Below, piece by piece: positions 1 through 64,000 of a stretch of 64,000 nt of DNA. Every line of letters begins with the position of its first letter. The stretch's first letter is position 1. A model generated the notes under the pieces. The model was not told the DNA's origin and did not search any database. It saw only the letters and a list, made by a program, of their open reading frames with translations. This DNA is from Methylocaldum szegediense (GTDB lineage Bacteria; Pseudomonadota; Gammaproteobacteria; Methylococcales; Methylococcaceae). The stretch is taken from assembly GCF_949769195.1 (NCBI RefSeq), contig NZ_OX458333.1, positions 2,728,001-2,792,000 on the forward strand, given 5' to 3'. A program made the translations under genes and the position numbers.

Positions 1-1
1 G

Positions 2-208
2 GAAAACGATGTATCTGCAGCCGAACGCCATATCCGTATCGACGAATTGAAAGGTGCGGCAGAAATTTGGCTAACCAGTTCGACCCGGGAAATTCTCCCT
101 GTCATCGAACTCGACGGCATACCGGTCGGCAACGGTAGACCCGGCCCCCTTTGGTCGCAAATGCAGGCTGTTTATCAGGCCTACAAACAGAGGTTGCGTA
201 CAGCATGA
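2..208 (+). CDS. dat: D-amino-acid aminotransferase, C-terminal part
   Basis: Only the last 68 codons are inside the window; the gene enters from the left edge. The frame reads through a stretch ending in TSSTREILPV, then GNGRPGPLW, which matches the C-terminus of class IV PLP aminotransferases of the Dat type. These make D-glutamate or D-alanine for peptidoglycan by transamination. The stop codon overlaps the start of the next gene (ATGA at 205-208). Dat beside a YbeD/UPF0250 gene and lipB-lipA is a familiar gammaproteobacterial order. The catalytic lysine lies outside the window, so the call rests on the tail and the context. Confidence 0.7.
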   Translation, partial: ENDVSAAERHIRIDELKGAAEIWLTSSTREILPVIELDGIPVGNGRPGPLWSQMQAVYQAYKQRLRTA

Positions 209-477
209 ACACCGAAATACGCGCCACGCTGCTTCAGTTTCCCTGCGAGTTCCCGATCAAAGCGTTTGGCCACAACAGGCCGAATTTCGACGGATTGATC
301 GTGGAAATCGTGCGGCGCCATGTTCCGAACTTAAGCGAAGGCGCTGTAACAGCCCGCCCCAGTCATGGCGGAAAGTACACGGCGGTTACCGTCACGATCC
401 GGGCCGAAAGTCAGGCGCAGCTGGACGCCATTTACCAGGACCTCACCCGCTGCAACGAGGTCCTCATGGCATTATGA
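205..477 (+). CDS. ybeD: YbeD/UPF0250 (DUF493) family protein
   Basis: A 90-residue protein of the UPF0250/DUF493 family, a small ferredoxin-like fold of unclear role that in many gammaproteobacteria sits directly before lipB. The conserved FPCEFPIKAFG near the N-terminus and the C-terminal end typical of the family are visible. The start at 205 is preferred over the longer frame at 151 because it overlaps the dat stop (ATGA) and matches the family length of about 90 residues. It is probably co-transcribed with dat. Confidence 0.85.
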   Translation: MNTEIRATLLQFPCEFPIKAFGHNRPNFDGLIVEIVRRHVPNLSEGAVTARPSHGGKYTAVTVTIRAESQAQLDAIYQDLTRCNEVLMAL

Positions 478-608
478 GAACATCCGAATAACAACCGTCC
501 CCAGCCGACATTTTGAGGAGTCTGCCTATGAAGTAAGCGATCCGTTCGCCGCCCCAAAATCTCGTACCATCCTTCCCTACTCGCTGAGCAGCACCGATCG
601 AGCGTTTC

Positions 609-2051
609 ATGGCCGAACCGAACACTCCCCCTCCCGAAGAAACACTCAAGCATCATGTGGAAGAGGTCATCACGCTCCTAAACAAACAGAAGCTCGAGGA
701 GACCATCGTCCATCAGCGCGCGATGCCGCGCCAAGATTTGGTGGAAACCCTGCTGCACAAGCGCCATCAGGCCGCACTCAAGCAAAAGCTCGACAAACTG
801 CACGCAGCCGATATCGCCTATATTCTGGAGGTGCTCCCTCTGGAGCAGCGCCTTCTGGTCTGGAACCTGGTCAAGTCCGAACTCGATGGACTGATCCTCC
901 TCGACGTGTCCGACGCAGTGCGCGAAACACTCATTTCCGACATGGACACGGAGGAACTGCTATCGGCCACGGAGCAGCTCGAAACGGACGAAATCGCCGA
1001 CCTCGCACCGGATTTGCCGGAAGAAGTTTTGCAGGAACTTCTGGAACATCTGAACGACCAGAACCGGGAACGCTTGCAATCGGTACTGTCGCACAGAGAG
1101 GATACCGTGGCGGCCCTCATGGACTTCGGCATGGTCACGATAAGGGAAGACATCAGCTTGGGCGTGGTATTGCGCTATCTGAGGCGTCGTGGCGATTTGC
1201 CCGAACATACCGACAAGCTGTTCGTGGTCGACAAGCGCAACGCCCTAAAGGGTGTACTGCCTCTGAAACGCCTGCTGACCAACCCTCCCGAAAAACTGGT
1301 TTCGGAAATCATGAGCAAGGACGTCGTGTTTTTCCATCTCGACGACGACGCTGACGAGGCTGCTCGCGCGTTCGAACGCTACAACCTCTTATCGGCGCCG
1401 GTTGTCGATCGCGAGGGCAAGCTGCAAGGGCGCATCGGCATCGACGCCATCGTCGATTACATTCGTGAAAAATCCGATGAAGAAATGCTGTCGCAGGCCG
1501 GCCTGCTCGAAGAAGAGGACATTTCCTCCAGCGTTTGGAAGAGCGCGCAGAACCGTTGGTTTTGGCTGGCGATTAATCTCGTCACGGCCTTCATCAGTAC
1601 CCGGGTCATCGGACTTTTCGAGGACACCATCGTCAAAGTCGTTGCCCTAGCCTCGCTCATGCCGATCGTCGCCGGCATCGGGGGCAACACCGGTAATCAG
1701 ACCAGCATGATGATCGTCCGCTCCATCGCTCTCGGCGTGATCAACCCGTCAAATGTGAAACGGCTGATTTACAAGGAACTGGCTATCGGACTCCTCAACG
1801 GAGCCGTGTGGGGCTCGGTACTCGGCCTCATCGCCTACTTGCTTTACCGGGACATCGAACTCGGCATGGTCATGATGGGCGCGACCCTACTGAACCTACT
1901 GGTAGCGGCCATCATGGGAATCGCCATACCCTTGGTGCGTCATCGGCTAGGTCTTGATCCCGCGGTCGGCACCAGTGTGCTACTGACCGCCATGACGGAC
2001 GGCGTAGGCTTTTTCATCTTTCTCGGCCTCGCGACCTTGGTTCTGCTCTAA
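609..2051 (+). CDS. mgtE: Magnesium transporter MgtE
   Basis: A 480-residue MgtE-type Mg2+ channel of the inner membrane. Residues about 20-140 form the acidic, helical MgtE N domain, and about 145-270 the tandem CBS domains that sense cytosolic Mg2+. From about 315 on there are five hydrophobic membrane segments. The pore-lining signature MPIVAGIGGNTGNQT is present, as is a second conserved acidic motif (TAMTDGVGFF) in the last segment. Length and order are standard. It lies between ybeD and lipB, separating genes usually adjacent. The lipB start follows 9 bp after its stop, so it may share their transcript. Confidence 0.93.
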   Translation: MAEPNTPPPEETLKHHVEEVITLLNKQKLEETIVHQRAMPRQDLVETLLHKRHQAALKQKLDKLHAADIAYILEVLPLEQRLLVWNLVKSELDGLILLDVSDAVRETLISDMDTEELLSATEQLETDEIADLAPDLPEEVLQELLEHLNDQNRERLQSVLSHREDTVAALMDFGMVTIREDISLGVVLRYLRRRGDLPEHTDKLFVVDKRNALKGVLPLKRLLTNPPEKLVSEIMSKDVVFFHLDDDADEAARAFERYNLLSAPVVDREGKLQGRIGIDAIVDYIREKSDEEMLSQAGLLEEEDISSSVWKSAQNRWFWLAINLVTAFISTRVIGLFEDTIVKVVALASLMPIVAGIGGNTGNQTSMMIVRSIALGVINPSNVKRLIYKELAIGLLNGAVWGSVLGLIAYLLYRDIELGMVMMGATLLNLLVAAIMGIAIPLVRHRLGLDPAVGTSVLLTAMTDGVGFFIFLGLATLVLL

Positions 2052-2060
2052 CGCCCGCCC

Positions 2061-2708
2061 ATGAGCGATCCCTCCGGAGTCTTGCACTTGCGTAACTTGG
2101 GACTCAGAGAGTACGGCCCCACGTGGCGCGCCATGCAGGCGTTCACTGAACAGCGGGATGAAGCGACCCCGGACGAATTGTGGCTATTGCAACATCATCC
2201 GGTTTATACCCTGGGACTCAATGGCGATATTCGACATATGATTCGTACAACCGACATCCCCGTGGTGAAGACCGACCGAGGCGGTCAAATTACCTATCAT
2301 GGTCCCGGTCAGCTGATCGCTTATGTGCTGGTCGATCTTCGCCGGAAAAACCTTGGCGTGAGAGGCTTGGTTAGTGCGCTGGAAAACGCGGTGATCGGGC
2401 TGCTCGAGCAATACGGTATCGTCGCGAAGGCGCGGCGGGACGCACCAGGCGTCTATGTGGACGACCGTAAGATCGCTTCGCTCGGGCTTCGCGTGCGGAA
2501 AGGCTGCAGCTATCATGGTCTAAGCCTTAACGTAAGTTCGGACCTGTCACCGTTCTACGCCATCAATCCTTGCGGTTACCCGGGTCTCGAAGTTACCAGC
2601 CTGACCGCGCTTGGCGTGGCCGTTCAGCCCCATGAGGTGGCCGCGCCATTGACCGTGGAAATCATGCAAACTTTGAACTATGAACGAGTGATCCCTGCCC
2701 GTGGCTGA
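2061..2708 (+). CDS. lipB: Octanoyltransferase LipB
   Basis: A 215-residue lipoyl(octanoyl) transferase that moves octanoyl from acyl carrier protein to the lipoyl domains of 2-oxoacid dehydrogenases and glycine cleavage H protein. The substrate-binding stretch [14 protein letters not shown] (residues 72-85), the catalytic Lys137 in RKIASLG and Cys171 in [10 protein letters not shown] form the expected Cys-Lys pair. The end overlaps the GTG start of lipA by 8 bp, so the two are translationally coupled. Confidence 0.95.
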
Positions 2709-3678
2709 CAAAAATTCCTACCAGGCCCCTTCTAGGCTGAGCCCCGAGACCCATCAACGCAGATCCGACAAGCTGAAGCGTATCCCGATCAAAGTGGTTC
2801 CCTCTGAATCCCTTTTGCGCAAACCTGCTTGGATACGCGTCAAGGCCGCAAACGGCGAGAGCGTGAGCCGAATCAAGCAAATCTTACGCGAACAAAATCT
2901 CCACACCGTCTGCGAGGAAGCGGCTTGTCCGAATCTTCCCGAGTGCTTTGGCCACGGCACGGCTACGTTCATGATCCTGGGCGATATCTGCACCCGCCGT
3001 TGCCCATTCTGCGATGTGGCGCACGGCCGCCCTTCGGCGCCAGCCCCCAATGAGCCAGAACATCTCGCCGAGGTCGTCCGGCAGCTGAAGCTCCGCTACG
3101 TCGTCATCACGTCTGTGGACCGGGATGACCTCCGTGATGGCGGCGCCGGCCATTTCGCCGCCTGCATCCAGGCGGTCCGCGATCGGAACCCGGGCATCAA
3201 GGTCGAAATCCTGGTGCCGGATTTCCGCGGCCGCATCGATACCGCGCTCGAACGATTGGCAGCGGCACCGCCCGATGTCTTCAACCATAATCTCGAAACC
3301 GTGCCACGTCTCTACCGGCAAGTACGGCCAGGCGCGGACTACCGCGTGTCTCTGGATTTACTGGCCCGGTTCAAGCGGCTTCATCCTGAAGTCCCGACTA
3401 AGTCCGGATTGATGCTAGGTCTCGGCGAAACGCTCGAGGAGGTGAAAGCGGTGATGGAGGATTTGCGCGAACACGGCTGCGACATGCTGACCATAGGCCA
3501 ATACTTGCAGCCAAGCCGGGATCATCTGCCCGTCGTCCGCTACGTGACGCCGGAAGAATTCGAACACCTCGCCGAAGTCGGTCGAAGCCTGGGCTTCACC
3601 GCAGTCGCTAGCGCACCGCTAGTACGCTCGTCCTATCACGCCGACTTGCAGGCGTCTTCGCTGCTGGACAACCGTTGA
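2701..3678 (+). CDS. lipA: Lipoyl synthase LipA
   Basis: A 325-residue radical-SAM enzyme that inserts two sulfurs into protein-bound octanoyl groups. Both iron-sulfur clusters are readable: the auxiliary cluster from Cys71, Cys76 and Cys82 ([12 protein letters not shown]), and the SAM cluster from Cys97, Cys101 and Cys104 (CTRRCPFC). A C-terminal serine in VRSSYHAD would be the third-type ligand of the auxiliary cluster. The start is GTG at 2701, inside the lipB end, and no better ATG exists. Directly followed by nspC with overlapping stop and start. Confidence 0.96.
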
Positions 3679-4916
3679 GGCCTAGCCTTCTCCCGGCCGC
3701 AGCGTTGGATATCGAGCATCTCAAATATCTGCTCCCGGAGACCCCGGCCTTCGTTTACGACGAAGCCCGGATCATTCACACGCTCGACCGACTGGATCGC
3801 GTGCGGAAAGCTTCCGGCTTGCGGGTCCTGTACTCGGTCAAGGCATTCCCTTTTGCCGGCGCATTGCGCCTGATCCGGTCCCGAGTCGATGGTTTTTCGG
3901 TCAGCTCGCTGTTCGAAGCCAGGCTTGCTTCCGAAATGGTCGAAACGATCGACCGTCCGCACGCGAAACGTTCGTTGCACATCACGACACCGGGACTTAG
4001 AAGCAGCGAAATCGACGAGATTGCAACTCTCTGCGATTTCATCAGCTTCAATTCCCTGGAGCAGTTCGAACGACTTGCGCCGCGTGTGGCCGGGCAGGCA
4101 AGCATTGGGCTGCGTATCAATCCCAAGCTTTCCTTCCTCCGCGACAGCCGTTACGACCCTTGCAGGCCGCATTCTAAGTTGGGCATTCCTGTCGAAGAAT
4201 TGACCCGTACCCTAGACCGAAGCCCGACCTTAACGAGCCGTATCGCCGGCCTTCATTTCCACACGGCATTCGAGTCGTCTTCCTTGGCTCCGTTGAAAGC
4301 GACGATCGCCCGAATCGAAAATCTGCTAGGCAGGTTTACGAACGGACTCGAATGGATCAACTTGGGCGGAGGCTATCTCTTCGACAATCCCAATGATCTG
4401 GACGAGCTGTCGGAGCTGGTTACGGCTTTGATTCAGCGGTACGACAGCAACATTTATATCGAACCCGGTAAAGCCATCGTCGGACGCGCGGGCTATCTCG
4501 TAGCAAGCGTCGTCGACCGGTTCGAACGCGATGGAAAAGCCATCGCCGTCCTCGATACCGGCGTCAACCATCTGCCGGAAGTCTTCGAATACCAGAAGGT
4601 CCCGCCGCTGGCCGAACATCGGCCCGATGGGAGCTTCGAATATTCGCTCGTCGGCAGTACCTGCCTGGCGGGGGATGTCTTCGGCGATTATCGGTTTCAT
4701 GCGCCCTTGAACCTGGGCGACCGAGTCTCCTTTCCTAACGTCGGGGCGTACAGTCTGATCAAGGCCAACCGCTTCAACGGATACGATTTGCCCGCAATCT
4801 TCGCAGCCGACCGCCAAGGCCAATTGAAGGCGATGAAACATTTCGGCTATGACGATTACCGAAAGCAATGGCTACCCGACGAGGGCTCGCTTGCCACTGC
4901 CCCTGACCGCGATTAA
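3675..4916 (+). CDS. nspC: Carboxynorspermidine/carboxyspermidine decarboxylase
   Basis: A 413-residue PLP enzyme of the alanine-racemase-fold decarboxylase family. It removes CO2 from carboxy(nor)spermidine in the aspartate-semialdehyde route to spermidine or norspermidine. Lys56 in YSVKAFP is the PLP lysine, the glycine-rich phosphate loop is NLGGGY (229-234), and Cys330 in GSTCLAGD is the active-site cysteine from the neighbouring subunit. The start is TTG at 3675, overlapping the lipA stop as TTGA; there is no upstream ATG. The partner carboxynorspermidine dehydrogenase is not in the window. The link to lipoate genes appears positional only. Confidence 0.88.
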
Positions 4917-4967
4917 ATTTAAGCGTGCAAGAGCATCGACAAACCGAGCAAAGCCCCGGAAGCTTTA

Positions 4968-5534
4968 ATGATGGAATCGGTTATTTTCCCGTTATTCCGC
5001 ATACCCGTCACTCCGCGACTGCTTGCACTCGCCGTTATCGCGGTCTTACTCGCCGGATGCGCCGGCACGCGGGAAATCAAACCCAAACCGCTCGTCCGTC
5101 ACCCCGATTTCAGCGCGGTCGCGCGTTACGCCCTCAGCCTACAAGGATACCCCTACCGCTACGGAGCGGAATCGCCGCAGGAAGGATTCGATTGCAGCGG
5201 CCTCGTCCAATACGTCTTTGGACAATACGGCGTTCGCCTCCCGCGGACCGCTTATCAAATCGCACACGCGGCCGAGCCGGTCGACAGCCGGAACCGACGG
5301 CCCGGCGACTTAGTCTTCTTCAATACCACCGGACAGCCGTTTTCCCATGTCGGGATTTATGTCGGCAACAATGCCTTCGTACATGCCAGTAGCGTGAAAG
5401 GGAAAGTGATTGTCTCCAGCCTAGGGCGGCCTTATTGGTGGGAACGCTTTTTAGGCGTGCGGAGGCTCAAGCTTCCGGATAACCTGTCAGTCGCGGCTCG
5501 CGCCGAGCGACACGAACTTAATAGCCACAGGTAG
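4968..5534 (+). CDS. NlpC/P60 family lipoprotein (cell-wall endopeptidase)
   Basis: A 188-residue outer-membrane-type lipoprotein with an NlpC/P60 cysteine peptidase domain, expected to cut peptide cross-links in peptidoglycan. The signal ends in the lipobox LLAGC (Cys31). The catalytic triad is Cys76 (FDCSGLV), His127 (SHVGIY) and His139 (FVHAS). It resembles Spr/MepS and NlpC of enteric bacteria. Two adjacent ATG codons at 4968 and 4971 are both possible starts, preceded by GGAAG. Confidence 0.9.
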   Translation: MMESVIFPLFRIPVTPRLLALAVIAVLLAGCAGTREIKPKPLVRHPDFSAVARYALSLQGYPYRYGAESPQEGFDCSGLVQYVFGQYGVRLPRTAYQIAHAAEPVDSRNRRPGDLVFFNTTGQPFSHVGIYVGNNAFVHASSVKGKVIVSSLGRPYWWERFLGVRRLKLPDNLSVAARAERHELNSHR

Positions 5535-5541
5535 GAACAAT

Positions 5542-6537
5542 ATGAAAGCGATCTTGATGACGCAAACGGGACTGCCGGACTTGCTCGAACTGCGCGATAT
5601 CGACGAACCGACTATTACCGAGCCCAGCCAAATCAAAGTTCGGCTCAGAGCAGCTGGCGTCAATCCGGTGGACACCAAAATACGACGCAACGGCCCCTTC
5701 TATTCCAACGCACTGCCGGCGGTACTCGGCTGCGACGGCGCCGGAGAAGTGGTCGAAGTTGGTGGCGCCGTAAGCCGGTTCAACATCGGCGACTCGGTAT
5801 GGTTTTGCAATGGTGGACTGGGCGGCGACCAAGGCAATTATGCCGAATACACCGTACTGGACGAACGTTGGGCCGCTCCCATGCCGCGCTCCCTCGATTT
5901 CGAACACGCCGCCGCAGCACCGTTAGTCCTCATCACCGCCTGGGGTGCTCTTTACGACCGCGGAAGGTTGCAGGCCGGCCAAACCGTTCTCGTTCATGCC
6001 GCAGCGGGCGGCGTCGGTCATGTGGCGGTTCAGCTGGCAAGGCTTCGCGATGCGCGGGTGCTCGCTACCGTCAGTTCGCCGGAGAAAGCAGAGCTCGCCA
6101 GAAACTGGGGAGCCGACGTGACGATCGACTATCGGCAGGAAGATTTCGTGCAACGGGTAAACGAGCTAACCAACGGCGAAGGCGCAGATTTGGTGATCGA
6201 TACGGTTGGTCCCGAGGTCTTCAAACGCAGCATCGAATGTACTGCCCATTTTGGCGACCTGGTCACCTTGCTGGACCCGGGCGAGATATCCCTACAAGAA
6301 GCGCGGATGCGCAATCTCCGCATCGGCTTCGAACTGATGCTGACCCCAATGCTGCGTAACCTTCACAACGCCCGCGATCACCACGTGGAGATTCTGGAAC
6401 AATGCGGCGAATGGATCGATCAAGGTGTCCTGGATATCCATGTCAGCCAGGTTCTGCCGCTGGAAAAAGCTGCTGCCGCTCATGCCTTGATCGAAACGGG
6501 GCATACGACGGGGAAAATCGTGTTGAGGATCCCGTAA
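5542..6537 (+). CDS. Zinc-independent NADPH:quinone oxidoreductase
   Basis: A 331-residue medium-chain dehydrogenase/reductase of the quinone oxidoreductase (QOR) branch. The N-terminal GroES-like half lacks the catalytic and structural zinc cysteines of alcohol dehydrogenases. The Rossmann half carries the nucleotide-binding motif VLVHAAAGGVGHVAVQLA near residues 150-168. A Shine-Dalgarno (AGGAACA) precedes the ATG, 8 bp after the NlpC/P60 gene, so the two may be co-transcribed. The physiological substrate cannot be told from sequence. Confidence 0.85.
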   Translation: MKAILMTQTGLPDLLELRDIDEPTITEPSQIKVRLRAAGVNPVDTKIRRNGPFYSNALPAVLGCDGAGEVVEVGGAVSRFNIGDSVWFCNGGLGGDQGNYAEYTVLDERWAAPMPRSLDFEHAAAAPLVLITAWGALYDRGRLQAGQTVLVHAAAGGVGHVAVQLARLRDARVLATVSSPEKAELARNWGADVTIDYRQEDFVQRVNELTNGEGADLVIDTVGPEVFKRSIECTAHFGDLVTLLDPGEISLQEARMRNLRIGFELMLTPMLRNLHNARDHHVEILEQCGEWIDQGVLDIHVSQVLPLEKAAAAHALIETGHTTGKIVLRIP

Positions 6538-6624
6538 TTTTTGATCGCAGCCGTTCCTTCAGCCGCATTCCTTCATTCGATATGGCCCAACACACCTAAG
6601 ACTGGGCTATGAGAATGAGGAGGA

Positions 6625-7214
6625 TTGCAAACCACGCCCATCGAATCGTTACCCGTGTTGGCTCCGCACCGCAAACTGACGGTGGAGCAATACCACCGTA
6701 TGGGCGAAACCGGCATTCTCCACGAAGATGTTCGGGTCGAGCTGATCGAGGGCGAATTGATCGAAATGGCACCTATAAGGAGTTTTTAGGCCGGACTGGC
6801 AAGCAGGCTAGCCGATCGGCTGATACGGCAAACCACAGACCGGGCCATTGCCTAGGTGCAAAATCCCATTCACCTATCGCGCTATTCGGAGCTGCAATCC
6901 GATTTTGCGTTGCTTCGGTATAGGCCCGATGATTACACGCGATCCCTGCCTACCGCTGCAGACGCGCTTTTGTTGGTTGAGATATCACCGACACCACCAC
7001 GCGCTATGATCGCGAAATCAAGACACCGCTCTACGCCCAACACCGGATCGCGGAATACTGGCTGATCTCGGTTTCCGATCGGGGCGTCGAAGTCCACTTG
7101 GACCCCGATCCGTACCTAAGCCGTTATGGCAAAGTCCGAATGGTATCGGAAGGACGGGTGACGCCCCACTGTTTTCCCGATGTAGCCGTGGATATTCAGG
7201 AACTTTTGAGTTGA
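6625..7214 (+). pseudogene. Broken Uma2-family (DUF820) gene
   Basis: Three pieces in different frames together make a Uma2-like protein. Piece one starts near TTG 6625 and includes TVEQYHRMGETGIL then VELIEGELIEMAP, the family N-terminus, and stops at TAG 6787-6789. Piece two (from about 6855) reads RYRPDDYTRSLPTAADALLL. Piece three (about 7000-7214) reads DTTTRYDREIKTPLYAQ and AEYWLISV, the family core with its conserved lysine region, to a stop at 7212. At least two frameshifts and a stop are needed to join them, so the gene is dead. Uma2 proteins have a PD-(D/E)XK nuclease-like fold and are abundant in cyanobacteria and some large-genome bacteria. Confidence 0.75.
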
Positions 7215-7215
7215 C

Positions 7216-7878
7216 TCAGTCCAGCTTTCTGACCCCGCTCTCGCTGCCGACGAGAACGACGTCCGCACCGCGTAGAGCGAAAATGCCGACCGTCACGACA
7301 CCGGGGATATTGTTGATTTCTCGCTCCATCTCCACCGGATTCAAAATGTTCAGATTGTGCACATCAAGAATCTGGTTGCCGTTGTCGGTAACATAATTCT
7401 CCCGCCACTGCGGCTGACCGCCCAGCTTCACAAGTTCGCGCGCCACATAGCTCCTCGCCATCGGGATGACTTCCACAGGCAGCGGAAATTTACCCAGAAC
7501 ATCCACACACTTGCTCTCGTCTACAATGCAGACGAACTTACTGCTAGCCGCTGCGATGATTTTTTCACGCGTCAGCGCTCCGCCGCCGCCCTTGATCATC
7601 TGTTTATGACGATTGACTTCGTCGGCTCCGTCCACGTAAACCTGTAGCGATCCCACAGCATTCAGATCCAGCACCGGAATGCCGATTTTTTTGAGCTTGG
7701 CCGTACTCGCTTCGGAGCTCGATACGGCACCCTCGATATCATTCTTGAAATCAGCCAGTAAGTCGATGAAATGATTAACCGTCGACCCGGTACCGATGCC
7801 TAGCACAGAAACGCCCTTGATATATTCGAGAGCGGATTCCGCTACTTTCTTTTTAAGCTCGTCTTGCGTCATTTTCAT
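7216..7878 (-). CDS. rpiA: Ribose-5-phosphate isomerase A
   Basis: A 220-residue RpiA that interconverts ribose-5-phosphate and ribulose-5-phosphate. In a methanotroph using the ribulose monophosphate cycle this feeds formaldehyde fixation as well as the pentose phosphate pathway. Visible motifs: [13 protein letters not shown] (phosphate loop), DGADEVN with the catalytic acid region, and [12 protein letters not shown] with the catalytic lysine. Divergently transcribed from ilvA across 114 bp. Its stop lies 2 bp beyond the stop of the broken Uma2 gene on the other strand. Confidence 0.95.
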
Positions 7879-7992
7879 CGCTCCATCATGTGGTTAGTCG
7901 AAAATTGCGGGATAATAGCGCGATCATGCCGGCACTGTCATGCTTCGTAGTGTCTCCGGCCGTATTTGCCACCCGTACTCTAATAGATAAAA

Positions 7993-9522
7993 ATGATTCA
8001 TAAATATATCGAGCGTATCCTGCGCGCCCGAGTTTACGATGTTGCCTCGGAAACGCCCCTGGACCTCGCTCCGGGGCTGACACGCCGTTTCGATAACCGG
8101 GTTTATATTAAGCGTGAAGACCTTCAGCCGGTCTTTTCCTTCAAGCTTCGAGGGGCCTACAACAAAATCGTTTCTTTGGACGATGCGGCAAAACGGGCCG
8201 GCGTGATCGCCGCCTCAGCCGGCAACCATGCCCAAGGCGTCGCGCTCTCGGCCCAACGACTGGGTATCCGCGCAGTTATTGTGATGCCCTGCACCACCCC
8301 CGCTATCAAAGTGAAAGCGGTACAAAATTTCGGGGCGGAAACCGTGCTGTTCGGCGATTCCTACGACGAAGCGTACGAGCACGCTTTGAGCCTCTCCCAA
8401 GAGCAAAAGCTCAGCTTTGTACATCCATACGATGATGCCGAAGTCATCGCCGGTCAAGGCACTATCGGCATGGAAATCCTGAGGCAGCACACCGGCGACA
8501 TCCACGCCATCTTCATTCCGGTCGGAGGCGGCGGCTTGATTGCAGGCATCGCGGCTTATGTAAAATTCGTTCGGCCGGAAATCAAGATCATCGGTGTCGA
8601 ACCGAACGATTCGGACTGTCTGAATCGGGCGCTTAAGGCCAAGCGACGCGTCATCTTGAAACAGGTCGGACTGTTCGCCGATGGCGTTGCGGTCCGCCAA
8701 ATCGGCAAGGAACCCTTCCACATCGCACACCAGTATGTGGACGACGTCGTTACCGTCGATACGGACGAGATCTGCGCCGCCATCAAAGACATTTTCGACG
8801 ATACTCGGTCGGTTGCCGAACCCGCAGGAGCACTTGGCGTAGCGGGCTTAAAAAAGTACGTGACCATGACCGGACTTCGCGATCAATGTTTGATTGCCAT
8901 CGAAAGCGGCGCCAACATCAACTTCGATCGACTGCGCCATGTGGCGGAGCGAGCTCAGGTCGGCGAACGTCATGAAATGCTGCTGGCCGTCACGATTCCG
9001 GAAAAGCCGGGCAGTTTTCTCGATTTCTGCCGCGCCTTGGGCCGCCGTAGCATTACCGAGTTCAACTACCGCTATTTCGACGACCGCGCCGCACATATTT
9101 TCGCGGGTATCGAAATCGCCGACGGCAGTAGCGACAGTGAGGAATTGCTGGCACAGCTGCGCGAGAAGGGCTACACGGTCACCAATATGACCGGCAACGA
9201 ACTGGCGGTGGAACATATCCGGTATATGGTCGGAGGCCACGCACCGCGCCTGCTGGATGAAGTGGTATACAGCTTCGAGTTTCCCGAGCGTCCCGGTGCT
9301 CTGTTGAAATTCTTGTCCTTCATGGGCGGGCGTTGGAACATCAGCCTGTTCCATTATCGGAACCACGGCGCTGCGTTCGGGCGGGTGCTGATGGGCATTC
9401 AGGTACCGAAAGCAGAAAGGCGGGCGTTCAGAGAGTTTCTCGACGCTATCGGCTTCGCCTATCGAGAGGAAACGGACAACCCGGCGTATCGACTGTTCGC
9501 TGGCGGAAACGCGCGTTCGTGA
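7993..9522 (+). CDS. ilvA: Threonine ammonia-lyase, biosynthetic
   Basis: A 509-residue PLP enzyme that deaminates threonine to 2-oxobutanoate, the first step of isoleucine synthesis. KREDLQPVFSFKLRGAY carries the PLP lysine, the glycine loop is PVGGGGLIAG, and SAGNHAQGVA lies near residue 75. The C-terminal third contains two ACT-like regulatory domains (about 335-410 and 425-500), with PGSFLDFCRALG and RPGALLKFLSFMGG. This is the two-domain isoleucine-inhibited, valine-activated form. The 509-residue length is usual. Confidence 0.95.
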   Translation: MIHKYIERILRARVYDVASETPLDLAPGLTRRFDNRVYIKREDLQPVFSFKLRGAYNKIVSLDDAAKRAGVIAASAGNHAQGVALSAQRLGIRAVIVMPCTTPAIKVKAVQNFGAETVLFGDSYDEAYEHALSLSQEQKLSFVHPYDDAEVIAGQGTIGMEILRQHTGDIHAIFIPVGGGGLIAGIAAYVKFVRPEIKIIGVEPNDSDCLNRALKAKRRVILKQVGLFADGVAVRQIGKEPFHIAHQYVDDVVTVDTDEICAAIKDIFDDTRSVAEPAGALGVAGLKKYVTMTGLRDQCLIAIESGANINFDRLRHVAERAQVGERHEMLLAVTIPEKPGSFLDFCRALGRRSITEFNYRYFDDRAAHIFAGIEIADGSSDSEELLAQLREKGYTVTNMTGNELAVEHIRYMVGGHAPRLLDEVVYSFEFPERPGALLKFLSFMGGRWNISLFHYRNHGAAFGRVLMGIQVPKAERRAFREFLDAIGFAYREETDNPAYRLFAGGNARS

Positions 9523-9686
9523 CGCTGCGGTAATATGTCTGCAGGCTGTTCGGTGCGGTCTAAGACCTGTTCTGTCCTTCAGTGAACCGGCAGAACTCGC
9601 ACCAAGCCGCCTTTGGGTCTCCTCGAAGATTCAGGGAATCTAGCCGCCTGAACTCGGTCGAGTTTATCGAATCGAGCCAAGAGGAC

Positions 9687-10145
9687 CTATTCCAGCGACA
9701 AAATAAACTCCCACTGCGCAGCCGTGACCGGCATCACGGACAGTCGATTGCCGCGCCGGACGAGCGCAAGCCCATTGAGCTCCGGGCGGCCTTTCAGTTC
9801 GTTTAACGTGATCGTCCGCTTAAGCTTGCGGACGAACTGTACATCGACCATGAACCAGCGGGGATCATCCGGCTTGCTGCTGGGGTCGTAGTGTTTGTTA
9901 TTGATATCAAAAGCCGTGAAATCGGGATAGGCTTCGCGAGCAATTCGCATGATGCCGACTATGCCCGGCGTGTCGCAATTGGAATGGTAAAAAAACGCCA
10001 GATCGCCGACTTTCATTTCGTCGCGCATCATGTTCCGTGCCTGATAATTACGCACACCATCCCAGTGCTCGGTCTGATGAGGCCGCTTCTCCAAATCGTC
10101 GATGCTGAACTCCGATGGCTCGGATTTCATCAACCAGTAACGCAT
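9687..10145 (-). CDS. EVE domain-containing protein
   Basis: A 152-residue single-domain protein of the EVE family (PUA-like fold, relative of thymocyte nuclear protein 1). The hallmark N-terminus MRYWLMKSEPSEFSIDDL is followed by WDGVRNYQARN and GDLAFFYHSN, the pocket that in homologues binds modified bases. In bacteria EVE proteins are often free-standing, and some are fused to restriction enzymes. No restriction genes are nearby, so a housekeeping role is more likely here. Confidence 0.9.
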   Translation of the reverse strand: MRYWLMKSEPSEFSIDDLEKRPHQTEHWDGVRNYQARNMMRDEMKVGDLAFFYHSNCDTPGIVGIMRIAREAYPDFTAFDINNKHYDPSSKPDDPRWFMVDVQFVRKLKRTITLNELKGRPELNGLALVRRGNRLSVMPVTAAQWEFILSLE

Positions 10146-10372
10146 CTATTCTCCCCCGCTACAAGTGAACTCTTGGTAATGCGATTAGCTACAGCATGCC
10201 AGCCGCATTGAAGTATCCCAAAGTAGATGGAAATATGTGTTCCGCAGTCATGATCAGGCATTGGTCGAATTTTCGTCCACTTGGCTTTCGAAAGTCGAGA
10301 TGCGACGACTCGACGTTTGGGCAAAGTGGTGAATAATGACCTTAGTTTGATGCAAAAGAGCGGAGATCGCCC

Positions 10373-10942
10373 GTGTCTGCCGTAATTCAGGAATCAAATC
10401 TATACGAGCGCTTGCTGGCGCTGCCGGAAAACCTGGTCGGGGAAATCATTGATGGCGAGCTGTACACCCAACCCCGTCCGGCCGGACCTCATGCTTCAGT
10501 TGTCTCTGTACTTGGGATGGATATCGGATCAGCCTATCATCGCGGCCGGGGAGGTCCAGGCGGTTGGTGGATCATCGACGAGCCGGAAATCCATTTCGTT
10601 CGCGATATCGAAGTCCTGGCCCCCGATATTGCCGGCTGGCGCCGCGAGAGGATGCCGGCCTTACCGAAAGACCATCGCTTTGAAGTGGTTCCGGACTGGG
10701 TATGTGAAGTCCTTTCACCGACAACACAGAAAAAGGACAGGGTGACGAAAACGAAAGCTTACGGTCGCTACGGCGTTGCGTTCTTATGGCTGGTCGACCC
10801 CTTGGCGCGGATTCTGGAAACCTATGCCTTGGCTGACGGGCAGTGGACCATAACAGGCTTGTATCAAGACGAGGACGAAGTATCCGCCGCACCTTTCGAA
10901 TCCATCACGATCCCCCTCAATGATCTGTGGGCCGGTTCGTGA
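10373..10942 (+). CDS. Uma2 family protein (DUF820), intact
   Basis: A 189-residue Uma2/DUF820 protein with a PD-(D/E)XK restriction-endonuclease-like fold. EIIDGELYTQPRP near residue 22 and PDIAGWRRERMP, PDWVCEVLSPTT and KTKAYGRYGV (the acidic/lysine nuclease-like core) are in the expected order. The start is GTG at 10373, with the preceding GGAGATCGCCC region as a possible ribosome site. A degraded relative from a different subgroup lies at 6.6-7.2 kb. The biological role is unknown; some relatives are associated with mobile elements. Confidence 0.85.
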   Translation: MSAVIQESNLYERLLALPENLVGEIIDGELYTQPRPAGPHASVVSVLGMDIGSAYHRGRGGPGGWWIIDEPEIHFVRDIEVLAPDIAGWRRERMPALPKDHRFEVVPDWVCEVLSPTTQKKDRVTKTKAYGRYGVAFLWLVDPLARILETYALADGQWTITGLYQDEDEVSAAPFESITIPLNDLWAGS

Positions 10943-11526
10943 GCTTGCTTTCCGCCGTCAGCACCTTGTCTGCCAGCTTCCGCTTTACTTGACAGAAGAG
11001 TTCTACTGAACCAGTAGGAAACCACTTCGGCGACCAAGCCGTTCCATGGCACATCCCAAGGCTATGCGGATATAGAGCCGCACTTCTGACACTCGAAACC
11101 CAAACCCATCAGAATCGGTGAACGCGACCCGCTAGCATGCCTAATATGGGCAATCGTACGGCCATAATCGCCACCCATGCCGATTAGATGCCCGAGAAAT
11201 CGAAGGGCACCAGGGACCAACATCGGAGGCTCGCCGATCGTATCTTCCTCGACAGCCGCCTTAGGAACACGGAATTAATTCGGCGGCAGCAGCGTTTCCG
11301 GCACATAACAGATGAAACCGCGATATGCCGACCTAGCGCGACAATCGCCCACGTTATGAAACGTATCGCGATACGGCGTCTTTTTGCGAACTAGGCCAAA
11401 AGGCCATGTTTTGCCCAAAAGGTTCAAGCCGAATATCTACCAAGAAGACTTGCTCAAACCGGCCAGGTTAACGCGCGAGCCTATATTCGGGATTAGGAGG
11501 GTGATTCGAGAAGAGAAGGAGGTGAA
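10943..11526. other. Gene-poor stretch upstream of 6S RNA locus
   Basis: About 580 bp with no convincing gene. A 68-codon frame at 11188-11394 has no recognisable motif and an arginine-rich composition typical of chance frames. The stretch lies where a 5-formyltetrahydrofolate cyclo-ligase gene often follows 6S RNA in gammaproteobacteria, but no such coding sequence is visible. Confidence 0.5.
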
Positions 11527-11713
11527 GTATTCCCCGCCTGCGCCGTAAACCGCTTTCGCCCTTGAACCGGTAGGTTCAGGTGGGAGCGCAAAAACGCCGA
11601 ATTAGGCTTTCCGCTCATAGCGGACCTGCGCACATCGTGCGTTCGATAGCTCCCCGGGTTTTGGATTAGGCTCAAGAAGTAACCCAGCTGCTTTCGCACG
11701 CCGCAGGGAATAC
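11527..11713 (-). ncRNA. ssrS: 6S RNA
   Basis: On the minus strand, a ~187-nt segment starting with TATTCCCTGCGGCGTGCG and ending with GCGCAGGCGGGGAATAC. The ends pair to close a long stem (ATTCCC with GGGGAAT). Near the 3' side is CACCTGAACC, a short loop, then GGTTCAAGGGC, the hairpin typical of gammaproteobacterial 6S RNA. The length (about 184 nt in E. coli) and the position immediately downstream of zapA are both as expected. 6S RNA binds sigma70-RNA polymerase by imitating an open promoter and lowers transcription in stationary phase. Ends are approximate. Confidence 0.85.
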
Positions 11714-11773
11714 ATGAGATAAATTTTACTAGGTCGATAAATTGTTGCAATACGTATCAGCAGCGGAACAGAG

Positions 11774-12076
11774 TCAATCGGTGTCCAGGGCTGCGTCCAG
11801 TCTATCGTGCAGCGAAGAAAAACGATCTTGTAACTCTTGCGACAACAATTTGTTCTGTTGTTGAGCCTGCAACAGCTCATGTGCGATGTTCAAGGCCGCC
11901 ATGACGGCGATCCGTTCGGTACCGATGACTCTGCCCGCACTACGTATTTGACGCATTTTATCGTCCAGATAACGGGCTGCGATCAAGAGTTCGTGCTGCT
12001 GGTCCTCAGGGCAGGAAATGGGATACTCCTTGCCCAGGATCTGAACTTTAATTGGCGGATTCATTTCGCTCATCAT
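11774..12076 (-). CDS. zapA: Cell division protein ZapA
   Basis: A 100-residue ZapA that bundles FtsZ filaments at the division ring. The N-terminal beta region reads VQILGKEYPISCPEDQQHEL, followed by AARYLDDKMRQIR. The long C-terminal helix ALNIAHELLQAQQQN forms the coiled-coil tetramer. The longer frame beginning at 12172 overlaps the upstream zapB-like gene; the start ATGATG at 12076/12073 overlaps its stop and fits the family length. Followed downstream by 6S RNA. Confidence 0.92.
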   Translation of the reverse strand: MMSEMNPPIKVQILGKEYPISCPEDQQHELLIAARYLDDKMRQIRSAGRVIGTERIAVMAALNIAHELLQAQQQNKLLSQELQDRFSSLHDRLDAALDTD

Positions 12077-12297
12077 TCGTATCCTAGAGATGTCAGGCGG
12101 GATATCATTGCTTCGACGCGTCTCTTCGCCATCTCGCTTTTTTCGGACAGTTGAACCCGCTCTCGCATCCATTCATCTAGCGTGGACTTCAGCACCTGAT
12201 TTTCGTCGCGCAGTTGCTCATACGCAGCAACCAGTGACTCGATTCTATTTTCTAATCGCATTAGTTCGGCATCCAAATCAAACGGATCGATTATCAT
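12073..12297 (-). CDS. ZapB-like coiled-coil protein (TIGR02449 type)
   Basis: A 74-residue, almost entirely helical protein. MRLENRIESLVAAYEQLRDE followed by a leucine/arginine heptad pattern indicates a coiled coil, as in the small protein encoded just before zapA in many gammaproteobacteria. It is thought to act with ZapA at the division site. The start at 12297 is chosen because the longer frame from 12360 runs into the divergent ygfB promoter region. The stop codon overlaps the zapA start. Confidence 0.8.
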   Translation of the reverse strand: MIIDPFDLDAELMRLENRIESLVAAYEQLRDENQVLKSTLDEWMRERVQLSEKSEMAKRRVEAMISRLTSLGYE

Positions 12298-12402
12298 GAG
12301 TTTGGCGCCTTGGGGTGAGGGGGTCAAATATCGATGTTGGCTTTCGATCCGGCTGTGCAAGATGTTAGCATAAAGAATTCAAGCAGGGTCGACAAGGCTG
12401 GA

Positions 12403-12942
12403 ATGAATAAAGACTTATCGTATCAGAGAGTCCAGGACATCGTCCTGAACAACGACTCCGCGGCCAGCGCAGCAGAGGTGCACGGCGTACTGTCCGGACT
12501 TTTGTGCCTAAACAGTCGGACCGAGTGTAATCAGTGGCTGGAGGTGGTTTTCGGCGAAAACACCGCCGACCTCGATCCGGCGGAACATGCCCTGCTCTCC
12601 GCCCTGTGCGAGACGACTCGGCGGCAATTGGACGATTTCGACTTTTCGTTCGAGTTGCTGCTGCCGGACGATACCTTCTCCCTGGAGGAACGGGCCAATG
12701 CCTTGAGCGAGTGGTGCCAAGGTTTTCTTTACGGTCTCGGTTATCGCTCGGACAGTGCTGAGTGGCCGGGAGAAAGCAGCGAAGTTCTCCATGACCTTCT
12801 AGAAATCTCGCGCCTGAACCCTGATTCCGGCGGAGAATCGGATGAAGTGGCCTATGCGGAGATTACGGAGTATGTTCGCGTCGGCGTACAGTTGATCTGG
12901 ACCGAGTTGCAGCAGCAACAGCATTCCGCACGACTCCATTGA
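12403..12942 (+). CDS. ygfB: UPF0149 family protein YgfB
   Basis: A 179-residue UPF0149/YgfB protein, all-helical and acidic. The family features VHGVLSGLLC near residue 27 and WCQGFLYGLGY near 108 are visible. In Pseudomonas aeruginosa the homologue modulates transcription linked to beta-lactam resistance; the general role is unsettled. Start chosen at ATG 12403 (MNKDLSY) rather than the upstream in-frame codon at 12334. Divergent from zapB-like/zapA and upstream of pepP-ubiH, the standard E. coli order. Confidence 0.9.
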   Translation: MNKDLSYQRVQDIVLNNDSAASAAEVHGVLSGLLCLNSRTECNQWLEVVFGENTADLDPAEHALLSALCETTRRQLDDFDFSFELLLPDDTFSLEERANALSEWCQGFLYGLGYRSDSAEWPGESSEVLHDLLEISRLNPDSGGESDEVAYAEITEYVRVGVQLIWTELQQQQHSARLH

Positions 12943-12952
12943 CGAATTTCCC

Positions 12953-14269
12953 ATGCTTCCGCCGAGCGAATTCAAGCAACGGCGCAAACGGTTAGCGCGC
13001 CTCATAAAGAAGAAAAGCGTTGCATTGATTGCCAGTGCGCCAGCGAGTGTGCGCAATCGCGACGTGGAGTTTCCCTATCGCCAAGACAGTGATTTTTATT
13101 ATCTGACCGGATTCGACGAACCCGATGCAGTGGCGGTAATTGCACCCGGGCGGAAACAAGGGGAATACGTTCTGTTTTGCCGCGAGTTCGATCCGGAAAA
13201 GGCGATATGGACCGGAAAGCATGCCGGGCTTGAGGGCGCGCGCAATGTTTTCGGAGCGGACGAGGCTTTCCCTATCGACGAACTGGACAAGGTTTTGCCC
13301 GAACTTCTGGAAAATCGCGAGCGGGTTTATTTTCCGGTCGGGTACGACCCGAAGCTCGATCGTCAAGTTTTCGCCGCGGTAAACAAAGTACGCGCCAAAG
13401 TCCGCACCGGGGTCCGCGCACCGTTCGAGTTCGTGTCGATTGAGCGTGTACTTCATGAACAACGGCTGATCAAAACGCCTCATGAAGTCCAGTTGATGCA
13501 GAAAGCCGCCGAGGTTTCCGTACTCGCCCATAAACGCGCGATGCGAGCCTGTAAACCCGGAAAGTACGAATACGAGATCGAAGCGGAATTGCTCCACGAA
13601 TTCACCCGCCACGGCATGCGAGCCCCGGCCTACCCTTGTATCGTTGCGGGCGGGCAAAACGCTTGCGTGCTCCACTACACCGAAAACAAAGACGTTTTGA
13701 GGGATGGCGACCTTTTATTAATCGATGCCGGAGCGGAACATGAAAATTACGCTTCCGACATCACCCGAACTTTTCCTATAAACGGAAAGTTCACGGAAAG
13801 CCAGCGCAGCCTTTACGAATTAGTCTTGGAGGCGCAGTTAGAAGCCATAGCGACGATACGCCCTGGCAATCGCTGGAACGATCCGCACGACGCCGCCGTT
13901 CACACCTTGACCAAGGGCTTGGTCAAACTCGGGTTGCTGGAAGGTCGGGTTTCGAAGCTGGTCAAGGACGAAGCCTACAAGAAGTTCTACATGCACCGGA
14001 CCGGCCATTGGCTGGGCATGGACGTGCACGATGTCGGTGAATACCGTGTCGACGGCGAATGGCGCGTATTGGAGCCGGGCATGGTGCTAACAGTGGAACC
14101 CGGCCTTTATGTCGCGCCGGATTGCCACGACGTCGATCCGAAATGGCGCGGCATCGGCATCCGGATCGAAGACGATGTCTTGGTCACCAAAGACGGTTGC
14201 GAGATTCTCACCGCAGGGCTGCCCAAAACGGTCGAGGAAATCGAAGCATTCATGGCGGACTCGAAATGA
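12953..14269 (+). CDS. pepP: Xaa-Pro aminopeptidase PepP
   Basis: A 438-residue dimetal aminopeptidase P that removes an N-terminal residue preceding proline. The N-terminal creatinase-like domain (1-170) carries RQDSDFYYLTGF. The pita-bread domain supplies the metal ligands in LLIDAGAEHENYASDITRTF, HRTGHWLGMDVHD, TVEPGLYV and IRIEDD. The stop overlaps the ubiH start (ATGA), so the two are translationally coupled. Confidence 0.95.
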   Translation: MLPPSEFKQRRKRLARLIKKKSVALIASAPASVRNRDVEFPYRQDSDFYYLTGFDEPDAVAVIAPGRKQGEYVLFCREFDPEKAIWTGKHAGLEGARNVFGADEAFPIDELDKVLPELLENRERVYFPVGYDPKLDRQVFAAVNKVRAKVRTGVRAPFEFVSIERVLHEQRLIKTPHEVQLMQKAAEVSVLAHKRAMRACKPGKYEYEIEAELLHEFTRHGMRAPAYPCIVAGGQNACVLHYTENKDVLRDGDLLLIDAGAEHENYASDITRTFPINGKFTESQRSLYELVLEAQLEAIATIRPGNRWNDPHDAAVHTLTKGLVKLGLLEGRVSKLVKDEAYKKFYMHRTGHWLGMDVHDVGEYRVDGEWRVLEPGMVLTVEPGLYVAPDCHDVDPKWRGIGIRIEDDVLVTKDGCEILTAGLPKTVEEIEAFMADSK

Positions 14270-15456
14270 ACAGCGATTTCGATCTGTTAATCGTGGGCGG
14301 CGGGCTGGTCGGAGGCAGTCTCGCCTTGGCTATGCGGGACATTCCGCTCCGTGTGGGCATTGTCGAAGCGTTGACGGAAGCGGAAAGACAGGCATCGACT
14401 GCCGGTGATCGAGCCCTCGCCTTAGCCCGTGGCACCGTCCAGATTCTCGATCGCCTCGGCATTTGGCAAGACGTTTCGGCCAAAGCCATGCCCATCCGCC
14501 ATATTCACGTGTCCGACCGCGGCCGTTTCGGAAAGACCCGGCTGCACGCCGACGAAAAAGGGGTCGATGCGCTAGGCCATGTTGTCGTCGCGCGAACGCT
14601 TGAGGATCGTATCAGTCAGGAACTGCACAAACTCGACGCGGAGCTGATATGCCCTGCCCGCGTCATCGGCCTCAAAGCCGGTCAGAACGGCGTGTGCGTT
14701 ACCCTCAAAAAAGGCGAGGAGTGCCTCAATTTCACAGCCACCCTGGTGGTTGCCGCCGACGGCGGCAACTCCACGGTGAGGAAGCTGTTAGGCATACAAC
14801 AATCCGTTCGGGACTATGGACAAACGGCGATCGTGACCGAGGTCAGCACACAGGCAGACGTTAATTTCACGGCCTACGAGCGCTTCACGACTGCGGGGCC
14901 CTTGGCTCTGCTGCCCCTGGAACGCAGAAAATGCTCGGTCGTATGGACGATGAAAGACCAAGACGCGGAAGAAGTCTTGAGCGAATCCGACGCGAACTTT
15001 ACCGCCAGCTTGCAATCCGCTTTCGGTCATTGGCTAGGCAAAATTCGGTTGGCCGCGAGACGGCAGGGTTTTCCGCTCAAGCTGGTCCAGGCAGAAAAGA
15101 TGGCAGACGACCGTGTCCTCCTGATCGGCAACGCGATGCATCAGCTTCATCCAGTCGCCGGCCAAGGTTTCAATCTGGGGCTGCGCGATGCGGCATTTCT
15201 AGCCGAACGTCTCTCTACCAAGCTGGCCTTCCGTGAAGATATCGGCGAAAAAGCGTTTCTCGATCGCTACGTCCGAGCCCGCCAGCGAGATCTGGCCAAT
15301 ACGATTCATTTCACCGATGGCTTGATACGAGTGTTCTGCACCGATTTCCCGCCGCTCGCCCTGGCGCGCAATGCCGCCATGATCGCTTTGGATTGCTTCC
15401 CGCCGGCCAAGCGACTGTTGGCCCGTCACGCAATGGGGTATGGCTTCAGGCTTTAA
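14266..15456 (+). CDS. ubiH: 2-octaprenyl-6-methoxyphenol hydroxylase (UbiH-type)
   Basis: A 396-residue FAD aromatic hydroxylase of the UbiH/UbiF/VisC family for ubiquinone synthesis. The dinucleotide motif IVGGGLVGGSLALAM opens the protein. GDRALALARGTVQILDRLG and the C-terminal GNAMHQLHPVAGQGFNLGLRD are family signatures. The gene order ygfB-pepP-ubiH favours UbiH over its paralogues. Start at 14266 overlaps the pepP stop; the longer frame from 14059 is a shadow over pepP. Confidence 0.9.
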   Translation: MNSDFDLLIVGGGLVGGSLALAMRDIPLRVGIVEALTEAERQASTAGDRALALARGTVQILDRLGIWQDVSAKAMPIRHIHVSDRGRFGKTRLHADEKGVDALGHVVVARTLEDRISQELHKLDAELICPARVIGLKAGQNGVCVTLKKGEECLNFTATLVVAADGGNSTVRKLLGIQQSVRDYGQTAIVTEVSTQADVNFTAYERFTTAGPLALLPLERRKCSVVWTMKDQDAEEVLSESDANFTASLQSAFGHWLGKIRLAARRQGFPLKLVQAEKMADDRVLLIGNAMHQLHPVAGQGFNLGLRDAAFLAERLSTKLAFREDIGEKAFLDRYVRARQRDLANTIHFTDGLIRVFCTDFPPLALARNAAMIALDCFPPAKRLLARHAMGYGFRL

Positions 15457-15869
15457 GCGCCTTGATCGCGCGATTCGAATTTCGGAAAAGGGCTATCCAA
15501 AAGCCACTGCTTCTTCTCGACGTCGAAATGCCATTTTTGCTCGTCGGTCAGACTTTTTTCCACCAGCCTATCGTTATCGATGTAGCGAATCTCGACGGTT
15601 TGCAGCACGGTGTTCCCTTCGTCCTGCACTGAGCGGAATACAGATTCGTAACCCGTAACCTTTATGGTTCTCAGCGCCTTGAAATCAGGCGCCGGTTTCA
15701 GTTTGTCGGCCTGAAAACTCCAGGCCTTTTGAAAAGCCCCCCAGCGAATCGCCGAGCCATAGCTGTTCAGCGCCTCTTCCATCTTCATCACCCTCATATC
15801 GTGGGCGCACGCTGAAATCGTCAAACTCAAAACCGCCCCTAGTGTTATAAACCCCTGATTTCGCGCCAT
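15453..15869 (-). CDS. Hypothetical lipoprotein
   Basis: A 138-residue protein with a short signal sequence ending ISAC, so Cys21 would be lipidated. The mature part is mixed alpha/beta (LNSYGSAIRWGAFQKAWSF, then VEIRYIDNDRLVEKSLTDEQ and KWHFDVEKKQWLL). This resembles small lipoproteins of unknown function common in methanotrophs and related gammaproteobacteria, but no named family is recognised with certainty. Start placed at ATG 15869, giving a compact signal peptide. It converges on ubiH, overlapping its stop by 4 bp. Confidence 0.7.
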   Translation of the reverse strand: MARNQGFITLGAVLSLTISACAHDMRVMKMEEALNSYGSAIRWGAFQKAWSFQADKLKPAPDFKALRTIKVTGYESVFRSVQDEGNTVLQTVEIRYIDNDRLVEKSLTDEQKWHFDVEKKQWLLDSPFPKFESRDQGA

Positions 15870-16006
15870 GAAAGCACCCCAAATGAATAAACCCATATTA
15901 AAGTGTGCGGCAGGGTTTGACTTAGGCGTGACACTGCTGCGCTTTTGACATTAAGCATACGGCGAAATTATATAATGTTCGCCCTCAACACCTTAGGAGA
16001 TCGACC

Positions 16007-16453
16007 ATGAAAGTGCTAGCCGGTATTTTTCTGGCATTACTCGCCGTCATTTACTTTCTGCCCGCATTCATGTCGCGGTCCGACGAGATCAACGGGACCT
16101 CGCGGGAAGCAGTTTACAAATCGGCCATTAAAGTCAAACGCTACCTCAACACGGACGAACGCGTTTTGTTCGATACCGCCTTGGGAATTTTAGACAAAAT
16201 CAAGACAGAAGAAGGGCCGGATGCCTTCGTCGAAACCGTGGACGGAAAGAACCCGGAAGAAATCGTCGAAACGGCGAAGCACGAAGTCAATCTCAAGATC
16301 GCGGCTGGCCACCCGGATTTCAAGCAATATAGTTCGTGGGACGACATGATCCAGAAGCTGACCAGCGGTAACGGGAGAAAACCGTCTGTGCGCTCCTATA
16401 CCTCACCCGACTATTCTCCGCGTAATTCGGAACGGCCCGATCGTCCTCAATAA
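16007..16453 (+). CDS. Hypothetical exported or membrane-anchored protein
   Basis: A 148-residue protein with an N-terminal hydrophobic segment (VLAGIFLALLAVIYFLPAF), then a charged alpha-helical domain (about 30-115) and a serine/proline-rich tail. A good ribosome site (TTAGGAGATCGACC) precedes the ATG. The upstream 50 bp are AT-rich and contain TATAATG at about 15970, a likely -10 element, so it probably has its own promoter. No family recognised. Confidence 0.7.
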   Translation: MKVLAGIFLALLAVIYFLPAFMSRSDEINGTSREAVYKSAIKVKRYLNTDERVLFDTALGILDKIKTEEGPDAFVETVDGKNPEEIVETAKHEVNLKIAAGHPDFKQYSSWDDMIQKLTSGNGRKPSVRSYTSPDYSPRNSERPDRPQ

Positions 16454-16501
16454 TCGGCCAAAGAAAAGACATCCTCCTACGGTCTCGCTAGACACGGCTA
16501 G

Positions 16502-17368
16502 TCAATCGGTTGTCTTCTCTTCAACCCATCGGAGCGCCGCTCGGTAAACCGCTTCCCGACGCGCTCCGGTAATTTTTGCAGTCAATGACGCCGCGGTTTT
16601 TACCGAACAATCCTCAAGCAAAATCCGCAATACTCGCTCCTCGTCGGCCGTAAGCCCATCCGTTCTGTCGACAACCGGCGCACCTTCAAGAACCAGAACG
16701 AATTCCCCTTTTCTCATATTTGGATCGCCTTCAAAAAGCGAAAGCGCCTCGCCGACCGACGTATCGATGATGGTTTCGAATACTTTGGTTAGTTCTCGGG
16801 CGATGACTAGGCGCCGGTCAGCCGGAAAAACCGACGCGATATCCGCTAGGCATTCGCCTACGCGATGGCTGGATTCATAGAAGATGAGCGTTCTCGACTC
16901 TTTCCGTAGCGCCTCCAGGGCGGCCTTGCGCGCGGACGATTTTCGCGGCAGAAATCCGTCGAACACGAAATGGTCGGCGGGAAGGCCGGATGCTGAAAGC
17001 GCCGCCACCAGGGCACACGGACCGGGAACCGGAACAACGCGGATGCCCGCGGATCGAGCCCTTCGTACTAGGGGAAATCCGGGATCGCTAATCAGCGGCG
17101 TTCCGGCGTCCGAGATAAGCGCGATGGATTCACCTTTTTGCAAGCGTTCGATCAACCGCGCCGACGCGACATCCTCGTTATGCTCATGAAGCGGCGTAGT
17201 CGGCGTGGAAATCCCGTAATGATCTAATAGCGGCCGGCTGTGTCGGGTGTCTTCACAGGCGATGAGGTCGACTTGCTTCAGAACGTCGACGGCCCGAAAC
17301 GTAATATCCCTTAGATTGCCGATCGGCGTTGCTACTAGGTATAGTACGCCAGATTCTGTTTGCCTCAC
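16502..17368 (-). CDS. rsmI: 16S rRNA 2'-O-methyltransferase RsmI
   Basis: A 288-residue SAM-dependent tetrapyrrole-methylase-fold enzyme that 2'-O-methylates C1402 of 16S rRNA. The start LYLVATPIGNLRDITFRAV, IACEDTRHSRPLLDHYG, ALISDAGTPLISDPGF and VPGPCALVAALSASGLP are the standard signature blocks in order. It is divergent from lpoA, as in E. coli (yraL/yraM). Confidence 0.95.
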   Translation of the reverse strand: MRQTESGVLYLVATPIGNLRDITFRAVDVLKQVDLIACEDTRHSRPLLDHYGISTPTTPLHEHNEDVASARLIERLQKGESIALISDAGTPLISDPGFPLVRRARSAGIRVVPVPGPCALVAALSASGLPADHFVFDGFLPRKSSARKAALEALRKESRTLIFYESSHRVGECLADIASVFPADRRLVIARELTKVFETIIDTSVGEALSLFEGDPNMRKGEFVLVLEGAPVVDRTDGLTADEERVLRILLEDCSVKTAASLTAKITGARREAVYRAALRWVEEKTTD

Positions 17369-17404
17369 TACTAATGCCTCGCATTCCTGAACGGAATCCC
17401 GCGT

Positions 17405-19309
17405 ATGCCTCTATTAATCCGCCTTTGCCTCGTTCTTCTCGTGCTGCTGGCGGCCGCCTGCGCCCGCGACGCCACCAGGCGCGGCGCCGTGGACGCGCGA
17501 GCCGCGCAAGCTGAAAGTCTGCTTCAGAGCGGCGACTATACCGGAGCGGTGAGATTATTTCAGCAGCTTGCAGAAACTTCGAGGGACTCCGATTACTACC
17601 GACTGCGGGCCGCCGATGCGGCGCTCCGGGCTGGCGACGGCAGACTGGCGGAACAGCTAGCCGATACCATTAATCCCCGCCGCTTGGACCCCGTGGACGG
17701 GTACGATTACACCCTTCTGCAAAGCAGGCTCGATCTCAATGTTGGCCGGGCGCGAGAGGCGTTGACCAAGCTCGACAGCCTCCCCCCGGATAGACTGGAA
17801 TCGTCGCAGATGGTGAATTATCACGCACTGCGAGCCTCCGCTTATAACCAACTGGGCAATATGCTCGAAAGCGCTCGGGAGCGGGTCAAGCTGGGCGAGC
17901 TACTTACCCACCCCGACGCCGTCCAGAAGAATAATGAGGCCATTTACGACGCCCTGGCCCGAATTCCCGAAAAAGCACTGACCGCCATGCAGCCTCCCCC
18001 GCCCGATATCCTGGGCGGCTGGATGAATCTGACCCAGATCGTCAAGACTACGCCTCCGGCGCAATTGAATACTGAATTGGCCAAATGGCGGGCCCGCTTT
18101 CCCGGACATCCGGCGGACGGAGCCTTCCTCCAAGGGCTTTTAGGATCAACCCAAGGGCATCGTCCAGACCAAGCTCAGGCGGGAACCTCGCCATCTGCAG
18201 CCGCGCCGAGTTCCACCGGCTTCATCGGTGTGATGCTGCCTTTGTCCGGCCCCTATGGCCCTGCCGGCCAGGCCCTACGCACCGGCATGCTTGCGGCCTA
18301 TTATGCCAATGTCGATCCGGCAAAACTGCCTTTGCGATTCGTTGATACCCGATCGGGCGACATCCTCCAGCTCTATCGGAAATTAACCGACGAAGGTGCA
18401 AGAGCGGTTCTAGGCCCTTTGATCAAGGACAACGTGGCTGCCTTGGCCAAGGCGGGAGACTTGCCTGTTCCGGTTTTAGCTCTCAATCAAATACCCGAGA
18501 TCGGCAACGACCGCCTCTATCAGTTCGGCCTCACACCTGAACACGAGGTCGAGCAGGCTGCCGGAAGCGCCTGGTTCGACGGTCGTCAGAACGCGCTGGT
18601 ACTGGCACCGGCGACTCAATTCGGCCAACGCATGATCAAGCACTTCGTGGCCTATTGGCGTGAGCTCGGGGGAAGCGTTCGAACCATCAAGACCTACCCC
18701 TATCACAGCGAGGATTTCACCGCCTCAGTCAGGGAATTGATTGCCGCGGCTCCCGCCACCCATACCCAGCTTTCGGTACCCGCATTCCCGCCGTTCGAGC
18801 AATCGGGCGGCGATTTCATCTTCCTCATCAGCGACGCCCGGGATGCCCGTCTGATTCTGCCTCAGCTCGCCTTTCACCAAGGCGAACATCTTCCGGTCTA
18901 CTCGACCTCGCACGTTTATGGCGGCAAGGCCGATTCGGAAGCCGATCGAGATTTGAGTGGGCTTATTTTCTGCGATATCCCATGGTTGCTTGATCCGGCT
19001 GAAAGCGGCCCGCTGTCCTACCAGGCGCTGGGCAAGCAGATTCAGCAAACCCCGCCCGACTACGTAAGGCTTATTGCGCTCGGGATCGATGCTTATCGTT
19101 TGCTGCCGGAACTCGAACGATTCACGGCCGAGCCCCATTATCGATACACCGGGGCGACCGGAACGCTCTCGCTGAGTGCGGACAACCGCATTCAACGCCA
19201 ACTTCACTGCGCGCAGTTTGAAGACGGCATTCCACGACCCCGGGGAATCGCACCCTTACTGAGACCGGGCAACGGCTCGAGCAACCTTCCCTGGAGGCAC
19301 TCGGAATGA
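17405..19309 (+). CDS. lpoA: Penicillin-binding protein activator LpoA
   Basis: A 634-residue outer-membrane lipoprotein that activates PBP1A from outside. The signal ends in LLAAAC (Cys19). Residues about 35-220 are helical TPR-like repeats. From about 255 (GFIGVMLPLSGPYGPAGQAL) a periplasmic-binding-protein-like domain of the LppC family follows. Length and two-domain order match. The stop overlaps the yraN start. Confidence 0.92.
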   Translation: MPLLIRLCLVLLVLLAAACARDATRRGAVDARAAQAESLLQSGDYTGAVRLFQQLAETSRDSDYYRLRAADAALRAGDGRLAEQLADTINPRRLDPVDGYDYTLLQSRLDLNVGRAREALTKLDSLPPDRLESSQMVNYHALRASAYNQLGNMLESARERVKLGELLTHPDAVQKNNEAIYDALARIPEKALTAMQPPPPDILGGWMNLTQIVKTTPPAQLNTELAKWRARFPGHPADGAFLQGLLGSTQGHRPDQAQAGTSPSAAAPSSTGFIGVMLPLSGPYGPAGQALRTGMLAAYYANVDPAKLPLRFVDTRSGDILQLYRKLTDEGARAVLGPLIKDNVAALAKAGDLPVPVLALNQIPEIGNDRLYQFGLTPEHEVEQAAGSAWFDGRQNALVLAPATQFGQRMIKHFVAYWRELGGSVRTIKTYPYHSEDFTASVRELIAAAPATHTQLSVPAFPPFEQSGGDFIFLISDARDARLILPQLAFHQGEHLPVYSTSHVYGGKADSEADRDLSGLIFCDIPWLLDPAESGPLSYQALGKQIQQTPPDYVRLIALGIDAYRLLPELERFTAEPHYRYTGATGTLSLSADNRIQRQLHCAQFEDGIPRPRGIAPLLRPGNGSSNLPWRHSE

Positions 19310-19668
19310 AGGCTCTCGGCCAGGACAAGGGACGTATCGCCGAGGACGAAGCGCTGAATTTCTTGCAAATGCAGGGCCTCAGGCTAATCGAGCGCAATTA
19401 TCGCTGCCGATACGGCGAAATCGATCTCATTATGGAAGACGGGCGCGCCATCGTCTTCGTGGAGGTCCGATATCGGAGGAGTAGTCAGTTCGGCGGCGCA
19501 CTGGAAAGCGTGGATAGGCGCAAGCAGGCGAAACTCTTGGCAAGTGCCGTCCATTTCTTACGCGAAAAACGGATGGACCGTCCGGCGCGTTTCGATGTGG
19601 CTGCACTGGCCCCCGCCAACGGTGGGCTTACTGTAAAATGGGTGAAGGACGCTTTTCAGGCGGCTTGA
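19306..19668 (+). CDS. yraN: UPF0102 family protein YraN
   Basis: A 120-residue UPF0102 protein with a Holliday-junction-resolvase-like fold. The core GEIDLIMEDGRAIVFVEVRYR holds the acidic and lysine/arginine positions of a PD-(D/E)XK-type site; the function is still unknown. Starts with ATGA overlap on lpoA, as in the E. coli order lpoA-yraN-diaA. Confidence 0.93.
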   Translation: MKALGQDKGRIAEDEALNFLQMQGLRLIERNYRCRYGEIDLIMEDGRAIVFVEVRYRRSSQFGGALESVDRRKQAKLLASAVHFLREKRMDRPARFDVAALAPANGGLTVKWVKDAFQAA

Positions 19669-19914
19669 GCGGTCGTGACACACGCATTGTTGGCAGGATG
19701 CTCAGAACGACGACGATCGGCAGAAGATATTAGCCGACATGAGCCGTTTTCGCTGTGAACGATGCGGTTCATGTCATACCATCCTGCCCGGCCTTTTCGG
19801 GTGGCCTTAACGTGCAAACCGCCTATCCAGCCGGTTTGCCATTTTGTTCAGAACATCCTGCGGCGCCGCCCCCAAGAGTAATGATGCTTTGAGGTTTTCG
19901 CGACGCAACGTTGA

Positions 19915-20511
<597 letters not shown>

Positions 20512-20515
20512 TTCA

Positions 20516-21907
20516 TTGGCATTATCCAGCGCGTTTTTACGCCGACTGGCGGAAATCTTCCCACCCGGCTCGCTCTACACCGATCCCGCCGATTGCTGGG
20601 CCTATGGCTACGACAACAGCCGCCGCCAGGCCCTGCCGGAAGCGGTAGTTTTCCCCACCACTCACGCCCAAACCGTCGAGCTGACCCGCCTATGCAACGA
20701 ACATCGGGTGTCTTTGACCGCGCGCGGGCGCGGCACCGGCACGACCGGCGCAACCGTGCCTTTGCGGGGCGGCGTAGTGGCATCATTCGAACGCATGAAC
20801 AGGGTCGTGGAATTCTCGCCGGGCAACCGCTACATTGTGGTAGAGCCTGGGCTGACCAACCAGGCGTTACAGGACTTTCTTAAGCCGCACGGCTTTTTCT
20901 GGCCGCCTGATCCGACCAGCGCCTCCTTCTGCAGCATAGGCGGCAATCTGGCCTACAACTCCGCCGGGCCGCGCGCGGTTAAATACGGCACGCCTCGCGA
21001 AAACACGCTTGCATTGCGGGCGGTGACCGGTCAGGGAACCGAGATCCGCACCGGAGTGTTCACGACCAAGGGCGTGGTCGGGTATGACCTCACCCGGCTG
21101 CTGTTGGGTTCGGAGGGAACGCTCGCCCTGATTACCGAGGCGGTGCTCAAGCTAACCCCCTTGCCCGAAGCTAAACGGACCATGCGAGCCGTCTATGCCG
21201 ATCTCGACCACGCGACGGAAGCCATCACCCGAATCATGGCTCAACCCGCAGTCCCTTGTGCTCTCGAATTCATCGACGGCAACGCGATCGAATTGATCCG
21301 CCGGTATTCTCGCGCCGAGCTGCCAGAGCGTGCCGGCGCTTTGCTGATGATCGAAGTAGACGGCTTTGCCGAGGGCTTGGCGGTTCAGACCGAGAGCGTA
21401 CGGCGCGCTGCTGGAAACGAAGGGCTCTTGGAATTCCGGGTCGCGGAAACCGCCGATGAAATCGAAGCCCTTTGGCAGACGCGTAAAGCCTTGTCGCCGG
21501 CACTACGCAAAGTCGCCCCGAAGAAGATCAACGAGGACGTGGTGGTACCGGTCACCGAGTTGCCTAAGCTGATCGCCGGGCTGAACGAGCTGTCCCGTCG
21601 CTTCGATCTTCCGATCGTCAACTTCGGCCATGCAGGAAACGGAAATATTCACGTCAATCTACTGTTCGATCCCGACAAGCCCGGCGAAACCGAGAAAGCC
21701 CACCAGTGCCTGGACGAGATGTTCTCGCTGGTGTTGCGGCTGCACGGGACACTGTCCGGCGAACACGGCGTCGGTCTTGAGAAACGGGATTTCGTAGATC
21801 GGGAAATCGACAGCGGCGCACTCGACTTGATGCGCGCCATCAAGCACCAATTCGATCCGAACAACATTCTGAACCCGGACAAAACGCTGCCTTTGCACCA
21901 CCGTTGA
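20516..21907 (+). CDS. FAD-linked 2-hydroxyacid oxidase (GlcD/D-lactate dehydrogenase type)
   Basis: A 463-residue FAD-binding type 4 oxidase with a vanillyl-alcohol-oxidase fold. TARGRGTGTTGATVP and CSIGGNLAYNSAGPRAVKYG bind FAD. NFGHAGNGNIHVN and the C-terminal LSGEHGVGLEKR with NILNPDKTLP are the glycolate/D-lactate oxidase signatures. It acts on a D-2-hydroxyacid; glycolate, D-lactate and D-2-hydroxyglutarate are all possible. No GlcE/GlcF partner is adjacent, so it may work alone. Start is TTG at 20516, 4 bp after the diaA stop. Confidence 0.85.
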   Translation: MALSSAFLRRLAEIFPPGSLYTDPADCWAYGYDNSRRQALPEAVVFPTTHAQTVELTRLCNEHRVSLTARGRGTGTTGATVPLRGGVVASFERMNRVVEFSPGNRYIVVEPGLTNQALQDFLKPHGFFWPPDPTSASFCSIGGNLAYNSAGPRAVKYGTPRENTLALRAVTGQGTEIRTGVFTTKGVVGYDLTRLLLGSEGTLALITEAVLKLTPLPEAKRTMRAVYADLDHATEAITRIMAQPAVPCALEFIDGNAIELIRRYSRAELPERAGALLMIEVDGFAEGLAVQTESVRRAAGNEGLLEFRVAETADEIEALWQTRKALSPALRKVAPKKINEDVVVPVTELPKLIAGLNELSRRFDLPIVNFGHAGNGNIHVNLLFDPDKPGETEKAHQCLDEMFSLVLRLHGTLSGEHGVGLEKRDFVDREIDSGALDLMRAIKHQFDPNNILNPDKTLPLHHR

Positions 21908-22027
21908 ACCAACGCGAGACTAGTTCGCTCCGCGCCTGTCCAAAGCGCTCAGGACGTTGCTTCGACAGGACTCAACCCGAACGGAATCCACGGAGTAGCC
22001 AAGAGCCGGGGCAGTCGCCTGAAAGGC

Positions 22028-22858
22028 TCAGCCGGCAACCACGATCCGCATCGACAAATCAATCGCTCGGACGTTCTTGGTCAGCGCACCGACCGAAATG
22101 TAGTCCACACCGGTTTCGGCGATCGACCGAATGGTATCCAAGGTCACGTTGCCTGAAACCTCGAGCTTGGCACGACCCGCGGCCACGGCTACCGCCTCGC
22201 GCATCATCGCCAAGCTGAAATTGTCCAGAAGAATCCGCTCGGCGCCTGCCGCTAGGGCTTGCTTCAGTTCATCGAGATTTTCCACTTCAACCTCGATCGG
22301 CACGTTCACGCCCAGGGCTCTTGCCGCCTGCACGGCTTTTTCGATGGACCCGCAAGCCAGGATATGGTTTTCCTTGATCAAAATGCCGTCATAAAGCCCC
22401 ATCCGATGGTTATGACACCCGCCGCAGCGAACAGCATATTTCTGCGCCTTCCTGAGGCCGGGCAGGGTCTTGCGGGTATCCAGCACCTTCGCCTGGGTAC
22501 CTTCTACAGCCTCGGCGTAACGGCGCGCCAAGGTCGCGGTGCCCGACAATGTCTGCAGAAGATTGAGCGCCGTGCGCTCGCCGGTGAGCAGCGCCCGAGC
22601 TGGACCTCGCATTGTGCACAGCACGGTGTCCGCCTCAACGCGCATACCCTCCGCCACTCGCCACTCGATCTGAACGGACGCATCGAGCCGAGAGAATACC
22701 GCGGCAAACCAAGCCTGCCCGCACAGCACAGCGGGTTCCCGGGTGATTACCGTGGCCGTCGCATCTACGTTCTCCGGCACGATCGACGCAGTCAAGTCGC
22801 CCGGACCGACGTCCTCGTCCAGAAAACGATCGATTTCACTTAAGTTTATGGGGTGCAT
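22028..22858 (-). CDS. nadC: Nicotinate-nucleotide pyrophosphorylase (quinolinate phosphoribosyltransferase)
   Basis: A 276-residue NadC that joins quinolinate and PRPP, releasing CO2, to make nicotinate mononucleotide for NAD. Blocks [55 protein letters not shown] and [10 protein letters not shown] are standard, with the phosphoribosyl-binding arginines and lysines present. It is monocistronic here; nadA and nadB are not in the window. Quinolinate could in principle also form from the 3-hydroxyanthranilate pathway encoded at 55.6-64 kb. Confidence 0.95.
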
Positions 22859-23181
22859 TGTCTTCTCCCCATCCCACCGTTACCGCCCCGACCCCTTTCG
22901 CTCGAAAACAGCATGTAAACGCTCACCACGCCGCCAATCGACGCTTAAATCCCAACAAACCGACGCGAGATGCCGAACGAACGTCGGGCCGCGCTCCTCC
23001 AGAACAAGTTGAGATGAAAGATCATCCACAAAATCGGAACGGTCGGCTCCTGACTTCAGCACGAAGATATCAGCGCTCTCCCTCTTCTTCGACAAGTGGT
23101 TACGAGCGTCCGCGCCCATTGCCCACGTGACCGCGCCGAGGTTTCTTCGCCAAGGCCAGGCAAACCGTCGGAGAAACAAAC
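22859..23181. other. Intergenic region, no clear gene
   Basis: A 99-codon minus-strand frame (22880-23179) fills this gap between a phosphate-binding protein gene and nadC. It has no recognisable domain, an arginine-rich start and no good ribosome site. It may be a remnant or chance frame; I do not call it a gene. Confidence 0.4.
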
Positions 23182-24291
23182 TTACCGGTCCGCCTGCTGC
23201 ACAGCCCGTGAGATTCGAGCTGCGGCGACCGTCTCGGTCGGTGCCGACATGACTTTGAGCTGCTTCGCGTCGGCCGCATAGAGCTTGCGCTCCCCGGCCG
23301 GCATCGGAACCAATCCGAGTTGTGCTAGATAGCCTTTCTCGCCCCAGGCTTTGTCGCTGGTCAATTCGTCGAGATACTCCCGCAGCCCTTTCACCTTACC
23401 GACGTGATCCGCTTTGAAATAAACGAACAAAGGCCTCGCAATCGGATACCGGTTTGCCGCAATACTCTCGACACTTGGAGCGACCCCGTCGATAGAAACG
23501 GCGCTCAACCGAGCAGTATTGTTCACGTACTGCTTGTACGGCACGAAGCCCACCGATCCGACACTCTTCGCCAACAGTCCGACAACGGCATCTCCGCTTT
23601 CCTCGATGTAAGCACCATCTTTCCGGAGTGTGAAACAGGCTTCCCTATATTTACCTCTCTGCGTTTCCCTCCAAGCGGCGATGAAGGGAAAACTCTCGCA
23701 CCCCGCCTTCAAAATCGTTTCTTCGAACAGCTCACGCACACCGGATCCGAACGGCGGAGCAATCACCTCGATTTTCGTGTCGGGCAGCGACGGATTGATA
23801 TCTTTCCAGGTCTTAAATGGATTCGGTACTAAAGTGTCACAGTCCCCGCACTTCGGGTCAGGCACATTACCGCTAAGAGCCAGATATAACTCCTTACGGG
23901 TAAGTTCCAGAGTCGGTCCTTTCTTGGCATGGGCGAGGACCAGCCCACTGTAGCCGATCTTCAGTTCGACGATTCGCTTAATGCCGGAAGCGTTGCAAGC
24001 CTCGAATTCCGCTTGCTTCATCGGTCGGGCGGCATTGACGAGATCGGGCGATTCGGCGGTGTCGGGCTGGCAAAACAGCTGGATTCCGCCACCGGTGCTG
24101 GTCGATTCGACCCACGGTCGCTTGATTTTTCCGGATTTGCTGATGCGATCAGCCACCGCATCCGCAAACGGCCTTATCGTATTGGAACCGCTGATATGCA
24201 CGAAACCACGCATTTCGGCGGCGGATGCCGTCTGCATCATTATTAGAGGTGCTGCGACGAACGCAGCCAAAGAAGTGGTAAGCCTATTCAC
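23182..24291 (-). CDS. PstS-family phosphate/substrate-binding protein
   Basis: A 369-residue periplasmic binding protein of the PstS-like family. The signal peptide ends near TASAAEM. HISGSNTIRPFADAV and STSTGGGIQLFCQ are the ligand-contacting N-terminal loops. The middle part FGSGVRELFEE gives the second-lobe contacts. It lacks pstCAB neighbours and has Cys pairs (CGDC, CESF) unusual in classical PstS, as in stand-alone high-affinity phosphate-binding homologues. Downstream of the ompA gene terminator. Confidence 0.85.
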   Translation of the reverse strand: MNRLTTSLAAFVAAPLIMMQTASAAEMRGFVHISGSNTIRPFADAVADRISKSGKIKRPWVESTSTGGGIQLFCQPDTAESPDLVNAARPMKQAEFEACNASGIKRIVELKIGYSGLVLAHAKKGPTLELTRKELYLALSGNVPDPKCGDCDTLVPNPFKTWKDINPSLPDTKIEVIAPPFGSGVRELFEETILKAGCESFPFIAAWRETQRGKYREACFTLRKDGAYIEESGDAVVGLLAKSVGSVGFVPYKQYVNNTARLSAVSIDGVAPSVESIAANRYPIARPLFVYFKADHVGKVKGLREYLDELTSDKAWGEKGYLAQLGLVPMPAGERKLYAADAKQLKVMSAPTETVAAARISRAVQQADR

Positions 24292-24379
24292 GATCTACCT
24301 GTGGATCAGTTGCACGAGGAAAGAGCCGGCCAAACGGCCGCTCCCGCGACATTCTAGTCCTAAAACGAAACGAGCAGAA

Positions 24380-24405
24380 AAAACCCGCTCCTTGGAGCGG
24401 GTTTT
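24380..24405 (-). terminator. Intrinsic terminator after the OmpA gene
   Basis: Near-perfect hairpin: AAAACCCGCTCC, loop TTGG, then AGCGGGTTTT, with A-rich and T-rich flanks. It follows the OmpA gene stop (24447) on the minus strand and precedes the PstS-like gene start (24291). The symmetric A/T flanks mean it could also act on the plus strand. Confidence 0.8.
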
Positions 24406-24446
24406 CTATCGAGGGCGGTTGCCATTAGGCAACCGCAGCGCTGGGT

Positions 24447-25484
24447 TTATTCACCCATGAAGACCAGCTCCACGCGGCGGTTCCGCTCGCGGCCGGCTTC
24501 CGTGCTGTTGTCGGCGATCGGATAGTCTTCGCCATAACCTTTCGCATAGAGCCTGTTCCTCAAGCCCGCCGCCTTCAGGTAATCGACCACAGCCTGGGCA
24601 CGGCGCTGCGAAAGCTTCAGATTGTATCTAGAGCTTCCTTCGCTGCTGGCATGTCCCTGAACTTCGATGTCCCGCGTTTCGTTGGCAGCGACGAGCTGCT
24701 CCACGACACCGTCCAGGATGCTCTTCGCCTCTTCGGTGAGTTGGGCTGAGTCGTACTTGAAATTGACGCCTCTGAGCTCGATCCGGATCGGACACCCTTG
24801 GTCGTCGACCTGAGCTCCGGCCATAGTGCCGGGGCATCGGTCTTCGCAATCATTTACGCCGTCGCCGTCGGAGTCACGGGTAGAGCAATCATCGGCAGGC
24901 GCTGGAGTCGGCTCCGGTGTCGCTTCCGCCAGGGCTTTCGGCTTTTCGCCGAAGGGAACGACAAAACCGAGGTTGACAACCATGTCGTGCAAATCCCTTT
25001 CGTTCCGGTACACGCCGCCATTTCCTTCGTGAACGTAGCGATAACGAACATCGCCGCGAAGAAGAAAGTTGTCGTGCAACTCGTAGGTCGCACCGATGCC
25101 GGCCTCGCCAATGAACGATGCTCCACTTCTGCCGCCCGCGCTAGTGTTCATGCCGCCGGCACCGATAACTGCATACGGGGAGAAAACATCACGCATGAAG
25201 TAGTATTGTAGATCCGCCGTACCACCAGTGAGATCACCGTTATAGCCTTTACCGTTCAGGTGCTGCCAAAAACCCCTGATTTCGGCATTGAAATGCTCGT
25301 TGATGATCTTACCGATGCCTGCGCCAGCGCCCCAATCATCCTTTGCGTTGCGCTCGCCGCCAGGATTGAAATAGGTACCGAACGGCGCGATATACCACCG
25401 ATCGTCCAAAAACTGCTCCTCGGCCTGCACCGGCATGGCCATGACGCCCGCGAGACCGAAGGCAACTAGAATCCTTTTGGACAT
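24447..25484 (-). CDS. OmpA family outer-membrane protein
   Basis: A 345-residue porin-like protein. The signal peptide ends MPVQA. The N-terminal part (about 22-200) is an eight-strand beta-barrel of the OmpA/OprF kind. Between barrel and C-terminal domain is a calcium-binding thrombospondin-type-3-like linker (DSDGDGVNDCEDRCPG). The C-terminal OmpA domain binds peptidoglycan, with VQGHASSEGSSRYNLKLSQR and the closing RNRRVEL. Start chosen at 25484 because it begins a proper signal peptide; GGGGGACGA provides a ribosome site. Confidence 0.92.
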   Translation of the reverse strand: MSKRILVAFGLAGVMAMPVQAEEQFLDDRWYIAPFGTYFNPGGERNAKDDWGAGAGIGKIINEHFNAEIRGFWQHLNGKGYNGDLTGGTADLQYYFMRDVFSPYAVIGAGGMNTSAGGRSGASFIGEAGIGATYELHDNFLLRGDVRYRYVHEGNGGVYRNERDLHDMVVNLGFVVPFGEKPKALAEATPEPTPAPADDCSTRDSDGDGVNDCEDRCPGTMAGAQVDDQGCPIRIELRGVNFKYDSAQLTEEAKSILDGVVEQLVAANETRDIEVQGHASSEGSSRYNLKLSQRRAQAVVDYLKAAGLRNRLYAKGYGEDYPIADNSTEAGRERNRRVELVFMGE

Positions 25485-25613
25485 GTTCGTCCCCCTGTAG
25501 CTGAAATACCAACAAGATTTGAAAACTTGCAACAGACACAATCTTAGTCGCGGGCTCACATCAACGCAACCAAATTTATCGAACAATGCATAATTCAGCC
25601 ATCCGGTCGACCT

Positions 25614-26645
25614 TCAAGGCCGATCCGCAAAGAGAGCCTTCTGTTCCTTTTCCGCAACATCGTGGCTGAGCGGGATAAAACCGCTGCGCCTGACGATTTT
25701 CTGCCCTTCGGCTGACAGCGCAAAACGGACGAACTCGGCCACAGTCCCGGTCAGCGACTCGTCCGGCCGCTTATCGACGTACAGGTGAAGCAGCCGCGTC
25801 AACGGATAGGTCCCGTTAACAGTATTGCGCTCTGTCGCTGTGACGAAAGGCATGTTTGCCTCCGCCGCCAAGGGAACCCTCTTCACTGACTCGGCCCCGC
25901 CCCCGCGTGCGTAACCAATGGCATTCAAGGATCCACTCACCGCGCGAGCAACCGCGGCGGAATTGGGGCGCAGCTGCGCCAATTCGCTCAGCTCGCCGCC
26001 GCACAGGACATGTTCTCGAAAATAGTCGTGCATATCGTCGGCGGATCCGATCGCGAAAACCTGCACCGGCCGCGCCGCCCACTCCTCGCCTAAACCCAGC
26101 GAGCCCCAAACTGCCGCATGCCGGTCACCGCGGCACCTTGGCGAGCGGGAGAAAACCGAGTCGACTTGAGCCAGCGTCATACCGCGTATCGGGTTTTCCG
26201 GATGCACGAGAACGGCAATGGTATCCAGCGCAATACGGACAGGAGTCGGCCTGTAACCGTATTTTCGGGCGAAGCCGTCGATGGCTTGTCGGTTCAGGCG
26301 GTAGCCGACGTAGACGGTACCGTTATACGCCCCGTTGAGGACGCTCGGCGAAGCGAGCAAGCGGGTCGGGAGCAGCCGTATCTTGGCCCCGGCGTGACGC
26401 TGCTGAAAGGCAAAGAGCCATTGCTGGACCAAACCGCCGAGATCGCTCGCCCCGAATACGTCGCCGGCGGCATCCAAGCGGTCCGCATCCGCCGCTGCGG
26501 CCGGTCCAAGCGCCTTATTGACGCTCCCGACCAAAAGCAAGACCGCTAGGAAAAACCGAATTCCGTGCCTGACCTGACCCGAAAACCAACCGCGCGGCGG
26601 CTTGCATGCGTTCCGACGAATTCCGCCCAGAAAGCATCTTTTCAT
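25614..26645 (-). CDS. Second PstS-like phosphate ABC substrate-binding protein
   Basis: A 343-residue periplasmic-binding-protein-like protein directly downstream of phoR on the same strand. A signal segment (IRFFLAVLLLVGSVNKALG) lies near residues 27-45. PLTRLLHLYVDKRP and VAEFVRFALSAEGQKIVRRSGFIPL match the C-terminal half of PstS family proteins. Start at 26645 chosen; the longer frame overlaps phoR. Context with phoBR suggests a role in phosphate sensing or uptake, but no membrane or ATPase partner is adjacent. Confidence 0.75.
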   Translation of the reverse strand: MKRCFLGGIRRNACKPPRGWFSGQVRHGIRFFLAVLLLVGSVNKALGPAAAADADRLDAAGDVFGASDLGGLVQQWLFAFQQRHAGAKIRLLPTRLLASPSVLNGAYNGTVYVGYRLNRQAIDGFARKYGYRPTPVRIALDTIAVLVHPENPIRGMTLAQVDSVFSRSPRCRGDRHAAVWGSLGLGEEWAARPVQVFAIGSADDMHDYFREHVLCGGELSELAQLRPNSAAVARAVSGSLNAIGYARGGGAESVKRVPLAAEANMPFVTATERNTVNGTYPLTRLLHLYVDKRPDESLTGTVAEFVRFALSAEGQKIVRRSGFIPLSHDVAEKEQKALFADRP

Positions 26646-26652
26646 GCTCGCG

Positions 26653-27978
26653 CTACACCCTTTGCGCGCGTCTAGACTCGGCGCGGGAGTCAGCCCGTAC
26701 GACGCGTTCTTCAGGAAAACAACAACTGAAGCAGCTGCCCTTCCCGATAGTGCTGGCAATCTTGAGTTCGGCGCCATGCCGAGACAGCGCATGCTTAACG
26801 ATGGCCAATCCGAGCCCGGAACCGCTATTACTCTTGCATCCATCCACCGCGACTCGGTAAAACCGCTCGGTAAGGCGCGGCAAATGATGCTGAGCGATAC
26901 CCGGCCCGGTATCCTCAACATCCAGTCTCGCGCCCTCACCCTCGTCACGCCAGCGCACGGTCACCCGACCCGTGGCCGGCGTATATTTCACCGCATTGAC
27001 AATCAGGTTCGAAAACGCGCTGCGTAATTCTTGTTCGGCACCCTGCAAATGGGCATCGGTTTCGAGGATCAGTTCGATAGTCGGATGCTCGTCCGCCAAA
27101 AGCTCGATCTCGTCGCAGATGCTTTTCAGCATAGCTGGCACGTCGAGCTTCTTCTGAACCACTTGGTGCGCCGGCGACTCCAGTCGCGTCAACGAAAGAA
27201 GTCCATCGACCAGACTTTCCATTCGGGCCGTCTGCTCCCGCATGCGCTGGAAGATTTTCAGATTTGACTCTGGCAGCGATTCGTCTGCAGGACCTAGCGT
27301 TTCGAGATAACCTCTCAACACCGTCAGTGGCGTACGCAACTCGTGGGACACATTCGCCACGAAATCGCTTCGAACGCGCTCCATGAAACGCAATTGCGTC
27401 ACGTCCTGCGCGACCAGGAGGCGCAGGTCCTCCCCGTAGGGCACGATGCGAATGTCCAGCTGGATATTTTCGGTTACCGGAGACGGGATGCTAACCGTGG
27501 CACGATGATCAGGGTTCTTGAGGTGAAGTCTGAGACTCGGGTGGCGCAGCAGATTACCGATCGGTTGACCAATATCTCCCCGGCGCAAGCCCAGAAGACG
27601 CTCGGCCGCCTCGTTGAACCAATCGATTTCGTCGCGCGGCCCAAGCACCACGGTGGCATCCGGCAAAGCCGCCGTGGCGGTACGGAACCGCTCGAGCATG
27701 CGGACGAGCTGCTTCTTGCGGCGCTTGCTGCGCCGTCGCAACCGATAGATGAGATAATAGATTTCTTCCCAAATCCCGTTACCCACCGGCGGTTGACCGG
27801 CTTTGCCGCTACGCAGCCAAACCAGCAGTCGATTGGCGTAAAAAAGGTGCCGTGCCAAATAAGCCAGCAGACTGAACCAGAGCGCGACAGCGAAACTGTT
27901 GAGGACCTTTCCGAGAAACGCGCCTACCAACAGCGCCAAGAAAAGATAGGAGAATTCCGAACGCCAAGGGCTAGCCAT
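26653..27978 (-). CDS. phoR: Phosphate regulon sensor kinase PhoR
   Basis: A 441-residue membrane histidine kinase with two N-terminal membrane segments (10-45), a cytosolic charged linker, a PAS domain (about 95-195), a dimerisation domain with His212 in FVANVSHELRTPLTVLRGYL, and an ATPase domain with NLIVNAVKYTP, DTGPGIAQHHLPRLTERFYR and GSGLGLAIVKHAL. The order and the phoB neighbour 3 bp away identify PhoR. It autophosphorylates when phosphate is low and phosphorylates PhoB. Confidence 0.94.
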   Translation of the reverse strand: MASPWRSEFSYLFLALLVGAFLGKVLNSFAVALWFSLLAYLARHLFYANRLLVWLRSGKAGQPPVGNGIWEEIYYLIYRLRRRSKRRKKQLVRMLERFRTATAALPDATVVLGPRDEIDWFNEAAERLLGLRRGDIGQPIGNLLRHPSLRLHLKNPDHRATVSIPSPVTENIQLDIRIVPYGEDLRLLVAQDVTQLRFMERVRSDFVANVSHELRTPLTVLRGYLETLGPADESLPESNLKIFQRMREQTARMESLVDGLLSLTRLESPAHQVVQKKLDVPAMLKSICDEIELLADEHPTIELILETDAHLQGAEQELRSAFSNLIVNAVKYTPATGRVTVRWRDEGEGARLDVEDTGPGIAQHHLPRLTERFYRVAVDGCKSNSGSGLGLAIVKHALSRHGAELKIASTIGKGSCFSCCFPEERVVRADSRAESRRAQRV

Positions 27979-27981
27979 GAA

Positions 27982-28674
27982 TCAGGTTTGTTCAGAAAAG
28001 CGGTACCCGAACCCGCGTACCGTCTGGATGAACTCCTCACGATTATGTTCAGCCAGAACTTTACGCAGGCGCCGGATATGAACATCCACCGTGCGCTCCT
28101 CGATGAACGAGCTTCGCCCCCAGACTTGGTCGAGCAGCTGGCTGCGGCTGTAGACCTTGCCAGGGTGGGTGAGAAAAAACTCCAATAATCGGTACTCGGT
28201 TGGACTCAGGACGACGTGCTTGTCGGAGATGCTAACCCGATGCTCATCGACATCCAATACAATCCCGCCGATCTCGATTCTTCCGCTCTTGCCGTACTTG
28301 TTGCTGCGCCTAAGCACGGCCTTAATCCGAGCGATGAGTTCGCGGGGTGAGAACGGCTTGGTGACATAATCGTCAGCCCCTACTTCCAAGCCTTTTATTT
28401 TATCCTCCTCCTCGCCACGAGCGGTGATCATGATGATGGGCACGTCGCCGTACTGCCTGTCTTTCTTGAGACGCCGAGCCCATTCGACTCCGCTCAAACC
28501 GGGCAGCATCCAGTCCAATAAGATCAGATCGGGCTGCGATTCGCTCAAGGCCGCTTGCGCCTGGTGAGCATCCGCAACGGCTCTGACGACGAAATTGGCC
28601 TGCTCCAGCACCAAGCCGAGCATTTCACGAATCGCGTCTTCATCTTCGACAACAAGTACATTGACCGCAGACAT
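27982..28674 (-). CDS. phoB: Phosphate regulon response regulator PhoB
   Basis: A 230-residue OmpR-family regulator. The receiver domain has the acidic pocket near residues 10-12, the phosphorylation site Asp54 in LLDWMLPGLSG, and the conserved Lys in VTKPFSPRELIARI. The winged-helix DNA-binding domain ends the protein (SRSQLLDQVWG, RTVDVHIRRLRKVL, IQTVRGFGYRF). Start placed at ATG 28674; a TTG at 28707 would add 11 residues not seen in the family. First gene of a phoB-phoR-(PstS-like) operon. Confidence 0.94.
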   Translation of the reverse strand: MSAVNVLVVEDEDAIREMLGLVLEQANFVVRAVADAHQAQAALSESQPDLILLDWMLPGLSGVEWARRLKKDRQYGDVPIIMITARGEEEDKIKGLEVGADDYVTKPFSPRELIARIKAVLRRSNKYGKSGRIEIGGIVLDVDEHRVSISDKHVVLSPTEYRLLEFFLTHPGKVYSRSQLLDQVWGRSSFIEERTVDVHIRRLRKVLAEHNREEFIQTVRGFGYRFSEQT

Positions 28675-28811
28675 TCTCGAGAGCCACTCTTCCGGATGAT
28701 CGCTCAATGTACGTCATCGATATGACCTTTTCGTGACAGCCTTCCCGGCGTGACGACGGACGAATCCCGCGTAGACCTCCGACGAGAACGCCCGCATTGC
28801 GCGAACCCCGT

Positions 28812-29360
28812 TCAACGAAAACGAAAAGGCAGTTCGCCTTTGTTCGAAAAATACTTTCGGTACTCCTGTGTCTCCGAACGGTTCCACAATTGGCTGAGGC
28901 TGAGCAGCGCCAAAACGACGAAGCTGATCAACACCCAGGCGGGCATGCTAAGTCCGAGCAGGGTCCAATCAACCTTGGCGCAGTCCCCGGTCCCGCTCAG
29001 CATCGCCTTGAGAGTTTCGGTCAAGGGAAAATACTGGAACATGTACTCAAGTCCCGGACCGCAGGCCGGCACTTCCTCCGGAGGCAGATGTTGCAACCAG
29101 ACATGACGGGCCGAGACCGATCCGCCCAGCACCGCCATGATGAACCCCAGAATCGCGTAAACCTTGACGCCCGTCCTTTTCGGGTTGTGCAGCACCGCCA
29201 CCAGCATCACCAAGGCCACAGCGAAAACCATGATGCGCTGGGACACACAAAGCGGGCACGGGTCCAGTCCACCGACAAATTGAAAATAAAGAGCCGCCGC
29301 GAGCAGCCCGACACAAAACAGGAACCCTGCGAGAAAATAAAATCTGGGCTTAAAAACCAT
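28812..29360 (-). CDS. dsbB: Disulfide bond formation protein DsbB
   Basis: A 182-residue inner-membrane protein with four membrane helices. It reoxidises DsbA and passes electrons to quinone. The first cysteine pair is Cys35/Cys38 (LDPCPLC), the second Cys100/Cys127 in the long periplasmic loop, and Arg42 following the CxxC is the usual quinone-contact residue. Length is typical. DsbA is not in the window. Confidence 0.93.
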   Translation of the reverse strand: MVFKPRFYFLAGFLFCVGLLAAALYFQFVGGLDPCPLCVSQRIMVFAVALVMLVAVLHNPKRTGVKVYAILGFIMAVLGGSVSARHVWLQHLPPEEVPACGPGLEYMFQYFPLTETLKAMLSGTGDCAKVDWTLLGLSMPAWVLISFVVLALLSLSQLWNRSETQEYRKYFSNKGELPFRFR

Positions 29361-29433
29361 ATGAATTGCCTAAATTAGAAAACGTTCGACGGCGAACGAC
29401 AACATAGATTTCCCTGTCCATGAATCAGGCAAA

Positions 29434-29643
29434 TTAATCCTCGACCCGAAAACCAACCTTCAGTACCACTTGGAAATGGGCAATTTTGCCATCGGCGATT
29501 TGACCCCGCGTTTCGATCACTTGGAACCAGTCCAAGTTCTTGACCGTTTTCGACGCTTTTTCTATCGCATTCCGAATGGCCTCGTCCGTTCCGTGCGGCG
29601 AGGTGCCGACGATCTCGATCAATTTGTAGACACGGTCCGTCAT
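29434..29643 (-). CDS. Dodecin family flavin-binding protein
   Basis: A 69-residue dodecin, a small protein that forms a hollow dodecamer storing flavins. RVYKLIEIVGTSPHGTDEAI, the flavin-stacking tryptophan in KNLDWFQVIETRG and the closing YQV-type strand (FQVVLKVGFRVED) are all present. The start at 29643 is favoured by AGGAG 8 bp upstream; a longer frame exists to 29709. Confidence 0.92.
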   Translation of the reverse strand: MTDRVYKLIEIVGTSPHGTDEAIRNAIEKASKTVKNLDWFQVIETRGQIADGKIAHFQVVLKVGFRVED

Positions 29644-30148
29644 AATGCTCACTCCTATTAAAGACATCGTAATGCGAAACGGCCTATCTCCGGGCTCGGC
29701 CTGCTGCACGAAAGCGAGAAAGGGTTCCGTCCACAGCGACTAGCTCGCGCCTTGAATCATAATGCTGAATTGTCCGGCTCTTGTCGACTTTTCCCGTCAC
29801 CGTGCCACATGTGGCGTATTCCGTTCCAATTGCGCCGATAAAGTATTCCAAGATTCCCGCCGTCTACCGTACGGGAACCTTCGATTCTATGGCTGTTCGG
29901 CGCCGGATCGGTGGTCTGGATGGCATCGGCCCAGCGCCGACCCGAGAAAAGAACGCCCTGAAACGATTTACTAGCCGCCGCCCGAGACGAAAACCTATGC
30001 CCGCCCGCATTTAGCTGCGCTCGGCGGCTCCCGCCTTCTGCTCGCTCGCCGATCTCATTTCGCTAACGCTTCTCTGCAACTCCCTTCGGGGAGAGGTGTC
30101 TCATTAATCAGGCGAGCCAAGCTTGGATCAGCTTTCGAGGAGGATGCC
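29644..30148. other. Intergenic region, no gene recognised
   Basis: About 500 bp with only short, unconvincing frames on the plus strand (29762-29974 and 29781-30014). Near 30057-30116 an arrangement CTCCCTTCGGGGAG forms a short palindrome of the kind found in intergenic repeats. The next gene starts with a strong ribosome site (CGAGGAGGATGCC) at 30137-30149. Confidence 0.4.
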
Positions 30149-30916
30149 ATGAAAAGGAACTCAGCACTGTATGGAGCGGCGTTGGGTGCCGCAGTGATGT
30201 ATTTGCTCGATCCCGATCGAGGACGGTATCGCCGGGCGGTGCTCCGCGACAAAACGATAAGCACCTTGAATCGATTGGACGACGCCCTTCAGGTAGCCTT
30301 GCGTGATCTTCGGAACCGCGCGGTCGGAGTGGTCGCGGAACTCAACTCATGGCTGACGGACGAACCGGTCTCTGATGACTTGCTGGTCGAGCGCGTACGC
30401 TCCAACCTGGGACGGGTCGTTTCCCATCCGAAAGCCATCGATGTGAATGTGCAGGACGGCATTGTCACACTCTCCGGTCCGATTCTGGCTCACGAGCGCA
30501 AGCCGCTCTACCGGTGCGTAGCGTCGGTGCGCGGCGTCAAGGGGGTCGAAGACAGGCTCGAGCCGCATGAGACCGCTGAGCAGATTCCCGAGCTTCAGGG
30601 CGGGGTTCCGCGCCGCCGGATACGCCCGGACATCCTGCAGGAAAACTGGGCGCCGGCCACGCGATTGATCGTCGGCGCAACCGGAACCACCCTGGCGATC
30701 AATGCCTTGCGACATACGAGTCCACTCACCGCCGTTCTGGGCCTGGCGGGTTCCGGCATGCTCCTCCGGGCCGTGACCAACAAACCGCTCATGGGTAGAA
30801 CCAGCAACACCGCCGGTCATGGTCATCGTCCTGAAGCCATCCAGCCGCCGCGCCCCGCGGCCGAGACCGAAACCACGCAACCGCCGCCAACCGAAAGGCA
30901 AGAAGCGATCCACTAG
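30149..30916 (+). CDS. BON-domain membrane-associated protein
   Basis: A 255-residue protein. A short N-terminal glycine/alanine hydrophobic stretch (ALYGAALGAAVMYLL) is followed by DPDRGRYRRA, a motif seen at the start of many proteobacterial membrane-associated stress proteins. Residues about 78-145 form a BON domain (VRSNLGRVVSHPKAIDVNV, DGIVTLSGPIL), which binds phospholipid or other hydrophobic ligands. About 165-205 holds a second hydrophobic hairpin, followed by a Pro/Thr-rich tail. It heads a group of stress-type genes on the same strand. Confidence 0.8.
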   Translation: MKRNSALYGAALGAAVMYLLDPDRGRYRRAVLRDKTISTLNRLDDALQVALRDLRNRAVGVVAELNSWLTDEPVSDDLLVERVRSNLGRVVSHPKAIDVNVQDGIVTLSGPILAHERKPLYRCVASVRGVKGVEDRLEPHETAEQIPELQGGVPRRRIRPDILQENWAPATRLIVGATGTTLAINALRHTSPLTAVLGLAGSGMLLRAVTNKPLMGRTSNTAGHGHRPEAIQPPRPAAETETTQPPPTERQEAIH

Positions 30917-30933
30917 CTAAAGAGGCACGCCGG

Positions 30934-31449
30934 ATGAAAGTCCTCATACTCAGTTCCGATTATTTCGAGGATGTCGAACTTCTGGTGCCCTATTACCGGC
31001 TGAAAGAAGAACGCATTCCAGTCGAGATCGCTTCCAACAAATCCGGAAAGCTCATCGGGAAGCACGGTTACGAGGTAACAGTAGACAGAGGGCTGCAGGA
31101 AATCGCCCCGGAAGACTACGACGCCCTTCTGCTCCCGGGCGGCAAGGCTCCGGCCGCGCTACGGGAGGAACCGTCTACCGTGGCTATCGTCAGGGCTTTC
31201 ATGCAGAACAACCGGCCGGTGGCGGCTATCTGCCACGGGCCGCAGATCCTGATTTCCGCTGGGGTGCTGCAGGATAGGCGCGCCACCTGTTATCGCTCGG
31301 TCGCAGACGAACTGAAGCTGGCCGGAGGCCATTACGAAGACCGGGAAGTGGTGACGGACGGCAATCTGGTCACGTCGCGACAACCCGCGGATCTCCCTGC
31401 GTTCATGCGGGAGTTCATGAAGCTCCTGAAAAGCGGAGCTTCTAGTTGA
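30934..31449 (+). CDS. DJ-1/PfpI family protein
   Basis: A 171-residue protein of the DJ-1/PfpI superfamily (PfpI-type protease/deglycase). The nucleophile elbow AAICHGPQILISAG carries the catalytic cysteine followed by the usual histidine. The acidic residue of the first strand is in SSDYFEDVELL. Function could be protein repair after glycation or proteolysis. It is 17 bp after the BON gene, with a ribosome site in between (AGAGGCACGCCGG). Confidence 0.9.
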   Translation: MKVLILSSDYFEDVELLVPYYRLKEERIPVEIASNKSGKLIGKHGYEVTVDRGLQEIAPEDYDALLLPGGKAPAALREEPSTVAIVRAFMQNNRPVAAICHGPQILISAGVLQDRRATCYRSVADELKLAGGHYEDREVVTDGNLVTSRQPADLPAFMREFMKLLKSGASS

Positions 31450-31450
31450 A

Positions 31451-31669
31451 ATGAAATCATCGAAAACCGCCATGAGTACAGAACAAGACCGCCTGATCGA
31501 ACTCCAAACGCAAATGCAGGAATGGCAAGCCGAACTCGACCGGCTGGAAGCGTGGCCCGCGACCCGCATCGAACAAAAGGAGCGGATCGAGGCGCTGCGG
31601 GAAAAACTCCACGCTGCCGCGGAACAACTTAGCGCTTGGCTTGATGGAGAGCGCCCGGAAATATCGTAA
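31451..31669 (+). CDS. Small coiled-coil hypothetical protein
   Basis: A 72-residue charged protein with heptad-like leucines from about residue 12 to 65 (LIELQTQMQEWQAELDRLE, IEALREKLHAAAEQL). It starts 1 bp after the PfpI gene stop; an internal ATG at 31472 is an alternative start. No family recognised. The tight spacing suggests translational coupling. Confidence 0.6.
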   Translation: MKSSKTAMSTEQDRLIELQTQMQEWQAELDRLEAWPATRIEQKERIEALREKLHAAAEQLSAWLDGERPEIS

Positions 31670-31841
31670 GAAAGCTCTGAATACGCATTTGCCCTCCGCC
31701 AACGGATTGAGAAAGAGCGGTTGATCTACTCGGCGGTACTGTCTCTTTTCCGACGGAGATCTGAATCAGAGCCTTGCTAAGGCGGGAACACATGCCGGGA
31801 ATCGGGAAAGAAATCCCGTGTTTTCAAGCGTTGGACGTTCT

Positions 31842-32498
31842 ATGGACACACTGTTCGAAAACCGCACCGACGCTGGGCGCCGACTGGCTGAGGCCCTACG
31901 CGCTTACGCCGGGCGCTGCGACGTGATCGTACTCGCCCTCCCGCGCGGCGGGGTGCCGGTCGCGTACGAGGTCGCCCGGGCGCTCAATGCGCCCTTGGAT
32001 CTTTTGATCGTGCGCAAGCTGGGAACGCCCGGCAATCCGGAACTGGCCATGGGCGCTATCGCCAGCGGAGACGCCTCGGTGCTGAACCGCGACGTGATCT
32101 CGCTCTACCGAATCAGCGGCGAAATCATCGAGCAGGTCACCGCTAACGAGCGTCAGGAACTGGAACGCCGCGAACGGCTTTACCGCGGCGATCGCCCGTA
32201 TCCCGAACTCGAGAACCGCTGCATCATCGTCGTGGACGACGGCATCGCCACGGGAGCGACCATCCGAGCCGGCCTCGCCGCCCTACGCCGGAAAAACCCG
32301 GCCTGCATCGTGGTCGCCGTCCCGGTCGCGCCTACGGACACGTTGGAACGCCTGCGCGCCGAAGTGGACGACGTCGTCTGCCTGACGACCCCGACGCCAT
32401 TCTTTGCCGTCGGCCAAGCCTACCGGGATTTTTCCCAAACGACCGACGACGAAGTTCGGGAGATTCTGGCTCGATCCTGGGGAGAACCCCTGTCGTAA
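31842..32498 (+). CDS. Phosphoribosyltransferase family protein
   Basis: A 218-residue type I phosphoribosyltransferase. The PRPP-binding loop is IIVVDDGIATGATIRAGLAAL, and VLALPRGGVPVAYEVA near the N-terminus is the pyrophosphate loop of this subfamily. GTPGNPELAMGAIA is a further family block. The nucleobase substrate is unknown. It is followed within 25 bp by a hydrolase gene and then a PRPP-synthetase-like gene, a combination that suggests linked PRPP chemistry. Start at ATG 31842 chosen over 31818. Confidence 0.85.
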   Translation: MDTLFENRTDAGRRLAEALRAYAGRCDVIVLALPRGGVPVAYEVARALNAPLDLLIVRKLGTPGNPELAMGAIASGDASVLNRDVISLYRISGEIIEQVTANERQELERRERLYRGDRPYPELENRCIIVVDDGIATGATIRAGLAALRRKNPACIVVAVPVAPTDTLERLRAEVDDVVCLTTPTPFFAVGQAYRDFSQTTDDEVREILARSWGEPLS

Positions 32499-32523
32499 CG
32501 AGACCTTTTGTCAGGAAGAGCAA

Positions 32524-33192
32524 ATGATGGAAGATGCCACCCCTTCGGATTCGATTGAATTCCCCGCAGGACGTGAGGGCGTGACCCTGTCCGGCTCGCT
32601 GTTCATTCCGGACCAGTCGGTCGGACTCGTCATCTTCGCCCACGGCAGCGGGAGCAGCCGATTCAGCCCTCGCAACCGGGCGGTCGCCGATTTTCTCAAT
32701 CGCGCCAATCTGGCCACTCTGTTGTTCGATCTCCTCACCGCCGAAGAACATGACGTTGATCAATATACCCGTCAGTTCCGGTTCGATATCCGACTTTTGA
32801 CCGAACGGCTGGTGGGCGCTATCGACTGGGCCACCCAATACGAGTTGACATCCGGGTTATCCATCGGATTGTTCGGTGCCAGCACCGGCGCAGCGGCGGC
32901 GCTTCGGGCCGCGGCCGAACGCCCCGAAAAGGTCGCGGCCGTGGTTTCTCGCGGCGGACGACCTGATTTGGCGGAAGAGCAATTGCCCGAAGTGCGGGCG
33001 CCGACCCTCCTGATCGTCGGCGGCCACGACGACATGGTCATCGAACTCAATCGCCAGGCGGCTCTGCGTTTGTACGCCGTGCACAAGCTGGAGATCGTTC
33101 CAGGAGCAACCCATTTGTTCGAGGAACCCGGCAAGCTGGAAAAAGTGCAGGAACTCGCCCGCGATTGGTTCTTGAAATACCTGCGCCGATGA
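32524..33192 (+). CDS. Alpha/beta hydrolase, dienelactone-hydrolase-like
   Basis: A 222-residue alpha/beta hydrolase. The oxyanion region is [20 protein letters not shown], the nucleophile elbow [13 protein letters not shown] has serine in G-A-S-T-G, and the acid and base are in [12 protein letters not shown] and [14 protein letters not shown]. Proteins of this type often accompany the phosphoribosyltransferase upstream and sometimes are fused to it. Substrate unknown. Its stop overlaps the next gene's start (ATGA). Confidence 0.85.
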
Positions 33193-34172
33193 ACCGCAGT
33201 CCCCTTCGCTTGTTCGCCTTAAGCGAAAGCCGAGAGTTCGGTGAAAACATTGCCCGGGCCTTAGGCGTGAGCTTGGCCGAAGTCGAGGAAAAGGACTTCG
33301 AGGACGGCGAACACAAGACCTATCCAGCGGAAAGCGTTCGGGGCTGCGACGTGTTCGTGGTGCAATCGATCTACGATGAGCCCGGCAAGTCCGTCAACGA
33401 CAAACTCTGCCGCCTGTGGTTCCTGATCGGCGCGCTGAACGATGCCTCCGCCGCTTGCGTGACCGCGGTCGTGCCGTACCTCGCGTATGCACGCGCGGAC
33501 CGGAAAACCCGGCCGCGCGAACCGGTCACGCTACGCTACGTCGCGCAATTGTTCGAGGCTGTGGGCACGGATCGGGTCATCACGCTCGACGTACACGATT
33601 TGGCAGGCTTTCAGAACGCTTTTCGCTGCCGAACGGACCACCTTGAGGCCGGGAAACTCCTGGTCGAGCATTTCAGTACCCGGATCGAGGGAGACGTGGC
33701 CGTGGTCTCGCCGGACGTGGGCGGACTGAAGCGGGCGGAACGTTTCCGCCGCACGCTCGCCCGGCGGCTAGGCGCCACCGTAGGCAGCGCCCTCATGGAG
33801 AAATACCGCAGCGACGAAGCGGTAAGCGGCGCGGCTGTGGTCGGGGACGTGCGCGGCAAGACCGTCATCATCGTCGACGATCTGATCAGCACAGGCAGCA
33901 CCGTAGCCCGCGCTGCCCATGCCTGCCGGGAACAGGGGGCAACAGCCGTGCACGTCGCCGTGACCCACGGACTGTTCGTGAGCGAGGCCGCGAAGGTCAT
34001 CTCTAATCCGGCCTTGGACAGCCTCGTAGTGACCGACAGCGTTCCAGCGTTCCGGCTTCCTCCTGAAACGGTCCGTGCCAAGCTTACGGTCATCCCGATC
34101 GCCCCGCTGTTCGCGGAGGCCATCCGCCAGATCCACATCGGCGGTTCCATCAGCGGGCTGATCGAAGACTAG
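33189..34172 (+). CDS. Ribose-phosphate pyrophosphokinase-like protein
   Basis: A 327-residue member of the PRPP synthetase family, divergent from housekeeping Prs. [11 protein letters not shown] corresponds to the N-terminal substrate loop, [18 protein letters not shown] to the ATP-binding flexible loop, and [13 protein letters not shown] to the pyrophosphate loop. [18 protein letters not shown] is the ribose-5-phosphate loop; the usual form is DDMIDTGGT, so this is a variant. It likely makes PRPP from ATP and ribose-5-phosphate, perhaps for the phosphoribosyltransferase two genes upstream. Start at 33189 overlaps the hydrolase stop. Confidence 0.82.
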
Positions 34173-34567
34173 AGCGCCAGCCGACAAAAGCTTTGTCTCG
34201 ACGCACCGTATCGTCCCGGTGTAGACCGGAATAGCCTGCCTTACCCACGTGAAAGGACTGGCCCGAGCATGATCGAGAAGCGCCTGCGTGTCCGGCTTCG
34301 GACCAGTTGGACAGGTCCCAAAGCGGTCTATTGGCCGCCGTCCTACGGCTGTGTTGGCGCATCCGCTCGCCGCCTTCCCGTTCCACATCTACCCCGCTTT
34401 TCTGGTTCACGGCCGCGCAGGCACACCGCTCCGGTCCTCATCGGGGATTTCGCTTGCTTGGTGGCTTCACTCGTTATATCTAGCTGCGAACCGTCTACGG
34501 ATTCCGTGGTCTCAGTGGAGGAAATTTTGTCGTCCGATTTCTTGTAGCAACTGGAGTGTCGTGCATC
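34173..34567. other. Intergenic region, no gene recognised
   Basis: About 395 bp between the PRPP-synthetase-like gene and an SDR gene. No frame with family features on either strand; long frames running through here are shadows of the flanking genes. No obvious terminator hairpin with a T-run. Confidence 0.4.
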
Positions 34568-35263
34568 ATGGCCAACATTCTCATCACGGGCAGCAATCGC
34601 GGACTGGGGCTGGAATGGGTCCGCCAATACGCCGAGGCCGGATGGCGGGTGTTCGCCACCTGCCGATATCCCGAGGAGGCGGTCGAATTGGCGCAACTGG
34701 CCGACCGCTATCGGTCGGTGCGCCTGTATCGACTGGACGTGACCAACGTCGGGCAAATCGTTGCCTTGGCCGAGGAACTCAAAGAAACGCCCATTGATAT
34801 CCTGATCAACAACGCCGGCGTCTATCCCGAGAAGTTTCTGCCGCTGAACGCACCTCTCAATTACGAGGACTGGGCCTATACCTTTCAGGTCAACACCATG
34901 GCCCCGCTGCGCCTGACCAAGACATTTGTCGAATCTCTGGCATGCAGCGAGAAGCGCCTAGTGGTGGCGATCAGCAGTCATATGGGCTCCATTTCTGAGA
35001 TCACGAGCCCCGGCAGTTACTTCTACCGGTCCAGCAAGGCTGCTTTGAATGCCGTGATGAAAGGACTCTCGCTGGAACTCAAGCCGCTCGGCATCGGAGT
35101 GCTTTTGCTGCACCCTGGTTGGGTACGCACGCGTATGGGTGGCATCGACGCGCCTCTGTCGGCGGAAGAAAGCGTGCGCGTCATGCGCGAGCGCATCGCC
35201 GCGTTCACGTTGGCCGATACCGGCCGTTTCTTTCGGTACGATGGTAGTGAGATTCGTTGGTGA
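34568..35263 (+). CDS. SDR family oxidoreductase (C-factor/sniffer-like)
   Basis: A 231-residue classical short-chain dehydrogenase. The cofactor motif is ILITGSNRGLGLEW, the structural motif INNAGVYPEKF, the catalytic serine is in VVAISSHMGSI, and the active-site YxxxK is intact (YFYRSSKAALNA). This is the subgroup of carbonyl reductases resembling CsgA/sniffer. Substrate unknown. The start at 34568 follows an upstream in-frame ATG at 34556. Confidence 0.85.
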   Translation: MANILITGSNRGLGLEWVRQYAEAGWRVFATCRYPEEAVELAQLADRYRSVRLYRLDVTNVGQIVALAEELKETPIDILINNAGVYPEKFLPLNAPLNYEDWAYTFQVNTMAPLRLTKTFVESLACSEKRLVVAISSHMGSISEITSPGSYFYRSSKAALNAVMKGLSLELKPLGIGVLLLHPGWVRTRMGGIDAPLSAEESVRVMRERIAAFTLADTGRFFRYDGSEIRW

Positions 35264-35311
35264 CCAAACATCGTCTGCCCGACGTCCGACTCTGACCTTT
35301 TTGCGAAATCT

Positions 35312-35405
35312 CAATCAGGCCCGTAAATAACCTCCTGGTATTTACGGGCTGCCGCGCAGGCCGGTACACGCTCGGCCTGGGCTCACGCGGCTTGTTGCCG
35401 CGATG
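35312..35405 (+). repeat. Structured ~92-bp interspersed repeat, copy 1
   Basis: Begins TCAATCAGGCCCGTAAAT and contains two palindromes in tandem: CCCGTAAATA-N9-TATTTACGGG, then GCCGCG-CAGGCCG...CGGCCTG...CGCGGC. A second copy of the same unit, in inverted orientation, lies at 39861-39951 (most bases identical by eye over about 90 bp). The pair brackets the segment holding the small membrane-protein ORF, HMA-like, RsbT-like and phosphatase genes. Could be a REP-type element or a structured RNA. Confidence 0.8.
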
Positions 35406-35574
35406 CGTCGGCTCGGTACGGCGCGCGACTCGGAAATGGCCCGAATCAAACGATTCCGAATTTGCAGTTAGAGTCTTGCGCCGACGCTGCGGCGCCGGCG
35501 GTGTTCGGCCGAAGCAATCGCTGGTGCCCGGATTCTTCGAGCAGCCGCCCGATGTCCTTATCTAAATTGTTTAC

Positions 35575-35723
35575 TAAAAGGAATTAATCTACTCATTCCA
35601 AAGATATTTATGACAATTTATTAAACTTTCTGATTTATTTCATAAGAAATCCTTATTATTAAAAATGAACGATCGCGACAATACTGATACTAACCGTATG
35701 TACGCAAACAATGGGAGGTCGTC
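35575..35723 (+). promoter_or_regulatory. AT-rich promoter region before the 36-codon ORF
   Basis: About 90 bp here are much richer in A and T than the surrounding GC-rich DNA (runs such as TTTATTAAACTTTC and CCTTATTATTAAAAATG). TTATTATT could serve as a -10 element. It lies directly upstream of a small ORF with a strong ribosome site (GGGAGGTCGTC-ATG) and a terminator after it. The exact promoter cannot be placed by eye. Confidence 0.4.
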
Positions 35724-35834
35724 ATGACGAGCGTTGAAATCTTCTTGGCATTGGTCTTTTTCGGCACAACCGGCGGAGCCATCGGGTTCTGCCTGAAGAA
35801 CTACGAACGAATCAACAAGAACGACGGGCAATGA
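35724..35834 (+). CDS. 36-residue putative small membrane protein
   Basis: ATG with GGGAGG 6-8 bp upstream, encoding a 36-residue peptide. The N-terminal half is a single hydrophobic segment (EIFLALVFFGTTGGAIGF) with a GG pair, then a basic and polar tail (CLKNYERINKNDGQ). An intrinsic terminator starts 31 bp after the stop and an AT-rich promoter-like stretch precedes it, so it looks like a self-contained transcription unit. No family recognised. The topology would be a single-pass inner-membrane peptide. Confidence 0.6.
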   Translation: MTSVEIFLALVFFGTTGGAIGFCLKNYERINKNDGQ

Positions 35835-35865
35835 ACGCTTGCCAACTATACGCTCGACGCGCTTG

Positions 35866-35898
35866 AAAAGCCGGAGTTGAAGAACCCCGGCTTTTTTT
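35866..35898 (+). terminator. Intrinsic terminator after the small ORF
   Basis: AAAAGCCGG, a 12-nt loop, then CCGGCTTTT continuing into a run of T (CTTTTTTTAT). Classic Rho-independent terminator on the plus strand. Confidence 0.85.
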
Positions 35899-36283
35899 AT
35901 GCATAATAGAAACACGTCGTTCCGGACGACGGGCGTGGCCGGGCGAAATATCGCCGCACCGATCCGAGAAAGACCGATCACCCTGTTTCACCGGTTCGGC
36001 GATTTAGAGCTTATCCCAGCGAGCTCGAGTACCCTTTCGACAAGACTGTCTTGAACAAAGTCGAAAAGCTCGGGGAAAACGCCCGCTCGGAACGGCTCTG
36101 AGCGATGCTGAGCAGGCTCGCGCGTTTGCGGAACAGCGCGACAGACTGTCCGAGAGTGCGGCGTCCCCGGATTCCACCCGTCGACTGCCGAGCCTCGTGC
36201 GGCATTCTTCAAGCGTTTTCGTGTCTGAGGATTAAGCACGCCCAAAACACATCTATCTTTAATTTTGGCTCGAGAGGCACGCA
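35899..36283. other. Intergenic region with possible repeat remnant
   Basis: About 385 bp without a convincing gene. Minus-strand frames through 35988-36347 have no recognisable domain. The segment around 36010-36130 (CTCGAGTACCCTTTCGACAAG and following) looks like an intergenic repeat rather than a gene, but I cannot place a second copy in the window. Confidence 0.35.
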
Positions 36284-36685
36284 ATGCCTGAAACGATCGC
36301 CATCGTTCACAACAGGGTTCCGGCCCGAATCCGCATCCGGGTGCCATTGATCAAGAACAAGCGGACTCTGGCCGAGGTGCTCAAGCAAAGCCTTCTCAAG
36401 GATGATCGGGCAAAGGGAATCTATCACGCCGAACCGAACATCACCACGGGAACCTTTCTGATCAAATACCATCCCGCCCTGCATACCGAGGCCGAAGTTC
36501 TCGAGCGGGTACAGGCAATTGCGCGAGGCATCGCCGCAGGAACCGTCGAGTTCACGGTCAAGCACAAAAATCCCAAACTTAGCAAGATGCAACCACAGGC
36601 TTTTTTCAATCGGGAGCTACTCGTGAGTATTGGCGGGAACGTCATTGCCGGATTCATATTGGCGGCGTTGATCCGCCGCGGATAG
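36284..36685 (+). CDS. HMA-like domain protein with C-terminal membrane segment
   Basis: A 133-residue protein. Residues about 5-95 resemble a heavy-metal-associated (HMA2-type) ferredoxin-like domain (VHNRVPARIRIRVPLIKN, then GTFLIKYHP), but without the metal-binding CxxC. The C-terminus (NRELLVSIGGNVIAGFILAALIRRG) is one membrane helix. Such HMA2 proteins occur near transport ATPases or in magnetosome-like and stress gene sets; none is next to it here. Ribosome site not obvious. Function unknown. Confidence 0.65.
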   Translation: MPETIAIVHNRVPARIRIRVPLIKNKRTLAEVLKQSLLKDDRAKGIYHAEPNITTGTFLIKYHPALHTEAEVLERVQAIARGIAAGTVEFTVKHKNPKLSKMQPQAFFNRELLVSIGGNVIAGFILAALIRRG

Positions 36686-36811
36686 AACGCGCAGCTGCAA
36701 AAATCCACTCATGCTGGCATCGCCGGTCGGGATAGCGGACGATAATCCGATTGCTCGGGCCGTGAACGCTTCGCCTCTACGGACCGAGCCAAAGGAGGAA
36801 TTCACTTCGAT

Positions 36812-37246
36812 ATGAATGATTCAAGTGAACGGACCAGCGCGTTCATGACCGACAGCATACGCATACCCATAGATTCCGAAGCGCAAATCCTGACTGCCCG
36901 GCGCGAGGCGCGATCTTTGGCCGCTCGGCTGGGCTTCTGGTCGGTCGAGCAAAGCTTTATCGCCATGGCCATCTCGGAAGTGGCGCTCAATATCCTTCAA
37001 TACGCTGGAAAAGGAGAAATCGTTCTGGACGTTATCGAAAAGAACGATGCGAAAGGCATTCTGGTTCTCGCTCGTGACGAAGGACCGGGCATCTCTGATA
37101 TCGAGTTGGCCATGCAGGAGGGTTATTCGACGGGCGGCGGAGCCGGGCTGGGCCTCGCGGGCGCCAAGCGCCTGATGGACGAGTTCGAGATCGTGTCCGA
37201 GGTCGGCAAGGGCACGACCGTCAGAATGGTCAAATGGGTGCGATGA
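36812..37246 (+). CDS. RsbT-like anti-sigma-regulatory serine/threonine kinase
   Basis: A 144-residue GHKL ATPase of the RsbT/RsbW/SpoIIAB class. N-box: ISEVALNILQYA; G1-box: DEGPGISD; G2-box: GGGAGLGLAGAKRLMDEF. The form with ILQYA and the STGGGAGLGL loop is the RsbT branch, which phosphorylates STAS proteins and then activates an RsbU phosphatase. The gene immediately downstream encodes a phosphatase whose N-terminus resembles that of RsbU. A good ribosome site (AAAGGAGGAATTCACTTCGAT) precedes the ATG. RsbR and RsbS partners are not in the window. Confidence 0.85.
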   Translation: MNDSSERTSAFMTDSIRIPIDSEAQILTARREARSLAARLGFWSVEQSFIAMAISEVALNILQYAGKGEIVLDVIEKNDAKGILVLARDEGPGISDIELAMQEGYSTGGGAGLGLAGAKRLMDEFEIVSEVGKGTTVRMVKWVR

Positions 37247-37396
37247 ATCCCGGCCAGCCTCCTGCCCGACCATCCGCGGGGCCGATTGAATTGGGTGCCG
37301 GTTCGCGAGTCCAATAAGCCAGACGATCGTTTCGTCCCGTCACGATGCGGCGTGTTGGTAACCAAACGCCGCGCGGCAGCGTCTCGGAGTCAAACT

Positions 37397-39811
37397 ATGA
37401 ATGACATAACGGTCAACAGCGAGCTTGCAGCACAGTACGCTGCGGCATTGCGGGATTATTTGGCCGGCGTAGAGGGGAACCCTCTGCTGCGGGCCTACCG
37501 GCTGGGACGCAAGGCCATCGCGGAAAACCTCAGTCTTTCCGCTCTGGCTGAAATTCACGAGCAAGTGCTCACGGACTTTTCCGCTGATGCCGCGTCGCTG
37601 GGGGAAGGCGTGGATCTCGAGTTGCAGGCGGAGGAGTTTTTTCGGGAGGCGCTGGCGCCTTTCGAGAGAGCGCCACTCGGCAATGACGAGACTATCGCGC
37701 GACTCAGATTGCTCAACGAGAGTTTGGCACGGACCAATCGGCGCCTGATCGAAATCTGCCGCGAAAAGGATCAGGCCATCGCCGCCTTGAGACAAAGCGA
37801 GGAAACGCTGCGGGGAAGTCATTTAGACCTTGAAAAGCGGTTGAAAACACAAACTTCCGCCCTGGAAGCGACCGGGGCAACCCTGCGCGCCGAAATCGCC
37901 GAACGCAAGCTCACCGAAATCGCCTTGCGGGAAAGCGAAGCCCGCTTCCGGACGATCTTCGAAAAGGCCGGTATAGGCATCGCGCTCCTGGACAGGGAGG
38001 GGCGTATCCGGGAGTGCAATTTCGCCCTCCAGGAAATGCTGGGTTTTAGCGCCAAGGAACTGCACGGTAAGGTGATCTTCGACTTAAGCTTCCCGGAGGA
38101 TTACCAGATCAGCGTTGAGCGGTTCAAGGGGCTGATCGAAGGGCAGTACAAACATTACAGCCTGGACAAACGCTTCATCCGCAAAAACGGGACAACGGTC
38201 TGGGTCCGCAAGATCGTTTCCGGGATCTACGGTTTCAGAGGCGAACTCCAGTTCGCCGTTGACATGATCGAGGACATCACCGAAAGCAAAGTCGCGGAAG
38301 AGTCTTTGCGAGAAAGCGAAGCCAGGTTCCGCCAGATCGCTGATATGACCCGCGAATGGATCTGGGAACAGGACGCCAACGGCTGCTATACCTACTCCAG
38401 CGAAGCGGTGAAAGACATACTCGGCTACGATGTCGAGGAAATCATCGGAAAGCCCTATTACGATCTCTTTTTCCCGGAAGACAGGGAACGCTGCGCGGCA
38501 CTGGCGCCGAGACTGATCGCTCGCGAACAGCCTTTTTTTCGCCTGGTCAACCGCTATCGGAGCAAGGACGGCCGCGAAGTGTTCACCGAGTCCACCGGCA
38601 TCCCGCTCTCCGATCGCCGGGGTAGCTTACTCAAGTGGCGTGGGGTGGATCACGACATCACCGAACGCAAACGCTTCGAAGATGCCCTGAGACTTCGGGA
38701 TAGGGCGATCGAAGCATCCAGCGTGGGCATCATCATCACCGATCCTCATCAGCCAGGAAACCCCATCATCTATGCCAATCCCGCTTTCATCCAAATGACA
38801 GGCCGCAGCCGCGACGAAGTGATCGGCTGGAATCCTCGCTTTCTGCAAGGACCGGACACCGATCCGAAAGCGGTGGAGGAAATTCGGAAGGCGATTCGGG
38901 AAGAGCGCGATTGCCACTTGACGCTGAAGAATTACCGTAAGGACGGCACACCGTTTTGGAACGAGCTCATCATCTCTCCGGTGAGAGACGAACATGGGCG
39001 GGTAACGCATTTCATCGGCACCCAAACCGACGTCACTGCATTGCGGCGCATCGAGGAAGAACGCCACGAAATGGAGATCGCGATGCAGCTCCAGCTGTCC
39101 CTCTTGCCGGAGGCTCCGCTGCACCTACCCGGCGCTTTGATCGCGGGATATTGTCTGCCCGCCGCCCATGTCGGCGGTGATTATTTTGACTACTTCAATA
39201 CCGAGGAAGGTGTCGACGTGGTGATCGCCGATGTGTCGGGACACTCGGTGGGCGCCGCGCTGATCATGGCCGAGACCCGAAGCATCCTAAAGCTGGGAAC
39301 CCACTGGATGACCAAAGGCCAAGCACGGTTACGTCACGGCGCCAGAAAAACGCTGGCGGCTTTGAACGACCTTCTGTTCGAGGATTTGAACCGCGCCAAC
39401 TTCTTCATCTCCATGTTTTATCTGAGCTATGATGCCAGTACCCGCCGTATCCGATACGCGAACGCGGGGCACAATCGGCCGCTGCTGGTGCGCAAAGGCA
39501 CCCGGAATTGCATGGAATTGGACGCCGACGGGCTCATCCTGGGCGTTCAAAAGGGCGTGGATTTTGAAGAAAAAACGCTCGCCCTGAACGAGGGCGATAC
39601 CGTGCTTCTCTATACCGACGGGGTTACCGAAGCCAGGAACGATCAAGGAGAATTTTTCGGCGAAGCCCGCCTCTGCGACCTGGTAGTCGAACACGCTCAA
39701 GCGTCCCCTCAAGAGCTCATCCAGATCATCGTCGACGAACTCGGAAACTTTTGCCGCGGTCGCCCCTTCGACGACGACATCTCCCTTGTGGTGCTGAAAG
39801 TGCTTCATTGA
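37397..39811 (+). CDS. RsbU-type N-domain / PAS-PAS-LOV-like / PP2C phosphatase
   Basis: An 804-residue signalling phosphatase. Residues 1-95 are helical and resemble the RsbT-binding N-domain of RsbU. A coiled coil follows to about 180. PAS1 (about 185-310) and PAS2 (about 315-430) come next. The third PAS (about 435-560) is LOV-like: NPRFLQGPDTDPKAVEEI and NYRKDGTPFWNEL, but Pro480 stands where LOV photoreceptors have the flavin-binding cysteine (N-C-R-F-L-Q). The C-terminal PP2C/SpoIIE domain has GGDYFDYF, IADVSGHSVGAALIM and DDDISLVVL. Likely dephosphorylates a STAS anti-anti-sigma partner, not found here. Start at 37397 avoids a 37-residue upstream extension. Confidence 0.85.
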   Translation: MNDITVNSELAAQYAAALRDYLAGVEGNPLLRAYRLGRKAIAENLSLSALAEIHEQVLTDFSADAASLGEGVDLELQAEEFFREALAPFERAPLGNDETIARLRLLNESLARTNRRLIEICREKDQAIAALRQSEETLRGSHLDLEKRLKTQTSALEATGATLRAEIAERKLTEIALRESEARFRTIFEKAGIGIALLDREGRIRECNFALQEMLGFSAKELHGKVIFDLSFPEDYQISVERFKGLIEGQYKHYSLDKRFIRKNGTTVWVRKIVSGIYGFRGELQFAVDMIEDITESKVAEESLRESEARFRQIADMTREWIWEQDANGCYTYSSEAVKDILGYDVEEIIGKPYYDLFFPEDRERCAALAPRLIAREQPFFRLVNRYRSKDGREVFTESTGIPLSDRRGSLLKWRGVDHDITERKRFEDALRLRDRAIEASSVGIIITDPHQPGNPIIYANPAFIQMTGRSRDEVIGWNPRFLQGPDTDPKAVEEIRKAIREERDCHLTLKNYRKDGTPFWNELIISPVRDEHGRVTHFIGTQTDVTALRRIEEERHEMEIAMQLQLSLLPEAPLHLPGALIAGYCLPAAHVGGDYFDYFNTEEGVDVVIADVSGHSVGAALIMAETRSILKLGTHWMTKGQARLRHGARKTLAALNDLLFEDLNRANFFISMFYLSYDASTRRIRYANAGHNRPLLVRKGTRNCMELDADGLILGVQKGVDFEEKTLALNEGDTVLLYTDGVTEARNDQGEFFGEARLCDLVVEHAQASPQELIQIIVDELGNFCRGRPFDDDISLVVLKVLH

Positions 39812-39860
39812 CCCGGCCTATCAATATCGGCCGGCTTAATCCGGGCATGGGACGCCTCGA

Positions 39861-39951
39861 CGCGGTAACAAGCCGCATGAGCCCAGGCTGGACGTGTGCC
39901 GGCCTGGGCGGCAGCCCGTAAATTCCAGGAGGGTATTTACGGGCCTGATTA
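39861..39951 (-). repeat. Structured ~92-bp interspersed repeat, copy 2 (inverted)
   Basis: Read on the minus strand it gives TAATCAGGCCCGTAAATACC and the same two hairpins as the copy at 35312-35405, including a compensated palindrome CCCGTAAAT...ATTTACGGG. It sits between the phosphatase gene and pmoC, ending about 70 bp before the pmoC start. Confidence 0.8.
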
Positions 39952-40023
39952 ATCAAGTTCGGGAGTGTTTTTCAAACGCCGGGGTCCAAGTTAAGAACTT
40001 TCGAACCGCCGAACGGTGGGCTC

Positions 40024-40935
40024 GTGACGACATCGAAACAAACCGAAACCTTGGCCACCCCGAACGAACCACCTTTGTTCAGTTGGAGTCGACTGGCCAT
40101 CGTGTTGGCAGGCTATACGAGCGTATACCTAGCGGCTCGCTGGTACGAAGGCGCTTACGCGTGGTCGACTGGGCTGGACGCTTTCTCTCCGGAGTTTGAG
40201 ACCTATTGGATGAATCTCTTCTACGTGGAAATCGTGGTGGAAACGCTCGTGGCCGCAGGTCTGTGGGGATGGCTGTGGCGTAGTCGCGATCGAAATCTGG
40301 AGCGATACTGGGCCCATTTCATCAAGACCGAAACGGCATTGTCCAGGGCGAAAGATAACACCCTACCGGAAATGCCCTGGAAGACCCGCGATCGCGGCCT
40401 AGTGTCCTTGTCCCCGCGCGAGGAACTGCGCCGCAACCTGACGCACCTCATCTGGCTGGCCGCCTACGGATGGGCATTCTATTGGGGAACAAGCTTCTTC
40501 ACCGAACAAGATGCGACCTGGCACCAGACGGTGGTGCGCGATACCGACTTCACACCGAATCACATCATCGTGTTCTATATGAGCTATCCCGTGTACATCA
40601 TCACGGGCTGGGGGGCTTTTTTATACGCCAAGACGCGCCTGCCTTATTTCGCCAAAGGGTTGTCCGTACCCTACCTCTTTTCCGTGGTCGGCCCGTTCAC
40701 GCTGCTGCCCAACGTCGGTTACAACGAATGGGGCCACACCTTCTGGTTCATGGAGGAGATTTTCGTTGCGCCGCTGCATTACGGCTTCGTCATTTTCGCC
40801 TGGTTCGCGCTGTCGATCTGCGGTGTCCTACTACAGGTATTTGACAGCTTCTTGTATTTGATCGAGAAGGATCTGTCGTCTGAAATGGACTCCCAAGAAC
40901 CGGGCTACGAAAGCCATGATCGCACGACGATCTGA
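40024..40935 (+). CDS. pmoC: Particulate methane monooxygenase subunit C (orphan PmoC)
   Basis: A 303-residue membrane protein of the PmoC/AmoC family, part of the copper enzyme that oxidises methane (or ammonia). The copper ligands are kept: Asp163, His167 and His180 (EQDATWHQ...FTPNH), and Asn234, His238 and His252 (NEWGHTFWFMEE...APLHYGF). No pmoB or pmoA follows, so it is an orphan copy. Between residues 92 and 127 there is an extra ~34-residue segment relative to the canonical protein as I recall it. It is bordered by a repeated octapeptide (WRSRDRNL at 85-92, WKTRDRGL at 119-126). Start GTG at 40024, matched by alignment of the N-terminus. Confidence 0.92.
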   Translation: MTTSKQTETLATPNEPPLFSWSRLAIVLAGYTSVYLAARWYEGAYAWSTGLDAFSPEFETYWMNLFYVEIVVETLVAAGLWGWLWRSRDRNLERYWAHFIKTETALSRAKDNTLPEMPWKTRDRGLVSLSPREELRRNLTHLIWLAAYGWAFYWGTSFFTEQDATWHQTVVRDTDFTPNHIIVFYMSYPVYIITGWGAFLYAKTRLPYFAKGLSVPYLFSVVGPFTLLPNVGYNEWGHTFWFMEEIFVAPLHYGFVIFAWFALSICGVLLQVFDSFLYLIEKDLSSEMDSQEPGYESHDRTTI

Positions 40936-41178
40936 AAATGAGTTGTGCCGGGGACGAAGATCGCAACTCATAAAGCATCTCGGTCGCTCCGCCTTAGAGC
41001 CGACTCAAACCTTCGAGCCGGCTAAGCTCAATCGACGATCACCAACCCTTCAGGGGCGAAGAGGAACCGCTTCGGTCGCGCGTCCTTGTCGTCGACGGGC
41101 GCAACGACCCGCCTGTATTCAGCTCATATCTCGCTTCATCGAGGCTCTTCCGGAATTGCGGCGGGAAGACATCGGCGT

Positions 41179-42510
41179 CTAAAACGCCGACAGCCGGCGC
41201 ATTCTCCAGGGTAGCACCTTGACGACCTGTGCATACCGGCGGGTTACGATTTCGACGACCCCGCCGCGCACGGCGACCAGATAACGATGCAGCCTCAACG
41301 CTTCCGTCCTCATGCTGAGCGGCAGGGCCGCCGTTTCGGCGGCGCAGCTGTCCAACCACTCGATTCCGGCACCCAGTAGGTTGGCATTGTCGTGCAGGCG
41401 ATGAATCCCCTCGAGGTCCAGCAAGAAACCCGGACCGCAGCGGGCATAGGGCGGACTCTCGTCGTACGCCATCTTGAACCCGAAACAGCCGGGCGGCGCG
41501 ACGAAGGCACTGCGCGCCGCGACCAGTCTGTCGTCAACCCGGAGGGTGAGTAGCGAAAGCCGATTGCGCCGATACGCTTCTTTGAGAACGGACTTGGCGA
41601 TCGCCGCGCCCTCTGGCGTAGACGCCATAGAGGTGCCGAGCTTGCCTTTCCATTGGCTGGATTCCAGGGCGATGAATTCGTCGATCAACCGGTCGATATC
41701 CTCGCATTCGTCGACATCGGCGACCCGCACCGGTCCCAGCTCCTCGAGCAGGCGGCGCAGGCGCCTCAGATGCCGGCGGCGCTTGCCCGACAGCACGCGC
41801 GCCAAATACGTTTCGGCATCCGATTGTCGGCGGTAGAGGTGAGATTCGTGGATTTCAAGCGCATGGCACAACCGCGGGTCCCCCGCGAACCAACGCTCGA
41901 CCGCGTCGACGATCATGCTGCCGTCGGGAAGGTCGTCGAGGATAAGAATTTTCGGGGCATACCGCCGACTCACCAGCCAGTTGCCCAGCACCGCGAGCGT
42001 GTTGCCGACCGCTCCAGCGCGGAGCAGCGGCGTGCGACGCAGCGTCCAAGAAAACGTATCCCGCCACGGGCACAGGCAACTCAGCGGACACAGGGGATGA
42101 AGGCGTTTCTGCTCGAACGGGAAAAAACCGATCAGAGTATCGGGCGTCCCCGAGCCGTCGTCATCGGTCCCGTGGACCAATAGGAAACACAATCGCCGAT
42201 TCTTTTGCGAGACGTTGAGCAAGGGCAAAAAATACCAGGGCTCGTAGAACGGGTTGGGATGAGCGGTTTTCTCCGCCAGTTCCTCGATGGCTTCGCGGTA
42301 ATGTTCGATATCCTCGATGGTGTCGAGAACGGTGACCGAACCGCGGCACATATCGCCGAGCGATGATGGGTCGAAGCGGGCGACGCTGGGACCGGCTTGG
42401 GCCGGCCCCGTCTTCATCTCAGCCAATCGCTGCCTCGATGCCGGCTCCCGATCGTTTCCTCGCGGGGCATGATCGCCCACGAAAGCCCCGCTTTCAGGCT
42501 GCCTTTTCAT
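41179..42510 (-). CDS. CelD/BcsL-like GNAT acetyltransferase
   Basis: A 443-residue protein of the CelD/BcsL group, two tandem GNAT domains often linked to polysaccharide synthesis. HPNPFYEPWYFLPLL near 86 and RHLRRLRRLLEELGPV near 250 are typical. LITLRVDDRLVAARSAF-like strands near 320-335 give the acetyl-CoA site. ALESSQWKGKLGTSM is a further family block. It may acetylate a cell-surface polymer. No cellulose or exopolysaccharide genes are adjacent. The first 60 residues are poorly conserved and the start is uncertain. Confidence 0.75.
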   Translation of the reverse strand: MKRQPESGAFVGDHAPRGNDREPASRQRLAEMKTGPAQAGPSVARFDPSSLGDMCRGSVTVLDTIEDIEHYREAIEELAEKTAHPNPFYEPWYFLPLLNVSQKNRRLCFLLVHGTDDDGSGTPDTLIGFFPFEQKRLHPLCPLSCLCPWRDTFSWTLRRTPLLRAGAVGNTLAVLGNWLVSRRYAPKILILDDLPDGSMIVDAVERWFAGDPRLCHALEIHESHLYRRQSDAETYLARVLSGKRRRHLRRLRRLLEELGPVRVADVDECEDIDRLIDEFIALESSQWKGKLGTSMASTPEGAAIAKSVLKEAYRRNRLSLLTLRVDDRLVAARSAFVAPPGCFGFKMAYDESPPYARCGPGFLLDLEGIHRLHDNANLLGAGIEWLDSCAAETAALPLSMRTEALRLHRYLVAVRGGVVEIVTRRYAQVVKVLPWRMRRLSAF

Positions 42511-42842
42511 AAGTCGAGGGAGATCGCAGGGTGCTCAATGGCGCGAGAGTCGCGAACGCGCGATGAGAAACACAGAATCGTGCCGCCTTCCCCACCGCGT
42601 AAGGGCCATTCTCCTATCGTCGCTGGACGGGCCCGCTTTATCGGATGGAGAGATCGGTCTCGCTTGCGGTCGGGCGCACCCGACCCGGCAACGGAAATGG
42701 ATGATGACTCGTTCATGGAATCCCTTCCCAAACAACGTGAAGAAGAGCAGTCTACAAACCTGCTGTCCCTGGTTTCCAATCATGGTATCCAGGTCAATTG
42801 CCGTCAAGAGACGATCCGCAAAGATCATCGAGGTACCAAACC
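42511..42842. other. Intergenic region before the cyclase lipoprotein gene
   Basis: About 330 bp between divergent genes. Several frames cross it on both strands but none has a recognisable domain or ribosome site. It presumably holds the promoters of the flanking divergent genes; none can be placed by eye. Confidence 0.4.
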
Positions 42843-43691
42843 ATGCGCGATACCCTTCGATTCCCATTCATCTGGACTACCCTCCTTGCGAAGCGCCTGA
42901 CCATACCGGCGTTTCTGCTGGTCTTGGCGAGCTGTGCGTCACCGAACGGACTGTGGTCTTCCGGCCGCTGGGTGGACCTCACCCATTCGTTCTCTGATAA
43001 GACGGTGTACTGGCCGACGTCGCTACCCTTCCATCTGGAACCCGTGTTCGTCGGCACGACCGAGAAAGGCTTTCATTACGAAGCCTATCAGTTCCAGGCG
43101 GCGGAGCACGGCGGAACGCATCTGGACGCCCCGAGCCATTTTTTCGAACGCGGCCTCCCGGTTGACTGGGTTCCGCTCGAGCGGCTAACCGGTCCCGCCG
43201 TGCTCGTCGATGTCTCGTCCAAGGCCACCACAAATCCCGATTACCAAGTGAGCCGCGACGATTTCGCCGCCTGGGAAAAAGACCACGGACGGATACCCGA
43301 ACAGGCGATCGTGTTGTTGCGTACGGGATACGATCGGTTTTGGCCGGACCCCCTTCGGTATCTGGGTACGGCCGAGCGAGGCGAGGCGGCGGTAGCGAAA
43401 CTCCGTTTCCCGGGTCTCGCTCCCGACGCCGCGCGCTGGCTGGCGGAACAGCGCCGCGTCAAAGCGGTCGGATTGGATACCGCAAGCATCGATTACGGTC
43501 GGTCGACGCATTTTGAGACCCACCGGATACTCGCGGAGAAAGGCATTCCAATCTTCGAAAACCTTGCCCGGCTGGGCGAATTGCCGGCGACCGGAGCCGC
43601 GGTGGTAGCCTTGCCGATGAAGATCGAAGGTGGCAGCGGCGCGCCGCTCCGGATCATCGCATGGATACCCAAACAAGGAGACGAACGATGA
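42843..43691 (+). CDS. Cyclase-family (PF04199) lipoprotein
   Basis: A 282-residue protein of the cyclase/kynurenine-formamidase-like family, here exported as a lipoprotein (LLVLASC, Cys31). The metal-binding motif is canonical: HGGTHLDAPSHF. GRIPEQAIVLLRTGYDRFW and VGLDTASIDYGRSTHFETH continue the family pattern. Likely a metal-dependent hydrolase in the periplasm; substrate unknown. Its stop overlaps the start of the acyl-CoA dehydrogenase gene (ATGATG), so the two are an operon. Start at 42843 chosen for the signal peptide. Confidence 0.85.
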   Translation: MRDTLRFPFIWTTLLAKRLTIPAFLLVLASCASPNGLWSSGRWVDLTHSFSDKTVYWPTSLPFHLEPVFVGTTEKGFHYEAYQFQAAEHGGTHLDAPSHFFERGLPVDWVPLERLTGPAVLVDVSSKATTNPDYQVSRDDFAAWEKDHGRIPEQAIVLLRTGYDRFWPDPLRYLGTAERGEAAVAKLRFPGLAPDAARWLAEQRRVKAVGLDTASIDYGRSTHFETHRILAEKGIPIFENLARLGELPATGAAVVALPMKIEGGSGAPLRIIAWIPKQGDER

Positions 43692-45160
43692 TGCTTGAAC
43701 CCGTCCGTTCACCGGCAGCGTTCCTGAATCTGATGCTCGGTCCTCGTCCGGAGGCGACGTTCCTCCGGGATTATGCGTCCTGGTGGGAAACGGAAGGCCG
43801 GCCGATCTCGGATGCGGTCGACAGAGCAGGAACCCCGTGGCTGCGCATGTTCGATGAATTCGGCAACCGTATCGACGAGATGCTCTATCCGCCCGACTAT
43901 CGGCGGATGCTCGAACATGGCTACCGGGCGGGTGCGGTTTGGCAGGCTTTCGAAGAACGATCGATGCTGCCGGCTTATGAACTGGGCTATATCACGGCTT
44001 TCCACGATCCGGGCCTGTATTGCCCTTATACGGTTTCGCTCTCGACAGCGGCAGTGCTCGAAAAATACGGTGATTCGACCTTGAGAGAACGCTTCTTGCC
44101 GCTGCTCCTGCGCCAGGATGATGCCGTCTGGCAGGGAGCGACCTGGATGACGGAGATTGGGGGCGGCTCGGATTTAGGTGCGGCGGTCGCGACCATCGCG
44201 AAACCCGCCGGAGACCGATGGCGGCTGACCGGCGACAAATATTTCGCGAGCAATGTCGGAGCCGAGCTCGCGGTCGTGGCGGCGCGGCCCGAGGGGGCAC
44301 CATCCGGCGTTCGAGGGCTGGCGCTGTTCCTGCTGCCCCGCCGCCGCGAGGACGGGAGTCTCAATTATTTCATCCGGCGGCTCAAGGACAAGATCGGCAC
44401 GCGTTCGGTTCCGACCGGCGAAGTGGAGCTGAGGGACAGCGAGGGTTTTCTGCTCGGCAAGGCTGAATGGGGCATTTACCTGATCCTGGAAGCGCTCAAT
44501 ATCTCCCGAGTGGCGAACGCCATTGCCGGCGCAGCCTTGGTCCAGCGTGCGCTGTGCGATGCCCTGCGCTATGCGGAAAACCGGCGCGCGTTCGGCAAGC
44601 CCGTCGTCGAACATCCGCTGCTGCGTCGGCAATTCGAACGGTGCTGGACGGACCTACAAGCGGCCTTCGCCCTCGCCTGGGAGTCAGTGGAACGCTTGAA
44701 CGAGGTCTGGCGGGAAACGCCGCCTTATTCCGAACGCTACCATCTGTTTCGCCTCATGGCGCATCTCGCCAAATACTGGACGGCCGAATTGGCAGTCCAA
44801 ACCGCCCGCTGGGCAATGGAGGTTCACGGCGGAATCGGCACCTTGGCCGAACAGCGGGTGGAACGCTGGCTTCGGGAAGCAATGATCCTGCTGATCTGGG
44901 AAGGCACCTCGCACCGCCAGATTCTGGACGGCATCGAGGTGATGGAACGTAAAGCCGCTCATCGACTGCTTTTCGACCGGCTCTCGCCGCTAACCGAGCC
45001 CAAGGAGCGGAAAGCGATGCTCGCCCGCGTCGAAGCGCTGCTGGCGCGGCCGCAAGCCGAGCGGGAAGCTTTGGCGGAAGAGCTGTTTTGCGATCTGGCC
45101 ATGTTCACCGCCAAAGCGTTGTCGCGGAAACATTCGAACCAAACGCCCGACAGCCGTTAA
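43688..45160 (+). CDS. Acyl-CoA dehydrogenase family protein
   Basis: A 490-residue FAD flavoprotein. GATWMTEIGGGSDLGA and GDKYFASN are the flavin- and substrate-binding loops. YAENRRAFGKPVVEHPLLRRQF and VHGGIGTLAEQRVERWLREAM with IWEGTSHRQILDGI complete the family pattern. The long N-terminal domain and these motifs recall the AidB-like or very long-chain branch. It may oxidise an acyl-CoA, but a non-canonical role as in AidB is possible. Ribosome site AAGGAGACGA; translationally coupled to the cyclase lipoprotein gene. Confidence 0.85.
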   Translation: MMLEPVRSPAAFLNLMLGPRPEATFLRDYASWWETEGRPISDAVDRAGTPWLRMFDEFGNRIDEMLYPPDYRRMLEHGYRAGAVWQAFEERSMLPAYELGYITAFHDPGLYCPYTVSLSTAAVLEKYGDSTLRERFLPLLLRQDDAVWQGATWMTEIGGGSDLGAAVATIAKPAGDRWRLTGDKYFASNVGAELAVVAARPEGAPSGVRGLALFLLPRRREDGSLNYFIRRLKDKIGTRSVPTGEVELRDSEGFLLGKAEWGIYLILEALNISRVANAIAGAALVQRALCDALRYAENRRAFGKPVVEHPLLRRQFERCWTDLQAAFALAWESVERLNEVWRETPPYSERYHLFRLMAHLAKYWTAELAVQTARWAMEVHGGIGTLAEQRVERWLREAMILLIWEGTSHRQILDGIEVMERKAAHRLLFDRLSPLTEPKERKAMLARVEALLARPQAEREALAEELFCDLAMFTAKALSRKHSNQTPDSR

Positions 45161-45467
45161 GTGCTCGCGTCCGTCCTTTCGATCCCGGCAGGATTGCGTC
45201 AAATCACGCGATCGCCCCAAAACAGGCATTCACTATGCGCGATATGCCATACCGTCTTGAGTGATTTCGCCCAGATTAGCCGGTTTCTCCTTGCGCGTAA
45301 GCCAGCCCACACGGGGCTTTCGGGCATTGGCATTGAATGTGCCTCAGCGACCGTTGCCGGTACGACATCCACCGGTAGGGTGCGGCGCGCGAAGGCCGGC
45401 AGCTCTCTGCCGACGCCTTCTTACGGCCACCCCCGTTCTCAATGATCGATTCAAGAGAGATCTCGAA
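45161..45467. other. Intergenic region before the exported protein gene
   Basis: About 305 bp. A short palindrome GCCGGCAG-CTCT-CTGCCGAC lies at about 45395-45415; it could be a hairpin but has no T-run. The next gene has a possible ribosome site (AGAGAGATCTCGAA). No gene recognised. Confidence 0.4.
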
Positions 45468-46157
45468 ATGAGGAACGAAAATAGAAATCCTAAAGTCATC
45501 GTTTTCGCAGGCGCCGTCGCGCTCGTCACCACGCTCCCGCAAACCGGCAGCGCGCACGAATCCCGTTACCTGTGCGGCAACGCGGATGGCGTGGACATCA
45601 CCGACTGCAACGGGGTTCCGAGCACTTTCAAGATCACCACGGGCTTCGTCAACGAGCCAGCCTGGACGGGTGAAGTCAACGGCATCAATCTGACCCTCTC
45701 GTTCCACCCCGATGCGGCTCACGATACGGCCAAAACGGAACCCGTCAATACCGGTGCCGGCGACGAGGTCAAGCTCACTACGGCGAAGGTGCAGTACTAC
45801 GATGAGAAGAACGGCAAGCTGGTCCTGAAAAGACAGAAAAGCATCTATCCAACGGCACAAAACGAACCCGATGCGGCCGGCAACGTGAAACAGAAACACG
45901 GGACGCCCAATGTTTACAACATTTATTTCCGGCCCAACAAAGCGGGAATCTACGGGTTCCACATCGCCGGAACCCTTAAACACAAGACCAGCGTGGACGC
46001 CGATGGCAATCCCACAACGGAACATATCGTGACGCAGCAGTTCGACCAGACCTTCATCTGCGGACCTTTGGGCACCAAGGATACGCAGAACACACCGCCG
46101 TCGAAGTTCAATTGCGTACAGGATGCGCTCGTCTTTCCAACCGGCGCTAATCATTGA
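45468..46157 (+). CDS. Exported hypothetical protein
   Basis: A 229-residue secreted protein: signal peptide VIVFAGAVALVTTLPQTGSA with cleavage before HESRYLC. The mature part is beta-rich, with a Cys near the start (CGNADGVDITDC) and near the end (FICGPLG, FNCVQD), suggesting disulfides. It resembles small periplasmic proteins of unknown function in methanotrophs and related bacteria. No named family recognised. DsbB is encoded elsewhere in the window. Confidence 0.65.
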   Translation: MRNENRNPKVIVFAGAVALVTTLPQTGSAHESRYLCGNADGVDITDCNGVPSTFKITTGFVNEPAWTGEVNGINLTLSFHPDAAHDTAKTEPVNTGAGDEVKLTTAKVQYYDEKNGKLVLKRQKSIYPTAQNEPDAAGNVKQKHGTPNVYNIYFRPNKAGIYGFHIAGTLKHKTSVDADGNPTTEHIVTQQFDQTFICGPLGTKDTQNTPPSKFNCVQDALVFPTGANH

Positions 46158-46189
46158 GGAGTGCTGGCAAAAAAGCCGTATTCCAGATT

Positions 46190-46335
46190 GCGTTCGATGA
46201 GACATTCGTGTGGGGCGGTCCCAGGACTCCTCTTGGTAGATCCTTCGACTGAGCTTGGGTAGGCCCTTCGGCTGACTCAGGACAAGCTTGGCGTACCCAC
46301 CCATTCGGGGTTGTCCGAAGGGTTATGGCGCGCCG
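46190..46335. repeat. Intergenic CCTTCGAC-type repeat
   Basis: Contains GATCCTTCGACTGAGCTT, CCCTTCGGCTGACTCAGGACAAGC and GGTTGTCCGAAGGGTT. These are partial inverted and direct copies of the CCTTCGAC(A)AGCTCAGGAC motif that many proteobacterial genomes carry as an intergenic palindromic repeat. It lies between convergent genes (the exported protein and the aldehyde dehydrogenase). Confidence 0.55.
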
Positions 46336-46463
46336 AACTCGCTAAGCTACAAAAAGGTCGTGAGGGCGCATCTATCCCACCGACACAATCAACATTCGCT
46401 CGAATACCGAAATAAATGAGCCGGGAAATGGCGGCAGCCGTTCCCGGCACTCGACCGGCCCCA

Positions 46464-48029
46464 CTACCGCTTTTGCCCAGGATCCGCTTCGAAAAACGAG
46501 ATACCCTGGGCCAGCGGCAAGCCCTCACCCCAATTGATGGTGTTGGTCTGGCGCCGCATATACATCTTCCAAGCATCGGAGCCCGCTTCGCGGCCGCCTC
46601 CGGTATCTTTTTCGCCGCCGAATGCTCCACCGATTTCCGCGCCCGAAGTGCCCGCGTTGATATTGGCGATGCCGCAGTCGCTGCCCGAAGCCGACAGGAA
46701 TCGCTCGGCCGCTCGGAGATTCAGGGTGAACAGTGCGGAGGACAAACCGTGCGCCGCGTCGTTCTGCATGGCGATGGCCTCCTCTAAATGGCGGTAGCTC
46801 ATCACGTACAAGATAGGCGCGAAGGTTTCCCGCTGGACAACATCCCAGTGGTTTTCCGCCCGGATCAGCGTGGGTTCCACGAAGCAGCCGGGCCGCTCAA
46901 GCACCCGTCCGCCGTAAAGGACTTCACCGCCTTGACGGCGGGCTTCTTCCACGGCCTGGCGATACGCCTCGACCGCCGTCTGGTCGATGAGGGGGCCCAT
47001 GAGGGTCGAAGGGTCCAGGGGATCACCGACCCGCACCTGAGCGTAAGCTTTGACGAGACGGTCGATCAGTTCGTCATAGATGCTCTCGTGGACGATCAGC
47101 CGCCGAATGCTAGTGCAACGCTGGCCGGCCGTGCCCACGGCGCCAAACAGAATGGCCCGGACCGCGAGATCGAGGTCGGCGGTCTCGTCGACGATGACGG
47201 CATTGTTGCCGGACAATTCTAGGAGACTCCGCCCTAGCCGTTCCGCGACTTTCACCGCGACCTGGCGGCCCACGGCCGTGGAACCGGTGAAGGAGATCAG
47301 CGGTAGCCGCCTATCGCAGACGAAGTGGTCCAGCAGCTCCGGATTTTCCGGCAAGAAGCAGGAGAAAATACCCGGATACCCCATCTCCGCCGTGACTCGA
47401 TCGCATAGGCGCTGAACCGCCACGGTGCAAAGAGGGGTCTTCGGGGAAGGCTTCCACACCACGGTATCGCCGCACACCGCCGCGATAAAGGCGTTCCAAG
47501 ACCACACCGCCACCGGGAAATTGAAACCGGTGATGACGCCCACCGGCCCGAGCGGATGCCATTGCTCGTACAGGCGGTGCCCGGGGCGCTCGGAAGGCAT
47601 GGTGATGCCGTATAGCATGCGCGACAGCCCGACGGCATAATCAGCCATGTCGATCATCTCCTGCACCTCGCCGTCCGCTTCCGCCTTGATCTTGCCCGCT
47701 TCCAGGGCAATCAGGCTGCCCAATGCGTCCTTGTGTTCGCGCAGCACATCGCCGATTCGACGCACCAGTTCGCCGCGCTTGGGCGCCGGAACCAGGCGCC
47801 ATTCCTCGAAAGCTCTCTTGGCTTCTTCCATCACGGTTTCATACTGGGCTTCCGAACACAGCGTGACCTCGGCGATAACCTCGCCCGTGGCCGGGTTGTA
47901 CGATTTCAGACGCGGAGCATTCGGAGCTTCCAGCCAGCCTTCATAGGCGGCGTAGCTACCGATATTGACGTCCTGAAGGTGCAAAATCTCGAACAGTCGA
48001 TTCCGGGAAACGATTTCGTAGGTGTGCAT
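46464..48029 (-). CDS. amaB: L-aminoadipate-semialdehyde dehydrogenase (ALDH7/AmaB type)
   Basis: A 521-residue aldehyde dehydrogenase of the antiquitin (ALDH7) class, expected to oxidise 2-aminoadipate 6-semialdehyde to 2-aminoadipate with NAD+. [22 protein letters not shown] with the catalytic cysteine, [19 protein letters not shown] and [10 protein letters not shown] are ALDH7 signatures that separate it from betaine or succinate-semialdehyde enzymes. Start ATG 48029 with AGGGAG upstream. It is divergent from an HglS-like gene, and with the saccharopine/lysine dehydrogenase-like gene it forms a lysine catabolism set. Confidence 0.88.
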
Positions 48030-48286
48030 AGGCAACTCCCTGTCGAGGCGCAGCGCCTCGTTCCGGTTGGATTCGGGGCGGGAGGAAGAGGTTCGGGCGA
48101 ACGGATGCGTTCCTCAACCTTCCGAGACTTCGGCTGTCTAAAGGTGTATTCTGACCCAAATTCGGCATCCATCCCAATCCCTTTCCGCATGGAATCGAGC
48201 CCAAGCTGCGGTGGCGGTTGCCGAATGCTTGGCTGACGCTGTCCAGCCGCTAGTCATATCTCCTACAAAGGCTGAGAGGTCCTGCA

Positions 48287-49480
48287 ATGTCCAATCTACA
48301 CGATGACCTTGCCCACGACCTAGTCCGCGAAGTACTTGCGGGTCCCACCACCCTCCGCGCCGACCCGGATCATCCCGGCAAGCTTCTGGTGCCGCGCCCC
48401 GACGGCCGGATGGCCGGCATCGACTTGACGCCTTTCGAGGCAGAGCCGCAGCCGATGACCGCTGGCCATTATTTTCACGGGATCAAGACCGTCGACGGCT
48501 TGCTGACAGCCTATCGCGACGCTCGGCGGTCGAAGCCATTCGAAGAAGACTTATCAGGCGCGATGGAGCATGTGGATCCCTACGCCCACGAGTTTCTGGA
48601 TGGCCTGCTGGCCCGTGCCCGCAGTTTTCTTAGCGATGCCGACGCGAAGCTGATCGGCGATTGGGTCGGCCAGTTCGACGTCTACGTAGCAGTCAAGGCG
48701 GTCGAATCGCTGCTTTACAGCCAGGCCGACCTGACCTTACTGAAAATCGCACCGCGCTTTGGCTGGACGGTCCATTTCGATCATCTCGCGATCCGCTGCG
48801 GCTCAGCCGCACGTGGCGACGCCGAACGGGTCGTGGAGAACCTGCGCCGCCATCACGGCTATGTACCCTCACAGGTCGAAGGCGAGGACTTCTACCAGTT
48901 CGAGGATGGTTGGAACGCCTACGTGCTTTACAAGATCCTGGAAAACGGGCAAGTGCTGCGGCTGTTCATCGATCAGTCGGATGCCGATAATCCCACCCAG
49001 ATCATCCAGCACTGGAACCACGTTTACGGCTATACCGCCCACCATCTTGCGATCCGGGCGACGCGGTTCGAAGAAGGACGGCGGGTCGCGGTCGGCCTGT
49101 CCAAGCTCATGCATACCTTGGAAGCAGAAGGCGTCGCCATCATGACCCCGACGGGCGATTACACCGATCGCTTGCTGTTGCAGGTGTTTACTCGGCCGGA
49201 ACGGAACCGCGAGATTCCACAACGGATTCGGGAGGCATTGAAGTCCTACGGCGCGGATTTGGAAACCGTGATCGAGAACGCGAAGCTCCTGGAACTGGTG
49301 TCGCGCCGCGAAATGAGCCCGGCGCTGGCCGAGCGGTTTTTCGCTCTGTACGATATTCCGTACGAGCCTGACAATCCGCTCCATTCCGCCCCGATCTACA
49401 ACTATTTCCTGCCGGAACAGGCGGCCCACGTCATTCGCACCTCGGTGCAGGGCGAAGGCGTAGCTGCGGCCAACCGATAG
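48287..49480 (+). CDS. hglS: HglS-like (DUF1338) 2-oxoadipate dioxygenase/decarboxylase
   Basis: A 397-residue protein of the HglS/DUF1338 family with a VOC-like fold. HglS is an Fe(II) enzyme that turns 2-oxoadipate into D-2-hydroxyglutarate. Probable metal ligands: His166 (FDHLAIRC) and His252/253 (YTAHHLAIR). The C-terminal YNYFLPEQAAHVIRTS parallels the FLP..AA.I..S block of HglS. The third ligand is unclear, perhaps Gln299 or a nearby glutamate, and the protein is shorter than P. putida HglS (about 460). The neighbours (ALDH7, lysine dehydrogenase-like, FAD/Fe-S D-2-hydroxyacid dehydrogenase) fit the route exactly. Family call fairly sure; function inferred. Confidence 0.72.
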   Translation: MSNLHDDLAHDLVREVLAGPTTLRADPDHPGKLLVPRPDGRMAGIDLTPFEAEPQPMTAGHYFHGIKTVDGLLTAYRDARRSKPFEEDLSGAMEHVDPYAHEFLDGLLARARSFLSDADAKLIGDWVGQFDVYVAVKAVESLLYSQADLTLLKIAPRFGWTVHFDHLAIRCGSAARGDAERVVENLRRHHGYVPSQVEGEDFYQFEDGWNAYVLYKILENGQVLRLFIDQSDADNPTQIIQHWNHVYGYTAHHLAIRATRFEEGRRVAVGLSKLMHTLEAEGVAIMTPTGDYTDRLLLQVFTRPERNREIPQRIREALKSYGADLETVIENAKLLELVSRREMSPALAERFFALYDIPYEPDNPLHSAPIYNYFLPEQAAHVIRTSVQGEGVAAANR

Positions 49481-49483
49481 AAA

Positions 49484-49507
49484 GGCCGGGCGACTTCGCG
49501 CCCGGCC
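49484..49507 (+). terminator. GC-rich hairpin after the HglS-like gene
   Basis: GGCCGGGCG, loop ACTTCG, CGCCCGGCC, just after the stop at 49480. A strong 9-bp stem but followed by ATGAGGG instead of T's, so it may be a weak terminator or an RNA-stabilising structure. The rest of the ~335-bp gap before the next gene shows no coding sequence. Confidence 0.5.
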
Positions 49508-49816
49508 ATGAGGGACTGACACCCTGGCCGTGCCTTGCGATCGATGCGGCTTGCGAAAGCCACCGCATCCTTCGGATTGAAAAGGAACAGGACCGTGAGC
49601 TGGTTCCCGTGCGAGTGGGCAGGCAGCGGTTGCACCCGACCGCTGAAACCGGTAGAAGAACGATTGGCGGAAAGCGATGAGGCGTTACTACGCCATCGAG
49701 GCGGTTGAACTCCGTTGCTGGGTTTAAGGACGCGCTGTTCCTGAAACCGAAGGACGGCCGTCGATATCCTAAGTGACGGACAAAGGGAAGGTATGGCATT
49801 CCACGGAGAAAAACGT

Positions 49817-50905
49817 ATGCGACACGTGTTCGTGCTCGGCGCCGGCACTATCGGCTCCTTGATCGCCGGTCTCCTTTCCCGCTCCGGCGACTATGCCGTC
49901 TATCTGGCCGATCACGACGAAAACGCCCTGAAGCGGGCTACCGAAGATGTCGACAGGCAAAACCTGACCACCTTCACCTTGGAGGCGATCCAAGGAAGCG
50001 GGTTACGCCATGCCTTGTCGGATTACCCATGCGAGGCAGTCATCTCCGCTTTGCCGTATTACTGCAATCCGCTCGTGGCCGAATACGCCCGTGAAACGGG
50101 TCTCCATTATTTCGATCTTACCGAAGACGTCGCCGTCACCCGCTACATCCAGGACCTCAGCCAGGGCGCGGAAACCGCTTTTGTCCCGCAATGCGGCCTC
50201 GCACCCGGCTTCGTCAACATCGTGGCGAACGACCTGATGGGACACTTCAAGGAACTCGACACCGTAAAGCTACGGGTCGGTGCGCTGCCGGTGCACCCCA
50301 GCAACGCTCTTAAATACTCGCTGACCTGGTCCACCGACGGCTTGATCAACGAATACAGCAATTTCTGCTATGGCCTCGAAGACGGGCGCGAAGTCGTCCT
50401 GATGCCGCTGGAAGGTTACGAAACCATCGAAATCGACGGGCTACTCTACGAGGCTTTCAACACCTCGGGCGGCCTCGGCACCTTAGCCGATACCTACAAA
50501 GGCCGGGTCAAGACGCTGAACTACAAGACCCTGCGCTATCCCGGCCACTGCGAGAAAATTCATTTCCTGATGCGCGACCTCAAGTTGAACCAAGACCGGG
50601 AAACCCTCAAGCGCATCCTCGAAAACGCGATCCCCAAGACCGCGCAGGACGTAGTGCTGATCTACGTCTCGGTCAGCGGCAAGCAACGCGGTGAGTTGTA
50701 CGAAGAGAACTACGTGAAAAAAATTTATCCTCAGACGATCCATGGAAAGCTGTGGTCGGCCATACAGGTGACCACCGCATCCGCCGTCTGCGCGATCGTC
50801 GATCTGGTCTTGAGCCAACCTGAACACTACCGAGGCTTCGTGAAGCAGGAGAGCTTTCGGCTGGAAGACTTTTTGGAGAACCGGTTCGGGAAGTATTACC
50901 GGTAA
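49817..50905 (+). CDS. Lysine 6-dehydrogenase / saccharopine dehydrogenase family enzyme
   Basis: A 362-residue NAD(P)-dependent oxidoreductase. The Rossmann motif FVLGAGTIGSLIAGLL opens it; CGLAPGFVNIVANDL, GALPVHPSNALKYSLTWSTDG, FNTSGGLGTLADTYKG and LNYKTLRYPGHCEK are shared with lysine 6-dehydrogenases (which oxidise lysine directly to aminoadipate semialdehyde) and with saccharopine dehydrogenases. The length (about 360-390) suits lysine 6-dehydrogenase, so I lean to that. Either enzyme would feed the ALDH7 gene. Start placed at 49817 because GGAG lies 9 bp upstream; 49793 is an alternative. Confidence 0.8.
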   Translation: MRHVFVLGAGTIGSLIAGLLSRSGDYAVYLADHDENALKRATEDVDRQNLTTFTLEAIQGSGLRHALSDYPCEAVISALPYYCNPLVAEYARETGLHYFDLTEDVAVTRYIQDLSQGAETAFVPQCGLAPGFVNIVANDLMGHFKELDTVKLRVGALPVHPSNALKYSLTWSTDGLINEYSNFCYGLEDGREVVLMPLEGYETIEIDGLLYEAFNTSGGLGTLADTYKGRVKTLNYKTLRYPGHCEKIHFLMRDLKLNQDRETLKRILENAIPKTAQDVVLIYVSVSGKQRGELYEENYVKKIYPQTIHGKLWSAIQVTTASAVCAIVDLVLSQPEHYRGFVKQESFRLEDFLENRFGKYYR

Positions 50906-50944
50906 GCGGGATTTTCACTCTCGAGCTACCCCGGCCAGCGATGC

Positions 50945-52075
50945 TCAAATCAACGTCGGCAAACGCACCACGAATTCGCTGCCTTTGCCGGGGCCCTGAC
51001 TGCTCACTTCCACTCGCCCCCCGTGCATGCCTACGATGTTTCGCACAATGGTCAAGCCTAATCCAAGGCCGCCCTTGGCGCGGTCCAGGGTGCTTTCGGC
51101 TTGAATGAAAAGGTCGAACAAATGAGGCAGCAAATCTTGTGCGATTCCCTCGCCGCTATCCCTCACGGAAATGACCGCTTCTCCATTTTCACGGGTTGCG
51201 CGCAACCAGATCCGACCGCCTTCCGGCGTGTACTTGGCGGCATTGTCGAGCAGGTTTGCAATGACCTGCGTCAGACGTACGTTGTCCCCGTTTACCCTCA
51301 CCGGTTCAGGCGGTACGGAAACTGTGAGCGTATGACGGCGAAGTTCGATGAAGGGTCGACTTTCTTCAACGGCGTGCTCGATCAGGGTGGCGACATCCAC
51401 GTCTGTTTTTTGCAGCGTCAGCTTTCCCTGCACGATGCGCGATACATCCAACAAATCATCGACCAGCCGCGTCAGGTGATTCACCTGTCGTGCAATGACT
51501 TCTCTCGCCCAGTGCAGCTTGGGGTCTGAGCCATCGAGTCGCTGCATGATGGTGACGGCGTTGCGGATGGGCGCCAAAGGATTGCGGAGTTCGTGGGCGA
51601 GCATGGCGAGGAATTCGTCCTTGCGCCGGTCGGCCTCTCGTAGCGCCGCCTCCGCCTGTTTACGCTCGGTAATGTCCTGGACGATACCGACCCCGAATAG
51701 TGGCTGCCCCTGCTCGTCGCGAACGATATAACCATTGAGCTCGATCCACACGATATGCCCGTTCTTGTGGATGTAGCGTTTTTCTACCCTGTAGGGGAAT
51801 TCCACGTGAGCTTGGCGCCGAAGGGCTTCAACATCGGCGACGACATCATCGGGATGCGTGATGTCTTGGAAACGCTTGGTGAGCAGTTCTTCGCGCGTAT
51901 ACCCCGTAATTTCACAAAAGCGGTCGTTGACACGAAGGTAATGGCCTTCCAGATCGATTTCACAGATACCGACGGGGGCCTGGTCTTGAACGATGCGAAG
52001 TCGCTCGGCTTGCATCCGCATGGTTTGTTCGGCTTCACGGACCGAACGGAGGATATCTGGGATGGTATCGGCCAT
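50945..52075 (-). CDS. PAS-domain hybrid-type sensor histidine kinase
   Basis: A 376-residue cytosolic kinase. One PAS domain (about 25-140: VPVGICEIDLEGHYLRVNDRF-like, ending VGIVQDITERKQ), then the HisKA phosphorylation helix with FLAMLAHELRNPLAPIRNAV, and an ATPase with VIANLLDNAAKYTP, VRDSGEGIAQDLLPHLFDLF and GLGLGLTIVRNIV. No membrane segment and no response regulator nearby, so an orphan kinase. It converges on the lysine dehydrogenase-like gene. Confidence 0.88.
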   Translation of the reverse strand: MADTIPDILRSVREAEQTMRMQAERLRIVQDQAPVGICEIDLEGHYLRVNDRFCEITGYTREELLTKRFQDITHPDDVVADVEALRRQAHVEFPYRVEKRYIHKNGHIVWIELNGYIVRDEQGQPLFGVGIVQDITERKQAEAALREADRRKDEFLAMLAHELRNPLAPIRNAVTIMQRLDGSDPKLHWAREVIARQVNHLTRLVDDLLDVSRIVQGKLTLQKTDVDVATLIEHAVEESRPFIELRRHTLTVSVPPEPVRVNGDNVRLTQVIANLLDNAAKYTPEGGRIWLRATRENGEAVISVRDSGEGIAQDLLPHLFDLFIQAESTLDRAKGGLGLGLTIVRNIVGMHGGRVEVSSQGPGKGSEFVVRLPTLI

Positions 52076-52325
52076 GACCTATGTTCCTCGACTTTCTCGC
52101 ATGCCGATGTTTCGGCTTTGAACAACCGAAAGTCTAATCGTTAAAGAGCGACTTGGTGTGCCCCTTCTAAATAGCTGTCTGTAAAGACTTCCTTCGGCCC
52201 CTGAAAATTGACTGTTGGACACTGTTACAGGCCAGTTGTGTTCCTCCCGTCTGCGCCCCGCTAGGTGCTTTTCTACACAGCCCGCATTCCCATAGTGCCT
52301 TGGAACCGAAAACCGGACAGTGCTC

Positions 52326-55253
52326 TTAGAACCGTTCCCGGAACATCTGCAACCCTATCGCCATGCCTATAACTTCGACAGGATGATAAGCCCGCACTCC
52401 CAGTCCGTCGGCGATCTGGCGGCGGCAGCTGGTACCAGGCGCTACGATGAGAGTATCGGTTCCAGCCTCGCGGATGGCGGGAAACAGCACCAGTTCGGCG
52501 ATGTCCAGCGAGACGGCATAGTGCTCCTTCTCGTAGCCGAAAACGCCGGCCATGCCGCAGCACCCGGAGGGAATGGGCTGAACGTCTACGCCCGGAATCA
52601 GGGATAGCGCCTTCAAGAGCGGCTGCATGCCGACTAGCGATTTTTGGTGGCAATGGCCGTGCACCAGCAGCGTCTTGCCCTTGAGTGCATCGCCGAACGG
52701 ATTTTCGTCTAACCGCCCGATCTCCCGTTCGACGAATTCCTCGAAAGTCAGGGTGCGATCCGCCACCACGCGAGCCTTTTTCCTAAGCTCCTCGCCCTGC
52801 AGCAAATCCGCCGCTTCGTCGCGGAAGGTCAGGATTTCCGAAGGTTCCAGGCCGATGATCCAGCGGCCCGTCACCGCCCACGGATATAGCCGCTCGACGG
52901 TCCGGCTCAGCCGTTTCCGGGCGCCGCGCAAGAGGCCCTGGCTGATCTGTATTCGCCCGGATTCGAGACAGGGCGTTGCCGCCATGCGAATCCCGAGCCG
53001 TTCCAGGACTTCATATGCCGCGATGGCCAATCGGGGTTCGTAGTATTCGGTGAAGGGATCGTTGAACAGCAAGACGTCTCCGCGCCGACTGGCTGGTTCG
53101 GCGCTATGCCGCCGTTTCAGCCATCGGCTGAAAGGCTCGTCGGCAAGCGGCGGCATGGGACGCTCCGGATAAAAACCCAGCCGCGATTTAACCCAGATCT
53201 GCGCCAGCAGGCGATTGGACAACGCGGGCGCGAAGCCCGCGATACGGCTGAGCCGGCCGAAGTTCCCTACGATCCACGCCCGCCACGGCACGCCGGATCG
53301 GTCGTAATGCTGCTGCAGGAATTCCGCCTTCATGCGGGCCATGTCCACGTTGGCCGGGCATTCCGATTTGCAGCCCTTGCAGGCCAGGCAAAGATCGAGG
53401 ACTTCCCTAAGCAACTCGCGATTCGTCGCCGTCCAGGGTTCGGGGCTGTCCAGGACCTGCCGGAAGACATTGGCGCGGCCGCGGGTGCCGTGTTTTTCTT
53501 CCCGTGTCGCCATATAGGACGGGCACATCGTGCCGCGCCCGGCGCTCTTCAAGCAGGCCCCGGCGCCATTGCATTTGGAAGCGGCGATTTTTAAGCCGGC
53601 TTCGCGGCTCCAATCGAAATAGGCGGCAACCGGTTTCCCGTTCTCCTGGGCCCGGAGATCCGAAAGCAGCGGCGGAGGGTCGAAGATCTTGTGCGGGTTC
53701 AAAAGATCGTGAGGATCGAAGGCGTCCTTAATCCGGCGCAAGAGTCCGTAAAGCTCTTCGCCCAGCATAGCGGGCAGATAAGGCGATCTCAGACGGCCAT
53801 CGCCATGCTTGGCGCTGATCGTCCCGCCGAAATGGATCACCTCGTCGAACACCTCTTCGAGGATGCGCTGGTAAAGACGCTTTCCGTCCCGGCTACTCAG
53901 ATCGAGCAAGGGGCGTAAGTGCAGTAGGCCTCGCCCGGCCGGGCCGAAAACGACGCAATCGACGCCGTGGCGAGCCATGATCGCGAGCACGGCCTCGGCA
54001 TAAGCAGGCAGATCCTTCACCGCAACCGCGGTATCCTCGATGCCGGTAACGGCCTTGACCGGACCCGGCAGCCCCATGAGCAAACCCAATCCCGCCGCGC
54101 GCAGGGCCAGAGCCCGTTCCCGAAGCGGCGAATCGAGCACCTTGCGGGCATAGCCCAGGTTCCGCGAATGCAATTCGGCCATCAGGCCTTCGATCGCGGC
54201 GTTGACCTCATCGCCGGTTTCATCGACAAAATCGATCAGCAGCACGGCGGCGGGATCGCCCTCGATCCAGAACCGATTCCGCTGCTGCTCCAGATTGGTC
54301 TTGGTGAGTGCCAGGATATGCTGGTCCACCAATTCCAATGCCGCTGGCTGATAGCCCAGCGCCACGGCGACTGCCGAAAGCGCTTGCAAAAGGCTGTCGA
54401 ATTGGACGCAGACCAAACGGCGTCGGACAGGCAGCGGCACGAGCCCGACTTCGATTTCAGTGACGAGAGCCAAGGTCCCCTCGCTGCCACACAGCAATCG
54501 GGCCAGATTGAAAGGCGGTCCCCGCGACTCCCAGGGCTGCCCGAGCGCCAACACGTCCAGGGAATAGCCCGCATTGCGCGGAATGCCGTCGGGGCGGGGA
54601 AAGCGGTCGAGAATCAGCGTCCGATGGCGATCGATCGTCTCGAACACGGCGCGGTAAATCCGCCCTTCCAGATTGGCTAGCGCCAATTTGTCCCGAAGCT
54701 GGCTGTCGTTCAGAGGTCCGAACCGGACTACGGAAGCGTCGATCAGTACCGCCTCGACGGACAGCAGGTGATCCCGTGTCGTGCCGTAGCGCAGAGCATG
54801 GCTGCCCCAGGCGTTGTTGCCGAACATGCCGCCAATGGTGCAACGGTTGGCCGTGGAGGGATCGGGAGCGAACATCAGCCCGAGCGGGCTCAGCGCATCG
54901 TTGAGATCGTCGCGGATCACGCCCGGCTGGATCCGTGCCCGCCGTCGCTCGGGGTCGATCGAAACGATGCTATTCATGTGGCGGGTGACATCGATCACCA
55001 GGCCGTCGCCGACGCATTGCCCTGCCAGACTGGTTCCCGCCGCACGGGGAATCAGCGGCAGTCGTTCCTGGGCAGCGAATCTCATCAGCGTCACGCAATC
55101 GTCCCGGTACTTGGGCCGCGCCACAGCCAGAGGCATCTTCTGGTGGGGCGAAGCGTCCGTGGCGTAAAGCAGGCGCGAGAGCCGGTCGGTCAAAAGCTCC
55201 CCTGCGAGCGACCGGCTCAGCGTCAGGAGTGTTGAAGGCGGTTCGGATGTCAT
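52326..55253 (-). CDS. FAD/Fe-S D-2-hydroxyglutarate dehydrogenase, YdiJ type
   Basis: A 975-residue fusion of an FAD-binding oxidase and an iron-sulfur reductase. N-terminal FAD half: PRAAGTSLAGQCVG, NRCTIGGMFGNNAWGSHALRYG, LCGSEGTLALVTEIE. The middle carries SAKHGDGRLRSPYLP, the oxidase C-terminus. Next come cysteine motifs for [4Fe-4S] clusters (CNGAGACLKSAGRGTMCPSY, CLACKGCKSECP) and at the end CCG-type motifs (HGHCHQKSLVGM, SGCCGMAGVFGYEKEHY). YdiJ of E. coli is a D-2-hydroxyglutarate dehydrogenase. Located next to the HglS-like gene, it would convert D-2-hydroxyglutarate to 2-oxoglutarate. Start chosen at 55253. Confidence 0.8.
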   Translation of the reverse strand: MTSEPPSTLLTLSRSLAGELLTDRLSRLLYATDASPHQKMPLAVARPKYRDDCVTLMRFAAQERLPLIPRAAGTSLAGQCVGDGLVIDVTRHMNSIVSIDPERRRARIQPGVIRDDLNDALSPLGLMFAPDPSTANRCTIGGMFGNNAWGSHALRYGTTRDHLLSVEAVLIDASVVRFGPLNDSQLRDKLALANLEGRIYRAVFETIDRHRTLILDRFPRPDGIPRNAGYSLDVLALGQPWESRGPPFNLARLLCGSEGTLALVTEIEVGLVPLPVRRRLVCVQFDSLLQALSAVAVALGYQPAALELVDQHILALTKTNLEQQRNRFWIEGDPAAVLLIDFVDETGDEVNAAIEGLMAELHSRNLGYARKVLDSPLRERALALRAAGLGLLMGLPGPVKAVTGIEDTAVAVKDLPAYAEAVLAIMARHGVDCVVFGPAGRGLLHLRPLLDLSSRDGKRLYQRILEEVFDEVIHFGGTISAKHGDGRLRSPYLPAMLGEELYGLLRRIKDAFDPHDLLNPHKIFDPPPLLSDLRAQENGKPVAAYFDWSREAGLKIAASKCNGAGACLKSAGRGTMCPSYMATREEKHGTRGRANVFRQVLDSPEPWTATNRELLREVLDLCLACKGCKSECPANVDMARMKAEFLQQHYDRSGVPWRAWIVGNFGRLSRIAGFAPALSNRLLAQIWVKSRLGFYPERPMPPLADEPFSRWLKRRHSAEPASRRGDVLLFNDPFTEYYEPRLAIAAYEVLERLGIRMAATPCLESGRIQISQGLLRGARKRLSRTVERLYPWAVTGRWIIGLEPSEILTFRDEAADLLQGEELRKKARVVADRTLTFEEFVEREIGRLDENPFGDALKGKTLLVHGHCHQKSLVGMQPLLKALSLIPGVDVQPIPSGCCGMAGVFGYEKEHYAVSLDIAELVLFPAIREAGTDTLIVAPGTSCRRQIADGLGVRAYHPVEVIGMAIGLQMFRERF

Positions 55254-55351
55254 GGCGGATGAACTCGTTGACTGGTTAGACCAGGAATAGGCCTGTAGGT
55301 TAGGGGGGTCCAAGAAGCTACTGCTCGGTCGGTTACGGAAGCCGGGATTTC

Positions 55352-55515
55352 GTAGGGTGGGTTAGGTGCGCATGAGGAGCGCCTTTCCGTTTTCCGCTGG
55401 CTTGGATGCGCACCGTAACCCACCGGAAAGAATGCCGCCCTGATGGGTTATGACGCGCACGACGGCTGCGGGAAACTTGTAGGTCTTTGGGTATGCGCGC
55501 CTAATCCGCCCTACC
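55352..55515. mobile_element. MITE-like element with terminal inverted repeats
   Basis: About 164 bp with near-matching inverted ends: GTAGGGTGGGTTAGGTGCGC at the left and, read on the other strand, GTAGGGCGGATTAGGCGCGC at the right. Such GTAGGGTGGGTTAG elements are non-autonomous repeats in many proteobacterial genomes. No coding capacity. It lies in the divergent gap between the YdiJ-type dehydrogenase gene and the kynurenine operon. Target duplication is not clear. Confidence 0.65.
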
Positions 55516-55589
55516 ACGGAAAAGCAAAACCTCACCGAATACGCCTGTAGCGCACGTTAATCATTCGTTGTAAGGTTTGCGAAAAACCG

Positions 55590-56390
55590 ATGGGAGCGTT
55601 CTCGATGGGATTACTGGAAGGTAAAAGGGCGCTGGTGTGCGGCAGCAGTCAAGGGATAGGCCGGGCCATCGCCCTGCATTTCGCGGAACAGGGCGCCGAG
55701 GTCATTCTCCTCGCCCGCAACGAGGCGGCCTTGAAGCACGTCTGCGGCGAGCTCGAAACCGAGCACGGGCAGAAGCATTGCTATCTGGTAGCCGATTTCA
55801 GTCAGCCCGATCGCCTGAGGCAGATCCTGGAAGAGCGGCTGCCGGAACTCCTTCCCATACACATCCTGGTCAACAACACCGGCGGACCGCCCGGCGGGCT
55901 TCTGTACGAGGCTCGGATCGAGGAATTCACGGAAGCCTTCAACCGCCATCTCGTCTGCAGCCATATCCTGGTCCAAGCCCTGCTCCCCGGCATGGAAAGT
56001 TTGAACTATGGCCGGATCATCAACATCGTTTCGACCTCGGTCAAACAGCCGATTCCGGGGCTCGGCGTCTCGAACACGGTGCGCGGCGCCATGGCCAACT
56101 GGGCCAAGACCTTGGCGGGAGAGCTCGCGCCTTTTGGCATCACCGTGAACAACATCCTTCCGGGAGCGACCGAGACGGCGAGGCTGCGGGCCATCATGGA
56201 AGCCAAGGCCCGGAGCTCGAACAAATCCATCGATGACGTGGTCGAACAGACTAAACGCTCGATTCCGCTGGGCCGTTTCGCAAAGCCCGAAGAAATCGCC
56301 TACGCGGCGGGCTTTCTCGCGTCCGATCTGGCTTCCTATATCACCGGGATCAACCTGCCCGTCGACGGGGGACGTACGATGAGCTTGTAG
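55590..56390 (+). CDS. Atypical SDR oxidoreductase, first gene of the kynurenine operon
   Basis: A 266-residue short-chain dehydrogenase. The cofactor motif is normal (LVCGSSQGIGRAIALHFAEQ) and so is NNTGGPPGG, but where SDRs have the catalytic YxxxK it reads S-N-T-V-R (GLGVSNTVRGAMANWAKTLA). Other SDR proteins with SNxxR exist and are often called FabG-like. The C-terminus (RFAKPEEIAYAAGFLASDLA, GINLPVDGG) is standard. Two bp upstream of the aminomuconate-semialdehyde dehydrogenase gene. It may reduce a 2-aminomuconate-derived intermediate, but that is inference. A second possible start is 55605. Confidence 0.8.
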   Translation: MGAFSMGLLEGKRALVCGSSQGIGRAIALHFAEQGAEVILLARNEAALKHVCGELETEHGQKHCYLVADFSQPDRLRQILEERLPELLPIHILVNNTGGPPGGLLYEARIEEFTEAFNRHLVCSHILVQALLPGMESLNYGRIINIVSTSVKQPIPGLGVSNTVRGAMANWAKTLAGELAPFGITVNNILPGATETARLRAIMEAKARSSNKSIDDVVEQTKRSIPLGRFAKPEEIAYAAGFLASDLASYITGINLPVDGGRTMSL

Positions 56391-56392
56391 GT

Positions 56393-57838
56393 ATGCAACG
56401 AATCGCGAACTACATCGGCGGCGAACTCGTTCCGCCCGTTTCCGGCCGCTACCTGGAAAACATCGAACCGGCTACCGGCCGGTCGTTTTCGGAAGTGCCG
56501 GACTCCGATTCCGCCGATGTCGATCGCGCCGTAGCGGCCGCGAAGAAAGCGTTTCCCGGCTGGTCGGAGGCCCCGCTGGAAGATCGGTCGAAACGGCTGC
56601 GCCGAATCGCGGATCTCATCGAAGCCAAGGCCGACGCGCTTGCCCGCGCCGAATCGGTCGATGCTGGAAAGCCTCTGAGCGCGGCGCGCCAAGTCGATAT
56701 CCCGAGAGCCGCGGCCAACTTCCAGTTTTTCAGCTCCGCCATTCAGCATTTCTTTTCCGAATCCCATGCCATGGGCAGCCAGGCGCTGAATTACACGCTC
56801 CGCGTGCCGCTCGGCGTGGTCGGCTGCATCTCGCCCTGGAACCTTCCGCTTTATCTTTTTACCTGGAAAGTCGCGCCCGCGCTGGCGGCAGGAAACACCG
56901 TCGTCGCCAAGCCCTCGGAGCTGACGCCGATGACGGCTTTTTACCTCTCGGAAATCTGCCGGGAAGCGGGGCTTCCGCCGGGGGTTTTGAACATCGTCCA
57001 CGGCACCGGCGCCAAGGTCGGGCAAAGCCTGGTCGAGCATCCGAACGTCGAAGCCATCTCCTTCACCGGCGGCACCCAGACCGGAGCCCGGATCGCCCAA
57101 ACCGCGGCGCCTAAGTTCAAAAAGCTTTCCCTGGAACTGGGCGGCAAGAATCCGAACATCATCTTCGCCGACTGCGATTTCGAACGAGCAGTGAGCACCA
57201 CGGTGCGCTCGTCCTTTTTCAATCAGGGCGAGATTTGTCTGTCGGGATCGCGAATTTTCGTCGAACGGCCGATCTACGAAACGTTCAGAGACGAGCTTCT
57301 ACAACGAACCCGGGCGCTGCGCGTGGCCGATCCCCTGAGCGGAGACTGCGATGTCGGCGCGCTCATTTCCGAAAATCACCTCCACAAGGTGCTGTCCTAC
57401 ATCGACCTCGCGCAGACCGAGGGCGGGCAGATTCTGACCGGCGGCAAGCAGGTGCGTCTCGAAGGCCGTTGCGAAAACGGTTTTTTCGTCGAACCGACGA
57501 TCATTGAAGGGCTTACTCCGGACTGCCGGGTCAATCAGGAGGAAATCTTCGGCCCCGTAGTCACCCTGATGCCTTCCGATCACGAAGACGAAGTGATCGA
57601 GTACGCCAACGGTACGATGTACGGGCTTTCTGCCACGATCTGGAGCGAAAACCTCACGCGCTGCCATCGCCTCGCGAACCGGATTCATTGCGGGGTGATC
57701 TGGATCAATTGCTGGCTGCTCCGCGACCTCCGAACGCCGTTCGGCGGCATGAAGCAATCGGGCGTGGGGCGGGAAGGCGGCTTCGAGGCGCTCAAGTTCT
57801 TCACCGAAGCCAAGAATGTGTGCGTTTACTTTGAGTAA
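56393..57838 (+). CDS. 2-aminomuconate 6-semialdehyde dehydrogenase
   Basis: A 481-residue NAD-dependent aldehyde dehydrogenase of the 2-hydroxymuconate/2-aminomuconate-semialdehyde class (ALDH8-like). GCISPWNLPLYLFTWKVAPA, SFTGGTQTGARIAQ, LSLELGGKNPNIIFADCDFE and the catalytic cysteine in FFNQGEICLSGSRIFV are as expected, with FGGMKQSGVGREGGFEALKF at the end. In the kynurenine pathway it oxidises the product of ACMS decarboxylase to 2-aminomuconate. Homologue of NbaE/AmnC. Start ATG 56393, 2 bp after the SDR stop. Confidence 0.9.
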   Translation: MQRIANYIGGELVPPVSGRYLENIEPATGRSFSEVPDSDSADVDRAVAAAKKAFPGWSEAPLEDRSKRLRRIADLIEAKADALARAESVDAGKPLSAARQVDIPRAAANFQFFSSAIQHFFSESHAMGSQALNYTLRVPLGVVGCISPWNLPLYLFTWKVAPALAAGNTVVAKPSELTPMTAFYLSEICREAGLPPGVLNIVHGTGAKVGQSLVEHPNVEAISFTGGTQTGARIAQTAAPKFKKLSLELGGKNPNIIFADCDFERAVSTTVRSSFFNQGEICLSGSRIFVERPIYETFRDELLQRTRALRVADPLSGDCDVGALISENHLHKVLSYIDLAQTEGGQILTGGKQVRLEGRCENGFFVEPTIIEGLTPDCRVNQEEIFGPVVTLMPSDHEDEVIEYANGTMYGLSATIWSENLTRCHRLANRIHCGVIWINCWLLRDLRTPFGGMKQSGVGREGGFEALKFFTEAKNVCVYFE

Positions 57839-57863
57839 GGAAGGCAACCCCCTATTCGAATCG

Positions 57864-57898
57864 CCCTCACCCCAACCCTCTCCCAGAGGGAGAGGGAG
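57864..57898. repeat. REP-like palindrome A
   Basis: CCCTCACCCCAACCCTCTCC followed by a short loop and GGGAGAGGGAG; it forms a small stem. Lies between the aldehyde dehydrogenase and RidA genes. The same unit occurs at 58932-58965 (inverted), 59316-59350 and, doubled, at 62361-62440. Confidence 0.8.
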
Positions 57899-57931
57899 CT
57901 CTTTGCTATTTGATTTCCGAGGATAGCGCGC

Positions 57932-58351
57932 ATGGCAGGTGAGCGTATCGACTCTGAAAAAGCACCGGAACCCGTAGGGCTCTATCCCCATGCGAGACGA
58001 GTGGGGAATCTCTTGTTCCTGTCCGGCATCGGGCCGAGAAAACGCGGCAGCAAAGCGATTCCGGGCGTCGAGCTGGACCAGGACGGGAACATCGTGGCCT
58101 ACGATATCGAAGCGCAGTGCCGCTCGGTGTTTGAAAACGTCCGCCTGATCCTCGAGGAAGCGGGCTCCCATTGGGACAATCTGGTAGACGTCACCGTTTT
58201 TCTGACGAATATGGAAAAGGATTTTCCGGCTTACAACCGGCTCTACGCGGAATACTTCAGGACCAATCAGCCCTGCCGGACCACCGTCGAAGTGTCGCGG
58301 CTGCCGACCCCCATCGCGATCGAGCTGAAATGCATCGCGACCATCGAATGA
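57932..58351 (+). CDS. RidA family 2-aminomuconate deaminase
   Basis: A 139-residue RidA/YjgF protein. In the kynurenine pathway the RidA-type deaminase converts 2-aminomuconate to 4-oxalocrotonate (2-hydroxymuconate) plus ammonia. LYPHARRVGNLLFLSGIGPR and FLTNMEKDFPAYNRLYAEYF are family features; the arginine near the C-terminus in CRTTVEVSRLPTPIAIELKC contacts the substrate carboxylate. Similar to NbaF/AmnD. Preceded by a weak ribosome site after REP A. Confidence 0.88.
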   Translation: MAGERIDSEKAPEPVGLYPHARRVGNLLFLSGIGPRKRGSKAIPGVELDQDGNIVAYDIEAQCRSVFENVRLILEEAGSHWDNLVDVTVFLTNMEKDFPAYNRLYAEYFRTNQPCRTTVEVSRLPTPIAIELKCIATIE

Positions 58352-58366
58352 AAGCGGAGAACCGCC

Positions 58367-58879
58367 GTGAGAGAACTCAAGCCTTTCAACTTCCGCGAGT
58401 GGATAGACCAACACCGCCATCTGCTCAAGCCCCCGGTTTGCAACAAACAGGTGTTCGAGGACGCGGAATTCATCGTCATGGTGGTGGGCGGCCCCAACCG
58501 CCGCAAGGATTATCACTACGACGAAGGCGAGGAGTTCTTCTACCAGATCGAGGGCGACATGGTTCTCAAGATTATGGAGGACGGGAAACCCAAGGACATC
58601 CACATCCGGGAAGGCGACATCTTCCTGCTACCGCCGCGCGTCCCCCATTCCCCCCAGCGCTTCGCCGACACGGTGGGACTGGTCATCGAGCGGAAGCGAA
58701 GACCATCGGAAAAGGACGGTCTCCTCTGGTACTGCGACAACTGTTCGACCTTGCTCTACGAGGAATATTTCCATCTCGAAAACATCGAGAAAGATTTGCC
58801 CCCGGTTTTCGAGCGGTTCTATTCGAGCGAGCAAAACCGGACGTGCAAGAAGTGCGGGATGGTGATGGAGGTGCCTTGA
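58367..58879 (+). CDS. nbaC: 3-hydroxyanthranilate 3,4-dioxygenase
   Basis: A 170-residue cupin dioxygenase that opens the ring of 3-hydroxyanthranilate, giving 2-amino-3-carboxymuconate semialdehyde (ACMS). Iron ligands: His50, Glu56 and His94 in [15 protein letters not shown] and PPRVPHSP. The C-terminal rubredoxin-like pair Cys123/Cys126 and Cys160/Cys163 (CDNC, CKKC), typical of the bacterial enzyme, holds a second iron. Start is GTG at 58367. The next operon gene, ACMS decarboxylase, is 520 bp away because a DUF559 gene lies between them. Confidence 0.95.
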
Positions 58880-58931
58880 ATACACACTCATTTAATCCGT
58901 AGGCTGCGCACGTTACGTCCGCCCCTCAGTT

Positions 58932-58965
58932 CCCTCTCCTTTCGGGAGAGGGTTAGGGTGAGGGG
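58932..58965. repeat. REP-like palindrome B (inverted)
   Basis: CCCTCTCCTTTCGGGAGAGG followed by GTTAGGGTGAGGGG, the reverse complement of the A-type unit. It forms the left border of the DUF559 gene. Confidence 0.85.
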
Positions 58966-58987
58966 ATCAAAACTAGGTTTTCTTCCG

Positions 58988-59365
58988 ATGAAACAACTGG
59001 CGAGATCGCTACGAAAACAACAGACCAACGCGGAAAAATTATTGTGGAGCCGGTTGAGAAACCGCCAGCTACAAGGTTGCAAATTCCGCCGGCAACAACC
59101 CATTGGCCCCTACATCGCAGACTTCCTCAGCCTAGAACCGAAGCTGATCATCGAACTCGATGGTGGGCAGCATGCCGAACAACAGGAACAGGATAATCAG
59201 CGAACCCGATACTTACACGCTTTGGGTTATCGGGTGTTGCGATTTTGGAACCACGAAGTACTAAACGATCTTGATGCGGTGTTGGAGGCAATTCGGATTG
59301 CCATAGTTGTTCGATCCCCTCACCCCAACCCTCTCCCGGAGGGAGAGGGAGCAAAGGCGGTTTGA
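58988..59365 (+). CDS. DUF559 family endonuclease-like protein
   Basis: A 125-residue protein of the DUF559 family, whose fold is like very-short-patch (Vsr) and PD-(D/E)XK endonucleases. Key features: [37 protein letters not shown], and [20 protein letters not shown] with the acidic and glutamine positions. The last ~17 residues ([17 protein letters not shown]) are encoded by the REP palindrome C itself, so gene and repeat overlap. Sits in inverted REP brackets between nbaC and ACMSD genes, with no role in kynurenine metabolism. Start ATG 58988 preferred over the GTG at 58958, which lies in repeat B. Confidence 0.85.
59316..59350. repeat. REP-like palindrome C
   Basis: CCCCTCACCCCAACCCTCTC followed by CCGGAGGGAGAGGGA. 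It overlaps the 3' end of the DUF559 gene and is in opposite orientation to palindrome B. Confidence 0.85.
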
Positions 59366-59399
59366 ACAAAGCTCGTCAGTGAGCGAGTGGAAAGTAGAC

Positions 59400-60410
59400 A
59401 TGCTCAAAATCGACATCCATACCCACATCCTCCCGAAGAACTGGCCCGATCTTCGCGAGCGGTATGGCTACGGCGGATTCATTCAGCTCGATCATTACCG
59501 CCCGGGCTGTGCCCGCATGCTGAGGGACGGCGAATGTTTCCGGGAAATCCGGAGCAACTGCTGGGATGCCGGGACCCGGCTCAAGGACTGCGATGAATTC
59601 GGCGTGCAGGTTCAAGTGCTTTCTACCGTGCCGGTCATGTTTTCCTATTGGGCGAAACCGGAGCATACCCTTGACCTTTCGAAACTGCTGAACGACCACA
59701 TCGCCGGCGTCGTCGCCGAGTTTCCCAAACGCTTCGTAGGGCTGGGCACCCTGCCCATGCAGGCGCCTGACCTCGCCGTCCGGGAGCTGGAGCGTTGCGT
59801 CCGGGAGCTTAAATTGGCCGGAGTCGAAATCGGCACGCACGTCAACGGCTTCAACCTGAACGAGACGCTCTTCTTCCCTGTCTACGAGGCAGCGGAAGAC
59901 TTGGGAGCGGCCATATTCGTCCATCCTTGGGACGTTCTCGCTAACGAGCGGATGAAGAAATACTGGCTGAGCTGGCTGGTCGGCATGCCTGCGGAAACCG
60001 CCCTGGCTATCTGCTCGATGATCTTCGGCGGCGTCTTCGAGAAGTTTCCGCGGCTTCGGGTGGCGTTCGCCCATGGCGGCGGGGCGTTTCCAGGCATTTA
60101 CGGCCGTATTCAGCACGGTTTCGAGGTGCGTCCTGATCTTTGCGCCGTGGACAATCCAGTTGGGCCGAGCGAATACCTGGGGCGCTTCTATGTGGACTCG
60201 TGCGTCAACGACCCCCGCCTCTTGCAGTGTCTGATCGGTCTCCTAGGCGAGAACGCAATCGCCCTCGGTTCCGACTATCCGTTTCCGCTGGGAGAGCTTC
60301 AGCCCGGCAAGATGATCGCCGAGATGGCGCTGCCGCAATCGACCAAGGCGCGGCTGTTTCACGGCACCGCCCTGGAATGGCTCGGCATGACAGCGGAATC
60401 CTTCACATGA
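59400..60410 (+). CDS. nbaD: 2-amino-3-carboxymuconate-6-semialdehyde decarboxylase (ACMSD)
   Basis: A 336-residue zinc amidohydrolase-fold decarboxylase that removes CO2 from ACMS, steering it away from quinolinate. Metal ligands: His7, His9 (IDIHTHI), His175 (FVHPWD), His225 ([11 protein letters not shown]) and Asp292 (GSDYPF); the expected arginine is in [19 protein letters not shown]. Length and sites match the Pseudomonas enzyme with a constant offset of -2. Start ATG 59400 avoids translating the REP C unit; the stop overlaps the next start. Confidence 0.95.
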
Positions 60411-61225
60411 CCGCCGTCGATTTCCATATTGGGCCACGGGTCTACCGAATCGATTCGTCGAACTACTTCGACCTGTCCATACCCGTCGCTTTCGACGGCG
60501 CAGGACTCAGCGCCTTCGGCCTACCGCCCGCCGGCGTGAGCACGGTGGAGAACGCCTGGTTCGTTGGAGACACCCGGCGCGGTGGCAGTTGCAACGTGAA
60601 GGAATACCAATTCATTCCCCACTGCCACGGCACCCATACGGAATGCGTGGGCCATATCGTCGATCAGGAAGTGTTGGTTACCGAAATTCTGAAGGATGCC
60701 TGGATTCCGGCCACCCTGATTTCCGTGAAAGTCGAAAACGGCGCGGACTGCCCGGAAACCTACATCCCACACAAGGCCGACGACGATAGGCTCATTACCC
60801 GGCGAACGCTCATCGAAAAGCTAACGAGTCTGGACGACGAAGACTTTCACCAAGCCCTCATCATCCGCACGCTCCCCAATTCACCGTCCAAACGAACATG
60901 GCGCTATGTCACAGCGCCTTATTTTTCCAATGAGGCCGTGGCGGAAATCGTCCGCCGCGGCGTGGAACATCTCTTGGTGGATATTCCGTCGGTCGATCGC
61001 ATGGAAGACGAGGGACGGCTGTCGAATCATCGCCTTTTCTGGGAGCTGCCGCCAGACGCCCACGATTTGAATCTCTGCAAAGCGCCTTTTCGAACGATTA
61101 CCGAGTTCATCTTCGCGGCCGACAACATTCCGGACGGTTATTGCCTGCTCGAGCTTCAAGTCGCGCCTTTTCTTGGCGACGCAGTGCCCAGCCGGCCCCT
61201 GGTCTACCCCGTGGAGGTTCCATGA
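60407..61225 (+). CDS. kynB: Kynurenine formamidase (cyclase family, variant motif)
   Basis: A 272-residue cyclase-family protein, placed in the kynurenine operon, so likely N-formylkynurenine formamidase. The usual metal motif HxGTHxDxPxH reads [11 protein letters not shown] here (Cys73, His77, Glu79, His83), so one histidine is cysteine and an aspartate is glutamate. A similar [11 protein letters not shown] form, as I recall, occurs in other operon-borne cyclase proteins of Bacteroidetes; this comparison is from memory. Alternative: a different amide hydrolase. The start overlaps the ACMSD stop, and the stop overlaps kynU. Confidence 0.75.
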
Positions 61226-62610
61226 GGTTCGAAGCCCACCGATCACTCGCCGAAGCGATGGACCGCGCCGACGCGCTCGGTTCCTATCGGGATTGCTTCT
61301 ATATTCCGAAACGGCAAGACGGCTCGGAAGAGATCTATTTCTGCGGAAATTCCTTGGGCCTTCAGCCGAAATCGGCGCGGAACTACGTGGACGAGGTACT
61401 GGTGGCCTGGAAGCGCATGGGTGTGCGGGGCCACTTCGAAGGAGACCGTCCCTGGCTGCCTTACCATGAATTCGCGACCGAGAAGCTGGCCCGGCTGGTG
61501 GGCGCCCTGCCGGTCGAAGTGGCGGCGATGAATTCGCTGACGGTCAACTTGCATCTTCTGATGGTGAGCTTTTACCGTCCGACGCCGGAGCGCCACAAAA
61601 TCCTCATCGAGGAGCACGCTTTTCCCTCGGACCGCTACGCCGTGGCATCCCAGATCGCTTTTCACGGCTTCGATCCGGACGAATCGCTGATCGAGGCCAA
61701 GGCACGTCCGGGCGAAGCGACTCTTCGCACGGAGGACGTACTGGAGCTCATCGAACGGGAAGGCGACGACATCGCGCTGATCCTGTGGCCGGGAGTACAG
61801 TTCTACACGGGGCAAGCCTTCGCTATGGCCGAAATTGCCGAGATCGGGCACCGGAAAGGCTGCGTGGTCGGTTTTGATCTGGCCCATGCTGTGGGCAATC
61901 TGGTCTTGAAATTGCACGACTGGAACGCGGATTTCGCCGTCTGGTGTTCCTACAAATATCTGAACGCGGGACCCGGTGCGGTTGCCGGTTGCTTCGTGCA
62001 CGAGCGTCATGCCGAGCGCTTTGATCTTCCCCGTTTTGCCGGCTGGTGGGGGCACAACAAGTCGACCCGTTTCGTCATGCCGGCGAGATTTAGCCCTTTG
62101 CCCGGCGCCGAGGGCTGGCAGTTGAGCAACCCGCCCATCCTTTCCCTGGCACCTTTGCTCACTTCATTGGAGCTGTTCGATCAGGTGGGAATGGATGCAC
62201 TGCGAGCGAAGTCGGAAAGCTTAACCGGTTATCTGGAGACTTTGTTAAAAGAGTGCTGTGAAGACCGGATCACCATTCTCACCCCGTCCGAACCCAGCGC
62301 CAGGGGCTGTCAGCTTTCGATCAGGCTGAAAGGGAATGGCGGAAAGATGCCCTCTCTAGGCCCTCACCCCCTGCCCCTCTCCCAGGGGGAGAGGGGGGGT
62401 CATGTCCCTCTCCCCCTGGGAGAGGGATTTAGGGTGAGGGACGACAAACGCGGCAAGAAGGTCTACGACGCTTTAATCGCCTCCGGAATTACTTGCGATT
62501 GGCGCGAACCCGACGTGATCCGCGTGGCGCCGGTTCCGTTTTACAACCGCTATACCGAGGTCTTCGATTTCGTGGAGCGGCTTAAGGGAGTGATCGACAA
62601 TGAAAGATAA
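61222..62610 (+). CDS. kynU: Kynureninase with an in-frame REP insert
   Basis: A 462-residue PLP enzyme that splits 3-hydroxykynurenine into 3-hydroxyanthranilate and alanine. The PLP lysine is Lys245 in WCSYKYLNAGPG; NSLTVNLHLLMVSFYRP and FDLAHAVGN are other family blocks. Typical length is about 420-430; here about 33 extra residues (376-408, PSLGPHPLPLSQGERGG and following) come from a REP palindrome pair inserted in frame (62361-62440). The core continues normally with KVYDALIASGITCDWREPDV. It may still be active if the insert falls in a surface loop. Start ATG 61222. Confidence 0.93.
   Translation: MRFEAHRSLAEAMDRADALGSYRDCFYIPKRQDGSEEIYFCGNSLGLQPKSARNYVDEVLVAWKRMGVRGHFEGDRPWLPYHEFATEKLARLVGALPVEVAAMNSLTVNLHLLMVSFYRPTPERHKILIEEHAFPSDRYAVASQIAFHGFDPDESLIEAKARPGEATLRTEDVLELIEREGDDIALILWPGVQFYTGQAFAMAEIAEIGHRKGCVVGFDLAHAVGNLVLKLHDWNADFAVWCSYKYLNAGPGAVAGCFVHERHAERFDLPRFAGWWGHNKSTRFVMPARFSPLPGAEGWQLSNPPILSLAPLLTSLELFDQVGMDALRAKSESLTGYLETLLKECCEDRITILTPSEPSARGCQLSIRLKGNGGKMPSLGPHPLPLSQGERGGHVPLPLGEGFRVRDDKRGKKVYDALIASGITCDWREPDVIRVAPVPFYNRYTEVFDFVERLKGVIDNER
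62361..62440. repeat. Double REP-like palindrome D, inside kynU
   Basis: Two units face to face: CCCTCACCCCCTGCCCCTCT-CCC...GGGGGAGAGG and CCCTCTCCCCCTGGGAGAGG-GATTTAGGGTGAGGG. It stays in frame and is translated as part of kynureninase. Confidence 0.9.
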
Positions 62611-63973
62611 GGAAATCACCCTCGTCGGCGGCGGACTCGCCGGGTGTCTGCTCGCCGTTTTCCTGGCCCGGCGCGGGTTTCCCGTTCGGGTTTTCGAGCG
62701 CCTGCCGGACATGCGCAAACACCCGATCCCGGCGGGCCGCTCGATCAATCTGTCCTTGTCCGCTCGCGGCATTCATGCCCTAAAGGAAGCCGGTCTGTAT
62801 GGCGAAGTCGAAAGGCATCTGGTCGCCATGCCGGGCCGTATGATTCACGACCGAGAGGGCAATCTGCTCTATCAGCCTTATGGCCGCGACGAATCCGCCG
62901 TCCATTATTCGGTGGAAAGAGCCGTGCTCAACAAGATCCTGCTTGATGGGGCCGAGGCCGCCGGAGCGCAGTTATTTTTCGGCGAAAAATGCGAGGGGCT
63001 GGATTTCAGCGACCGTTTCCTGCAACTCTATCGGGAAGCGGACGGCTACCGGCGCACCCTCCCCTTCGAAACCGTGATCGGCACCGACGGCGCGGGCTCG
63101 GCGGTGCGCCGGGCGATGATCGTTCAGAAAGGCATCGACTGCCGCGACGAGCATCTGCCGCACGGCTACAAGGAACTGGTCATTCCGCCGAAGCCCGACG
63201 GTGGGTTCGCGTTGGAGAAGAATGCCCTGCATATCTGGCCGCGCGGCGGGTTCATGCTGATCGCCCTGCCCAACCGAGACGGCAGTTTTACCGCTACCTT
63301 GTTCCTGCCGCATTCGGGTCCCGAGAGTTTCCGGACGCTAATGGACGAACAGGCCATCCTGCGCTTTTTCGCGACCGAATTTCCCGACGTGCTTCCCCTG
63401 ATGGCCGACCCGGTTCATGATTTCCTGAACCGTCCCACCGGGACACTGGGCACGATCCGCTGCTTTCCCTGGCATGTCGCCGACAAGGCGCTGATCCTGG
63501 GCGATGCCGCCCATGCGGTGGTGCCTTTTCATGGGCAAGGCATGAACTGCGCTTTCGAGGACTGCGTCGTCCTCGACCGGCTGCTCGACGAACACGAGGA
63601 CTTCGAAAGCCTTTATCGCGACTTCGAGGCCCGCAGGAAGCCGAACGCAGAGGCCATTGCCGACATGGCATTGGAAAACTACGTGGAGATGCGTGATGCC
63701 GTCCGCGACCCCAAGTTTCACTTGCGCAAGCACATCGAGTGGCTGCTTGAGGAGCGTCATCCCGGCCGGTTTATCCCGCGCTACGCCATGGTCATGTTTC
63801 ACCGCATTCCCTATGCCGTCGCCCAGAAGCGGGGCGACATCCAGGCCGAGATCATTGACCGGTTGTCGGAATCCATAAACCGCGTGGACGATGTGGACCT
63901 CGATCTGGCCGACCGGCTCGTCGCGGAAAGCTTGGAACCCTTGGCTTCACAGGCCGCGTACGATCTCCGATAG
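62600..63973 (+). CDS. kmo: Kynurenine 3-monooxygenase
   Basis: A 457-residue FAD aromatic hydroxylase that turns kynurenine into 3-hydroxykynurenine with NADPH and O2. VGGGLAGCLLAVFLARRG binds FAD, INLSLSARGIHALKEAGL is family-specific, GTDGAGSAVRRAM and LGDAAHAVVPFHGQGMNCAF complete the FAD pocket. The C-terminal helices (about 380-450) contain the membrane-associated region of eukaryotic KMO but no clear membrane segment here. Starts 11 bp before the kynU stop. The last gene of the operon within the window; it ends 27 bp before the right edge. Confidence 0.95.
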   Translation: MKDKEITLVGGGLAGCLLAVFLARRGFPVRVFERLPDMRKHPIPAGRSINLSLSARGIHALKEAGLYGEVERHLVAMPGRMIHDREGNLLYQPYGRDESAVHYSVERAVLNKILLDGAEAAGAQLFFGEKCEGLDFSDRFLQLYREADGYRRTLPFETVIGTDGAGSAVRRAMIVQKGIDCRDEHLPHGYKELVIPPKPDGGFALEKNALHIWPRGGFMLIALPNRDGSFTATLFLPHSGPESFRTLMDEQAILRFFATEFPDVLPLMADPVHDFLNRPTGTLGTIRCFPWHVADKALILGDAAHAVVPFHGQGMNCAFEDCVVLDRLLDEHEDFESLYRDFEARRKPNAEAIADMALENYVEMRDAVRDPKFHLRKHIEWLLEERHPGRFIPRYAMVMFHRIPYAVAQKRGDIQAEIIDRLSESINRVDDVDLDLADRLVAESLEPLASQAAYDLR

Positions 63974-64000
63974 CGCTCAGGCTCATGAAACAGTGACAGG

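Follow-up and report, generated by a model that had tools for sequence, protein, structure and literature searches.

Two catabolic gene sets, one for lysine and one for kynurenine, were identified side by side in the window, by which we mean the whole 64,000-nucleotide stretch of Methylocaldum szegediense DNA that was analysed (Table 1). On the basis of open frames and family matches, the kynurenine operon was found to be ordered as SDR, 2-aminomuconate semialdehyde dehydrogenase (AMSDH), RidA, 3-hydroxyanthranilate 3,4-dioxygenase (HAO), ACMSD, KynB, KynU, and kynurenine 3-monooxygenase (KMO). The lysine set was found to include open frames for P6C dehydrogenase (P6CDH) and for LysDH-like, HglS-like, and YdiJ-like proteins, all of which matched families with the exception of the HglS-like protein. 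The first-pass annotation had described the two sets as neighbours, and this was confirmed, as only 276 bp lie between the end of the longest YdiJ-like frame (55313) and the SDR start (55590). Each gene it had named was present as an open frame, with the names HglS-like, YdiJ-type, and saccharopine-dehydrogenase-like in need of correction. Of the two features it had placed between the sets, the MITE-like element has a basis in a candidate inverted-repeat element detected in this gap, while the PAS kinase was instead located within the lysine set, with the LysDH-like gene on one side and the YdiJ-like gene on the other; the kinase is probably no part of the pathway. The DUF559 protein encoded between HAO and ACMSD is likewise outside the pathway. 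Adjacency of the lysine and kynurenine sets was observed in two Methylocaldum-type genomes only, with the genes located on separate contigs in genomes G028 and G174. A gene for methane/ammonia monooxygenase subunit C was also identified in the window, and methane oxidation is a probable trait of the organism.

Table 1. Features of the lysine and kynurenine gene sets, with positions in the window.
Feature	Position	Strand	Basis
L-piperidine-6-carboxylate (aminoadipate-semialdehyde) dehydrogenase, P6CDH	46464..48035	-	NF050084, 772.6 bits (equivalog cut-off 730)
HglS-like protein, divergent VOC fold	48287..49480	+	fold, motif spacing, gene neighbours; no family match
L-lysine 6-dehydrogenase or saccharopine dehydrogenase-like enzyme (LysDH-like)	49793..50905	+	PF03435, PF16653; PDB 3abi, E 3e-20
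PAS histidine kinase	50945..52075	-	HisKA, HATPase_c, PAS domains
YdiJ-like FAD/Fe-S dehydrogenase	52326..55313	-	NF049975, 541.7 bits (below equivalog cut-off 1350)
Short intergenic MITE-like element	55352..55514	none	imperfect inverted repeats, 22-nt arms, 86% complementary
Atypical SDR	55590..56390	+	residues S148, S161, R165, H120; co-occurrence with ACMSD-type genomes
AMSDH	56393..57838	+	closest NCBIfam TIGR03216, 587 bits (below cut-off 693)
RidA-family protein	57932..58351	+	PF01042; 42-43% identical to RidA of two tail-bearing nba clusters
HAO	58367..58879	+	NF009763, 281 bits (cut-off 220)
DUF559 protein	58958..59365	+	PF04480; 48-nt inverted repeats on both sides
ACMSD	59400..60410	+	PF04909; 92% identical in Methylocaldum sp. 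14B (query 59475-60410)
KynB-like kynurenine formamidase (cyclase family)	60407..61225	+	PF04199 (scanned from 60428); ATG at 60407
Kynureninase KynU	61222..62610	+	TIGR01814, 466 bits (cut-off 246)
KMO	62600..63973	+	FAD_binding_3

The nba-type set (HAO, ACMSD, AMSDH, and deaminase) was present in the kynurenine operon, with the RidA-family protein as the probable 2-aminomuconate deaminase (NbaF-like) judging from its relatives; tryptophan 2,3-dioxygenase was absent from the operon. KynU was found to have a 39-residue in-frame insert compared with L011, and KMO relatives were detected close to KynU in many ACMSD loci. On the lysine side, P6CDH relatives of 61-67% identity adjoin the LysDH-like and HglS-like genes in four loci (L111-L114). 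The best full-length PDB match of the LysDH-like protein was 3abi, which we take to be LysDH (L-lysine 6-dehydrogenase); the saccharopine-dehydrogenase-like gene may thus encode L-lysine 6-dehydrogenase, the two enzymes sharing a fold family. In strain 14B the LysDH-like match contains a TAG. The YdiJ-type assignment of the first-pass annotation was retained in part: the protein matched NF049975 but scored well below the cut-off for a YdiJ equivalog, and is probably a D-2-hydroxyglutarate dehydrogenase. A relative of 44% identity was found beside the HglS-like gene in L110.

The meta-cleavage tail had been described as absent, and examination of the whole genome bore this out for NbaI and the NbaG/NbaH type. 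The best genomic score against the NbaI aldolase family TIGR03217 was 86.9 bits compared with a cut-off of 286, and no NbaG/NbaH-looking protein was identified by family and gene neighbours. Only two FAA-hydrolase proteins are encoded in the genome, one of the YcgM type and the other beside a homogentisate-dioxygenase-like gene, and both likely serve other roles. Neither NbaI nor NbaJ was matched within 80 ACMSD loci, 48 of which are at least 20 kb and 18 less than 12 kb. Among 58 genomes with this type of ACMSD (ACMSD-type genomes), NbaI scored above the cut-off in one (own genome, 0 of 1; ACMSD relatives, 1 of 50; further genomes, 0 of 7). A consistent presence of nbaG-J in genomes with this operon, set in advance as grounds for refuting the reduction idea, was not observed when gauged by NbaI. 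Locus L090 was found to encode an NbaG/NbaH-like FAH protein immediately downstream of AMSDH and to have no SDR; that this gene occupies the SDR position was ruled out, as the SDR elsewhere lies upstream of AMSDH. One genome, G040, has neither SDR nor NbaI.

The SDR was closely associated with this type of ACMSD. It was detected in 44 of the 80 ACMSD loci and in 34 of the 41 (missing in 7) that include AMSDH with 1 kb or more of sequence on its upstream side, and it was on the AMSDH strand in all 35 loci with both genes. When gammaproteobacterial genomes were compared in a class draw of 369, the SDR was found in 6 of the 8 in which this ACMSD was demonstrated and in 1 of the other 361; 6 of the 7 SDR-containing genomes were thus ACMSD-type (hypergeometric p 6e-11), where ACMSD was sought only beside a strong HAO and up to seven SDR candidates were scored per genome. 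The SDR was not found in the G028 assembly, and in G148 it was present without HAO.

Classical carbonyl-reducing SDRs have an N-S-Y-K catalytic tetrad, with the Tyr and Lys used in catalysis. This tetrad was not found in the SDR of the kynurenine operon. Instead, Ser, Ser, and Arg (S148, S161, and R165) occupy the positions of the Ser-Tyr-Lys triad in all 45 sequences, and His (H120) replaces the Asn in 44, the remaining row having Leu; the control chains 2p68, 2hq1, and 3o4r displayed Tyr and Lys at those columns. The best PDB sequence match was 5va8, followed by 6jh7, which is presumably AerF. The same S/S/R residues are carried by 5va8 and by the subsequent matches 1o5i and 2z1n, for which we know of no function beyond the names given by the depositors. 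BacG (YwfH, 3u49) of bacilysin synthesis, described as a reductase producing epoxy-4S-H4HPP, carries out a C=C reduction; its match to the SDR scored no higher than those of ordinary FabG chains. AerF of aeruginosin synthesis is named as an alkenal double bond reductase in the title of a reference listed in PMC10143770. Both proteins have the SDR fold and, at the alignment columns concerned, lack the catalytic Tyr and Lys as the kynurenine SDRs do, but they differ in carrying G/S/N or G/N/N in place of S/S/R. A 14-row tree, in which branches were long, did not group the kynurenine SDRs with these two proteins, and the analogy to C=C reductases thus rests on the shared loss of Tyr and Lys. A structure model of the SDR built from the single sequence was unusable (pLDDT 41). 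The proposal of the first-pass annotation that the SDR is a reductase was supported by the co-occurrence, the AMSDH adjacency, and the odd active site; we regard the SDR as a candidate 4-oxalocrotonate/2-aminomuconate reductase.

The name given to the HglS-like protein is based on its fold, motif spacing, and gene neighbours and not on sequence families. At E 0.001 the protein matched nothing in Pfam or NCBIfam, a PDB sequence search also gave no significant match, and PF07063 (DUF1338) was not matched anywhere in the genome. Foldseek analysis of its AlphaFold model (pLDDT 84, pTM 0.88) revealed a VOC fold related to methylmalonyl-CoA epimerase (E 1.5e-5) and HPPD, with a weak match to the DUF1338 structure 3iuz (E 6e-4, TM 0.28, rmsd 16.9); comparison with a viral fold library returned nothing informative. 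Residues H166, R170, H252/H253, and E305 were unchanged in 9 of 9 sequences, and the His-x3-Arg spacing of HglS was retained (H166/R170). When aligned by profile with four DUF1338 proteins, both His motifs were in register, at an E of only 0.016 and with the Glu outside the alignment. Profile comparison with YdcJ gave no detectable match, a weak test in that the control of four DUF1338 proteins against YdcJ gave only E 0.1. The protein resembles HglS (DUF1338, PF07063) of Pseudomonas putida and YdcJ of E. coli in its predicted VOC fold and lysine gene neighbours, and possibly in its conserved His, His, and Glu with Arg at His+4; it is unlike them in that neither PF07063 nor YdcJ nor any PDB sequence could be matched to it. 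It is a probable 2-oxoadipate dioxygenase/decarboxylase.

Across genomes, the HglS-like protein is tied mainly to lysine genes. LysDH-like and P6CDH genes adjoin it in 4 of the 7 other genomes that hold it (L111-L114), and an FAD-linked dehydrogenase of the 2-hydroxyacid type lies beside it in 2 of the 7 (L110 and L114). The HglS-like protein and the kynurenine operon were found together solely in four genomes, two of the Methylocaldum type and two from a USCgamma family, while 49 of 50 ACMSD-type genomes were without the HglS-like protein, the exception being Methylocaldum sp. 14B. Since PF07063 was also present in just 4 of 51 such genomes (missing in 47), HglS as a general finisher of the route was ruled out. 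Co-occurrence with this type of ACMSD was detected in G028 and G174, neither of which has a LysDH-like match; G174 also has no P6CDH match above 32%. The overlap of three genomes in a draw of 229 had a p of 3e-4, in a search that left out G310, G338, and G417; at one genome per family and with the own genome left out the p was 0.08, and for this reason the association is considered weak.

Taken together, these data suggest a route in which kynurenine would be converted to 2-aminomuconate by the known steps of KynB, KMO, KynU, HAO, ACMSD, and AMSDH, after which RidA would probably deaminate 2-aminomuconate to 4-oxalocrotonate (2-oxohex-3-enedioate). The atypical SDR would then replace NbaG-J by placing a hydride from NAD(P)H onto the double bond between C3 and C4, and the product, like that in animals, would be 2-oxoadipate. 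In the Methylocaldum genome, 2-oxoadipate would exit through the neighbouring lysine genes, with the HglS-like protein forming D-2-hydroxyglutarate and the YdiJ-like protein oxidising it to 2-oxoglutarate; operon genomes without HglS would use another exit, most likely glutaryl-CoA. (No glutaryl-CoA dehydrogenase from plasmids was so named among the best 60 of 1476 records.) We infer the reactions of the SDR, RidA, and HglS-like protein, as well as the link between the lysine and tryptophan routes. The gene data favour reduction of 4-oxalocrotonate or 2-aminomuconate to 2-oxoadipate by the SDR, supporting this step without proving it, and thereby strengthen the reductase idea. The proposed HglS-like/YdiJ finish to both routes is not general, although Methylocaldum and two genomes from another family may use it. 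For the explanation as a whole, from SDR reduction to the exit through the HglS-like and YdiJ-like proteins in this genome, we put the chances at a little under even.

The proposed route can be compared with three known systems. The nba clusters for 2-nitrobenzoate/3-hydroxyanthranilate on plasmids of Polaromonas JS666 (L092) and Vibrio nigripulchritudo (L091) share the HAO, ACMSD, AMSDH, and RidA families and the same chemistry as far as 4-oxalocrotonate; however, they carry NbaG-J, and the SDR had no match in the parts of them that were read, whereas the Methylocaldum operon has the SDR and no tail, and its ACMSD is only about 38% identical to theirs. To our knowledge, no gene is assigned to the reduction of 2-aminomuconate/oxalocrotonate in animals. 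The animal kynurenine-to-glutaryl-CoA branch is similar in its proposed reduction to 2-oxoadipate and in its meeting point with lysine; the Methylocaldum route differs in offering a specific SDR candidate and in an exit by HglS/D-2-hydroxyglutarate rather than glutaryl-CoA. A figure legend in PMC12899273 names an 'oxalocrotonate reductase' in animal/human tryptophan breakdown. In PMC7842363, a 3-hydroxyanthranilate cluster of Aspergillus terreus is described with HAO, ACMSD, and AMSDH (and a deaminase gene in other species), a possible reduction to 2-oxoadipate is proposed, and an SDR is listed for its synteny in some Aspergillus, not as the reductase; this fungal likeness is one of gene content. 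In the accessible text of the open-literature matches listed, no bacterial SDR was named for the step from 2-aminomuconate/oxalocrotonate to 2-oxoadipate. We tentatively propose, at somewhat longer odds than even, that the SDR represents an unnamed family of oxalocrotonate/2-aminomuconate reductases that provides an animal-like route in several phyla, joined in Methylocaldum and a USCgamma family to a PF07063-negative dioxygenase. If true, (i) one widely conserved SDR would be the carbon exit for tail-less kynurenine operons in several phyla, its defined odd active site making the orphan reduction step directly testable; (ii) 2-oxoadipate dioxygenation would have a second sequence family in the HglS-like proteins, missed by current profiles; and (iii) tryptophan carbon in Methylocaldum and a USCgamma family would finish as 2-oxoglutarate.

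Other explanations bear on the SDR itself. It may belong to the pathway yet act on a different substrate or bond, such as a carbonyl group in either 4-oxalocrotonate or 2-aminomuconate semialdehyde, or may protect against a reactive semialdehyde by reducing it, with an end product other than 2-oxoadipate. Linkage to AMSDH suits the semialdehyde equally to its oxidation product, and the structures with the same residues (5va8, 1o5i, and 2z1n) have no activity known to us; however, the Tyr and Lys of carbonyl-reducing SDRs are replaced in every sequence, and 2-aminomuconate would be left with no known exit in genomes lacking NbaI, making this reading rather unlikely. It seems improbable that the tail is replaced by enzymes outside the operon (an unrelated decarboxylase, hydratase, and aldolase) with the SDR as a minor or regulatory partner, given the co-occurrence of SDR and ACMSD described above and the fact that the only FAA-hydrolase proteins of the genome are likely otherwise employed. 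Nonetheless, L090 indicates that other solutions exist, G040 has neither enzyme, and the search for NbaJ covered the 80 ACMSD loci.

The purpose of the operon and its tie to lysine were also considered. An operon for NAD synthesis or 3-hydroxyanthranilate detoxification, with 2-aminomuconate or picolinate excreted, would be consistent with a probable methane oxidiser that does not need full catabolism for carbon, and in 5 of 16 strong-HAO genomes the stretch read contains HAO, KynU, and KMO but no ACMSD. We give this little credence, as ACMSD and AMSDH would steer carbon away from quinolinate and the conserved RidA and SDR represent additional steps. A serious prospect, falling somewhat short of an even chance, is that the two sets are mere neighbours, with the HglS-like and YdiJ-like proteins serving lysine alone and the tryptophan route ending elsewhere, such as in glutaryl-CoA or excreted 2-oxoadipate. 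The lysine neighbours of the HglS-like gene in L111-L114 and its scarcity among ACMSD-type genomes are in agreement with this; of the L111-L114 genomes, G001 and G010 have no HAO match, and the HAO matches listed do not include G159 or G201. Counter to this, G028 and G174 pair the HglS-like protein with this type of ACMSD and have no LysDH-like match, and a cell with HglS would be expected to consume 2-oxoadipate from either source.

The window (bases 2728001-2792000 of contig C1 in a 4.9 Mb genome) carries a lysine gene set and a kynurenine operon, and includes a methane/ammonia monooxygenase subunit C gene. The first-pass annotation had described the two sets as separated only by a PAS kinase and a MITE-like element. 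The 276-bp gap between the sets does contain a short element whose inverted repeats are imperfect, but the PAS kinase lies inside the lysine set. The nearest named relative identified by the ACMSD protein was Methylocaldum sp. 14B (L011, 92% identity; near-identical records were possibly excluded), in which the YdiJ-like gene and the kynurenine operon occur in the same order as in the window; the HglS-like, LysDH-like and P6CDH genes adjoin this region on a same-numbered contig, with the LysDH-like match containing TAG.

Gene layout of the lysine set and the kynurenine operon (window positions)
Feature	Position	Strand	Remark
P6C dehydrogenase (P6CDH)	46464-48035	-	lysine set
HglS-like	48287-49480		lysine set
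LysDH/saccharopine-dehydrogenase-like	49793-50905		lysine set
PAS kinase	50945-52075	-	inside lysine set
YdiJ-like	52326-55313	-	lysine set
Kynurenine operon	55590-63973		order SDR, AMSDH, RidA, HAO, DUF559 gene, ACMSD, KynB, KynU, KMO

The absence of the meta-cleavage tail (NbaG-J), as first suggested from the window, was borne out in the genome for NbaI and, judging by family and gene neighbours, for proteins of the NbaG/NbaH type. The best match to the aldolase NbaI scored 86.9 bits, where the cut-off is 286, and the family gave weak matches in all 14 control genomes with none over the cut-off. Two proteins were returned by a PF01557 search of the genome: one of the YcgM type (NF007967, 158 bits; cut-off 201) and one (L106) that is probably a fumarylacetoacetase, because it clusters with a homogentisate-dioxygenase-like protein and a GST-like protein. 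The latter group suggests that tyrosine is also broken down in this probable methane oxidiser. Among 80 ACMSD loci (18 of them < 12 kb), none had an NbaI or NbaJ match, and NbaI was over the cut-off in one (Microbulbifer taiwanensis) of 50 genomes of ACMSD relatives, taken from 50 of these loci (L025 being outside this set). Single absences of tail genes are weak, because many of the genomes are metagenome bins. The only NbaG/NbaH-like protein at the 80 loci was in L090 (Schleiferiaceae), where an FAH protein (7077-7838) lies directly downstream of AMSDH with no SDR; this genome had no NbaI over the cut-off and represents another unexplained ending.

A draw of 369 genomes from the class provided a less biased sample. 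HAO was matched in 24 of these, 16 of them strongly (E < 1e-40); the 8 weaker genomes were dropped, the regions around 15 strong HAO genes were read together with the window, and ACMSD was looked for only in genomes with strong HAO. The ACMSD type of the window was found beside HAO in eight genomes (G000, the own genome; G028, G040, G174, G181, G310, G338 and G417), at 53-69% identity to the window in the other seven. The G028 contig has the same sequence as L025, from Chromatiales bacterium USCg_Taylor. G072 had the nba type together with NbaG-J; on short contigs, G093 and G214 had HAO and an nba-like RidA; and ACMSD was not found in the stretch read around HAO in G012, G165, G167, G324 and G325. 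G072 and G165 had an NbaI match over the cut-off; none of the eight ACMSD-type genomes did. Judged by NbaI, genomes with this operon do not consistently carry nbaG-J, and the case that the tail is replaced in operons of this ACMSD type is strong.

The SDR was detected at E 1e-55 or better in seven of the 369 genomes: six belong to the eight of the ACMSD type, and the seventh is G148 (hypergeometric p 6e-11, or 2e-9 excluding the own genome, kinship ignored). It was not found in G028 (93% complete), whose HAO contig ends just beyond AMSDH, or in G040 (L133); the latter is 99% complete and carries this ACMSD operon, with neither SDR nor NbaI found. In G148, which has no HAO match, the SDR adjoins a metallophosphoesterase (probably ApaH); since AMSDH in G040 has a neighbour from the same Pfam family as this protein, G148 may hold a relic. 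The SDR and AMSDH were paired on a contig separate from the HAO/ACMSD contig in G310, G174 and G417. At the ACMSD loci, the SDR was present in 44 of 80 and in 34 of the 41 that extend 1 kb or more upstream of AMSDH; it was on the AMSDH strand in 35 of 35 loci, with match ends no more than 100 bp apart in 22. In L091 and L092, two annotated clusters on plasmids, HAO, RidA, ACMSD and AMSDH occur together with NbaG-J, and the stretches read gave no SDR match, whereas the window operon has the SDR and no tail; plasmid SDRs reached about 42-43% at best among the matches listed. The case for the SDR as the enzyme replacing the tail is good but circumstantial, and the evidence for its exact reaction, the proposed reduction to 2-oxoadipate, is moderate.

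When the window SDR was aligned with 44 operon SDRs, S148, S161 and R165 were present in all 45 rows and H120 in 44. Compared with 2p68, 2hq1 and 3o4r, S161 and R165 occupy the Tyr and Lys columns and H120 the Asn column; the S/S/R arrangement is common to PDB chains 5va8, 1o5i and 2z1n and the kynurenine SDRs. AerF (6jh7) and BacG (3u49) are alike in having lost Tyr and Lys, but carry G/S/N and G/N/N, respectively. BacG carries out a conjugate reduction on a 2-oxo-3-enoic acid, a substrate chemically akin to 4-oxalocrotonate. Passages of one report describe BacG as a reductase forming epoxy-4S-H4HPP (PMC9147277). A common clade with AerF and BacG was not recovered in a 14-row tree with long branches, which keeps both apart from the kynurenine SDRs; the likeness is therefore an analogy in mechanism and not in ancestry. 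Possible reduction of 2-oxo-3-hexenedioate to 2-oxoadipate has already been proposed for Aspergillus terreus, and an SDR is syntenic with the cluster in some Aspergillus, according to PMC7842363; a step named 'oxalocrotonate reductase' appears in a human review (PMC12899273). No bacterial gene for this reduction was named among the matches listed from the open-licence literature.

For the HglS-like protein, Pfam and NCBIfam gave no match, and no sequence in the PDB matched it significantly. A structure model built from 9 sequences (pLDDT 84, pTM 0.88) was placed by Foldseek in the VOC fold, with methylmalonyl-CoA epimerase as the top match and HPPD next (TM-scores over the whole query of ~0.3); the DUF1338 structure 3iuz was matched at E 6e-4 but aligned poorly (rmsd 16.9). 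For HglS, portions of PMC7286885 give the metal ligands His70, His226 and Glu294 and the specificity residue Arg74. The His70-Arg74 spacing is matched by H166 and R170 of the HglS-like protein, and all 9 of the sequences keep H252, H253 and E305. Profile comparison with four DUF1338 proteins placed both His motifs in register (E 0.016, probability only 2.8%), and a control comparison of DUF1338 with YdcJ was no better. The protein was present in 8 of 229 class-draw genomes, own included, in a search that left out the ACMSD-type genomes G310, G338 and G417. LysDH-like and P6CDH genes lay beside it in four of the seven other genomes (one, L114, also with an FAD-linked oxidase); a fifth had a YdiJ-like gene alongside and, at the edge of its contig, a partial LysDH-like match; and two (L109 of G028 and L108 of G174) had no lysine genes in the stretch read. 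Because lysine-gene neighbours occur across most of the seven, the home of the HglS-like protein is predicted from gene context to be lysine breakdown.

If the SDR reaction is as proposed, it follows that lysine and tryptophan carbon meet at 2-oxoadipate: the SDR would make this compound, and the HglS-like protein, then most likely its exit in the own genome, would dispose of the tryptophan carbon. To this extent the suggestion that the HglS-like enzyme finishes both routes may hold for the own genome, and G028 and G174 likewise carry both it and the ACMSD operon with NbaI below the cut-off; however, the suggestion does not extend to the ACMSD type at large, as the HglS-like protein was not found in 49 of 50 searched genomes of that type. 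LysDH-like had no match in G028 or G174 (93% and 90% complete), and P6CDH was present in G028 with no match above 32% in G174. On gene content, a branch leading from lysine towards 2-oxoadipate is common among the ACMSD-type genomes, whatever the exit, since P6CDH occurs at 60% identity or more in seven of the eight.

Other features of the region were also observed. Upstream of the lysine set, 42798-43691 encodes a second protein of the cyclase family, which is arylformamidase-like (81.5 bits to TIGR03035; cut-off 223). The DUF559 gene (58958-59365) between HAO and ACMSD has 48-nt inverted repeats on both sides that are 85% complementary (58924-59357); the stretch aligns through in strain 14B, and gene and repeats are possibly a small mobile unit. 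Compared with strain 14B, the kynureninase gene has 39 extra in-frame residues (62335-62451) that include a palindromic repeat with arms at 62361-62395 and 62406-62440; repeats of a similar kind occur at 57864 and 59317.
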